Positions 1-33,807 of a DNA stretch of 33,807 nucleotides are shown here, piece by piece. The notes under the pieces were generated by a model. The model made no database searches. It saw only the letters and a list, made by a program, of their open reading frames with translations, and had not been told where the DNA came from. The stretch covers positions 1 through 33,807 of the forward strand of contig VBOJ01000085.1 in assembly GCA_005877775.1 (NCBI GenBank), written 5' to 3'. This DNA comes from Nitrospirota bacterium. GTDB taxonomy: Bacteria; Nitrospirota; Nitrospiria; Nitrospirales; Nitrospiraceae. Numbering within the stretch: the first letter of the stretch is position 1; the number at the start of each line of letters is the position of its first letter. Position numbers and translations under genes: made by a program.

Positions 1-220
1 CCTTATACTCTTTGAACTCCTCATGACGGAGGGTCGGACCTTTCTCATCGAAGACCACCGCCAGGCAATCCGGCTGATGCTCGCGCAGGACCTTCATGAG
101 CATGGTCGTGAACCCGTAGATGGCGTTTGTCTGCAAGCCCTTGGAGTTCGACAGCGAAGGCAGCGCAAAGAAGGCCCGGTAGATATAGGCGCTGCCGTCA
201 ATGAGGTAGAGGGTGGGCAT
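1..220 (-). CDS. polA: DNA polymerase I, N-terminal fragment (cut by window edge)
   Basis: Reading the minus strand from the ATG at 218-220 gives a protein beginning MPTLYLIDGSAYIYRAFFAL, with FDEKGPTLRHEEFKEYK further on. These are the opening beta strand and the metal/DNA-binding region of the 5'-3' exonuclease (FEN-like) domain of bacterial PolA. The enzyme fills gaps in repair and removes RNA primers during replication. Only about 73 residues are visible; the rest lies beyond base 1. It follows the PGPGW-family gene in the same direction, and the 75-bp gap between them is filled by a degenerate inverted repeat whose left arm begins 3 bp from this start codon. No clear Shine-Dalgarno sequence is left in that gap, which is odd for polA. 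The family call is secure from the motif; whether the rest of the gene is intact cannot be seen. Confidence 0.9.
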   Translation of the reverse strand, partial: MPTLYLIDGSAYIYRAFFALPSLSNSKGLQTNAIYGFTTMLMKVLREHQPDCLAVVFDEKGPTLRHEEFKEYK

Positions 221-223
221 GGC

Positions 224-302
224 CAAGTTAAAAGTAAAAGGGCAAAGGTAAAAAGTGAGGGTTGTTTCCGGCTGTAAATTTTTACTTTCTACTTTTTACT
301 TG
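224..302. repeat. Inverted heptamer-type repeat element A (polA upstream)
   Basis: AT-rich gap made of a degenerate 7-bp unit close to AAGTAAA. Arms 224-241 and 285-302 are inverted copies matching at 15 of 18 positions, with further loose units between them. The right arm contains the stop codon of the PGPGW gene (296-298) and the left arm ends 3 bp before the polA start. It is one of six elements of this architecture in the window and could fold into a hairpin in the transcript. Confidence 0.7.
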
Positions 303-706
303 TCGTCCGCGACCGTCAGCGGCGGTTGGCCGAATTTTTGCCGTATGGCATTGATCGTCTTGAGCACTGTGGGCTGGCCAACGAGCTTGCTCTCCAGACG
401 ACGCTTGCCGGGAAAGTCCATCAGGGACAGGCCGATCAGCATCGTCAGGAGGCCCTGGCCAGGCAGGAACAGCATGGCCACGCCGGCCAAAAAAAACACG
501 ACCCCCACGACATTCTTCAGAATCAGTCCAACCCATCGGAGCACCGGATGATGCTCTTTCATCCAGGTCCGCGGGTACCGCACGTCGAAGTACTGAGGAG
601 GAAGTCTGACCAGGATGAATGGAATGACGATCAAGCTACCAATGAAGCCGACGATCGAGAGGACGAACAGGCTCCACAGAATTTCCTTAGAAAATAGTGC
701 CTCCAT
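296..706 (-). CDS. PGPGW-family small membrane protein
   Basis: A 136-residue protein with an N-terminal membrane segment (about residues 8-33) and a second hydrophobic stretch (about 60-95) containing FLPGQGLLTMLIGLSLMDFPGKRR. This proline-glycine loop is the signature of the PGPGW putative transmembrane family (PF09656), whose function is unknown. The charged tail after residue 100 is probably cytoplasmic. The ATG at 704-706 has an AGGA-like sequence about ten bases upstream. It is transcribed toward polA, and its stop codon lies inside a degenerate inverted repeat. The family is recognised from the motif; I cannot assign a biochemical role. Confidence 0.75.
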   Translation of the reverse strand: MEALFSKEILWSLFVLSIVGFIGSLIVIPFILVRLPPQYFDVRYPRTWMKEHHPVLRWVGLILKNVVGVVFFLAGVAMLFLPGQGLLTMLIGLSLMDFPGKRRLESKLVGQPTVLKTINAIRQKFGQPPLTVADDK

Positions 707-756
707 CGGGCGGGCATCCTAACACGCACACGGACACCAAACAAGCAGGGTTCCGG

Positions 757-785
757 TTTACGCGAGCACGGTGCCAGGCTATAAT
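757..785 (+). promoter_or_regulatory. Putative sigma-70 promoter of the hut genes
   Basis: TTTACG (757-762, four of six consensus bases) and a perfect TATAAT (780-785) are separated by 17 bp. The GTG start of hutH at 794 is only 8 bp past the -10 box, so transcription would begin at or next to the start codon and the mRNA may be leaderless. Confidence 0.55.
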
Positions 786-793
786 CCGGTGCT

Positions 794-2317
794 GTGAAGC
801 CGCTCTTCCTGACCGGAGAAGATCTGACGTTACGCTCGTTCTACGAGGTCGTCCTGGACAAACGGCCGGTCCGGGTCTCTCCTATCGCCACAAGACGGAT
901 GGCGGCGGCATATCGAGTGGTCAAGCGTGTTGCGGCCCGAGCCGATCCGGTCTACGGCGTGACGACCGGGTTCGGGAAGCTGGCCGATCAACGCATTTCG
1001 CCATCCGACATCGAGCAACTACAGCTCAATCTAGTCCGCAGCCACGCCGCCGGCGTAGGCGAGCCGCTGACGCGGGAGGAAACGAGGGGAGTCCTCCTCC
1101 TCCGCGCCAACGTGCTGGCGCGAGGCCACAGCGGCGTGCGCGCACTGATCGTCGAATATCTGCTCACGCTCCTCAATCGCGACGTGCTCCCGGTGATCCC
1201 TTGCCGGGGATCGGTCGGGGCGAGCGGTGATCTGGCACCGCTGGCGCATCTGGCGCTGATTCTTATCGGCGAGGGTGAGGCGTTCGTCGGCACGAGCCGG
1301 CGATCAGGCCGAGCCGCCCTTGCGCGCGTTGGCTTGACGCCCCTACACTTGGAAGCGAAGGAAGGTTTGTCGCTCTTGAATGGAACCCAGGCGATGCTCG
1401 CGTTGGGGCTCCTGGCCCTGCGCCGATGCGAGCTGCTGGTTGATGCAGCCGACATCGCCGGCGCCCTGTCGTTGGAGGCACTCAAGGGAACCCCGGTCGC
1501 CTTCGATCCTCGGATTCACCGGCTTCGTCCCTACCGTGGCCAGGCGGCAGTCGCCTCCAACCTGCGCGCGCTGGTCGCAGGCAGTGAGATCCGGGCTTCG
1601 CATGTGCATTGTCCTCGCGTCCAGGATGCCTATAGCCTGCGGTGCATGCCGCAGGTCCACGGAGCGGTCCGCGACGCGCTGGATTACGTGCGCAGCACGC
1701 TCTGCATCGAGATGAACAGCGTGACCGACAACCCACTCGTGTTTCCGGAACGCGAAGAAGTGCTCTCTGGCGGGAACTTCCATGGGCAACCGCTGGGGTT
1801 GGTGCTGGATCATCTGGCGATCGCGATGACGGAGTTGGCCAGCATCTCCGAACGCCGCATCGAGCGATTGATTAACCCCGAATACGGCGACCTCCCCCCA
1901 TTTCTCAGCCCGCATCCGGGGCTGAACTCCGGGTTCATGCTGGCTCAAGTCACGGCGGCGGCGCTGGCTTCTGAAAACAAGGTCCTCTCCCATCCGGCTT
2001 CGGTGGATTCCATTCCGACCTCCGGAAACCAGGAGGACCACGTCAGCATGGGCATGGGGTCAGCCCTCAAACTCAGGCAGATCCTGTCCAACGCCGAACA
2101 CATCCTGGCCATCGAACTGCTCTGCGCTGCCCAAGGGGTGGACTTCCATCGTCCGTTACGGGCGGGGGCCGGCAGTCGCCAGACCATGAAGCTGATTCGC
2201 CAGCGGGTCGCGCATCTCGATCAAGACCGTGTACTGGCCCCTGATATCGAACGCATTCGTGCCCTGGTGGCAAGCGGAGTCTTGACCACCGTCCTATCCA
2301 CCTCCAGACACACATAG
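794..2317 (+). CDS. hutH: Histidine ammonia-lyase
   Basis: Converts L-histidine to trans-urocanate and ammonia, the first step of histidine breakdown in the cytoplasm. The 507-residue length is normal for the family. The sequence GSVGASGDLAPLAHL contains Ala143-Ser144-Gly145, the triad that cyclises into the MIO electrophile, and YGVTTGFG (Tyr54) is the conserved active-site loop. TDNPL and the Q-rich SGNQEDHVSMG segment also fit. The GTG start at 794 gives the usual N-terminus; no Shine-Dalgarno sequence precedes it, and a TATAAT box lies 8 bp upstream, so it is possibly leaderless. It is followed within 11 bp by a small secreted-protein gene and then hutU, which supports an operon. Phenylalanine/tyrosine ammonia-lyases are related, but the hut context decides the call. 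Confidence 0.96.
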   Translation: MKPLFLTGEDLTLRSFYEVVLDKRPVRVSPIATRRMAAAYRVVKRVAARADPVYGVTTGFGKLADQRISPSDIEQLQLNLVRSHAAGVGEPLTREETRGVLLLRANVLARGHSGVRALIVEYLLTLLNRDVLPVIPCRGSVGASGDLAPLAHLALILIGEGEAFVGTSRRSGRAALARVGLTPLHLEAKEGLSLLNGTQAMLALGLLALRRCELLVDAADIAGALSLEALKGTPVAFDPRIHRLRPYRGQAAVASNLRALVAGSEIRASHVHCPRVQDAYSLRCMPQVHGAVRDALDYVRSTLCIEMNSVTDNPLVFPEREEVLSGGNFHGQPLGLVLDHLAIAMTELASISERRIERLINPEYGDLPPFLSPHPGLNSGFMLAQVTAAALASENKVLSHPASVDSIPTSGNQEDHVSMGMGSALKLRQILSNAEHILAIELLCAAQGVDFHRPLRAGAGSRQTMKLIRQRVAHLDQDRVLAPDIERIRALVASGVLTTVLSTSRHT

Positions 2318-2328
2318 AGGAGTCTGTC

Positions 2329-2742
2329 ATGATCCTTTTCCTTGGCTCTGACACCCACCGCACGGGGACGACCTTCGCCGGTGTGGCTTTGGTCGTCTCG
2401 GCTCTCGTACTCATCAGCCTCCCGTGGGTGACCTCTGCCTCCGCAGCCGAGCCATCACCTCCTCCTGCGACCGCGACGCCGCCCGCCGGCCAAGAGCTCC
2501 AGGTCGAGGTCACGAAAAAAGGGCTGGGGAAGGAGGTCTCGATCAAAAGAGGCAACAAGGAGTGGTTCATGCTGATCGAAGTGACACCGGAGAATACCGT
2601 GGTGGTCCGACAAGAAAAAGAAAACGAGACCTACCTGCTTGACGAAAGCGAAACGCACGATCGCCCCATGACCAAAGGGGAGGTGGACGTGGCGATCGAG
2701 GATTTTATCAACAGCGTCAAGACACAGGTGAACCGCAAGTGA
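2329..2742 (+). CDS. Hypothetical secreted protein between hutH and hutU
   Basis: A 137-residue protein that I do not recognise. The N-terminus has a hydrophobic stretch (about residues 15-36) ending in SASAAEP, a plausible signal peptidase site. A Pro/Ala-rich linker follows, then a charged soluble domain of about 90 residues with an [13 protein letters not shown]-type beta pattern and a C-terminal helix ([16 protein letters not shown]). A GAGGAG sequence lies at the right distance upstream of the ATG. Its stop codon overlaps the GTG of hutU by four bases (GTGA), so the two are probably translationally coupled. A periplasmic protein inserted inside a cytoplasmic catabolic operon is unusual; it might sense or bind a substrate, but nothing in the sequence shows that. 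Confidence 0.75.
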
Positions 2743-4394
2743 ACAGGCCCATTCGCGCGCCGCGCGGCAAGACCTTGACCTGCAAAGGGTGGGCGCAGGA
2801 AGCAGCCCTCCGTATGCTGATGAATAACCTGGACGACGAGGTCGCCGAAAAACCAGGCGAGCTGATCGTCTACGGCGGTGCGGGCAAGGCGGCGCGGAAT
2901 TGGGACGCGTACGCCGCAATCGTCCGTGAGTTGACCGCGCTGGAGGGAGATCAGACCCTACTGGTTCAGTCTGGCAAGCCGGTAGGCGTGCTCCGAACCC
3001 ACGAATTCGCACCGAGAGTGCTGATCGCCAACGCGAACCTCGTCGGGCAGTGGGCCACCTGGGACGAGTTTCGCCGTTTAGAAGCACTCGGGTTGATCAT
3101 GTATGGACAGATGACCGCCGGGTCCTGGATGTACATCGGCACGCAGGGCATCGTCCAGGGCACCTATGAAACCTTTGCGGCCGCCGCCGATCGGCATTTC
3201 GGAGGTGACCTGTCAGGACACTTCGTCCTCACCGGAGGCATGGGCGGGATGGGCGGAGCACAGCCGCTGGCCGCAACAATGAATGGGGCTTCCATCCTGT
3301 GCGTTGAGGTGGACCAAGCCAAGATCGAACGGCGGATGAAGACTGGTTATTGCGACCGGATGACGACGTCATTGGATGAGGCGTTACAGTGGGTCCTGTC
3401 GGCGAAAACGGATCACAAGCCTTTGTCGGTCGGACTCGTGGGCAATTGCGCCACGGTGCTGCCGGATTTGGTCCGACGAGGCGTCGTCCCGGACCTTGTG
3501 ACCGATCAGACGTCGGCGCACGATCCCCTCAACGGCTATATCCCAGCTGCCCTGTCGCTGGAGGATGCGGCTCAGCTTCGCCAGCGAAGCCCGAAGGCCT
3601 ACATGGATCGCGCGCTGGATTCGATCACCGCCCATGTGCGGGCGATGCTGGACTTGCAGAAAGCCGGCGCGGTCGTCTTCGATTACGGGAACAACATCAG
3701 GACCATGGCCTTCCAGCGGGGTGTGCAGGACGCCTACGCCTTCCCCGGCTTCGTCCCCGCCTACATTCGACCGCTCTTTTGCGAGGGGCGAGGACCCTTC
3801 CGCTGGATTGCGCTTTCAGGTGAGCCATCGGACATCGCCGCGACTGATGACGCAGCGCTCGAGCTGTTTCCAGAGAACCGCTCGCTGCAACGTTGGATCA
3901 GGCTGGCTCGGGAGAAGGTTCGCTTCCAGGGTCTTCCCGCTCGCATCTGCTGGTTAGGATTCGGGGAACGTGCTGCCATGGGGCTGCGGATCAACGAATT
4001 GGTCAACAAGGGAACCCTGAAGGCTCCGGTCGTCATCGGTCGGGATCACATGGACGCCGGCTCGGTCGCGTCTCCCTACCGGGAGACCGAGGCGATGCGT
4101 GACGGGAGCGATGCCATCGCCGACTGGCCGATCCTGAATGCGCTGCTGAATACCGCATCCGGCGCCAGTTGGGTGTCCTTCCACCATGGCGGCGGGGTCG
4201 GCATCGGCTATTCCTTGCATGCGGGGCAGGCCACTGTCGCAGACGGATCGAGAGCGGCGGCGACCAAGATTGAGCGCGTGCTCACGAACGACCCAGGTCT
4301 GGGTATCTTGCGGCATGCCGACGCTGGCTATCCCTCAGCAGTCGCGGCCGCGCAGCGCCACGGGCTTCGCCTTCCAGTACCCCCTTCCTCCTAG
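2739..4394 (+). CDS. hutU: Urocanate hydratase
   Basis: Adds water to urocanate to give 4-imidazolone-5-propionate, using tightly bound NAD+ as an electrophile. The 551-residue length matches the family. Diagnostic stretches are [12 protein letters not shown] (about 165-176), the glycine-rich NAD region, and [20 protein letters not shown], in which Cys404 is the conserved active-site cysteine. The [11 protein letters not shown] segment near the N-terminus is also typical. The GTG start overlaps the end of the preceding gene by four bases. It is the third gene of the hutH cluster; the next two enzymes of the pathway (hutI, ftcD) lie 2-4 kb away on the opposite strand, separated by unrelated genes. 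Confidence 0.96.
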
Positions 4395-4410
4395 CCGCTT
4401 CCAACGCTGC

Positions 4411-4440
4411 TTGTCACCGCACCAATTCGGACGTTATAAT
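4411..4440 (+). promoter_or_regulatory. Putative sigma-70 promoter of the DsrE-family gene
   Basis: TTGTCA (4411-4416) and TATAAT (4435-4440) are separated by 18 bp. The predicted transcript starts near 4447 and leaves a short leader carrying GGAG (4457-4460) before the ATG at 4466. It lies just past the hutU stop, so this gene can be expressed apart from hut. Confidence 0.65.
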
Positions 4441-4465
4441 CGGTCGCCATCCCCATGGAGCGCCT

Positions 4466-4885
4466 ATGAAACACAAACCACGGTTCGTGATTTTCGCTCA
4501 CAATGCCACCTACGACAAACTTCACCAGGTGGCAACGCTGGGAATGACCGCCGCAGCTATGGGGAAAGACGTGGTCGTCGTTCTGCTCTTCTGGACCATT
4601 AAGAAGCTGGCCCAGGGGCAGATTGATGTCGTGGATTTCCCCCCCGAGTATGGGAAGGCTGCCGAAGAGGTCAGTCGTCTTCTGAAAGAAAAGAAGGTGC
4701 CCAGGATTTCTGAAATGTTTCAGGAGGCCCGGCAGGTGGGCCACTTCCGATTGATCGCCTGCAGCGCCGGTCTTGAATACATGGGAGTGGACCCCGAAGC
4801 CGTCGCCAAGAACGTGGATGAAGTGATGGGGCTTCCGGCAATCCTCTCGTTAACGGCTGGCGCCGAAACTACCTTATTTATTTAA
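4466..4885 (+). CDS. DsrE-family sulfur-relay-like protein
   Basis: A 139-residue DsrE/DsrF-fold protein. It shows the family pattern of an N-terminal beta strand (RFVIFAHNATYDKLHQVATLGMTAAAMG), a VVVVLLFW strand, and a late LIACSAGLEYMGV segment whose Cys is in the position of the sulfur-carrying cysteine of DsrE2-like proteins. Family members accept or pass on persulfide sulfur in the cytoplasm; some instead bind membranes or small molecules. A second DsrE-like protein at 10263-10793 shares the same pattern and an identical LFI C-terminus, so the two are probably distant paralogs. This copy has its own promoter and no TusA beside it. It ends 5 bp before an inverted repeat that separates it from the convergent nth. 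Function beyond the family is not shown. Confidence 0.75.
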   Translation: MKHKPRFVIFAHNATYDKLHQVATLGMTAAAMGKDVVVVLLFWTIKKLAQGQIDVVDFPPEYGKAAEEVSRLLKEKKVPRISEMFQEARQVGHFRLIACSAGLEYMGVDPEAVAKNVDEVMGLPAILSLTAGAETTLFI

Positions 4886-4890
4886 CGGCC

Positions 4891-4980
4891 GTGAGGCGTC
4901 AGGCGTAAAGCGTGAGGGGATTGACATAAACCAGGCTCCCTGTGTTCTCGTCACCTCACGCCTAACCCCTTACCCCTAAC
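4891..4980. repeat. Inverted heptamer-type repeat element B (dsrE/nth)
   Basis: Arms 4891-4920 and 4951-4980 are inverted copies matching at 23 of 30 positions, with a 30-bp loop. Each arm is four copies of a 7-bp unit (GTNAGGN). The element exactly fills the gap between two converging genes: the left arm starts 5 bp after the DsrE stop and the right arm contains the nth stop codon (4976-4978). It could serve as a bidirectional hairpin, although there is no T-tract. Confidence 0.75.
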
Positions 4981-5632
4981 GAGACTTCAGGACTCCCACC
5001 CGGTCACAGTACTTCACTAGCTTGCACCGACTGCAGTAGGGCGAGACCGGCTGGCAAAGGTTTTGGCCAAACGGCACCAAAAGATCATTGAACGTGATCC
5101 AATACCGGCGTGGCAACTTGCGCCGCAGCGCCTGTTCCGTTTCCTCAGGACTGTTCGTCTTAACATAACCCCACCGGTTGCTGATCCGATGCACATGAGT
5201 GTCCACGCAGATCCCCGGCTTCCCGTATCCCACCGTCACCACGAGATTGGCCGTCTTCCGTCCTACGCCCTTGAGAGTCAGCAGGTCTTCGAGCGAGTCC
5301 GGAACTCGGCCGTTGTACTCAGTCAGCAACCGACGACAGATTGCACGAATTTGCTTCGCTTTCGTCCGATAGAAGCCGACGGGGTAGATCGCTCGTTCGA
5401 TGCGGCGCAGGGAGAGTCGCAGCATGCTGCTTGGATCAGAGGCCAGTGCAAACAGGCGTCGGCTCGCGTCAGCAGTCGTTCGGTCCTTGGTCCTGAGGCT
5501 GAGCAGGCAGGCAATCAGAATTCGGAAGGCGTCGCGTGATTCCTTGGCCACCACGCCGACAATAGGCTCTTGCCACTGCCTTACGTCCCCTTTCAGGATG
5601 CGAATGACCGGATGGATGTCCGTTTCGCGCAT
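4976..5632 (-). CDS. nth: Endonuclease III (DNA glycosylase/AP lyase)
   Basis: Removes oxidised pyrimidines from DNA and cleaves at the abasic site in base-excision repair. The helix-hairpin-helix reads LKGVGRKTANLV with catalytic Lys126, and the catalytic Asp144 is in ICVDTHVHR; the 18-residue spacing equals that of E. coli Nth (120/138). The C-terminal iron-sulfur cluster motif C-x6-C-x2-C-x5-C is complete (CQPVSPYCSRCKLVKYC). I chose the ATG at 5630-5632 (218 residues). The frame stays open to a GTG at 5791, but that would overlap rpsU and adds 53 residues of unlikely sequence; neither start has a good Shine-Dalgarno sequence. The stop codon lies in the right arm of an inverted repeat. Confidence 0.93.
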   Translation of the reverse strand: MRETDIHPVIRILKGDVRQWQEPIVGVVAKESRDAFRILIACLLSLRTKDRTTADASRRLFALASDPSSMLRLSLRRIERAIYPVGFYRTKAKQIRAICRRLLTEYNGRVPDSLEDLLTLKGVGRKTANLVVTVGYGKPGICVDTHVHRISNRWGYVKTNSPEETEQALRRKLPRRYWITFNDLLVPFGQNLCQPVSPYCSRCKLVKYCDRVGVLKSR

Positions 5633-5763
5633 CGCCGTGCCGAAGGAAAGAGAAGGGGCAACAGGAAAGGTACGGCCGAGAACGATAGGCGGGAGCGAAA
5701 TACAGACCTGAGGTGCAGGGCACCTGCGTGATCGGTCGGCAAGGCGGTCGGGATTTTTGCTGA

Positions 5764-5958
5764 TCAGTCCATCCGACGTTTCGCGAGCCACTTCTGACGA
5801 CGCCGCTGGGCCTCACGCATCTTGGCCTTCTTCCTGACGCTGGGCTTCTCGTAGAAGCGTCGCCGTTTGAGCTCACGGAATAGACCTTCGCCGGCCAATT
5901 TCTTCTTGGCAACCTTGAGCGCCTTCTCGACGTTGTTGTTGAAAACCTTAATTTCCAT
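5764..5958 (-). CDS. rpsU: 30S ribosomal protein S21
   Basis: A 64-residue, very basic protein beginning MEIKVFNNNVEKALKVAKKK, with FRELKRRRFYEKPSVRKKAK and an Arg/Lys-rich tail. This is the full S21 pattern; S21 is a small-subunit protein that helps the 30S subunit bind mRNA at initiation. The upstream AAGGA (5'-GTGAAGGACG-ATG) is a fair ribosome-binding site. It is followed 131 bp later by nth in the same direction. A 27-bp imperfect palindrome lies 34 bp upstream of the start and may belong to its leader. Nothing is unusual in the protein. Confidence 0.95.
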   Translation of the reverse strand: MEIKVFNNNVEKALKVAKKKLAGEGLFRELKRRRFYEKPSVRKKAKMREAQRRRQKWLAKRRMD

Positions 5959-5991
5959 CGTCCTTCACTTTCCGCGCATCACCATAACACA

Positions 5992-6018
5992 CGCGACTTC
6001 TTCATAATGAAGATCGCG
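5992..6018 (-). promoter_or_regulatory. Hairpin upstream of rpsU
   Basis: An imperfect palindrome: outer arms CGCGA/TCGCG and inner arms TCTTCAT/ATGAAGA around one base, with a two-base bulge. It lies between the ftcD stop and the rpsU start. There is no T-tract in either direction, so a leader structure or protein-binding site is as likely as a terminator. Confidence 0.35.
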
Positions 6019-6046
6019 TACCATAAGTAATAGCGGGGGGAGTGTA

Positions 6047-7594
6047 TCATAGGCTTTTCAGTTCTACAAGACGCTGTTCAATCGCCCTGGCCCGCTGAGT
6101 AAGATCGTTAACAACCAATTGATTTGCCTGTGATTTTAAGTTGGCATAGACGTTTTCAAGCCCTCCCTCGATTGCCGCCCGCGCCATCAGCAGCCCAACC
6201 TTGAGATCGGGTACGACGGTCGGTTTGGTTTGAGCCAGCAGGGTGCGTAGCAACAATGCGGTCTCACTCGCCAGCGTTGCGGTCTCCAGCGGCACTTCGC
6301 TGGCAACGCGAAGGCTTGTTGCAATCGCATGTGGCCTGGACGAATCAGTTTTTGGAAGCCGGTAGGCCGTCACCACACCAGCGTAGGCGTCAGCATCAGC
6401 TTGGATAAGACCTCGGAGTTTCTCACTCAGCTCTTGTAACCGGCGCTCTGCCGCTTTCAGGTCCCTCGTGTCTCGTGGTCCCTTCGCCTTTGAGCTCTGC
6501 AGCTCTTTCTGATCAGCGGGAGGCCCGATCCTGCAGGCCATGACTCCCAAGGCCGCGGCAAGAGAGCCAGCCAGGGCGGCGACACTGCCGCCCCCCGGAG
6601 TGGGGGTGCCGGCTGCGACTGCCGACAAAAACTCTGAGACAGACGAAGCCAGATCGGCCTTCTGGTCATCGCGGGCTTTGGCTTCACGAGCCAAGACCAG
6701 CTCCAGGCGGGTTTCCAAAACCTGGGTTGAATCGAAGCGTTCCAATTTGAGGAAGAACTCCGCTCCCTGGATCAGCGCCCGTTGGGGCACCAGTCCGATG
6801 AGTTCGCTCCCGCAGACCTCGACGCCGCGCTGTTCGCCCTCACGCCTGACTGCCTCAAACGCCACATGGATCGGGGTCTCTTCGAAATTCGTCAGGTTCA
6901 TTGAGACTTGCACAAGGCGGCGGCTCTTGAGTTCGATCCCGATCGCCTTCAGATAGGGCAGCCCTCCGCTCGAAAACCGGATTGTCTTGGCGATGGTCTT
7001 GGCGACCGCCAGGTCATCCGTCTGCAGATTGACATTGTACGCGATGAGCGGCGGCCGCGCGCCGACCACGGTCGCCCCGGCCGTCGGGTGAAGGTGCCGA
7101 GGGCCGAAATCCGGCACCCAGTCAGGCTCTGATGCCATTCGGCTGGCAAGCCCTTCCAGCCCGCCTCGTCGTATCGTTTCAAGGTTGGCGCGGTCCGGAT
7201 ATTCCGTCGCCCGCTCGTACAGGAAGACAGGAATCCCCAATTCGTTTCCGATCCGTTCCCCCACCAGTCTGGACAAGGAAATGCAATCCTCCATCGTCAC
7301 GCCCTTGATGGGTACAAACGGAACGACATCCGTTGCGCCCACGCGCGGGTGTCCACCCTGATGCACCCGCAAATCAATCAGACCTGCTGCCGTGCGAGTG
7401 GCCTGAAAAGCTGCCTCGGCCACTGCCTCCGGCAGGCCCACAAACGTGAGAACCGACCGGTGATGGTCCTGATCCATTTCCTCATCGAGAACAAACACCC
7501 CCTCCACAGCCCGAATAGCGTTCACAAGGGCATGCACTGTCGCAGCGTTGCGCCCTTCGCTAAAATTCGGTACGCACTCCACAAGGCGTTCCAT
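6047..7594 (-). CDS. ftcD: Glutamate formimidoyltransferase / formimidotetrahydrofolate cyclodeaminase (fused FTCD)
   Basis: A fused two-enzyme protein of 515 residues. Residues 1 to about 300 are the transferase (MERLVECVPNFSEGR start, VHQGGHPRVGATD with His82 at the catalytic position known from animal FTCD), which moves the formimino group of N-formimino-glutamate to tetrahydrofolate. Residues about 315-515 are the cyclodeaminase (FLSAVAAGTPTPGGGSVAAL), which releases ammonia and makes 5,10-methenyl-tetrahydrofolate. With hutH, hutU and hutI this gives histidine breakdown by the folate-transfer route, in place of HutG or HutF/HutG hydrolysis. The gene follows hutI on the minus strand; the gap holds an inverted repeat whose left arm begins 12 bp before this ATG. 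The fused form is well known in animals and several bacteria. Confidence 0.93.
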   Translation of the reverse strand: MERLVECVPNFSEGRNAATVHALVNAIRAVEGVFVLDEEMDQDHHRSVLTFVGLPEAVAEAAFQATRTAAGLIDLRVHQGGHPRVGATDVVPFVPIKGVTMEDCISLSRLVGERIGNELGIPVFLYERATEYPDRANLETIRRGGLEGLASRMASEPDWVPDFGPRHLHPTAGATVVGARPPLIAYNVNLQTDDLAVAKTIAKTIRFSSGGLPYLKAIGIELKSRRLVQVSMNLTNFEETPIHVAFEAVRREGEQRGVEVCGSELIGLVPQRALIQGAEFFLKLERFDSTQVLETRLELVLAREAKARDDQKADLASSVSEFLSAVAAGTPTPGGGSVAALAGSLAAALGVMACRIGPPADQKELQSSKAKGPRDTRDLKAAERRLQELSEKLRGLIQADADAYAGVVTAYRLPKTDSSRPHAIATSLRVASEVPLETATLASETALLLRTLLAQTKPTVVPDLKVGLLMARAAIEGGLENVYANLKSQANQLVVNDLTQRARAIEQRLVELKSL

Positions 7595-7606
7595 AATCCT
7601 ACGTCC

Positions 7607-7676
7607 AGGTTTAGGCTAAGGTTTAGGTTGAGACAAGAGCGGAGCTTCCCCTTAACCTTGACCTCAGCCTCAACCT
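7607..7676. repeat. Inverted hexamer-type repeat element C (hutI/ftcD)
   Basis: Arms 7607-7632 and 7651-7676 are inverted copies matching at 21 of 26 positions, with an 18-bp loop. The unit is 6 bp (GGTTTA / GGCTAA / GGTTGA). The right arm holds the hutI stop codon (7670-7672), so the last residues of hutI are encoded next to the repeat. The element sits between two genes of one presumed operon. Confidence 0.75.
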
Positions 7677-8938
7677 TTTCTGTAGACGATGGCCCCCTTT
7701 TTGACCACCGTCTCACAGTGATTCATCCCGAAGAAGTACGGGATCTCACGGTAATCGGAGACGTCCATGATCACCAGGTCGGCCTGTTTCCCCACTTCCA
7801 GCGATCCCACCAATCCTCCCCGGCCAACCGCATAGGCTCCGTTAATGGTGGAAGCCACGATCGTCTCTGCCGGGCTCATCCGCATCTGGGAGCAGGCCAG
7901 CGAGAGGATCATCTGCATGCTCAGCGTCGGAGAACTGCCGGGGTTGAAATTGGTGGCCAGCGCGACCGGAATTCCAGTCTCGATCAGTTGCCGGGCCGGC
8001 GGATAACGGTTAGGTCCAAGATGCAGGACTGTGCCGGGGAGAAGGGTAGCCATCGTGCCGGTCCCCCGCATACTTCGAATATCATCATCTGTCACCTGAT
8101 CCAAATGATCCACAGAGACCGACCGGAGTCCCACGGCCATCTTGGTCGCCCCTGAATGAGTCATCTGTTCTGCATGCAGCTTGAGCTGAAGCCCGGCACT
8201 GGCTGCCGTGTTCATCATCATCTTCGTTTCAGCGATCGAAAAATAGCCGCGGTCGCAAAAGACGTCAAAGAACTCTGCCAATCCCTCCCGAGCGACCTGC
8301 GGAATCAGCTCCCTCTTCACCAACTCGATGTACTGTGCGCGCTTCGTCCTGAAGCGAGCAGGGACATCATGGGCCAATAGGGTTGGGACAAGATCAAAAG
8401 TTCCACGAGTGGCCACCGAGCGAATCGCCCGCAACATTTTCAGTTCCTGGCCAATCTCCAGACCGTAGCCGCTTTTCACCTCGGCGGTGGTGGTTCCATA
8501 TTCAAGGAACAGCTTGACCATTCTCTCAAGTCGATCGACGAGGGCTTGCTCGCTGGCCACGCGCACCAGCTTGGCACTCGCCCCAATCCCGCCCCCTCTC
8601 TTGGCGATCTGTTCATAGGTCGCTCCGCCGATACGAGCCACATAGTCATCAACGCGGGTCGCGGCGAACAGGGCATGGGTGTGAGAATCCACGAACCCGG
8701 GCAGGACCACCTTTCCCCTCGCATCCAGACAGACGGCTCGCCGTGATTCCGGCGCCTTGCGAATACGGTCCACCGATCCCACGAGTTGCACGGTCCGGTC
8801 TCTGAGCAGCAGCGCGCCGTTGCGGACGAGCCCTAGCGCTGCCATCTCTTGACCGGCTCGCGGGCGGCGAGGACCTCGGAGTGTCAGCAGTTGTCCGCAA
8901 TTGACCACCAGGAGGGTTCTTTCCTCGTCGGTCAGCAT
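7670..8938 (-). CDS. hutI: Imidazolonepropionase
   Basis: Hydrolyses 4-imidazolone-5-propionate to N-formimino-L-glutamate. It is a cytoplasmic amidohydrolase of 422 residues, the usual length. LPGFVDSHTHALFA carries metal-binding His86 and His88; KLHAEQMTHSGATKMA, VDHLD and ALATNFNPGSSPTLSM are further family signatures around the metal site. The N-terminal beta domain with the NCGQLLTL start also fits. It is the promoter-proximal gene of a minus-strand hutI-ftcD pair. No convincing promoter is visible in the 310-bp gap upstream. The stop codon lies in a repeat arm. Confidence 0.96.
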   Translation of the reverse strand: MLTDEERTLLVVNCGQLLTLRGPRRPRAGQEMAALGLVRNGALLLRDRTVQLVGSVDRIRKAPESRRAVCLDARGKVVLPGFVDSHTHALFAATRVDDYVARIGGATYEQIAKRGGGIGASAKLVRVASEQALVDRLERMVKLFLEYGTTTAEVKSGYGLEIGQELKMLRAIRSVATRGTFDLVPTLLAHDVPARFRTKRAQYIELVKRELIPQVAREGLAEFFDVFCDRGYFSIAETKMMMNTAASAGLQLKLHAEQMTHSGATKMAVGLRSVSVDHLDQVTDDDIRSMRGTGTMATLLPGTVLHLGPNRYPPARQLIETGIPVALATNFNPGSSPTLSMQMILSLACSQMRMSPAETIVASTINGAYAVGRGGLVGSLEVGKQADLVIMDVSDYREIPYFFGMNHCETVVKKGAIVYRKG

Positions 8939-9248
8939 CGCCCTCCGCCTCGCGCTGGGAGCCGACTGCTGTTCACTTCCGCGGAAGGGTGGTACGGTAA
9001 CTGCGTTGCCAGATCAAGTCAAGGCAGCGGCATCGGCCAACGGAGCGGTGATGCAAGCCGGTGCAGCGTTTTTCCTGCATCACAACGCACCGTGCGTTTC
9101 AACCAGTCGCACACTGTCAGCCAAACTGTAAGCCTTGAGGATACGGCGAGATTGTGGGGCAAGAACCGCAGCAACACCCGATCGTGTCGCGCCAGGGCGC
9201 GTTGTCTCCTGAGAATAGAGAGAGAGAGAGAGAGGAAAACCAGAACTA
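8939..9248. other. 310-bp gap without a recognised gene
   Basis: Lies between the hutI start and the stop of the orphan gene at 9249. I find no convincing reading frame, tRNA, terminator or promoter in it. The only distinct feature is an (AG)9 tract near its right end. Confidence 0.5.
9217..9234. repeat. (AG)9 dinucleotide microsatellite
   Basis: Nine uninterrupted AG units in a non-coding stretch just past the stop codon of the orphan gene at 9249. On the transcript of that gene it would read as a CU tract. Its length could vary between strains. Confidence 0.85.
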
Positions 9249-9632
9249 TCAGGCCGCTGAGCTAGGGCTCTCTTTCAAGTTCAGACTGGTTGGATCCTCT
9301 TCGGTCAGACGTACAACCTGGATCTTCGAAAGGGTCGCCAGGAGCATCACCGGGTTCGAGATGGTCGTTCTTCCTGGAACGTACAGAAGAGTTCGGCGGG
9401 CCTGCGCGTGGATCATCATGCGGCGTACCTGACTGACATCAGCCAAGGTGAGCGCTTCCAGTTCTCGACAAAAGACCGCCACCCGTTCCAGGGGTGTTTC
9501 CACCAGAAGTCCGTCCCACTGTCCGTTATTTCGGTCAATGATTGGCTCTGTCCTCGACTCGTCAACTCCACCCATCCCCGTCCGTCCTATCCGAGACATC
9601 AACTCATCGAAGACAAGGCCGCTGACAGCCAT
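9249..9632 (-). CDS. Orphan hypothetical protein
   Basis: A 127-residue protein I do not recognise. The ATG at 9630-9632 is preceded by a near-perfect Shine-Dalgarno sequence (AAGGAGG, about 7 bases upstream), and a consensus-like promoter lies 96-124 bp further up, so the gene is very probably real even though the frame is open upstream to 9737. The N-terminal half is mixed; the middle has VETPLERVAVFCRELEALTLADVSQVRRMM (a probable helix pair), followed by RRTLLYVPGRTTISNPVMLLATLSKIQVVRL, which suggests an alpha/beta core. There is no signal peptide or membrane segment. It is separated from the upstream tusA-like gene by a strong terminator and therefore stands as its own unit. Confidence 0.65.
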   Translation of the reverse strand: MAVSGLVFDELMSRIGRTGMGGVDESRTEPIIDRNNGQWDGLLVETPLERVAVFCRELEALTLADVSQVRRMMIHAQARRTLLYVPGRTTISNPVMLLATLSKIQVVRLTEEDPTSLNLKESPSSAA

Positions 9633-9727
9633 GATCTGCCTCCTTGGTGGGGTTGTCTGACTGATGGCTCCTTCTGCGACAGGTGCTGAGGGTCCGCCTT
9701 GAAAGGGAAGCGCGCTGATTGTGCCTG

Positions 9728-9756
9728 CGTATAACAAAGAGAGTTCTGGAAGTCAA
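9728..9756 (-). promoter_or_regulatory. Putative sigma-70 promoter of the orphan gene
   Basis: On the minus strand, TTGACT (9751-9756) and TATACG (9728-9733) are separated by 17 bp. The predicted start is near 9720, giving a leader of about 90 bases before the ATG at 9632. The surrounding 100 bp are clearly richer in A and T than the genes. Confidence 0.55.
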
Positions 9757-9866
9757 TCAAAAAATACCAGATATGGGAGGATCCGGTGTATTGAATGCAT
9801 ATATGTTGTGGATATGATGTCGATTGCCTCTGAAACAAGAGTTAATTTTCTGTGGATAAAAAGGAA

Positions 9867-9898
9867 GAGCCGGAGATGCAGGACCGCATCTCCGGCTC
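9867..9898 (-). terminator. Rho-independent terminator after the tusA-like gene
   Basis: Perfect 13-bp arms (9867-9879 and 9886-9898) around a 6-base loop. On the minus strand the stem is followed by TTCCTTTTT. It lies 28 bp past the stop of the tusA-like gene and ends the dsrE2-tusA unit. Confidence 0.85.
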
Positions 9899-9926
9899 AT
9901 CAAGAGAGGTTGCGCGCTTTCTTTCG

Positions 9927-10175
9927 TTAACGCTTCGCTTTCTTCACGAACGCCTTGTAAATCCGCTTGCTCTCACTCCCCTCTTCTTCAAGTCCTACCA
10001 TCTCATGGCCGGTCGTTTGACACCAGGCAGGCATGTCCTTCTTGATCCCCTCGTCGTCAGACACGACCTCCAGTACTTGCCCGGGAACCAGTTCCTTGAT
10101 CTTCTTGGAGGTCATAATGATGGGCATCGGGCAGAAGTACCCCAATGTATCCAACTTCACATCGGCTACTATCAT
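9927..10175 (-). CDS. TusA-family sulfur carrier protein
   Basis: A small cytoplasmic sulfur-transfer protein of 82 residues. The LGYFCPMPI motif contains the CPxP signature, with Cys15 as the persulfide-carrying residue; MTSKKIKELVPGQVLEVVSDDEG gives the typical beta-alpha-beta remainder. I start at the ATG 10173-10175 because GGGAG sits five bases upstream; a GTG four codons earlier (10187) is possible. It lies downstream of a DsrE2-like gene on the same strand, with a degenerate inverted repeat between them. A TusA-DsrE2 pair is a recurrent arrangement in organisms that move sulfane sulfur, with or without dissimilatory sulfur metabolism. No sulfite reductase or heterodisulfide-reductase genes are visible here. 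Confidence 0.88.
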   Translation of the reverse strand: MIVADVKLDTLGYFCPMPIIMTSKKIKELVPGQVLEVVSDDEGIKKDMPAWCQTTGHEMVGLEEEGSESKRIYKAFVKKAKR

Positions 10176-10209
10176 ATCGACTCCCACGCTGCCCCAGGAT
10201 TAAGTGACG

Positions 10210-10260
10210 AGGACCGAGGGCCGAGACTCAGTGCTCAGCACTCAGTCCTCAGTCCTAACT
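10210..10260. repeat. Heptamer repeat element D (dsrE2/tusA)
   Basis: Five consecutive 7-bp units (NCTCAGN) run from 10226 to 10260, preceded by two or three inverse units. Outer arms 10210-10223 and 10243-10256 match as inverted copies at 11 of 14 positions, and an inner perfect palindrome (6 bp around base 10236) lies at the centre. The element ends 3 bp before the dsrE2 stop codon (10263-10265). Confidence 0.7.
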
Positions 10261-10262
10261 TT

Positions 10263-10793
10263 TTAGATGAATAGATTGACGTTTCCTTGCTTCGCCTCGG
10301 CCAAGTAGGTCGTGACCCCGGCCAACTGATCCACACCGTCTATCAAGGTATCCTTGCTAATTCCCATCAACCCCATGGTGGTGGTACAGGCGATGAAATG
10401 CACGCCAAGATCCCGAGCAGTCTCAAATAATTCCGGAATGTCCGGCATCCGATGCACCCGCATGACCCGTTTCATCATGGTTGTGCCGAGTCCCCAGAAA
10501 TGGAACCGGGACAGCGGCAGGCTCGCAGCGCCCCCTCTGTTGAGGAAGCCGAACATTCGACGCAGCCAGTCCTTGGCCGCGCTGGGAGCCCCTTGTCGGC
10601 GAATGGCATTCAACCCCCAAAACGTGAAAAACATCGTGACCTGCATACCCATCGCCGCCGCTCCGGTCGCAATAATGAAGGCAGCCATGACTCGATCCAT
10701 ATCGCCGCTGAGCACAACGATCGTGACTCGATCAGGCTTCGTTTCCCGCAACTCTGCCAGCGCAACCGCCGGCTCGATTTGGGTCGTATTCAT
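10263..10793 (-). CDS. DsrE2-like (DsrE/DsrF/DrsH-type) protein
   Basis: A 176-residue protein with the DsrE fold: VTIVVLSGDMDRVMAAFIIATGAAAMGMQVTMFFTFWGL, a hydrophobic helical region in the middle, and FIACTTTMGLMGI containing the conserved Cys of the DsrE2 group. It would accept or bind sulfur and work with the TusA-like protein encoded directly downstream. GAGGTG precedes the ATG at 10791-10793, and a strong promoter (perfect TTGACA, 18 bp, TATAGT) lies upstream. That promoter is divergent from the Rieske gene promoter, with shared inverted repeats at the -35 boxes. The unit ends at the terminator at 9867-9898. It is related to the DsrE-family gene at 4466. Confidence 0.82.
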   Translation of the reverse strand: MNTTQIEPAVALAELRETKPDRVTIVVLSGDMDRVMAAFIIATGAAAMGMQVTMFFTFWGLNAIRRQGAPSAAKDWLRRMFGFLNRGGAASLPLSRFHFWGLGTTMMKRVMRVHRMPDIPELFETARDLGVHFIACTTTMGLMGISKDTLIDGVDQLAGVTTYLAEAKQGNVNLFI

Positions 10794-10880
10794 GGACGCA
10801 CCTCAAGACCATCTGGGCATGTCCCTGGCCCTTTTACCAACCATAGATGCCCGTCAACACCAGACTACACGAGTGAATTC

Positions 10881-10910
10881 ACTATAGTATGCGATTCTTT
10901 TGATTGTCAA
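10881..10910 (-). promoter_or_regulatory. Strong sigma-70 promoter of dsrE2-tusA
   Basis: Minus strand: perfect TTGACA (10905-10910) and TATAGT (10881-10886), separated by 18 bp. This is the best promoter match in the window. It is back-to-back with the Rieske promoter, the two -35 boxes being 20 bp apart. Confidence 0.8.
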
Positions 10911-10935
10911 GGTAAGCATACGCACAGTCCTTGAC
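10906..10935. promoter_or_regulatory. Inverted repeat spanning both divergent -35 boxes
   Basis: GTCAAGG (10906-10912) and CCTTGAC (10929-10935) are perfect inverted copies separated by 16 bp, centre to centre 23 bp. Each overlaps the -35 box of one of the two divergent promoters. It may be an operator, or simply reflect two facing TTGAC boxes with an extended match. Confidence 0.4.
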
Positions 10936-10960
10936 CCTCCCGAGTCAACGCGTCTATATT
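10931..10960 (+). promoter_or_regulatory. Sigma-70 promoter of the Rieske-Lon-like unit
   Basis: TTGACC (10931-10936) and TATATT (10955-10960) are separated by 18 bp, with a predicted transcript start near 10967. It lies inside the longest possible reading frame of the Rieske gene, which argues for the internal ATG at 11026. Confidence 0.7.
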
Positions 10961-11025
10961 CAAAGGGAATCTTTGACGAAGCGACGCCTATCGTCATTCA
11001 GCTTGCGGGAAAGTTTTTCCATCGT

Positions 11026-12111
11026 ATGCCGATCGATCTCGAGACAGGAGCAAGCCCTTCAAAGAGCGCTCCCCTATTGGGCTTTTGGTATCCAGCCATG
11101 TTGGCCTCGACCATACGGCCCGGAACCGTGAATGCTCAGCTCCTGCTGGGAACTCCACTGGCGATTTGCCGGGATTTCCAAAAGCGTACTTTTGCCTTTC
11201 GCGATATGTGCCCCCACCGAGGGATGCCGCTCTCATTCGGACGGATCGATGGCGATCGCCTGGAATGTTCCTATCATGGCTGGCAGTTCGACATGAGCGG
11301 GCGATGTCGCCATATCCCCGCGTTGGTCGACGGGGCGACGCTCCAGACCGAAAAGATCGGGGTGACCACCTATCCATGTGAAGAACGCGACGGCTATATT
11401 TGGGTCTATCTGCCTGATGGCCACGAAAAAGATCCCGCCCTGCCCGAGGTCCCGCGCTTACCGCTCCTTTCGGCTCATTACCGTCTGTTCCATATTTCCT
11501 CCATGTTGCGCTGTACCATCGACGACGGCATTGTGGGCCTGATGGATCCAGCCCACGGCCCGTTCGTCCATCAAAGCCTGTGGTGGCGGAGTCGGAAAAG
11601 CATCCACGAGAAGGCTAAAACCTTTGAACCAATCCCCGGCGGGTTCCGGATGACCGCTCATACTCCCTCGCGAAATAGTGGTCCCTACAAGTTATTACAT
11701 GCCTACGGCAAACAGCTCACTACCACCATCGACTTTGTCTTGCCCAACCTGCGGCACGAGTTAGTCCAATGCGGCCCCTATTGGGTCTCCACCAGGGCCA
11801 CCGTGACGCCCATTACGGAGCATGAATGCCGGATCGACTTCTGCGCAGCCTGGAACTGCTTTCGCTGGGTGCCCTTTTCGAAGACGCTGTTCCGGTACCT
11901 TGCCCGCCTCTTTCTGAACCAGGACAAGCGCATCATGGAGCGTCAAGCCGTCGGGCTCCGCTATAAGCCTCCGCTGATGTTGCTGGATGACGCCGACACC
12001 CCCGCGAAATGGTATTACAAACTGAAAGCCGCGCACCTCGCAGCCAGCCAGAGCGGGCGCCCAATGGACCATCCCCTGAAGGAGCCGATTACACTTCGGT
12101 GGAGGAGTTGA
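11026..12111 (+). CDS. Rieske [2Fe-2S] oxygenase (ring-hydroxylating alpha-subunit type)
   Basis: A Rieske non-heme iron oxygenase of 361 residues. CPHRGMPLSFG and, 17 residues on, CSYHGW give the C-x-H...C-x2-H cluster ligands in the N-terminal domain. The C-terminal part has the catalytic-domain look (DDGIVGLMDPAHGPFVHQS, a probable iron-ligand region with D..H....H). Family members hydroxylate or demethylate aromatic, sterol or carotenoid-like substrates using an external reductase; none is encoded nearby. I chose ATG 11026 because a promoter lies within the upstream open frame (TTG at 10900); the Shine-Dalgarno sequence is weak. It is followed one base later by a secreted Lon-like protease gene. 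The substrate cannot be inferred. Confidence 0.85.
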   Translation: MPIDLETGASPSKSAPLLGFWYPAMLASTIRPGTVNAQLLLGTPLAICRDFQKRTFAFRDMCPHRGMPLSFGRIDGDRLECSYHGWQFDMSGRCRHIPALVDGATLQTEKIGVTTYPCEERDGYIWVYLPDGHEKDPALPEVPRLPLLSAHYRLFHISSMLRCTIDDGIVGLMDPAHGPFVHQSLWWRSRKSIHEKAKTFEPIPGGFRMTAHTPSRNSGPYKLLHAYGKQLTTTIDFVLPNLRHELVQCGPYWVSTRATVTPITEHECRIDFCAAWNCFRWVPFSKTLFRYLARLFLNQDKRIMERQAVGLRYKPPLMLLDDADTPAKWYYKLKAAHLAASQSGRPMDHPLKEPITLRWRS

Positions 12112-12112
12112 G

Positions 12113-12793
12113 ATGAATCGTCCTGCCCAACGGTCGTTTGCACTGGCCGTCTTGATGATGATCACTATGACTCCGTTCTGTTCCTGGTCTACCAGCCTTG
12201 CCGATCCCCATCGGTTCGCGACCGTGCCAGCGCTCGTCGTCGGCTTCATGGGAGGCAAAGAGACCGGGGGGGTGCATTATATTGCAATTCAGCTCGACCG
12301 AGATCCAGAACGTCGCGGTCCTACCATCTTGTTTAACGAGATCGCACTCGGAGGCGGATCTGCCGTGGGCAAGGACTGGAAAGAGGGAGTCCGATTAGCG
12401 GTCGCCGCGGCAGCGGAGGCGATCGGAGAGGATCAGCGGAACTGGACGGTGACCATCAAGAACCGCTCCTACGGCAGCTTGACCGATGGCGCGAGCGCGA
12501 GCAGCGCCGTCGCGGTCGGGATCATGGCCGCCTGGCGCGGCGACACGATCCGTTCCGACGTGGCCTTGACCGGAGTCATCACCGCCGATGGCCGCATTCG
12601 TAAGGTTGGCGGACTTCGTGGCAAACTGGAGGGCGCGGCTCACGCCAAGATACACACCCTACTGGTGCCGATGGGCGAGGCGCGCACGCCGGAGTGGGAC
12701 CTCTACGAACTGGGCAGGCAGTACAATGTCACCGTGATCGAGGTCAGCTCCCTCCCAGAGGCCTATGAGCTGATGACCAGTCACCAACCTTGA
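12113..12793 (+). CDS. Secreted Lon-like (S16) serine protease domain protein
   Basis: A 226-residue protein with an N-terminal signal peptide (hydrophobic 9-22, probable cleavage after SLA at 30). The remainder is a Lon proteolytic (S16) domain without the AAA+ ATPase. TDGASASSAVAVGI carries the serine dyad residue Ser128 (Lon DGPSAG), and VGGLRGKLEGAAHAKIHTLLVP carries Lys171; the 43-residue spacing equals that of E. coli Lon (679/722). Asp125-Gly126 are kept, while Pro-Ser-Ala-Gly has become Ala-Ser-Ala-Ser. It probably acts outside the cytoplasmic membrane as an ATP-independent peptidase or as a pseudo-protease. The ATG is one base after the Rieske stop, with GGAGGAG upstream, so the two are co-translated. 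Its stop is 9 bp from that of the converging antiporter gene. Confidence 0.8.
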   Translation: MNRPAQRSFALAVLMMITMTPFCSWSTSLADPHRFATVPALVVGFMGGKETGGVHYIAIQLDRDPERRGPTILFNEIALGGGSAVGKDWKEGVRLAVAAAAEAIGEDQRNWTVTIKNRSYGSLTDGASASSAVAVGIMAAWRGDTIRSDVALTGVITADGRIRKVGGLRGKLEGAAHAKIHTLLVPMGEARTPEWDLYELGRQYNVTVIEVSSLPEAYELMTSHQP

Positions 12794-12802
12794 GGTACAG
12801 GC

Positions 12803-14809
12803 TCAGTCCGTCTTGGTATCAGCCAACAGCCCGATGGCCCGTCGGATCTGCTCGCGGGTTCCCAGCAAGACCACCACATCGCCCACCTCCAACTGTATTT
12901 TGTGAGACGGGTTGGATTCGGTCACTCCACCACGCGTCAGGGCAATCACCGAGGCACCCGTCCTCGGACGGATCGAGAGTTGCTCCAGCGGCTTGCCTAC
13001 CGCCGGCGAGTCTTCCTCGATCCGGCAGGTTTCGACCTCGACATCCACCAGAGTTCCGCCTCGGAGGTGATGGGCCAGTTCCGGTAGCGCGCTGCGCCGG
13101 AGCAGGGCATACCCTTCCCGCCGGATCTGCTCCGCCTTCTGGACGATCAACTCTTGCGGCATGTTATAGGTCCGGAGAACGAGCGCAAAGATCTCGATGG
13201 AGGTCTCAAACTCCTCCGGCACCACATCATCCGCTCCCAATTGGTGCAGATCTTCCAGTTCCTTGAGATATCTGGTTCTCACCACGATGTGGATCTTGGG
13301 GTTCAGACTGCGGGCGATCTGAACTGCACGCCGAGCGGCAAAGGGATCCGAAATCGCAAGGACGAGCACGCGAGCATCCTCGATCCGCACGCGGCGAAGC
13401 ACGTTCGGATTTGTGGCATCACCGTAGTAAATCGGCGCGCCACTCCGCGATTCACGCCTCACCGTATCACCATCCAGGTCCAGGACCACATAAGGAATTT
13501 CCGTTTCATCAAGGACTCGGGCCAGGTTGCGGCCGTTCAACCCATAGCCCACCACGATGACGTGGTCCTTCATCCGGAGATGGGGCGACTCCTCCTGTGT
13601 CACATGCGCCACCGTCCGGCCTTGGAACCAGCGATGCAGCCGCTGAACCGCTTCGGCCCGCCTCGCCACCTTGGGAGCCCACTGCATGAGAAACGGAGTC
13701 ACCGCCATCGTCAGGACGGAGACGGCCAGAAACAGCTGGTAGGGGTCCCCGGCCAGCAGCCCAGCCTGTTGCCCCTCCTGAGCTAAGATAAAGCTGAACT
13801 CTCCGACTTGTGCGAGAGCGACCCCGGCCAGCAGCGCAGAGCGGGGAGGATGCCCGATCGCGATCAGCGGCCCGGCTGCCGTGATGAACTTGCCGATGAT
13901 GACTGCGCCGACAAGCGTCATCACGAGGAGTGGATGCGCCAAGAGCACTCGGACATCCATCAACATCCCGATGGACACGAAGAAGAGACTGTTGAAACTG
14001 TCCCGGAACGGCAACACCTCGGCCAGCGCCTGGTGGCTGTACTCGGACTCAGAGATGACCAGACCGGCGATAAACGCGCCCAGCGCGAGCGAGAGCCCTG
14101 CGAGTGACGTCAGCCAGGCGATGCCGAGGCAGAGCACGATGATCGTGAGGAGAAAGAGCTCGCGGCTCCGGCTCCTCACGATATGTTCCAGGAGCCTAGG
14201 GACCAGGAACCAGGCCCCTGCGACGATCACTGCGACGAGTCCAGCCGATTTTGCCAGCGCCAGGAGCAACTCCTGCATCGCGTTCTCGGCCTGGCCGGCC
14301 AGGAGCGGGGTCACCAACATCATCGGCACCACCGCCAAGTCCTGGAAAATCAGAATGCCGATCGTGGAGCGACCATGGACCGAATCACTCTCACCACGAT
14401 CCGTCAGCACCTTGAGCACGATCGCGGTACTGCTCAGGGACAGCAAACACCCCCAAAAGATCGCCTGGCCATAGGGAAGCCCTGTCAGCCTTCCTGCGAG
14501 GGTGACCAGCAATAGGACGCCGCCGACCTGCAGCGGACCGCTGCTCAGAAGGAGACCTCGCGCTGCCGTCAGGTGTGCCAGCGAGAACTCAACCCCGATC
14601 GTGAACAGGAGCAGCACCACACCGATCTCGGCCAACACCTGAACCTGCTGCAGGTCCGAGACCAAGTTGAGTCCGTAGGGTCCGATCAGCGCACCGGCCA
14701 CCAAGAAGCCCGCGATCGAGGGCAGGCGCAGCTTCTGGAACAGGAACACCACGGCGATCGAAACCGAGAAGATCACCAGGAGTTCGCTCAGTACATCGTA
14801 ATCAGCCAC
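12803..14809 (-). CDS. Kef-type cation:proton antiporter (CPA2) with RCK domain
   Basis: A 668-residue inner-membrane protein. Residues 1 to about 380 form roughly a dozen membrane segments of the CPA2 exchanger family, including SLSSTAIVLKVL and GILIFQDLAVVP with the conserved Gln156-Asp157 of the ion path. Residues about 415-535 are an RCK_N (TrkA-N) Rossmann domain beginning HVIVVGYGLNGRNLA (GxGxxG at 421-426), which usually binds NAD(H) or nucleotide. Residues about 585-660 are a TrkA-C ligand domain. It exchanges K+ or Na+ for protons. Start is GTG 14807-14809 with GAGGAG upstream. Kef/YbaL-like architecture is clear; the exact ion is not. Confidence 0.9.
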   Translation of the reverse strand: MADYDVLSELLVIFSVSIAVVFLFQKLRLPSIAGFLVAGALIGPYGLNLVSDLQQVQVLAEIGVVLLLFTIGVEFSLAHLTAARGLLLSSGPLQVGGVLLLVTLAGRLTGLPYGQAIFWGCLLSLSSTAIVLKVLTDRGESDSVHGRSTIGILIFQDLAVVPMMLVTPLLAGQAENAMQELLLALAKSAGLVAVIVAGAWFLVPRLLEHIVRSRSRELFLLTIIVLCLGIAWLTSLAGLSLALGAFIAGLVISESEYSHQALAEVLPFRDSFNSLFFVSIGMLMDVRVLLAHPLLVMTLVGAVIIGKFITAAGPLIAIGHPPRSALLAGVALAQVGEFSFILAQEGQQAGLLAGDPYQLFLAVSVLTMAVTPFLMQWAPKVARRAEAVQRLHRWFQGRTVAHVTQEESPHLRMKDHVIVVGYGLNGRNLARVLDETEIPYVVLDLDGDTVRRESRSGAPIYYGDATNPNVLRRVRIEDARVLVLAISDPFAARRAVQIARSLNPKIHIVVRTRYLKELEDLHQLGADDVVPEEFETSIEIFALVLRTYNMPQELIVQKAEQIRREGYALLRRSALPELAHHLRGGTLVDVEVETCRIEEDSPAVGKPLEQLSIRPRTGASVIALTRGGVTESNPSHKIQLEVGDVVVLLGTREQIRRAIGLLADTKTD

Positions 14810-14994
14810 GGTCTCCTCGCAACCTCATCTCCTCCATCCTTCCTTCCTCCGCAAAGGCGAAAACGGTCGGTCAAGGGGCCAACGCAATAGGATCCTGGCG
14901 CAGAATACCTCAGGGGAGGAGCGCGAGCAAGCTCTGTCGTCTTGTTCCTCTAAGATTGGTCAGGTAAGGTGAGGGCCTGCCAGGGAGGATCGTT

Positions 14995-15708
14995 ATGGAC
15001 GAGGCCAGGCTTCGCGCCATCATCTTCGACTTCAACGGCGTGATCGCCGACGATGAAACTCCGCACCTCCTGACCTTCCAGCAAGCCCTGCAGGAAGACG
15101 GCCTCGCCCTGACCAAAGAGGACTACTATGGGGTCTACCTGGGCATGGACGAACGCAACTGCGCCACTGCCCTTGTGGCATCAGTGACAGGCACCAGAGA
15201 CCCACTGCGCATCCGACGAATCCTGGAGCGAAAAGCAGCCCTTTTCAGGGACTACACGGCTACACACAAGCCTCAGCTCTTTCCCGGGGTGGTGAAGATC
15301 GTCAAGCGGGCCGCCGAGCGCTATAGGCTGGCGATCGCGTCAGGGGGAACACGAGAGCAACTCGAGTTCGCGCTGCGAGACACGCCGATCGAGTCGGACA
15401 TCGCCGTGATCGTCTCAGCGGAAGATACCACGATCGGCAAGCCGGACCCGGCCGTCTACCGGGTCACGCTCAACCGGATTAACCGCCTCGAGCCCGGGCC
15501 CCAGTCGCCAATCGGTCCGGAAGAATGTCTGGTCATCGAGGATTCGCTGGCCGGCATCCATTCCGCCAAAGCAGCGGGCATGCAAGTCATCGGGCTCGCT
15601 ACGACCTACTCGGCCGAGCAGCTCTGCGAGGCTCACTCGGTGATTCCCAGCTTGGAGGACCTGTCACTGGATCGTCTGGAGAGGCTGTTCAGGGGGGAGA
15701 GTTGCTAA
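14995..15708 (+). CDS. HAD-superfamily hydrolase, beta-phosphoglucomutase-like, with DxN motif
   Basis: A 237-residue subfamily IA HAD protein. Motif I reads IIFDFNGVIADDE, with the nucleophile Asp12, but position 14 is Asn instead of the usual Asp that acts as general acid/base. Motif II is in IASGGT, motif III is the Lys of IGKPDPAVY, and motif IV is VIEDSLAGIHSAKAAGM. The helical cap lies between motifs I and II (about residues 20-90). Members are phosphatases or phosphomutases on small sugar phosphates. The ATG at 14995 has GGGAGG upstream. It converges with the epimerase gene (15722), a possible clue to a sugar-phosphate substrate. The Asn variant occurs in other HAD proteins, so activity may be altered but not necessarily lost. 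Confidence 0.85.
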   Translation: MDEARLRAIIFDFNGVIADDETPHLLTFQQALQEDGLALTKEDYYGVYLGMDERNCATALVASVTGTRDPLRIRRILERKAALFRDYTATHKPQLFPGVVKIVKRAAERYRLAIASGGTREQLEFALRDTPIESDIAVIVSAEDTTIGKPDPAVYRVTLNRINRLEPGPQSPIGPEECLVIEDSLAGIHSAKAAGMQVIGLATTYSAEQLCEAHSVIPSLEDLSLDRLERLFRGESC

Positions 15709-15721
15709 AAAGCCTGAGCGA

Positions 15722-16759
15722 TCACCGATAGAAGCTTCGGTACCATTCCACGAATCGCCGGATGCCGACTTCGATCGGGGTATTCGGCTTGAAATCCACA
15801 TCCTTGACCAAATCATCCACGTCCGCATAGGTCGCCGGCACATCCCCCGGCTGCAACGGCAGAAAATTCTTTTCCGCCTTTTTCCCCAGCGCATCCTCCA
15901 AGACCTCGATGAAGCGCAGCAGCTCCACCGGCTGATGGTTCCCGATGTTGTAGAGTCGGTACGGAGCAGAACTGGTGCCGGGGTTCGGCGCGTCACTGGA
16001 CCATGTGGGGTCAAGCTGAGCCGGCTGATCCAGCACCCGCACCACTCCTTCGACGATGTCGTCAATGTAGGTGAAGTCCCGCCGCATCTTGCCGTAATTG
16101 AAGACGTCGATCGGTTTGCCGGCCAGAATCGCCTTCGTAAAGAGGAAGAGAGCCATGTCGGGACGACCCCAAGGACCATAGACAGTGAAGAACCGAAGCC
16201 CCGTGCAAGGGACGCCATAGAGATGCGCATAGGTATGGGCCATCAGTTCATTGGCCTTCTTGGTGGCGGCATACATCGAGACCGGATGGTCCACGTTGTC
16301 ACGTACCGAGAAGGGCATCCGCGTATGTCCACCATAGACCGAACTGGAGGAGGCATAGACCAGATGCGCCACGCGCGCGTGGCGGCAACCCTCCAGGATA
16401 TTGAGGAATCCCACAATGTTGCTGTCAGTATAGGCCTGAGGATTGGTCAAGGAGTAGCGCACCCCGGCCTGGGCCGCCATATGCACCACCCGGCGAATCG
16501 AACGACCCGCAAACAAGGCGGACATCTCAGCTCGGTCCACGAGATCCATCCTGTGGAACTGAAACCGCTCGAAGGAGGAGAGCTGGGCCAACCGCGCTTC
16601 CTTGAGGTGTACGTCGTAATAGTCATTGAGGTTATCCAGGCCCAGGACATGGTCCCCTCGCTCCAAGAGCCGCCTGGCCACATGATAGCCGATGAAGCCG
16701 GCCGCACCGGTGACAAGGACCACGGGATGGAGATGAGTCTCTGCCTTACTCAAGGCCAT
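15722..16759 (-). CDS. NAD-dependent epimerase, UDP-glucuronate 4-epimerase type
   Basis: An extended short-chain dehydrogenase fold: [23 protein letters not shown] is the NAD-binding GxxGxx[14 protein letters not shown] and the VYG-x3-MPF, Tyr163-x3-Lys167 (YAATKK) and [16 protein letters not shown] segments are those of UDP-glucuronic acid 4-epimerases. These convert UDP-glucuronate to UDP-galacturonate for lipopolysaccharide or capsule. I take the ATG 16757-16759 (345 residues) with GGAGG very close upstream; a GTG seven codons earlier (16780) is also possible. It is the last gene of a minus-strand run after the fused dehydrogenase-acyltransferase, which uses related UDP-uronates, so a joint role in surface polysaccharide is likely. 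UDP-glucose 4-epimerase is a less likely alternative. Confidence 0.88.
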
Positions 16760-16814
16760 GACCTCCAAGTCGAGGCCCACTTTCTCGCTGCCGCCTGCTC
16801 TTGCTGACCCCCCA

Positions 16815-18473
16815 TTACTTGTTTGGAGACAGCCGTTGAAGCTGATCCCGTCCTACCCTCTGATACTGTGTCCCGCACGAGGCGCAAGCGGTCTTCTTCC
16901 CTTTCACTGTGAGCTTCATCCCGCACTCACACATCCACCCGGTTACGCGGGCCGGGCTGCCCACGACGAGGGCGTAGTCCGGCACATTTTTTGTCACCAC
17001 CGCGCCGGCACCGATGAAGGCGTATTGGCCAATGGTGATGCCGCAGAGGATCGTACAGTTCGCCCCAAGCGTGGCACCTCGTTTAACGAGAGTTGGCTTC
17101 AGCTCGCGCATGCGGGGAACTTCGCTGCGAGGATTGATGACGTTCGTGAAAACCATGGACGGGCCGCAAAACACCGAATCCTCGAGCGTCACCCCTTCAT
17201 AGACCGAGACATTGTTTTGGATCTTGACCCCATTGCCGATGGTGCCATTGGGTCCGACCACCACATTCTGACCGATCTTGCAGTGCTTCCCGATTCGGGA
17301 ACCGCGGAGCACGTGGGAGAAATGCCAGATGCTGGTGCCTTCGCCGATCTCAACGCCTTCGTCAATATAGGCAGACTCGTGGGCGTCATAGACTCGCCCT
17401 GGACCAGCCTGGTCCAGGGCTCGTGATGCATGGGCCTGAGCGGTTGATGGTGGTTGAGTCGTGGGTTCGAGGGCTTCTTGACATCGTTGGACGACCGTCA
17501 ACACCCTGAGCCCTTCTTCGCCATCGGTTCTCGGGCGACGGCGGGTCCGGACACAGTCGAGGAAATGGAGACACTCGTTCCGGAGAGGCTCGCTCGAATC
17601 GACCGGGACCGGCTCTGCAGAGGCCTTATTAGCGAGGGGAATCTGGTGTTTCCACTCGATGGAGTGGGGATAGAGGAGCAACTTGTCTTTCTTCTCGACG
17701 TCGTCAAAGACCGCCATCTTGCGGTCCCCAACCACGATCAACTTCTGCTCTTTGAAGGGATGAAGCCACGACACAAAGATATGGGCCTTGACTCCGCTGG
17801 GGAATGACAGGAGGCTCACCGTCACATCCGCAATCCGCTGATGGAGATAGTTGCCTCCCTGCGCCTGCACTAGCTCCGGCATCTCTCCCAGCAATCCCAA
17901 GATGACCGAGATGTCGTGGGGAGCGAAGGACCACAGGATATTCTCCTCTCGCCTGATCTTGCCGAGATTGAGACGATTGGAATAGATGTATTGAATGCGC
18001 CCTAACTCGCCGCTGTCGATCAGGGCCTGCAGCTTGAGCACCGCGGGGTGATACCAGAGGAGATGCCCCACCATCAGGACGCGACCCTTTTCTCGAGCCA
18101 GCGCCACCAGCGCTTCCCCTACAGGCACCGAGAGACACAAGGGCTTCTCCACACAAACGTCCTTTCCAGCCAACAGCGCTTCCCGAATCAGGTCGCCATG
18201 CGACTCGGCCGGAGTCGCGATAGCTACCGCCTGGATGGTATCGTCCCGCAAGATTTCTACGTAGGAAGTGACGGTCCGGCAACCGGGATATTGCTCGCTC
18301 AGCGCGCGAAGGGTGTCCCCATCCCGGTCACAGATCGCCGCAAGCGCCTGGAGGTCGTGGAAGTTCCTGACGAGGTTTTTCCCCCAGTAGCCGGATCCCA
18401 CCACCGCCACACGAGGGATGGCCTGTTCTTTGTGGATTGTCCCAGCATTCATGGTCGTTCCATCCTTGCGCAT
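16815..18473 (-). CDS. Fused Gfo/Idh/MocA dehydrogenase and hexapeptide acyltransferase (WbpB-WbpD-like) with Zn ribbon
   Basis: A 552-residue fusion. Residues about 20-340 form an NAD(P) oxidoreductase ([17 protein letters not shown] with GxGxxG 26-31; Glu109-Lys110-Pro111). Residues about 365-510 are left-handed beta-helix hexapeptide repeats of an acetyltransferase ([40 protein letters not shown]). A C-terminal ribbon has Cys515, 517, 530 and 533. In Pseudomonas and Bordetella the separate enzymes WbpB/WlbA and WbpD/WlbB oxidise and N-acetylate UDP-amino-uronates for O-antigen; the aminotransferase step between them is not encoded here. Start ATG 18471-18473 has AAGGA five bases upstream. 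The Pro/Thr/Gln-rich linker (about 340-362) is encoded partly by a 23-bp palindrome. Confidence 0.88.
17397..17419. repeat. 23-bp palindrome in the linker of the fusion gene
   Basis: Perfect 11-bp arms (17397-17407 and 17409-17419) around one central C. It encodes residues about 352-359 of the fusion protein, exactly in the linker between the dehydrogenase and the acyltransferase. In RNA it would form a stable hairpin with a very small loop. Confidence 0.7.
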
Positions 18474-18528
18474 CGCAATCCTTGTTTCCCTCGTGCCCCG
18501 ACCCCATCTTCGGCCAGAGGCCAGTTGG

Positions 18529-20157
18529 CTAGGCTCGCTGCGCCCCCTGTTTCATAAACGGTGGATCGCCATGGTCCAGCCGATAGAGCGCAAGGGGGGC
18601 CAGGGTCTCCGCAACCGAGACCACATCCGTTCCCCCGTTCGCCGTCGGCCGAAAGAGGTCAAGCGCACGACCGTAATGGTAACGGCACCCGTACGGCGCC
18701 AACTGGTCCTTGAGCTTCTCCGGCGGCTCCCAGTTAGCGGTCAGCAGGGCGGTGCGGGCCGGATTGCGCCGGCTGAACATGAACGAGAGATGGTCCGGAT
18801 ACCAATCGGCGCCACCGGTCGCGTAGGAGACAAACAGGCGGGCCTTCGCGCATGCGGCAAGCTGGGACAGGTAGCTGTTCGTCAAGTACCCGTTCTCGCC
18901 GACTTCCAACCACCGACCCGGATGCGAAAGACAGGCGTGGGCGGCATAGGTCCGTACCTCCAGCAGTTGCTGCTGGGAAGCAAAGAGGGTGGCGATGGGA
19001 CCATAGCGCCGGACCAGATCGTCGATGACCCCTTCTTTCACTGCCGATTTGCCGGAGTTGGTCGGACCGCTGTCCACATGCACCAGCGTGTTGCGGCCGC
19101 GATCGGCCACTAGATAGCAGTTCCGGGGCATCTCAATGTCACAGGGGTCTTCTCCGAAAAAAGGGACCGAGGCCACCAGGCCGCCCTGAAACGGCCAGGT
19201 CTCCCCATGGGCCAGCTCAATTACGTTCGAGAACCCCAGTTCGCGCAGCAACGATGGGTAATCATAATAGAGGGCGCGGCGGTTTCTGCGGCTGGGCACA
19301 ATGAGTGGGATGTCTTTCGGCATGTGCAGCAGAGTCCGCGGGTCCACATGGTCATCATGATCATGTGTCAGGAAGATCGCAGCCGGCCGCGGCAGCAGCG
19401 ACGTCCACAGCGAAGGTACCGGAGATTCGGCAAACCAGGGCATCAACCACGGATCGAAGAGGAAAAAATTGTCCTGTTGCCGGTACAGCAAGGCAGCATG
19501 CCCGAGGTGGACAATGTCGCGGTCGAGGATCGCTGCTATCCACGCACCCCGAACCGAATTGCCGGTAGATACGGCCAGGCAATCATGTTTCTTGAGCAGC
19601 TCCATGAGCTGGGTCAGCAGTCGGGACTCATCTCGCCCGGATGCGGTCGCGACGGTCTTGAGTTCGGAAACGCGGTGAGTCCCGTCCAGAAATCCGAGAA
19701 AGTTCCCGACTTGAGGTGCACTCGGCCGCTCGAAGCCAAGAGGAATCGTCTGTCGCTTCACGGCGTCAAAGATACGCAGGCCGTCGTTCGTGATCGTCGC
19801 GGACTTAGTCGGATCCTTCGGAAACTCCCACTGAAACGTCCCGTCAATCCCACGCCCACACTTGATGTGTCTACTTAAATGCGGCCTCGAGTTGACGAGC
19901 TCGGCATAGGCGTCTTCCAAACGTCCCCGAAGGGAGAGATCGTCCAGTGAGGCCCGACGCGAGAAGACATCGCTGATGGCGGTTTCAACACCGCTTAAAA
20001 GAAGACTATGGGCTTCGTGAAGGCTGGCGACGACCTCGGGGGCTACGCCACCGATAAAGGGAAACGGTCCTGGGGGCACACGAGTCTCCAACTGAACCCA
20101 AGCCCATGGAACCATCCCGACATAGTGATCACTGCGTAGCGTGTCCCAAACTTGCAT
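18529..20157 (-). CDS. MBL-fold metal-dependent hydrolase with N-terminal accessory domain
   Basis: A 542-residue protein. The metallo-beta-lactamase domain covers about 205-500: HLGHAALLY (217-225), then [13 protein letters not shown] with the His265-x-His267-Asp268-Asp269-His270 metal motif. N-terminal to it are about 130 residues of unknown type and a stretch (about 152-196, [16 protein letters not shown]...[17 protein letters not shown]) that resembles a PqqD-like winged helix. UlaG/NAPE-PLD-like MBL proteins act on lactones or phospholipid-type substrates; the target here is unknown. The ATG 20155-20157 lies 38 bp after a VOC-family gene and the end is 55 bp before the sugar fusion gene, so it is probably in one operon with them. 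There is no signal peptide. Confidence 0.75.
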
Positions 20158-20195
20158 ATCCGTTCGTTTAGACCTTCCGCCTCACCCCGTACGTT

Positions 20196-20618
20196 TTATG
20201 ACCGATTGCTGATTGTCGGCTCATAGAGGATCTGGATCATATTGCCATCGGGGTCCGTCACATAGAATGAGTAACTGCTGTCCCGGTGGCGCTTCGGCCA
20301 GTGCACAATCATTCCGCCGAGCCTCTCAACCTGCTTTTGCACTTGGTCAAACATCTGGTCCACCGACTCGGGCTTGTCCATGATCATCCCGAAGTGATCG
20401 AGGAATTGCCCTCTTTGATTGGCATATTGCGCCAACTCCTCGCGTGGAATCTGATGTAGCGCAAGATTGTCGGTCCCTGAACTAAGATACACGTTGTCTG
20501 TGTCCGGTTCCCACAGCACCTTCATCCCGAAGACCCCTTCGTAGAAGGCTCGGGACCGGCCAAGATCCTTCACCCGTAGGGCCAAGTGTCGCAATCCTCG
20601 AATCAGTGGCCCCGTCAT
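20196..20618 (-). CDS. VOC-family (glyoxalase/dioxygenase-fold) protein
   Basis: A 140-residue vicinal-oxygen-chelate protein with two beta-alpha-beta-beta-beta halves. LRHLALRVKDLGRSRAFYEGVFGMKV starts the first half with a metal-position His; LDHFGMIMDK starts the second and YVTDPDGNMIQILYE ends it with the usual metal-position Glu. Members include glyoxalase I, fosfomycin resistance proteins and extradiol dioxygenases, so the reaction is open. I start at the ATG 20616-20618: AAGGTGG lies eight bases upstream and a promoter covers the longer frame (to 20669). It is the first gene of the minus-strand run leading into the MBL protein. Confidence 0.82.
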   Translation of the reverse strand: MTGPLIRGLRHLALRVKDLGRSRAFYEGVFGMKVLWEPDTDNVYLSSGTDNLALHQIPREELAQYANQRGQFLDHFGMIMDKPESVDQMFDQVQKQVERLGGMIVHWPKRHRDSSYSFYVTDPDGNMIQILYEPTISNRS

Positions 20619-20653
20619 ATCCAAATCCACCTTGACCGAAACGTCCGCACCGT

Positions 20654-20682
20654 ATAGTAGGTCTGGCACCCTGTTCCGTCAA
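20654..20682 (-). promoter_or_regulatory. Putative sigma-70 promoter of the VOC-MBL-sugar operon
   Basis: Minus strand: TTGACG (20677-20682) and TACTAT (20654-20659), separated by 17 bp, with a predicted start near 20647. The -10 box is a moderate match. Confidence 0.5.
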
Positions 20683-20817
20683 TTGAAAACTACGCTTCCT
20701 ACACTCCTGTCGAAGTGGTAGAACAGGCGTAGGCGGTCCTCCTACACTACCGCTCGGACATGGCGCTGTGCTACGATTTTACCTCTTAGCCTGACCGCCA
20801 GACTGAAAGAGTTCAAG

Positions 20818-21666
20818 GTGAGAACAAGGCGCATCTTAGCTTCCCTACCCTTGATGGCCCTCACGATCGGAGGCCTCGTTGCTGCCGATGCCGGGTCGTC
20901 AGTGCCGTTATCGGTCGAACGAGTGGGAAGAGACAGTGCACCGATGGTGCTGGTGCCAACTGGTCCCTTTCAGATGGGTGTTCCCCCAGGAGACCGAGAC
21001 GGAGGACGGGATGAATATCCCCGCCACGAAGTCTATCTCAATACTTTCTCTATCGACAAGTTCGAGGTCACGAACGGGCGCTATCTGGAGTTTATCAAGG
21101 CGACCGGTCATCGAGTGCCGCAGCACCCGAAAGATCCCAACAGAAACCTGTGGCAAGACGGCCTGATGCCGGAATCAATCGCTGACCGGCCCGTGATCAA
21201 TGTGGATTGGTATGACGCGGAGGCCTATTGCCGCTGGGCCGGCAAGCGCTTGCCTACCGAAGCCGAATGGGAGAAGGCTGCGCGGGGCCCCGACGACCGC
21301 CGGTTCCCGTGGGGCAATCTGGAGCCCACCCACAAACACCTCAACTACAACCAGCGCTGGATCGGCGAGAAGACCCTCATGCCGGTGGGCAGCTACGAAG
21401 CCGGGAAGAGCCCCTATGGCGCCTATGATATGGCCGGCAACGTCTGGGAATGGGTCGCAGACTGGTACGATCCGCTTTACTACGAGAAAAGCCCTGCCCA
21501 GAACCCGAAGGGCCCTCAAACCGGCACCCATAAGGTGGTCCGCAGTTCGGGGTGGTATGCCGAGACCCCCTTGGTCCGCATCTTCACCCGCGTGAAGAGT
21601 GACCCCTTGGAGCGCAACCATTCCACAGGCTTCAGATGTGCGCTCAGCGCATCTGAAGCCAAGTAG
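20818..21666 (+). CDS. Secreted SUMF1/FGE-like protein (first copy)
   Basis: A 282-residue protein with a signal peptide (about 1-24, RTRR followed by a hydrophobic core). The rest is one FGE-sulfatase domain (PF03781): MVLVPTGPFQMG, YPRHEVYLNTFSIDKFEVTNGRYLEF, PVINVDWYDAEAYCRWAGKRLPTEAEWEKAARG, YDMAGNVWEWVADWY and GFRCA. True formylglycine-generating enzymes carry a Cys pair after the RGGSW position; here the segment is RSSGWYAETPLVR with no Cys, so sulfatase activation is unlikely and another periplasmic role should be expected. The start is GTG 20818; the ribosome-binding site is weak (AAGG overlapping). A perfect 11-bp-arm hairpin overlaps the last codons. A second copy lies at 27369-28322. 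Confidence 0.82.
   Translation: MRTRRILASLPLMALTIGGLVAADAGSSVPLSVERVGRDSAPMVLVPTGPFQMGVPPGDRDGGRDEYPRHEVYLNTFSIDKFEVTNGRYLEFIKATGHRVPQHPKDPNRNLWQDGLMPESIADRPVINVDWYDAEAYCRWAGKRLPTEAEWEKAARGPDDRRFPWGNLEPTHKHLNYNQRWIGEKTLMPVGSYEAGKSPYGAYDMAGNVWEWVADWYDPLYYEKSPAQNPKGPQTGTHKVVRSSGWYAETPLVRIFTRVKSDPLERNHSTGFRCALSASEAK
21628..21660 (+). other. 3' hairpin over the last codons of the SUMF1-like gene
   Basis: Perfect 11-bp arms (21628-21638 and 21650-21660) with an 11-base loop that can form three more pairs. It ends 3 bp before the stop codon at 21664 and has no T-tract, so it may protect the 3' end rather than terminate. Confidence 0.55.
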
Positions 21667-21671
21667 GATAT

Positions 21672-22132
21672 GGTGATCTGGTGATTTGGTGAGGCAAGGG
21701 AAGCGATGGCGCAGAAGATTTGAGGCAGCGAACAAAGCGCTTCGCGCTCCGTATCGTGAAGCTTTCCCAGACACTCTGGAAAGGGAAGGAAGCCAGGGTG
21801 CTAGGAGACCAGTTGCTCAGGGCAGGGACGGCAGTAGCGGCAAACTACAGGGCAGCGTGCCGAGCACGATCTAGGGCCGAATTCATCGCGAAGTTGGGTG
21901 TGGTTGTGGAAGAGGCGGACGAGACGGTCTTCTGGTGCGAACTGCTTGAAGAGGCAGGGATCGTGCCTCATGAGGATATGAAAGAGGTCGTGGGAGAGGC
22001 CAGAGAACTTTTGTCTATCTTCTCGGCCGGCCGAAAGACAGCCAAGACCCGAACGACCTGACCTCTTTGCACTTCAGCCTCCATCACAGTACGGAATCAA
22101 TCTTGATGACTTCACCAGATCAGCAAATCACT
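21672..22132. mobile_element. Repeat-flanked unit F carrying a four-helix-bundle gene (putative)
   Basis: Inverted arms 21672-21694 and 22110-22132 match at 18 of 23 positions and consist of an 8-bp unit (GGTGATCT / GGTGATTT). They enclose the 4HB reading frame and almost nothing else. The left arm starts 5 bp after the stop codon of the SUMF1-like gene; the right arm encodes the first residues of HemD. No target-site duplication is evident. The arm architecture is the same as that of the five short elements in the window. Calling it mobile is inference. Confidence 0.5.
21720..22061 (+). CDS. Four-helix-bundle protein (S23 / 23S rRNA-IVS type), N-terminus disrupted
   Basis: A 113-residue reading frame with the core of the S23/IVP four-helix-bundle family (PF05635): RQRTKRFALRIVKLSQTL, VLGDQLLRAGTAVAANYRAACRARSRAEFIAKLGVVVEEADETVFWCELLEEAGIV. 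Proteins of this family are encoded in 23S rRNA intervening sequences and as scattered single genes; the related Avd protein works with reverse transcriptase in diversity-generating retroelements. Their own function is mostly unknown. The natural start seems to be ATG 21706 (AGGGA upstream), reading MAQKI and then a stop; the expected continuation is in another frame, as if about seven bases were lost near 21719. The frame can be read only from TTG 21720. It may be a recent pseudogene. Confidence 0.7.
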   Translation: MRQRTKRFALRIVKLSQTLWKGKEARVLGDQLLRAGTAVAANYRAACRARSRAEFIAKLGVVVEEADETVFWCELLEEAGIVPHEDMKEVVGEARELLSIFSAGRKTAKTRTT

Positions 22133-22975
22133 AAATCTCACTTTGGCGGCCTCAAAGTGGCGGCGTTCGAAAGCCGGATGGCCGAGGAAATGGACCGCCT
22201 GATCGCCCGCTACGGCGGACAACCGCTGGTCGCGCCTTCGATGCGTGAGATTCCCCTTGAAGACAACCATGCCGTGTTCCGGTTCGGAGATCAGCTCCTG
22301 GCCCGTCAGTTCGACATGGTGATCCTTCTGACCGGTGTGGGCACCAGGACGATGGTCGAGGCGCTCAAGACTCGACAGCCGCTGGACACCATCAAAGCCG
22401 CGCTCGCCCGCGTCAGCCTGGTGGCCCGGGGACCCAAGCCGATCGCCGCGCTGAAAGAACTCGGCCTGACGCCAGAGATCGCAGTGCCGGAGCCCAATAC
22501 CTGGCGAGACGTCCTCCAAGCGCTCGATGATCGAAAGCCCGTGGCTGGTCTGAGGGTTGCGGTCCAGGAATACGGGGTCTCGAACGCCGAGCTACTGGAC
22601 GCGCTGCGGCAGCGAGGTGCAATCGTGACCAGGGTCCCAGTCTATCGCTGGGCGCTCCCGGAGGATACGGATCCGCTCAGACAGGTTTTAGACGCGATCC
22701 TTGCGGGTCAGGTGGACGTGGTCTTGATCACCAACGCAGTACAGGTGGACCATGTCATGCAGATGCTATCGGAAGACAACCAGGCTGAGCGGTTTCGGCA
22801 GGTCATGCGCCGGATAGTCGTCGCGTCGGTGGGGCCCACTGCCAGCGAACGGCTGAGAAGCCACGGGCTACCGGTTGATCTGGAGCCTTCCCACCCCAAG
22901 ATGGGCATCCTCGTCAAAGAGGCGAGCGAACGAGCCCCCCTGCTTCTTCAGCAGAAACGGCCAGCAGTCCTCTGA
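22106..22975 (+). CDS. hemD: Uroporphyrinogen-III synthase
   Basis: Closes linear hydroxymethylbilane with inversion of ring D to give uroporphyrinogen III, in tetrapyrrole synthesis. HemD proteins are poorly conserved, but the two-lobed pattern is clear: GLKVAAFESRMAEEMDRLIARYGGQPLVAPSM, VILLTGVGTRTMVEAL, LKELGLTPEIAVPEPNTWRDVLQAL, VAVQEYGVSNAELLDALRQRGAIVTRVPVYRW, VVLITNAVQVDHVMQML and VASVGPTASERLRSHGLPVDLEPSHPKMGILVKE. Length is 289 residues. The only reasonable start is ATG 22106 (a TTG lies 13 codons earlier); it and the next 13 codons lie in the right arm of the 4HB repeat unit, so the N-terminus was probably replaced. No other heme gene is adjacent. Confidence 0.8.
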   Translation: MTSPDQQITKSHFGGLKVAAFESRMAEEMDRLIARYGGQPLVAPSMREIPLEDNHAVFRFGDQLLARQFDMVILLTGVGTRTMVEALKTRQPLDTIKAALARVSLVARGPKPIAALKELGLTPEIAVPEPNTWRDVLQALDDRKPVAGLRVAVQEYGVSNAELLDALRQRGAIVTRVPVYRWALPEDTDPLRQVLDAILAGQVDVVLITNAVQVDHVMQMLSEDNQAERFRQVMRRIVVASVGPTASERLRSHGLPVDLEPSHPKMGILVKEASERAPLLLQQKRPAVL

Positions 22976-23026
22976 AGGAAAGCGGGCGATTGCACCTGAC
23001 CAGTTCAACCGACGCCGAATCTCGGC

Positions 23027-24934
23027 TTACCTTTTGTCCTTGGGGAGATACTCGTTGAGGCCGCGCCGGATGATTCCGCTCGAGAGTGAGGGGTAGTCGC
23101 CATGAAGTGCGCGCGTTCCGATGGCAGTCAAGATTCGATCGCGATTGCGAAGCAGCTCCCGGATGTTCCTGTCGATTCGTTCTTTGGCATTCCTGAAAAA
23201 TTCCTCAGCCAGGTCCCATGCCTCGTGGCGTCCAGCGGTTCGCTCCTTCGACTCCGCAGACAGGACCGTCGCGGCGATCGTAAGCAGATCTTCGCCCACC
23301 GCCTCGATCCGGTTCTGCCTGCCTTGATCATCTCGCAGCGCCGCCCGATGCATGACCATCGCGTACACGATCGCCCGCGCGAGGCGCCGGCTTGCCCGCT
23401 CGGCGTAACGCAGTGTGCTGCGGACTTTGGGGTGTCGCATCTCCAAGCGGGATGAGAGCGAGTTGCGTCGCCATTGCCTCCAGTACCAAGGAATGTAGAA
23501 ACGAAGGAGTCTGACGAATTCCCTGATCCTTTCAATCCCAGTCACCCGTTCATCGAAGTAGGTTCGTGCCCGGTCGAGGTGCGGGCTGAGCCCCTCGCGC
23601 GCCACGAACGGTCGCAACACATCCGTGGCCCCTTCGCCAATGCGGTACATCTCGGCGTCACGGACGAGCTGTTCGATGCCGAATCCAGGTTCCCCGCGGA
23701 GCCGTTTGGACTCTGCCGTCTCATAGCCCATCCCGCCAAAGATGATTTGGGCGTCCTTCAGCAAGTGGATCGTCTTTTCCGAACAAAACATCTTCGCGAT
23801 CGCGGCTTCGATGCGGATGTCATACTGTTTGTGATCCGCCAGATGCCAAACCAGCAACGCCAGCGTTTCCATCGCAAACAGGCTCGCTGCCATCTGACCG
23901 ATCCGCATCTGCTGCGTTTGGCGCTCCCCGATGGGTTTTTGAAAGGTCTGCCGCGAGTTCGCCCGGTCGAGGGTGGGCTGCCAGGCCTGTTTGGCCATAC
24001 CCAGGCAGATAGCAGGAACGCTGATGGCGCGTCCGACGTTGAGAATGATGAGGGCGTATTTGAGTCCTTTCCCGATCTCGCCGATGACGTTCTCGACGGG
24101 GACGCGCACATCCTGGAACGTCATGTGCGCGTTTTCAATTCCACGACATCCCTCAAACTGACACCGTTGGCGAATCTGCACCCCGGCCTGATGCATGTCG
24201 AGGATGAAGGCCGTATGCACCAGGTCCTCGGCTCCCTTCCCCTCCGGCACGGGCACCCAGACCGACTTACCGTCGCGATGAGCCCGTTTGGCCGGGACGC
24301 GCGCGATCAGAGTGGCGAAGCGGGCAATGGGCCCGTTCGTACACCAGAGTTTCTCGCCATGCACGATAAACTGGCTGCCGGTTGAATCCAGCACCGCCTC
24401 GGTCTGGATGTTCGCGGCATCAGAGCCAGTCATCGGTTCTGTGAGCGCGAAGGCGGAGATGGCTTCGCGAGCCACGCACGGCAGGTACTTCTGTTTTTGC
24501 TCCTCGTTGCCGAAAAGGAGAATCGGCATGGCGATGCCGATGGATTGGGGCACGGCCACCGTGAGTGCCAAAATATTGCTCCAACTGGCCATGAGCGTGA
24601 GTACGCGGCCGTAATTCTTATATGAGAATCCGAGCCCTCCGTACTGATTGGGGATCTTCATCCCGAAGGCTCCGAGCTCGAACAAGCCCTTGAGTACGGT
24701 GTCCGGAATCTTGGCCATGCGCTCGATTTCGTCCGAATCGACGTGGTTGATGAGAAAGGCTTCGATTTTCTTGCAATAGGCTTCCCCGGCCCTTCTCTCT
24801 TCGGCCGGCTCTTCGGGCGGAAGGAGCAGATCAAAATCAGGCTTGCCTTCAAACAGACCGGCCATGAAGCTCACACCGGTGATGCGCTCTCGGGCTTCCT
24901 CGATCCGCTCCAGGCCCTTAAACAGTTTCGACAT
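23027..24934 (-). CDS. Acyl-CoA dehydrogenase, long-chain type with C-terminal extension
   Basis: Introduces the trans-2 double bond into acyl-CoA, using FAD. Residues about 50-450 form the dehydrogenase core: FALTEPMTGSDAANIQTEA (FAD/substrate region), GEKLWCTNGPIARF, and EMYRIGEGATDVLRPFVAREG with the probable catalytic base Glu434. The last 185 residues form an extra helical domain like that of mitochondrial VLCAD/ACAD9, which binds membrane in those proteins; this suggests long-chain substrates at the inner membrane. The 635-residue length agrees with that group. The ATG is at 24932-24934. Adjacent genes give no fatty-acid pathway context, and electron-transfer flavoprotein genes are not in the window. 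Confidence 0.9.
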   Translation of the reverse strand: MSKLFKGLERIEEARERITGVSFMAGLFEGKPDFDLLLPPEEPAEERRAGEAYCKKIEAFLINHVDSDEIERMAKIPDTVLKGLFELGAFGMKIPNQYGGLGFSYKNYGRVLTLMASWSNILALTVAVPQSIGIAMPILLFGNEEQKQKYLPCVAREAISAFALTEPMTGSDAANIQTEAVLDSTGSQFIVHGEKLWCTNGPIARFATLIARVPAKRAHRDGKSVWVPVPEGKGAEDLVHTAFILDMHQAGVQIRQRCQFEGCRGIENAHMTFQDVRVPVENVIGEIGKGLKYALIILNVGRAISVPAICLGMAKQAWQPTLDRANSRQTFQKPIGERQTQQMRIGQMAASLFAMETLALLVWHLADHKQYDIRIEAAIAKMFCSEKTIHLLKDAQIIFGGMGYETAESKRLRGEPGFGIEQLVRDAEMYRIGEGATDVLRPFVAREGLSPHLDRARTYFDERVTGIERIREFVRLLRFYIPWYWRQWRRNSLSSRLEMRHPKVRSTLRYAERASRRLARAIVYAMVMHRAALRDDQGRQNRIEAVGEDLLTIAATVLSAESKERTAGRHEAWDLAEEFFRNAKERIDRNIRELLRNRDRILTAIGTRALHGDYPSLSSGIIRRGLNEYLPKDKR

Positions 24935-25223
24935 CCGCGCCCCTCACTTGTGCGGAGCTCCAGGTACAGGCTCGGTCACCAAGACTTGATCAATCATTCA
25001 ACCCTCTGGCTCTGATCAACAAATACCCTAGTTGACTGGATGGTCTCCCAGCTCTCCCAGAAACACGGATCGTGAACGGAGTCTGTAGGTTGAGTTTACT
25101 TCTTCGGATGACGGAAGGCTAGGCCGAACGAAGATCTCGGCAATGGGAGTAGACAGATAGGAAGACAGGTCGAACGCTCTCGATTGGATACTCGGCCACT
25201 TAGACAATGCTTCGGCGGTGGCC

Positions 25224-25901
25224 TTAGTTGTCAGAATGCGGCAGCGTGATGGGCGATAGTTCGGCGGGCAGCAGCAAGGTCAGCGAAAACGGCGCGGTGA
25301 CGTCCTTTTGCGCGACGGCGCACAGGGAGCAGAGTTGCGGCGCCGATTTCGGCGGAAACGACAGCAGCGCGGGGAAGACGAACAAAGGTAGCAGCGCCGA
25401 CGAAGACGCCAGATGGAGCCGGAGGGCCATCAGCACGTCCCGCACGCGCGCGGCCTGCTGCTCCTCCGGAACATGATCGGCCACGGCAATGCCGGCTTCC
25501 CACAATGGTCTCGTAATGCCGACCGGTACGGGTAGTCCCATTTCGTGAGCGGCGGGAGAGACGTCAATCAAATACCCTCTCTGAATCGCTTCTTCACGGC
25601 TGATCATCTGCGGCTGTGGAACATCGAGTGGCTTGTCGGACTCCGCCTGTGGCTGCGATAGTTCCGAGGCGGCAGGGGCCTGGAGATCGCGCACGGTCGG
25701 TTCGTCAGCAGCGCGCGTTTCAACTGATTCGAGCTGATCGGCGCCAGATGGCTGATCCGAAAGGACAGGCGCCGGCAACGCCTTCACAATGCCGTCGTAC
25801 ACGACCCGGGCGGACAGGGACCACGCGGGGTTGAACGGACGCCCCGTGAAAGCCGCCTCCGCGGCTTTCTTTTCATCATGGGAGAGCGCACGCGATTTCA
25901 T
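25224..25901 (-). CDS. Hypothetical protein with DUF6573-like motif
   Basis: A 225-residue protein that I recognise only in part. The N-terminal 40 residues (SHDEKKAAEAAFTGRPFNPAWSLSARVVYDG) look like a conserved small domain. A Pro/Glu/Ala-rich low-complexity stretch follows (about 45-95). Then ISREEAIQRGYLIDVSPAAHEMGLPVPVGITRPLWEAG resembles the DUF6573 family, found in many mobile-element and chromosomal proteins with unknown function. The C-terminal third is hydrophobic but not clearly membrane-spanning. I start at ATG 25899-25901; a TTG eight codons earlier is possible. The gene ends in front of a 290-bp gap that holds no gene I can see. It follows the CCA-adding enzyme gene by 33 bp. 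Confidence 0.6.
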   Translation of the reverse strand: MKSRALSHDEKKAAEAAFTGRPFNPAWSLSARVVYDGIVKALPAPVLSDQPSGADQLESVETRAADEPTVRDLQAPAASELSQPQAESDKPLDVPQPQMISREEAIQRGYLIDVSPAAHEMGLPVPVGITRPLWEAGIAVADHVPEEQQAARVRDVLMALRLHLASSSALLPLFVFPALLSFPPKSAPQLCSLCAVAQKDVTAPFSLTLLLPAELSPITLPHSDN

Positions 25902-25934
25902 GACGTGTCGTAGATAACTCCTCAACGAGCGAGG

Positions 25935-27296
25935 TCAAGGGGTGACGGCATTGATGATTCGCTTGGCCAGGTTCCTCTCATCGGCCTTGGTCTGAACCTC
26001 GCCGTTCAGGCGAGCGCTGAGCAACTGACTCAGGATTTTCTTAAAAATGGGGCCTGGTTTTAGACCCATGGTTTTCAAGTCGGTTCCGGTCAGGATCGGT
26101 TTGACGTGCCTGTAGGTGGTGAGGTAAGCAGAAACGCGGCGTTTGACCGATTCAGATCTGGCCTTCGCCATGAGGAACAGCAGGGTCTCGTCGGAAAGGC
26201 CGACCAGCACCCGATACACCTCGGCTGGTCGTAAAGGCGGGCGCCTGGCCAGGCGCCGCAGGAGCTTGCTTGACGAATCGCGACTGACTCTGATCTTTTC
26301 GGCATGCCGTACCGAAAGTTTGAGCCGCCTCAGGGTCTCGCCGACCGCCTGGCTCGGGATCACTTCCATGAGCGCCATGAAATAGACGAGCCAGCCGTCC
26401 ATCAGGTCTGCAGGGGACCCCGAAGACGCGCCTGCGACACTTACCTTTCGATCCGCCCAATTCAACGAGGTACGCTTGTACCAGTCGAGCACCTTTGGGA
26501 CTGCCTTCAGGAGGACATCCAGTCGAGCGGACCATTTCAGCGCCGGATGGACGAAGTGGAGCAGGTTCAGTGCTCCCAAGCGAGCGATCATCTTGCGCGG
26601 TTCCTCTTCGGAGAGTAGCAGGATCAATTCTTCGGAGAGCCGTGAGCCGGATAGACGATGGATCAGATCGATCTTGCCCACTCCTTTGATCAGCGCCAAG
26701 GTTTCCGTCCCAAGCCGGAATCCGAAGCGCTGCTCAAATCGAATGGCCCGGAACACCCGTGTCGGGTCCTCCACGAAGCTCAGGCTATGCAGGACACGAA
26801 TTGTCCTCTTGTTCAGGTCTCGCTGACCTCCATAGAAATCCATGAGCTCCCCGAAATGGCCCGGGTTGAGACGGATGGCCAGCGTATTGATCGTGAAGTC
26901 GCGGCGGTAGAGATCTTCATTAATCGAACTTCGTTGAACGGTGGGTAGAGCAGTCGGGTATTCATAATGTTCGGTTCGGGCGGTGGCAACGTCCAGCTTG
27001 AACCCGTCCGGAAAGACGATGACGGCCGTCTCAAAGCGATCATGCGCTTTCACTTCCGCCTCCGCCGGTCTGGCCAGTGCACGGGCATAGGCGATGCCGT
27101 CTCCTTCGATGACGAGATCCAGATCCAGGGTGGGTTGTCCCAGGAGCAGATCGCGCACAAAGCCTCCGACCACAAACGCCGACACCGAGGTTCGTTCGGC
27201 CAACTCCCCTGCCTGTTTCAGTATCCGGAAAACCCGGCTCGGGAGACGACCTTGCAACATCGTTGGGTGGCGCCGAATAGACGACAGGCTGCGCAC
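25935..27296 (-). CDS. CCA-adding or A-adding tRNA nucleotidyltransferase (class II)
   Basis: A polymerase-beta-superfamily enzyme of 453 residues that completes or repairs tRNA 3' CCA ends. SAFVVGGFVRDLLLGQPTLDLDLVIEG contains the GG and the metal-binding Asp58-x-Asp60. SINEDLYRRDFTINTLAIRL and DPTRVFRAIRFEQRFGFRL are the second and third class-II motifs, followed by a helical neck and body. Nitrospirota and relatives often split CCA addition between CC- and A-adding enzymes, and poly(A) polymerase is a close relative, so specificity is not fixed here. The GTG start 27294-27296 has AGGGA upstream; ATG 27260 lacks a ribosome-binding site. The CBS and DHH domains fused to some homologs are absent. 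Confidence 0.88.
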   Translation of the reverse strand: MRSLSSIRRHPTMLQGRLPSRVFRILKQAGELAERTSVSAFVVGGFVRDLLLGQPTLDLDLVIEGDGIAYARALARPAEAEVKAHDRFETAVIVFPDGFKLDVATARTEHYEYPTALPTVQRSSINEDLYRRDFTINTLAIRLNPGHFGELMDFYGGQRDLNKRTIRVLHSLSFVEDPTRVFRAIRFEQRFGFRLGTETLALIKGVGKIDLIHRLSGSRLSEELILLLSEEEPRKMIARLGALNLLHFVHPALKWSARLDVLLKAVPKVLDWYKRTSLNWADRKVSVAGASSGSPADLMDGWLVYFMALMEVIPSQAVGETLRRLKLSVRHAEKIRVSRDSSSKLLRRLARRPPLRPAEVYRVLVGLSDETLLFLMAKARSESVKRRVSAYLTTYRHVKPILTGTDLKTMGLKPGPIFKKILSQLLSARLNGEVQTKADERNLAKRIINAVTP

Positions 27297-27368
27297 AGCG
27301 AAGATGTCCCTCTAGGATTCGACCGCTTGGTGACAGGGGCCAGTACCTTCCACCTTCAACTGAAGATG

Positions 27369-28322
27369 TTAGCGTAGCCCGGTTGCTTGTGGGATTGTGG
27401 TCGGCTGGTTTTGGGTATCCGTCACATCGCGCAGATCTCTGGCACAGCGGAAGCCCAGCCAGTTCATCTTGGTGTTTGGGTCGGCCCCGTTGCGCTGGGC
27501 GGGACGAACGCTGGGGGTGCTGTCAATCCACCCGCCACCACGAAAGGCCTTCTGCGTCCCTTTCTCCGGCCCCTTCGGATTGCGATCCGGCGCCGACTTG
27601 TAATAGTTTGCGTCGTACCAGTCGGCCGTCCATTCCGCCACATTGCCGGCCATTTGATAGACGCCGTAAGGGCTGACTGCGTTCTCGTACTTGTCCACCG
27701 AGATGATCGGTGGATAAAGCAGCAGTCGCTCCGGCCGGTCGCGGACCGGCCCAGACAAGCCGGTGCGGCCAAAGTTCGCCCGGCTCAGTCCCGCCGGCTG
27801 ATTGCCCCAGGGATAGATACGCCCGTCATCGCCGCGCGCCGCCTTCTCCCATTCCGCCGAGGTCGGCAAGCGCTTCCCCGCCCACTTGCAGTAGGCGTCG
27901 GCGTCGTGCCAGGACACGTGCATCACCGGGTGGTTGGCCATCGTTTCCTGGAAATTGCCTCCGTCATACTGCCAGTCCAAGAGAGGCGGCCGATCGGTGG
28001 TGAGCACAAATTTGAGATACTGGACCGTCGTGACTTCGTACTTGTCGATCTCGTAAGCATCCAGATAGACCTTCCGCTGAGGAAACTCCGGCTGATATGC
28101 GTTCCGATCCACTTTCTTGTCGCTGCCCATGATGAACCAGCCGGCCGGAATGAAGACCATTTCATCATGAGCCGGCAACTTCGCACGCTCAGCCGCTATT
28201 TTTTTCCCTTCTGGGGTCCACTCGCGGGTTACGTCCGCAACATCCAGCGCGCCGGCAACCCTGGCAAGGCCAACCAGTGCCAGGACGACACCTGCCATGC
28301 CTCTTTTCTTTTTCCTAAACAC
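27369..28322 (-). CDS. Secreted SUMF1/FGE-like protein (second copy)
   Basis: A 317-residue protein. I start at GTG 28320-28322, ten bases after AAGGAGG: this gives VFRKKKRGMAGVVLALVGLARVAG, a good signal peptide. The domain matches the copy at 20818 segment by segment: MVFIPAGWFIMGSD, KVYLDAYEIDKYEVTTVQYLKF, PVMHVSWHDADAYCKWAGKRLPTSAEWEKAARG, YQMAGNVAEWTADWYDANYY, NPKGPEKGTQKAFRGGGW, GFRCA. The Cys pair of active formylglycine-generating enzymes is missing here as well (GGGWIDSTPSVRP). It follows a LolA/DUF4412-like secreted protein gene, with repeat element E in the gap, so both may act in the periplasm. Substrate unknown. Confidence 0.82.
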   Translation of the reverse strand: MFRKKKRGMAGVVLALVGLARVAGALDVADVTREWTPEGKKIAAERAKLPAHDEMVFIPAGWFIMGSDKKVDRNAYQPEFPQRKVYLDAYEIDKYEVTTVQYLKFVLTTDRPPLLDWQYDGGNFQETMANHPVMHVSWHDADAYCKWAGKRLPTSAEWEKAARGDDGRIYPWGNQPAGLSRANFGRTGLSGPVRDRPERLLLYPPIISVDKYENAVSPYGVYQMAGNVAEWTADWYDANYYKSAPDRNPKGPEKGTQKAFRGGGWIDSTPSVRPAQRNGADPNTKMNWLGFRCARDLRDVTDTQNQPTTIPQATGLR

Positions 28323-28351
28323 TCGCGCGATTCCTCCTTGTTGCAAGGTAC

Positions 28352-28500
28352 GTCACTCGTCATCCGTTATTCGTCATCCGTTATCCGTCAGTCGTTAAAG
28401 ATTGGTCGTGAACTCCTGGAGCCGATTCGTTGCTCCTTGCGAATGACGACTGACGAGTAACTAATGACGTTCCCGTTGACGAATGACGACTGACCAATCT
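28352..28500. repeat. Inverted heptamer-type repeat element E
   Basis: The left arm is seven 7-bp units near GTCATCC (28352-28400). The right arm consists of inverse units near GAATGAC (28441-28494) and contains a perfect 14-bp direct repeat (28441-28454 and 28481-28494). A perfect 9-bp inverted pair (28399-28407 and 28492-28500) links the inner end of the left arm with the outer end of the right arm. The last bases overlap the stop codon (28499-28501) of the next gene. It is the longest of the non-coding elements. Confidence 0.75.
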
Positions 28501-29107
28501 ACATCGCCTGATCGGGGATGCCGGTTTTGTTCTGATCAAACTCTTCCAATGGCTGGAAATTGAGCGGCAATTGGAACAGGAAATCTGACACAGGCCGTAG
28601 CTTCACATGCTGATATTCCACGATCCAACTGCCATCCTTCTTGGCCAGCTTCAGTGGGAAGTGAATATCGGTCGCCAACCACTGATAGTAGTGGTCGGTC
28701 CGGTCACCCCTGCGCACCGTCACCTCGTACAACGTGGTCGGATGCCCGTCGAGCGTTTCCGCCCCGATTTCCTCTCGCACCACCTCGCCCTCCAACAACT
28801 CCGTCACCTTCGGAGCCTGTTCAGGATCATAGGGGACGGTCTTGAAGTGTTTCATGCGAGAGAGCAGGAGCCACATCACCTGCTTGTCCTTTCGCACGAT
28901 CGTCACGTTGACCGGACCCAGATCGTGGTGCTCCAGGCGCCACATTTCGTCGCGGTAGTAGATGTTGGCCTTGCGACTGTGACCGTTGATCCGCGTGATC
29001 TGGTCCGCGGAAAACTCGAGGGCCCAGGCACTAGGCAGGCCGGCTAGCCAGACCGCACAGGAGATGATCGTCGCCAGTCGTCCCATCGTGAGGCGAGAGT
29101 CTATCAT
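28499..29107 (-). CDS. Secreted LolA/DUF4412-like protein
   Basis: A 202-residue protein with a signal peptide (hydrophobic about 12-27, ending SAWA-LE). The mature part has the alternating beta pattern of the LolA-like fold as seen in DUF4412 proteins: ADQITRINGHSRKANIYYRDEMWRLEHHDLG, VTIVRKDKQVMWLLLSRMKHFKTVPYD, ETLDGHPTTLYEVTV, HYYQWLATDIHFPLKL. Proteins with this fold bind lipid or act at the outer membrane. The ATG 29105-29107 and the ATG seven codons later (29086) are both possible; a TATGAT box over the first favours the second. Its 3' end lies in repeat element E, followed by the second SUMF1-like gene in the same direction. Confidence 0.7.
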   Translation of the reverse strand: MIDSRLTMGRLATIISCAVWLAGLPSAWALEFSADQITRINGHSRKANIYYRDEMWRLEHHDLGPVNVTIVRKDKQVMWLLLSRMKHFKTVPYDPEQAPKVTELLEGEVVREEIGAETLDGHPTTLYEVTVRRGDRTDHYYQWLATDIHFPLKLAKKDGSWIVEYQHVKLRPVSDFLFQLPLNFQPLEEFDQNKTGIPDQAM

Positions 29108-29159
29108 AGACCAATTACAATTTTCCCCCTCTCACAGGATACCCTTTGACCGATAGCCT

Positions 29160-29187
29160 TTGACAGGCCTCAAGAATCCTGTAATAT
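29160..29187 (+). promoter_or_regulatory. Putative sigma-70 promoter of the REC-GGDEF-EAL gene
   Basis: Perfect TTGACA (29160-29165), 16-bp spacer, and TAATAT (29182-29187) preceded by TG. The predicted start is near 29194, 34 bp before the ATG at 29228. Confidence 0.6.
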
Positions 29188-29227
29188 CCGAGTTCTGATA
29201 CAGGACCCCAGAGCAAGGCGATCCTCC

Positions 29228-30931
29228 ATGATCAAGATCCTGCTGGTCGAAGACAATGAGGCTGACGCCCGTCTCACGAAGGACATGCTGGCCGAGCAAC
29301 GCGACCGATTCGATGTAGTCCACGTTGATCACCTGAGCGAGGCGCTTCGGCGCCTCAGGCGGGAACCCTTTCACCTGGTCCTGCTGGACCTCTCGCTGTC
29401 TGATTCACATGGCCTCGATACGCTCCGCCAAGTCCAGGCGAAAAGCCCGAGCCTGCCGATTTTGGTGCTAAGCGGGCTCAACGACGAGGGGATTGCCCTC
29501 CAGGCTGTGCAGAATGGAGCGCAGGACTACCTGGTCAAAGGCCAAGCGAATGGGGATCTCCTCGCGCGCGCCATCCGCTACGCCGTCGAACGCAAACGGG
29601 CGGAAGAACGCCTGATCTATTTAGCCCAATACGATCACTTGACCGGCGTGGCGAATCGCACCCTCTTGCGCGACCGCCTGCTTCTGGCTCTGGCCCGGAG
29701 CAAGCGCAAGGACCAAACGGTTGGACTCATGTTCTTAGATCTGGATCGCTTCAAGGCGATCAACGATACCCTCGGCCACGATATCGGAGATCAGCTCCTG
29801 AAGGCCGTGGCGGAGCGGCTGAAAAGTTGCGTCCGGCAGATGGATACCGTCGCCCGCATGGGCGGCGATGAATTCGGCATCCTGCTGGAAGCCATCCCGA
29901 GCGAGCGAGGGCTGACCACCTTGGCGCAACGAATCCTCGACACCATCGCTCAGCCCTTCGTCTTGGAAGGGCATCAGGTCTTTGCGACCGTCAGCATCGG
30001 CATCACCGTCTATCCCACCGATGACGAGGATAGCAATAATCTCCTGAAACACGCCGACACCGCCATGTACCGGGCCAAACAACACGGAGGCAACACCTAC
30101 CAGTTTTTCACACCGGAGATGCAGGCCGCGGTCCGCGAACGATTGGCGATGGAACAGGCGCTCCGGAAGGGATTGGCGAAGAAGGAATTCGTGCTGCACT
30201 ATCAGCCGTTTTTCGACCTGGCCACTCGAACGGTCACGGGTATCGAGGCGATTGTGCGTTGGCTCAGTCCTGCTGCTGGGCTCACCATGCCGGCCCACTT
30301 CATCCCAATTGCTGAAGAGACCGGCCTCATAATCCCCCTCGGGGCTTGGGTGCTGCGATCCGCCTGCGCTCAAGCCAAGAAGTGGCAGGAAGCAGGATTT
30401 CCCTCGCTGCGTATCGCCGTCAACATCTCGGACCGGCAGTTCAGGCAGCGCAACATCGCAAGCAGCCTGTCGCAGATCCTGCATGACACAGGGCTTGATC
30501 CGCACAGCCTGGAACTGGAATTTCCCGAAAGCGTCTTCATGCTGAATACCGACGCGGCTATCACAACTCTGAAGGAGTTGAAGAAGCTGGGGGTCAGACT
30601 CTCCATTGATGACTTTGGTGTGGGGTTTTCGTCGCTGAGCCACTTGAAGCAGTTCCCTCTTGACACGCTCAAGATCGATCAGTCCTTTGTTCGAGACATC
30701 CCTTCCGATCCCGACGCGGCGGCGTTCGTCGCAGCCATTATCGCGATGGCCCGGAGCTTGAAACTCACCGTGATCGGGGAGGGTGTGGAAACCAACGCGC
30801 AGGCGGCCTTCTTAGCCGAAAAGGGGTGTCATGTGATTCAGGGGTATCTCTGCAGCGAGCCGGTGCCTCCAGAGGACTTGCCCAGACTTCTGCGAGAAGC
30901 TGGTGATTCCACGAGACGGAATGGAACCTAG
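29228..30931 (+). CDS. Response regulator with GGDEF and EAL domains (cyclic di-GMP turnover)
   Basis: A 567-residue cytoplasmic protein. REC domain 1-120 with phospho-acceptor Asp54 and Lys104. GGDEF domain about 128-295: the motif GGDEF (212-216) is intact and the RxxD inhibitory site (203-206) is present, so it should be an active, feedback-controlled diguanylate cyclase. EAL domain about 305-555: Glu340 (EAI in place of EAL), Asn399, Glu434 (LEFPES in place of LExTES), Asp461-Asp462, Lys482 and EGVE are all kept, so phosphodiesterase activity is possible. No histidine kinase lies beside it. The ATG follows a perfect TTGACA promoter. Net output (make or degrade cyclic di-GMP) depends on phosphorylation and is not visible. 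Confidence 0.93.
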   Translation: MIKILLVEDNEADARLTKDMLAEQRDRFDVVHVDHLSEALRRLRREPFHLVLLDLSLSDSHGLDTLRQVQAKSPSLPILVLSGLNDEGIALQAVQNGAQDYLVKGQANGDLLARAIRYAVERKRAEERLIYLAQYDHLTGVANRTLLRDRLLLALARSKRKDQTVGLMFLDLDRFKAINDTLGHDIGDQLLKAVAERLKSCVRQMDTVARMGGDEFGILLEAIPSERGLTTLAQRILDTIAQPFVLEGHQVFATVSIGITVYPTDDEDSNNLLKHADTAMYRAKQHGGNTYQFFTPEMQAAVRERLAMEQALRKGLAKKEFVLHYQPFFDLATRTVTGIEAIVRWLSPAAGLTMPAHFIPIAEETGLIIPLGAWVLRSACAQAKKWQEAGFPSLRIAVNISDRQFRQRNIASSLSQILHDTGLDPHSLELEFPESVFMLNTDAAITTLKELKKLGVRLSIDDFGVGFSSLSHLKQFPLDTLKIDQSFVRDIPSDPDAAAFVAAIIAMARSLKLTVIGEGVETNAQAAFLAEKGCHVIQGYLCSEPVPPEDLPRLLREAGDSTRRNGT

Positions 30932-30965
30932 GGCCTCTGGCGCAAGGCGCCTGCAAGCGGGGACA

Positions 30966-31262
30966 TCAGCGGAGCTCGATCCCATAGCGGGGTGGTGAGA
31001 TGGCCTCGCTGCGACAGCGGGGACAGCGGCTCGGGCAGGTCAGGCGGGTTCGCTCCCGGAAGACAAAGCCGCAGTCTCCACACCTGGATGGTTCCAGGAC
31101 AAACCGGCGCGTTCGGTCGCGCGCCACCGACTTGGCGACATGGATCAGATGGTCCTCGACCTGCCGTTCCGGCACTCCAACCAGTTCGGCAAGCTGGCGG
31201 GACGAGTAGAGTGTCCCGGTGATGCTCTGCATGATGAGCTGCCTGATGGTCAACTCCGCCAC
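30966..31262 (-). CDS. HTH plus Zn-ribbon transcriptional regulator (COG3357-like)
   Basis: A 98-residue protein. Residues 1-50 look like a winged helix (LTIRQLIMQSITGTLYSSRQLAELVGVPERQVEDHLIHVAKS). Residues 55-98 are a zinc ribbon with Cys61, Cys64, Cys80 and Cys83 (CGDCGFVFRERTRL...SRCPRCRSEAI). This arrangement matches COG3357, a predicted regulator best known from methanogenic archaea. The start is GTG 31262, six bases after AAGGAG; the frame is open to 31583 but the upstream part has no domain-like sequence and overlaps the divergent phosphoribosyltransferase gene. It converges with the REC-GGDEF-EAL gene and diverges from the phosphoribosyltransferase-alcohol dehydrogenase run, which it might control. 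Confidence 0.78.
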   Translation of the reverse strand: MAELTIRQLIMQSITGTLYSSRQLAELVGVPERQVEDHLIHVAKSVARDRTRRFVLEPSRCGDCGFVFRERTRLTCPSRCPRCRSEAISPPRYGIELR

Positions 31263-31436
31263 TCCCCTCTCCTTCAAGGGCAAGAGCCCATGAGGCACCC
31301 TGCTTGAGACGTTGGGGTCGATGCATCTCTGAGGGCTGCCCCCGATTGGGCGGCAGTATAGTGGAACAGGGGTTTGAAAGACAGTGCCAGATGCCGGTCG
31401 CGGGTGCTTGTGAAAGGTGGAGGCGTTGAGAAGACG

Positions 31437-32111
31437 ATGGACCCTCTGTTTCTGGATCGTCGTGACGCCGGCACACAACTGGCTCATGCCCTGATCCACT
31501 ACAAGGAGGCACCCGACACCCTCATTCTGGCGTTGCCCCGTGGTGGCGTCATCGTCGGCTGTGAGATCAGCCGAGCGCTCCACATCCCGCTGGAGGTGCT
31601 GGTGACCAGAAAATTAGGGGCGCCGGGAAATCCGGAGTTGGCGATGGGGGCCCTGTCGGAAACCGGCTATCGTCATCTTAATCCCGAAGTCCTCCTGAGC
31701 TTCGGCGTGTCCTCCAGCCAACTGGAGGAAGAGGTGCAGCGCCAGCAACTGGAGATCTCTCGGCGAGTTGAGCGGTACCGACGGGGCCGACCGCTCCCCC
31801 CCATGACCGGTCGGAACGTCATCCTCGTGGACGACGGGGTGGCCACCGGGGCGACCTTCTACGCTTCGATAGCAGCGCTCCGTACCTCGAACGTGCAGCG
31901 ATTGGTGGCCGCCATCCCAGTGGCGTCCCACCAAGTCAGGGGCGAGCTGCTGTCGAAGGTCGATGAAGTCGTGATCCTCGAGACGCCGACATCGTTTGCG
32001 GCCATCGGGCAATTTTATCTGGACTTTTCCCAGGTCTCCGATGAACAGGTCGTTGCGTGCCTCGAGAAGGCGCGGACCGCTCCGCCCGGTACCGACTCTG
32101 TAGCCAAGTGA
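31437..32111 (+). CDS. Phosphoribosyltransferase-family protein (COG1926 type)
   Basis: A 224-residue type I phosphoribosyltransferase fold. RNVILVDDGVATGAT (127-140) is the PRPP-binding loop with Asp132-Asp133; LALPRGGVIVGCEISRAL and VLVTRKLGAPGNPELAMGA are the other conserved segments. COG1926 proteins are often found in stress-related clusters and their nucleobase substrate is unknown, so no pathway is assigned. I start at ATG 31437 with GAGAAG upstream; a frame open to 31374 would add 21 unlikely residues. It is followed after 33 bp by a zinc alcohol dehydrogenase gene, probably in the same transcript, and diverges from the HTH/Zn-ribbon regulator. Confidence 0.82.
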   Translation: MDPLFLDRRDAGTQLAHALIHYKEAPDTLILALPRGGVIVGCEISRALHIPLEVLVTRKLGAPGNPELAMGALSETGYRHLNPEVLLSFGVSSSQLEEEVQRQQLEISRRVERYRRGRPLPPMTGRNVILVDDGVATGATFYASIAALRTSNVQRLVAAIPVASHQVRGELLSKVDEVVILETPTSFAAIGQFYLDFSQVSDEQVVACLEKARTAPPGTDSVAK

Positions 32112-32144
32112 GTACGCCCTGGACGAAAGAAGAGGCGTGACGCA

Positions 32145-33146
32145 GTGAGAGCCATGATCCTGGAGCACAGCGCCGACGTGGGAACCAGGCCTCTTCTTTT
32201 CAAAGATCTTCCGGCCCCAGACCCAGGACCTGGCCAAGTGCGGGTACAGGTGCGAGTCTGCGGCGTCTGTCGCACCGACCTACACATCGTGGAAGGCGAG
32301 CTGCCCGCAGCCACGCGCCCCATCATTCCCGGCCATGAGGTGGTTGGCGTCGTGGATCGCGTTGGCAGCCTGGTACACCATGTGAAGGAAGGGGACCGGG
32401 TGGGCATCGCCTGGCTCCAGAACACCTGCGGCCACTGCGAGTTCTGCCGCGATGGTCGGGAGAACCTCTGTGCCGGGGCGAGATTCACCGGCTATCACGT
32501 GGACGGAGGCTATGCCGACCAGGCGGTCGTGCCGGCGGCCTTTACCTACCCGATTCCCTCGGCCTTCAGCGATGAGGAGGCGGCGCCGTTGTTGTGCGCG
32601 GGGATCATCGGCTATCGCGCACTGCGCCTCAGCCGGGTGAGGCCAGGCCAGCGACTCGGACTCTACGGCTTCGGAGCCTCGGCCCACATCACGATCCAGG
32701 TGGCTCGACATTGGGGGTGCGAGGTGTATGTCTGCTCGCTACGAGAGCAGCACCGGGCGCTCGCCCGCCAGTTGGGAGCGGTCTGGGTGGGCGACGCTAC
32801 TGAGGCTCCTCCCGAGAAACTGCACGGAAGCATCATCTTCGCTCCGGCCGGCGAGCTGGTCCCACCGGCGCTCCGCGCGTTGGAGAAAGGCGGGACGCTC
32901 GCCTTAGCCGGTATCCACATGACGCCAATCCCCTCACTGGACTACGACCACGAACTGTTCGGCGAGCGGGCCATTCGAAGTGTGACTGCGAACACGAAGC
33001 AAGACGGGCTGGATCTTCTGCAGGAGGCCGCCACGATTCCGATTCGCCCCCATACCCAACGGTTCAAACTTGAAGAAGCCAACGAGGCGCTCCAGGCCTT
33101 GAAGGCCGGGGCGATCGTAGGGGCTGGCGTCTTGGCGGTGCGATGA
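32145..33146 (+). CDS. Zinc-dependent alcohol dehydrogenase (MDR family, CAD2-like)
   Basis: A 333-residue medium-chain dehydrogenase. Catalytic zinc: Cys42 in CGVCRTDLH, His64 in PGHEVVG, and a Cys in LLCAGIIGYRAL. Structural zinc: Cys95, 98, 101 and 109 (CGHCEFCRDGRENLC). The NAD(P)-binding loop is GLYGFGASAH. The CRTDLH form and the overall sequence fit the cinnamyl-alcohol-dehydrogenase-like (CAD2) bacterial group. It oxidises alcohols or reduces aldehydes; the actual substrate is unknown. Start is GTG 32145 (MRAMILEH) with GAGG about nine bases upstream. It sits between the phosphoribosyltransferase and a DUF2934 gene in the same direction. Confidence 0.9.
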   Translation: MRAMILEHSADVGTRPLLFKDLPAPDPGPGQVRVQVRVCGVCRTDLHIVEGELPAATRPIIPGHEVVGVVDRVGSLVHHVKEGDRVGIAWLQNTCGHCEFCRDGRENLCAGARFTGYHVDGGYADQAVVPAAFTYPIPSAFSDEEAAPLLCAGIIGYRALRLSRVRPGQRLGLYGFGASAHITIQVARHWGCEVYVCSLREQHRALARQLGAVWVGDATEAPPEKLHGSIIFAPAGELVPPALRALEKGGTLALAGIHMTPIPSLDYDHELFGERAIRSVTANTKQDGLDLLQEAATIPIRPHTQRFKLEEANEALQALKAGAIVGAGVLAVR

Positions 33147-33205
33147 GAACCGAGACAACGTGGACCCAGTGGACAGCTTGAACGATTTGAAAGGAACAGG
33201 CAACC

Positions 33206-33466
33206 ATGAAGCCGAAACCATCACGCACGACACCTTCCAGGAAACCAGCCGCTTCTCCGACCGACAAATCCTCTCTTCGCGGGAGCCGTGGCACCACGCT
33301 CAGTGCTGCGACAGACGAGGCCGCTGATCTTCAGGCGCGGATTGCCAAGCGGGCCTATGAGCTGTACCAGCAACGGGGGGGCCAGGATGGCTATGCCCTG
33401 GAGGATTGGCTCCAGGCTGAGCGCGAGATCCGGCGCGCTCAGCAGCGAGGGCGGGCTGGGCCGTGA
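33206..33466 (+). CDS. DUF2934-containing protein
   Basis: An 86-residue protein. The first 35 residues are basic and Ser/Thr/Pro-rich, probably disordered. The C-terminal part, RIAKRAYELYQQRGGQDGYALEDWLQAEREI, is the DUF2934 signature, a short helical hairpin of unknown function that is common in Nitrospirota, Acidobacteria and some Proteobacteria. The ATG follows GGAACAGG. It is the third gene of the run after the phosphoribosyltransferase and the alcohol dehydrogenase, 59 bp past the latter. Confidence 0.8.
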   Translation: MKPKPSRTTPSRKPAASPTDKSSLRGSRGTTLSAATDEAADLQARIAKRAYELYQQRGGQDGYALEDWLQAEREIRRAQQRGRAGP

Positions 33467-33639
33467 CGAGATCCCGTGCCTAGTGCATTCATTCAATTCG
33501 GCCTATTCAGATATTGCACTGCCGTCGGACATTGAATTGCGTGGCCGCGTGGTGGCGCCGGTCCGTCGCCCCAAATGACTAGATGGCTGGGTCCGATTGC
33601 CCCTGAATTTGGGGATAGCTCAACCTTCTGGTTTTGAAG

Positions 33640-33645
33640 TACAAT
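33640..33645 (+). promoter_or_regulatory. Possible -10 box of the last gene
   Basis: TACAAT lies only 7 bp before the ATG at 33653. No good -35 box is visible. If used, the transcript would start at the start codon, as proposed for hutH. Confidence 0.3.
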
Positions 33646-33652
33646 GCTCTGT

Positions 33653-33807
33653 ATGCGGTTGCTCTTGTTCGTCTTAGCAGTCCTTATTCCGGTTCCCGCG
33701 AGCGGCGAGTTGTTCCGCTGCCCCCAACCGGATGGCGCGGAGCTGTTTACGGATCATGGCATGGCTGACTGTCAAGCAGTGCCCAGCGATGGCTTGCCGC
33801 CCCTCTC
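33653..33807 (+). CDS. Secreted DUF4124-like protein, N-terminal fragment (cut by window edge)
   Basis: The ATG at 33653 opens a frame that runs off the window. It begins MRLLLFVLAVLIPVPASG, a clear signal peptide, followed by ELFRCPQPDGAELFTDHGMADCQAV. This resembles the DUF4124 pattern (a short beta domain reading roughly Y-C-DxDG-x-x-F/Y-T-D) found at the start of many periplasmic proteins. No Shine-Dalgarno sequence is visible and a TACAAT box lies 7 bp upstream. The C-terminal part, which would give the function, is not in the window. Confidence 0.65.
   Translation, partial: MRLLLFVLAVLIPVPASGELFRCPQPDGAELFTDHGMADCQAVPSDGLPPL

Follow-up and report, generated by a model that had tools for sequence, protein, structure and literature searches.

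Six elements with inverted arms in the window

The window, the whole stretch of 33,807 nucleotides of Nitrospirota contig VBOJ01000085.1 that was analysed, contains six elements, all six with complementary, inverted termini built from short repeated words. Five are short and contain no S23 ORF, and one (element 5) encloses an S23 gene:

222-304, no strand: element 1, short, with arms at 222-256 and 277-304; word approximately AAAAGTA (7-mer)
4892-4979, no strand: element 2, short, with arms at 4892-4919 and 4952-4979; word GTNAGGN (7-mer)
7607-7678, no strand: element 3, short; word GGTTNA (6-mer)
10204-10258, no strand: element 4, short, with a degenerate left arm; word CTCAGTN / GACTGAG (7-mer)
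21669-22135, plus strand: element 5, full-length; arms 21669-21692 and 22112-22135, 8-mer word TTTGGTGA around the S23 ORF
21720-22061, plus strand: S23 / 23S_rRNA_IVP four-helix-bundle gene of element 5; TTG start, 113 aa, Pfam PF05635 (E=2e-15)
22106-22135, plus strand: start and N-terminal codons of hemD (ATG ACT TCA CCA GAT CAG ..., read directly), inside the right arm of element 5
28350-28498, no strand: element 6, short, with arms at 28350-28398 and approximately 28439-28498; word GTCATYC / CGAATGA (7-mer)

A first-pass annotation had described six elements sharing this architecture, which is present at every one of them with coordinates that were exact or off by about 10 bp; its view of element 5 as a bare repeat fails, as this element encodes an S23/IVP protein (PF05635). 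The inverted-arm scores of elements 1 to 6 are 0.76, 0.76, 0.76, 0.67, 0.83 and 0.81 (maxima for shuffles of their own stretches 0.57-0.69), and no element is matched by any of the 300 dinucleotide shuffles made from its sequence. The lowest score, that of element 4 (0.67), is under the threshold of the genome scan described below; the word of this element is also found on the S23 element L067 of the sister species G001. Element 3 has period 6, at which the genome scan alone is not discriminating, and is supported by the local shuffle test, by its absence in the sister species and by the same 6-mer word on the G001 S23 element L069.

All six elements lie between protein genes, none of them in a 23S rRNA helix. 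Element 2 begins right behind the stop codon of the ORF at 4466-4885, element 3 is located between FTCD (6047-7594) and hutI (7670-8938), and element 4 between tusA and a DsrE-like gene. The use of an arm of the element 5 type for the start of hemD, in frame, recurs in genomes G041 and G003.

Abundance and word dialects in the host genome

We scanned 541,740 bases of the genome (about 0.54 Mb of 3.06 Mb, ~18%) for inverted arms of three units each with a score of at least 0.70, using local dinucleotide shuffling as a control. The counts were 52, 5 and 6 for periods 7, 8 and 9, against 0, 0 and 0 in shuffled sequence, with periods 5, 6 and 10 at or near background. The excess over shuffled sequence, on which the first-pass annotation had staked its reading, was thus found, with about 60 elements in this part of the genome.

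The spacers contain tandem degenerate 7-mers as well as 6-, 8- and 9-mers, with typically one to three free columns per unit and the other columns nearly fixed. Arms are mostly 4-5 units long, for 7-mers and 8-mers alike. The elements group into dialects (gcGTnAg, 13 elements; nnTGAGT, 13; nnATgGc, 10; TtTgGTGA, 4). The earlier claim of one architecture with many words, not copies of one sequence, is correct; the words had also been thought private to each element, which is incorrect, as those of the window recur elsewhere and are common to many elements. Selection for stop codons in all frames, considered for GTGAGG-, TGAGT- and TAA-type words, was rejected because many S23 words (AGGGTCC, CAGGGGC, AGGCACAG) lack stops.

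Inverted arrays flank S23 genes in many phyla

Approximately 85% of ~205 S23 genes sampled from many bacterial phyla have inverted arrays of a degenerate 6-9-mer on both sides, compared with ~11% for swapped flanks, 0.5% for shuffles and 1/108 for non-S23 control ORFs. Inverted arms scoring at least 0.70 occur at 54 of 63 S23 loci in the phylum of the window's own genome (swap 2, shuffle 0); the corresponding numbers are 64 of 80 across phyla (swap 10, shuffle 1), 29 of 33 in Gammaproteobacteria (swap 5, shuffle 0), 12 of 12 on cyanobacterial plasmids (swap 3, shuffle 0) and 17 of 20 for further S23 copies. Among the control ORFs, 4 of 111 had inverted arms, and three of these four were themselves S23 genes. 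The genome of the window has six S23 loci.

S23 elements are also located between cas genes and inside coding genes, where the host frame is kept open. Frame 2 is open in nine of nine in-gene copies (0.9 expected), and is only slightly poor in stops elsewhere. A general adaptation of S23 to read-through in the host frame was therefore rejected, and the open frame looks like the result of purging in those copies. None of the 23S rRNA motifs searched for was found at the S23 loci sampled, and eight of them gave no Rfam match. Three loci considered as 23S rRNA insertions (L092, L180 and L202) are alignable across phyla, but lie in methyltransferase genes, not rRNA.

The word follows the S23 protein

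We assembled about 150 natural pairs of S23 protein and word. At unrelated loci, 94% of the pairs with at least 70% S23 identity have a common word, compared with 8-9% below 40% identity, and the Mantel correlation between word and protein (r=0.223) exceeds the permutation maximum (0.143). Conversely, pairs that occupy one locus with different S23 proteins mostly do not share words. The word tracks the S23 protein, not the locus, and is therefore inherited with the S23 lineage and not made afresh. Such co-variation could reflect linkage without recognition.

These data bear on how the arrays arise. Local replication slippage with hairpin-templated repair, which had been put forward as their maker, would leave the words as private accidents and the S23 genes as bystanders. 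It could account for the hairpin folding of the elements, which is better than that of most shuffles (z -2.3 to -5.8), and for the different unit numbers of the near-identical copies L108 and L119. However, the variable columns of the two arms agree in register no better than when the units are shuffled (mean percentiles 0.48 and 0.51 for 41 short and 86 S23 elements, respectively), so that neither arm was templated by its partner. In addition, direct arrays of period 7 are rarer than inverted ones in the same genome scan (21 versus 52), the same dialects turn up repeatedly, in one genome and in different ones, and the words track the S23 protein at unrelated loci. We consider this origin highly improbable. 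The other origin that had been offered, a family diverging under selection for folding, is nearer the truth in its diverging family, but what appears to be constrained is the unit word, not folding.

Presence, absence and replacement at orthologous sites

At the sites of the six elements, the sister species G001 has four empty and two holding an element with another word (CTGAGGA at site 1, CGTTANN at site 2). Elements 3 and 6 are missing, with spacers of 18 bp versus 88 bp and 58 bp versus 211 bp, respectively; element 4 is not visible (39 bp versus 87 bp), an absence that is less clear than the other two. The site of element 5, between FGE and hemD, is empty in G001 and others, including many members of the family, holds the same dialect in G003, G009, G015 and G041, and is occupied by an S23 element of a different dialect in G010 and G038. 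In the pair L108/L119, the identity of 94% is confined to the element. A target-site duplication was visible neither at the compared junctions nor in L108/L119, but spacers have diverged; a consensus insertion site was not found, and junctions are not clean.

Could the arrays be host gene-end elements (terminators, mRNA stabilizers or insulators, like REP/BIME), with S23 as a host protein using these arrays, and with turnover caused by selection for any such element at the site? The elements lie close to stop codons (median distance 8 bp), they are underrepresented between divergent genes (5/48), and relatives hold different elements at the same intergenic sites. A gene-end function is at odds with the S23 elements within coding genes and between cas genes, the position of the S23 gene inside arms whose word goes with it, the near-identical units at unrelated loci and the many family members with empty sites. 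We find this explanation unlikely.

The density of the short elements goes with S23. It is 36 per 400 kb in S23-bearing and 2 per 400 kb in S23-free genomes (18-fold; 400 kb read of each, and the genomes not being phylogenetically independent samples), and in four of five genomes their words match the S23 words of their own genome best. Depending on the genome, only 25-100% of the short elements match a resident S23 word, so some are without a visible partner in their own genome. The short elements look like protein-less hangers-on of the S23 elements.

The S23 protein and a model for mobilization

S23 is under purifying selection (dN/dS 0.06-0.28). The fold of a family member matches 2gsc (TM 0.95) and Avd, the accessory protein of diversity-generating retroelements (DGRs; 4dwl, TM 0.83), and a solved S23 homologue is a homopentameric ring. 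Pfam identification of the element 5 protein revealed no recognizable catalytic domain.

We conclude, with a probability of roughly three in four, that all six are members of a single family of small mobile DNA elements with a protein-coding, full-length S23 form and short, non-autonomous derivatives, a family that is widespread and apparently unrecognized before. The full-length form (~470 bp) is one S23/IVP gene enclosed by a pair of inverted arrays, each with ~4-5 degenerate units, which are 6-9-mers and most often 7-mers; the short form (~90 bp), which behaves like a MITE, has the two arrays with a ~25 bp loop and no gene. Each S23 lineage has its own word, so that several lineages within one genome give elements of the same design with different words.

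Mobilization might proceed in other ways. An ordinary transposase acting in trans could recognize the ends, with S23 as passenger or regulator; S23 has no recognizable catalytic domain, and other host proteins could cut and join. However, a conventional transposase recognizes one fixed terminal sequence, whereas the word follows the S23 protein and not any one end sequence, and a target-site duplication was not seen at the compared junctions. This route seems improbable to us, if less so than any other alternative considered here. Movement via RNA, in which a reverse transcriptase would be supplied in trans and S23 would play the part of Avd, would fit the fold shared with Avd and the excision of classical S23 elements, the 23S rRNA intervening sequences (IVS), as RNA hairpins (PMC4990558). 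We rejected a resident reverse transcriptase as partner, as RVT_1 was found neither in the window's genome (a 92% complete draft) and G001 nor in several near-complete, S23-rich genomes (for example G005, G012, G031, G036 and G038); the RNA route is correspondingly doubtful, slightly more so than a gene-end function.

In the mobile-element reading that we prefer, the S23 ring would bind the tandem units, as DNA or RNA, via their fixed bases, perhaps with one unit per subunit, in analogy to TRAP and its repeats. The ring would join both ends of the element, making the element and short elements of the same word mobile, and a host activity would be the likeliest partner for cutting and joining, because S23 lacks a recognizable catalytic domain. 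We tentatively suggest, at somewhat less than even odds, that S23 pentamers constitute a transposase-free mobilization system, in which a non-catalytic ring reads the words one per subunit, pairs the inverted arrays and recruits a host activity that inserts or replaces DNA, its specificity evolving with the ring. Such a system might underlie the 23S rRNA IVS, the heptamer repeats of many bacteria and, just as tentatively, the in-frame insertions in genes, those of BREX-type and type III methyltransferases among them.

Relation to known elements and repeats

REP elements consist of a single palindrome with a GTAG foot and are served by RAYT, a Y1 transposase; the arms described here include no motif of this kind. 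Rickettsia palindromic elements are short and palindromic, and occur both between genes and, in frame, within protein genes; we compare them by description only, of which, to our knowledge, neither a heptamer array nor an S23 gene is part. Like MITEs, the short elements are gene-less and intergenic, have inverted ends, apparently depend on a larger partner and vary in presence between relatives (elements 3 and 6, less clearly 4, are absent in G001). MITEs have one fixed end sequence and, usually, both a target-site duplication and a partner with a catalytic transposase, whereas the elements here end in degenerate arrays with lineage-specific words, had no duplication visible at the compared junctions and have a partner that encodes the S23 four-helix ring protein, which has no known catalysis and is not a known transposase. 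DGRs share the S23 fold through Avd (4dwl, 8ub7), which belongs to a different sequence family, and the resemblance of PF05635 to Avd has been published (PMC10053308). Unlike in DGRs, the host has no RVT_1, and the elements showed neither a template repeat nor a variable repeat.

The 23S rRNA IVS with an S23p ORF, known from Coxiella, Leptospira and Brucella, are ~430 bp long with terminal inverted repeats, and have been suspected to be selfish or formerly mobile; in Coxiella, tandem heptamers (GACAGAT) precede the ORF in numbers that vary between strains (PMC4990558). Protein family (PF05635), inverted termini and size are alike. However, IVS are described only within 23S rRNA, and the elements here are intergenic or inside protein genes, with both arms as word arrays, lineage-specific words and abundant short, gene-less derivatives.

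The GGGANTN repeats of Xanthomonas and Nostoc are intergenic degenerate heptamers; the Xanthomonas arrays mostly have four units with columns 1-4 and 6 fixed and form ~70 inverted pairs in each genome. They are located ~28 nt from the gene upstream, tend not to occur in spacers between divergent genes, occupy different places in different species and were reported as generally unassociated with mobile elements (PMC4692102). The gammaproteobacterial S23 element L385 bears the word GGGAATC, and no protein near-identical to Xcc0516 of Xanthomonas campestris was present in the class sample. The TAACTGA heptamer sets of Beggiatoaceae are nearly all direct, not inverted (PMC4679880). The elements here resemble cyanobacterial STRR and Xanthomonas repeats as degenerate intergenic heptamers, but unlike stand-alone STRR their arrays are paired and inverted, around S23 in full-length forms. 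Earlier readings of STRR, Xanthomonas/Nostoc and Beggiatoaceae repeats, as simple repeats, quadruplexes or regulators, made no link to S23, and in the literature searched no paper connects S23 genes with inverted heptamer arrays.

Where S23 genes are found between cas genes or in defence methyltransferases, they have probably been inserted and do not belong to those systems, which calls for caution in annotation. If our reading is correct, it would join the 23S rRNA IVS and the unexplained heptamer repeats of cyanobacteria, Xanthomonas and others, puzzles that have been separate for decades, in one mobile family with a protein of known structure, and the abundant, so far unassigned S23 or "four helix bundle protein" family would gain a testable role, that of reading the word array next to its own gene.

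Inverted arrays of repeat words

The six elements of the window, each built from two inverted arms (tandem rows of a degenerate 6- to 8-mer unit, the word), lie at:

222-304, element 1, short form without a gene
4892-4979, element 2, short form
7607-7678, element 3, short form
10204-10258, element 4, short form
21669-22135, element 5, full-length form with a gene
28350-28498, element 6, short form

Inverted arrays were scored with a comb statistic using three units per side, in which every left unit is compared with every reverse-complemented right unit in the best phase. When the stretch of each of the six elements was dinucleotide-shuffled 300 times, no shuffle scored as high as the element itself. 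In 541,740 scanned bases of the 3.06 Mb draft genome, of which the window is one contig, there are 52, 5 and 6 inverted pairs at periods 7, 8 and 9, respectively; after local shuffling there are none. The counts for periods 5, 6 and 10 equal or come close to background, and period 7 has fewer pairs in direct orientation (21) than inverted ones. The observation of the first-pass annotation is thus real, and the arrays are far beyond chance.

The same annotation held that each element has a private word. This is contradicted by the grouping of elements into dialects, words common to many elements, of which gcGTnAg, nnTGAGT and nnATgGc have 10-13 members each in the sampled sequence of this genome. 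The fixed columns of dialect words are mostly 80-100% conserved and about two columns are free; whether the unit length k is 7 or 8, most arms have 4-5 units. Hairpin-templated synthesis, in which one arm would be a copy of the other, is disfavoured by the free columns: across 132 elements, their best-register agreement between left and right arms is no better than with shuffled unit order (mean percentile 0.48 for short elements and 0.51 for those with a gene). RNA folding of the elements gives hairpins with regular mismatches (z -2.3 to -5.8 versus shuffles); this is a consequence of the inverted words and no proof that pairing is the conserved property. A dinucleotide run, (AG)9, lies between two genes at 9217-9234.

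An S23 gene between the arms

Element 5 is longer than the other five because it contains a gene, encoding a PF05635 protein (‘23S rRNA-intervening sequence protein’, S23; Pfam E=2e-15). All six S23 loci of this genome lie between two inverted arrays, each with a different word; two copies (L004 and L006) have an in-frame stop and look decayed. The association extends to other phyla.

Inverted arms at S23 genes (set: arms; flanks swapped between loci; shuffled)
Own phylum, arm score at least 0.70: 54/63; 2/63; 0/63
Independent cross-phylum set: 64/80; 10; 1
Gammaproteobacteria (3 loci repeat earlier ones): 29/33; 5; 0
Cyanobacterial plasmids: 12/12; 3; 0
Additional copies in three relatives: 17/20
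Control, similar-size ORFs of own genome: 4/111 (three S23 genes and one neighbour of an S23 element)

The cross-phylum set consists of named genomes from Clostridia, Planctomycetota, Acidobacteriota, Bacteroidota, Chloroflexota, Proteobacteria, candidate phyla and others. Swapped-flank matches are commoner there and in the cyanobacterial set because dialects recur.

In a pairwise comparison of 158 S23 elements, pairs from unrelated loci share the word in 94% of cases when their S23 proteins are at least 70% identical, in 55% at 60-70%, in 25% at 55-60% and in 8-9% below 40% (Mantel r=0.223, permutation maximum 0.143). In the 15 same-locus pairs whose S23 proteins are different (identity <0.45), the words mostly differ, as in L001/L068, L003/L089 and L069/L074. 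Therefore, the word belongs to the element and not to the insertion site. S23 is under purifying selection, with dN/dS of 0.06-0.28 in six pairs; three further pairs are saturated at synonymous sites.

The short forms depend on S23. In twelve S23-bearing genomes, 36 elements were counted in twenty 20-kb stretches, against 2 in the same number of stretches from eleven S23-free genomes; in four of five genomes the words of short elements are closer to those of the resident S23 elements than to S23 words from other genomes. The evidence is strong but not final, because the sampled genomes are related by descent. One locus of the sister species (L270, contig C72) has three elements with one rare 6-mer word inside 2.5 kb, one with S23 and two short, as though the short pair had descended locally:

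4254-4344, element with the rare word
5180-5260, element with the rare word
6296-6738, element with the rare word

Turnover at orthologous sites

The sister species, with DNA 87-89% identical to that of the window’s genome, lacks elements 3, 5 and 6 at the orthologous sites (the absence of element 4 is less clear), has elements with different words at the sites of elements 1 and 2, and carries an S23 element of its own at a site that is empty in the window. The FGE-hemD junction, where element 5 resides, is empty in many family members, and is occupied by a TTTGGTGA-dialect S23 element in five genera, by one with a different word in two genomes (G010 and G038; G020, a congener of G038, is empty) and by an arm-like remnant in one genome. 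In this spacer, L284 (genome G039) and L286 (G002) have an arm-less, strongly diverged S23-like ORF (TKQFAIGVLKL...), perhaps a domesticated copy.

The start codon and first codons of hemD come from the right arm of element 5. Loci L108 and L119 are 94% identical across the element and unrelated outside it, and no clean target duplication is visible at the compared element junctions, whose spacers have diverged. More often than we expected, relatives have unrelated S23 elements at one and the same intergenic site (the three locus pairs named and the FGE-hemD spacer), suggesting insertion hot spots or element-by-element replacement. FGE-sulfatase-like genes at 20818-21666 (PF03781) and 27369-28346 (assigned by similarity only) each adjoin an element of the family.

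Relation to known elements and proposed mechanism

23S rRNA intervening sequences with S23p, inverted ends and, in those of Coxiella, heptamer repeats have been described (PMC4990558); these sequences, which carry the same S23 protein, are already suspected selfish elements. Xanthomonas heptamers form ~70 inverted pairs per genome and were reported to be generally unlinked to mobile elements (PMC4692102). In one gammaproteobacterium, an S23 gene (L385) has GGGAATC as its flanking word. The TAACTGA repeats of Beggiatoaceae are mostly direct (PMC4679880). A search of open-access literature and a minority of preprints found no paper joining S23 genes with inverted heptamer arrays. To our knowledge, no equivalent has been described that lies outside rRNA and combines word arrays with gene-less derivatives.

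The model of one S23 family member (mean pLDDT 96) aligns with 2gsc, the structure of Xcc0516, at a TM score of 0.95, and with Avd of diversity-generating retroelements at 0.83; the likeness of PF05635 to Avd is already published (PMC10053308); no RVT_1 reverse transcriptase was found in the host genome. Xcc0516 is a pentamer of four-helix bundles, according to the statement in PMC4990558 that cites Lin et al. 2006. The analysis shows the architecture of the elements, their association with S23, the co-variation of word and protein, turnover, the dependence of short forms and selection on S23; from there, we infer that S23 recognizes the word. The five-fold ring, together with arrays of 4-5 units that have a fixed core and free spacer bases, suggests that the ring may bind the array with one unit per subunit. 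TRAP binds its repeats in this way.

S23 elements inside genes and cas loci

In eleven cases an S23 element lies within a host gene whose frame stays open. The hosts, named from our reading of the sequences and not from a database search, are mostly defence-type DNA methyltransferases, and include the following, with the element around 1201-1818 of each locus:

L100, L124, L206: BREX PglX-like methyltransferases
L092, L130, L180, L202: type III-like methyltransferase
L214: DNA polymerase III alpha-like gene

Host gene and S23 always share the strand, with S23 in one constant relative frame, and the host frame is open through the whole element in 9 of 9 copies tested (0.9 expected). In-frame short elements are present in some of these hosts, too.

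On cyanobacterial plasmids, S23 genes lie between cas6 and cas4 in Anabaena sp. 90 (L393, 601-921) and between cas10 and cmr3 in Picosynechococcus (L400, 601-906). Surveys in which S23/IVP is listed as CRISPR-linked may be recording insertions.

Follow-up and report, generated by a model that had tools for sequence, protein, structure and literature searches.

Genes for S23/IVP-type four-helix-bundle proteins mostly lie within inverted heptad or octad arrays and form small, transposase-free insertion units

The S23/IVP-type four-helix-bundle (4HB) gene located between a SUMF1-like gene and hemD in a Nitrospirota genome is one copy of a small unit that is inserted, together with its flanking arms, at many unrelated sites in bacteria and archaea. 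The typical unit is approximately 480 bp in length and consists of a 4HB gene with mirror-image arrays of a 7-8 bp word at its ends, the word being specific to the protein subfamily. The distribution of these units is best accounted for by a selfish unit whose pentameric 4HB protein recognises its own heptad arms; we infer both the binding and the movement, and regard this explanation as probable.

The window is the whole stretch of DNA that was analysed, 33,807 bp in length, and belongs to genome G000, which is 92% complete; G001, G009, G010, G036 and others are its relatives. The initial annotation had described the arms as inverted copies (21672-21694 and 22110-22132, matching at 18 of 23 positions) built from an 8-bp unit. 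Counting by hand gave exactly this number, and a repeat finder returned period 8 and lengthened the arms to 32 nt each, with 78% complementarity and a spacing of 419 nt between them (Table 1). The arm word of the window protein is GGTGATTT. When a 250+300+250 bp frame was slid along the window (1321 placements), the top score of 30 was reached only in five placements over the 4HB gene, and in predicted RNA folding the arms pair in both the MFE and the centroid structures (z = -2.3). As had been proposed, only the 4HB gene is found between the arms, and the unit contains no transposase. The unit had also been placed between the stop of the SUMF1-like gene and the start of hemD; both neighbours were confirmed, but the arms overlap the stop codon and the first hemD codons. 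The TAG stop (21664-21666) is inside the 5' arm. The likely hemD ATG is at 22106-22108, and the 3' arm lies inside hemD, so that arm sequence makes up approximately 11 codons at the beginning of this gene.

Table 1. Features of the 4HB unit and its neighbours, in window positions.
Feature	Position	Strand	Remarks
5' arm	21661..21692	+	octamer array (GGTGATYT), G-rich on coding strand, holds stop of upstream gene
S23/IVP four-helix-bundle gene (PF05635)	21720..22061	+	113 aa, TTG start assumed
3' arm	22112..22143	+	inverted copy of 5' arm, overlapping hemD N-terminal codons
Insertion including arms	21642..22156	+	segment not aligning to same-genus relative G001; borders approximate
FGE-sulfatase/SUMF1-like gene	20818..21666	+	upstream, co-directional; PF03781 5e-60
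hemD (uroporphyrinogen-III synthase)	22106..22975	+	downstream, co-directional; PF02602 1.2e-37; in-frame ATG 22106

Other repeats were seen in the window. The final codons of the SUMF1-like gene, immediately before the 5' arm (21628-21660), contain a near-perfect 14-bp hairpin (GGCTTCAGATGTGC/GCGCATCTGAAGCC), which is almost identical in G009 despite a protein identity of only approximately 74% over the whole SUMF1-like gene. A gene-less inverted heptad hairpin (CGTCATT/CGTTATC; 28351-28395 and 28446-28488) with a score of 34 has no 4HB gene near it, and a lone heptad array of the CTCAGTC type, for which an inverted partner was not found, is located at 10225-10258.

The assignment of the enclosed gene to the S23/IVP type was borne out by its match to PF05635 (E = 2.3e-15; 57.2 bits against a gathering score of 33.8). 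Its AlphaFold model (pLDDT 91.8) has four helices, and a Foldseek search with this model returned 2RLD (TM 0.81-0.88) and 2GSC (TM 0.75-0.85), followed by Avd (4DWL), so that by both profile match and predicted fold the product is an S23/IVP four-helix bundle. The assembly in 2GSC is a pentamer (PMC4990558).

Inverted periodic arms flank all six PF05635 genes of G000, and the word differs from gene to gene. The flanks of other 4HB genes, which the initial annotation had named as a check, were compared in two sets of loci, 97 from G000 and its relatives and 77 usable loci from approximately 20 phyla, archaea included. In the first set the median inverted score was 34 for arms from the same locus versus 18 for mismatched loci and also for the direct orientation; in the second the same-locus score was 35 versus 17. 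Inverted arms scoring 26 or more were present at 87 of 97 and 63 of 77 loci, versus 17 of 369 ORFs of G036 (approximately 5%), a control in which that genome's own 4HB genes are still counted. Chance or local coincidence as the origin of the window arms is ruled out by these arm scores. Clear arms were absent at some 4HB loci, for example L093, L190, L200 and L220.

Although arms were picked by complementarity and not by period, the best period among the 150 scoring loci was 7 in 115, 8 in 19 and 9 in 11 (7-9 bp in 145 of 150). Period 7 was the best at 63 of 87 and 52 of 63 loci, with 8 and 7 in the controls. The 5' arm is G-rich at 137 of 150 loci (G exceeds C in 79 versus 8 and in 58 versus 5), an arm holds approximately 4-5 units (4.2-4.6), and mismatches between arms recur at spacings of 7 and 14. 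The upstream gene is co-directional at 86 of 96 loci, as expected of a unit expressed from host transcripts; this bias may result from selection for expression rather than from the chemistry of insertion. Within 6.3 kb of an Omnitrophota genome (L223) there are three 4HB matches, and their arm words all differ. In G036, arms with a 9-bp period (GTTTGTTTG) surround long non-4HB genes, an EF-G-like gene and a nuclease-like gene (C89 17293-19606, L121, and C10 70922-72686); these arrangements could reflect either a pair of solo hairpins or units of larger size.

Arm words follow the clades of the 4HB protein tree. Pairs of 4HB proteins with 60-80% identity and unrelated flanks have an arm similarity of 0.51-0.59 versus a background of approximately 0.21, and a cyanobacterial plasmid copy (L100) and a Nitrospirota copy (L012) from the same clade have the same word. 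We propose that each protein subfamily keeps its own word because the protein recognises its own arm array. The S23 protein of Xanthomonas campestris is XCC0516. GGGAATC heptamers abound in the genomes of Xanthomonas (PMC4692102). These two points together gave an independent prediction of GGGAATC arms, and the 4HB unit of X. cucurbitae, located between accB-like and accC-like genes (names judged from sequence), agreed with it by having GGGAATC arms. The Xanthomonas 4HB gene is under purifying selection (dN/dS 0.07-0.13), which indicates that the protein does something.

Array copy number differs between the Nostoc orthologs L098 and L099, and in 29 of 37 pairs without shared flanks the two arms of an element resemble each other more than they resemble those of the other element; in pairs with shared flanks, within-element similarity is not above between-element similarity, so concerted evolution of the arms is supported among diverged pairs without shared flanks only. 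The differing copy number and the likeness of arms within elements, together with mirrored unit variants in Xanthomonas and the variable copy number in Coxiella, would suit an origin of the arms as a mutational by-product, in which replication slippage makes the tandem units, the arms stay alike through template switching between their inverted copies, and the 4HB protein has no part. This explanation is improbable as a whole: arms of this kind go with a single gene family (90% versus approximately 5% of ORFs), their polarity and unit number are fixed, and each protein clade keeps its word at sites that are unrelated. Slippage and template switching are likely to act as a maintenance process on top of the proposed recognition by the 4HB protein.

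A comparison of filled and empty sites, which had also been suggested at the outset, indicated that the arms belong to the insertion, since the unit is absent along with its arms in G001 and since an exact empty site exists in plasmids of the Calothrix type. In G001, a member of the same genus, the SUMF1-like gene and hemD overlap at ATGA with no unit, and the junction is approximately 67 bp in length versus approximately 515 bp in the window. A unit with the same word occurs at this junction in four genera, an AU test on the HemD tree rejected a single clade of its carriers (p = 4e-6), and G010 has a 4HB gene of a different subfamily with a different word there. The site may instead hold an old insertion that was lost many times, but such losses would have to have re-created start-stop overlaps.

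Exact borders were obtained for cyanobacterial plasmids. In plasmids of Calothrix brevissima NIES-22 the whole unit, both arms included, is located between two genes, and the corresponding junction in Tolypothrix, Aulosira, Nostoc carneum and Nodularia plasmids consists of a stop codon, 3 bp and ATG. Among the 30 records listed, the S23 gene was found at this junction only in two NIES-22 plasmids. Arms pre-existing at the target were excluded for this site by the empty junction itself. No target-site duplication was seen here, at the one exact empty site, the other borders being blurred. In Nostoc, a TraM junction is without the unit in two plasmids from a single strain, filled in two other strains with arrays of differing length, and occupied in a further strain by a gene-less derivative of the same word.

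At the Xanthomonas accB-accC junction, matches along the entire unit were obtained for 31 of 35 species. In four Xanthomonas species (L271-L274) a gene-less CGGGACC hairpin occupies this site, where the others have a GGGAATC/GGGATTC 4HB unit. No hairpin-free junction was seen among the 35 species; the genus was thus rejected as a source of clean empty sites, as every accB-accC junction had the unit or a hairpin of another word. Carriage by phages was also rejected, as a tblastn search of 50,697 phage records returned nothing.

The units could instead be RNA devices of the host, in which the arm stem in an operon mRNA is cut by RNase III and thereby insulates or stabilises cistrons, the 4HB protein binds and regulates, and any spread is incidental. 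Their position between the stop and start codons of co-directional genes and the pairing of the arms in predicted RNA would agree with such a role, as would the strong purifying selection and near-fixation at Xanthomonas accB-accC and the excision of the Coxiella intervening sequence (IVS) by RNase III (PMC4990558). However, the host genes are unrelated between loci, the unit is missing at the same junction in close relatives, orthologous junctions have different words or none, and same-word solo hairpins also occur inside coding sequence, and we consider a host device unlikely. A selfish unit remains the preferred explanation.

Gene-less (solo) hairpins of the same word are dispersed in some of the genomes. 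In a matrix limited to two words, GGGAATCx2 was found in 244, 140, 17, 19 and 79 copies in the five genomes with that arm word, which are related gammaproteobacteria, and in 0 copies in 11 others, while CGTTATTx2 occurred 69 times in its own genome and 0-1 times elsewhere. The window's own word occurs at only a few further places in G000, where solo hairpins were counted by pattern only. Solo arrays that were fetched are mostly convergent hairpins with approximately 4+4 units. In G036, a 4HB unit within a dTDP-rhamnose gene cluster (contig C10, approximately 21162-23122; L114) is surrounded by same-word hairpins in neighbouring places, one of them in frame within an rmlB-like gene, and this looks like local seeding. 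A solo GGGAATC hairpin is located just upstream of the start codon of a groEL-like gene in many Xanthomonas species (L296-L310). Two solo hairpins traced through Xanthomonas are old and vertically kept, and as some solos and the accB-accC copy are old and vertical, activity may be rare or past. The 4HB gene and the dispersed heptamer repeats seem to be complementary components of a single mobile system.

The initial annotation had pointed to Avd, a relative that assists retroelements, and to possible movement through RNA. The part of this lead that held is the shared fold; 28 of 37 carrier genomes, G000 included, are without a reverse transcriptase (RT). Movement through RNA, in which the 4HB protein would assist an RT in the manner of Avd in diversity-generating retroelements (DGRs), would draw on the Avd-like fold found by Foldseek, on the published homology with Avd (PMC10053308) and on the presence of units on host transcripts. 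It is nevertheless very improbable, since RVT_1 occurs in 9 of 37 carriers versus 7 of 24 non-carriers (p = 0.77) and is absent from G000 with its six units and from the near-complete G003, G005, G010, G012, G021, G031 and G036, which have 5-11 units each. An RT may have been lost since, or may fall outside PF00078. We give equally little credence to a scheme in which a Y1 (HUH) transposase mobilises REPIN- or MITE-like hairpins and the 4HB gene is cargo. The solo hairpins do resemble REPINs, and Y1 is somewhat more common in carriers (23 of 37 versus 10 of 24), which is not significant (p = 0.19); against this, 13 carriers, G000 included, have neither Y1 nor RT (0 Y1_Tnp and 0 RVT_1 matches in G000), and the arm word varies with the 4HB subfamily, a link that would stay unexplained if the gene were simply a passenger. 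Neither enzyme is supported as a necessary partner by these 13 genomes, and neither is needed in the genome of a carrier.

The mechanism that we propose for the selfish unit begins with an array of G-rich heptads or octads at the 5' end, the 4HB gene, and the inverted array at the 3' end. Such a unit has inserted repeatedly, arms included, in most cases right behind a stop codon and oriented like the adjacent gene, and would be read on the host transcript, where its arms could pair to form a stem, as happens in 23S rRNA intervening sequences. Most likely, the pentameric 4HB protein reads its own array, with approximately one unit per protomer, a proposal drawn from the matching of protein and word, the pentameric assembly and the 4-5 units per arm. 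The TRAP ring, which binds spaced GAG repeats, offers an analogy. Gene-less hairpins of the same word would be the non-autonomous partner. The protein would thus bind the arms and spread both units and solos, and joining would be left to host replication or repair enzymes, for example through template switching at a protein-bound hairpin. A broader reading, which we hold only tentatively, is that of a mobile class lacking a recombinase, transposase and RT of its own, in which a pentameric helix bundle reads a 7-8-nt word and could spread every hairpin built from that word, while the word and the protein diverge together.

PF05635 is among the most scattered uncharacterised protein families and is found in most phyla. 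In the open-access literature searched, no paper connected S23/4HB genes with heptad arms or dispersed heptamers, a link that may be published elsewhere. The heptamer repeats of cyanobacteria, Xanthomonas and Beggiatoaceae have so far had no explanation of their spread, and the correspondence of word and protein is a direct, testable candidate, as the arms of any 4HB protein name its putative target word. For Beggiatoaceae, an unidentified repeat-binding protein has been proposed as the mobile element (PMC4679880). In Xanthomonas, the same heptamer that forms the arms of the 4HB unit has been described from Xcc as 186 GGGAATC arrays, mostly of 4 units and including 70 convergent pairs, close behind stop codons; they were treated as G-quadruplex repeats, with related GGGGAYT arrays in Nostoc, and the text does not mention S23 or a helix bundle (PMC4692102). 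Cyanobacterial STRR heptamers and the heptad motifs of the trnL P6b loop are also 7-nt complementary repeats, for which no 4HB gene has been noted. The STRR words are presumably identical with arm words described here. In Nostoc, the P6b loop of the trnL intron has 7-nt complementary repeats, and repeated replacement of the P6b type is reported between lineages (PMC4476775).

The REPIN/RAYT system likewise combines dispersed palindromic pairs with a protein family encoded in the same genome, but RAYTs are Y1 transposases, whereas the 4HB protein is a helix bundle for which no catalytic activity is known, and its arms consist of heptads in tandem. Avd of the DGRs has the same pentameric four-helix fold, but G000 has no RT. 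The closest likeness is to the 23S rRNA IVS of Coxiella, Leptospira and Brucella, in which an S23 4HB ORF is closed by terminal inverted repeats, as it is in the window. The Coxiella element is a suspected mobile remnant, with tandem GACAGAT heptamers of strain-variable copy number upstream of its ORF (PMC4990558). Unlike the IVS, the window unit is located between an FGE gene and hemD and not in a 23S rRNA helix loop, units in many phyla are found between protein genes of many kinds, and both arms are heptad arrays with a subfamily-specific word and dispersed solos of that word. The long-suspected idea of the IVS as a mobile element thus gains free-living relatives with empty sites and, if the proposed mechanism is true, the reading of a 7-8-nt word would unite S23/IVP proteins, 23S intervening sequences, cyanobacterial STRRs and the G-quadruplex heptamers of Xanthomonas.
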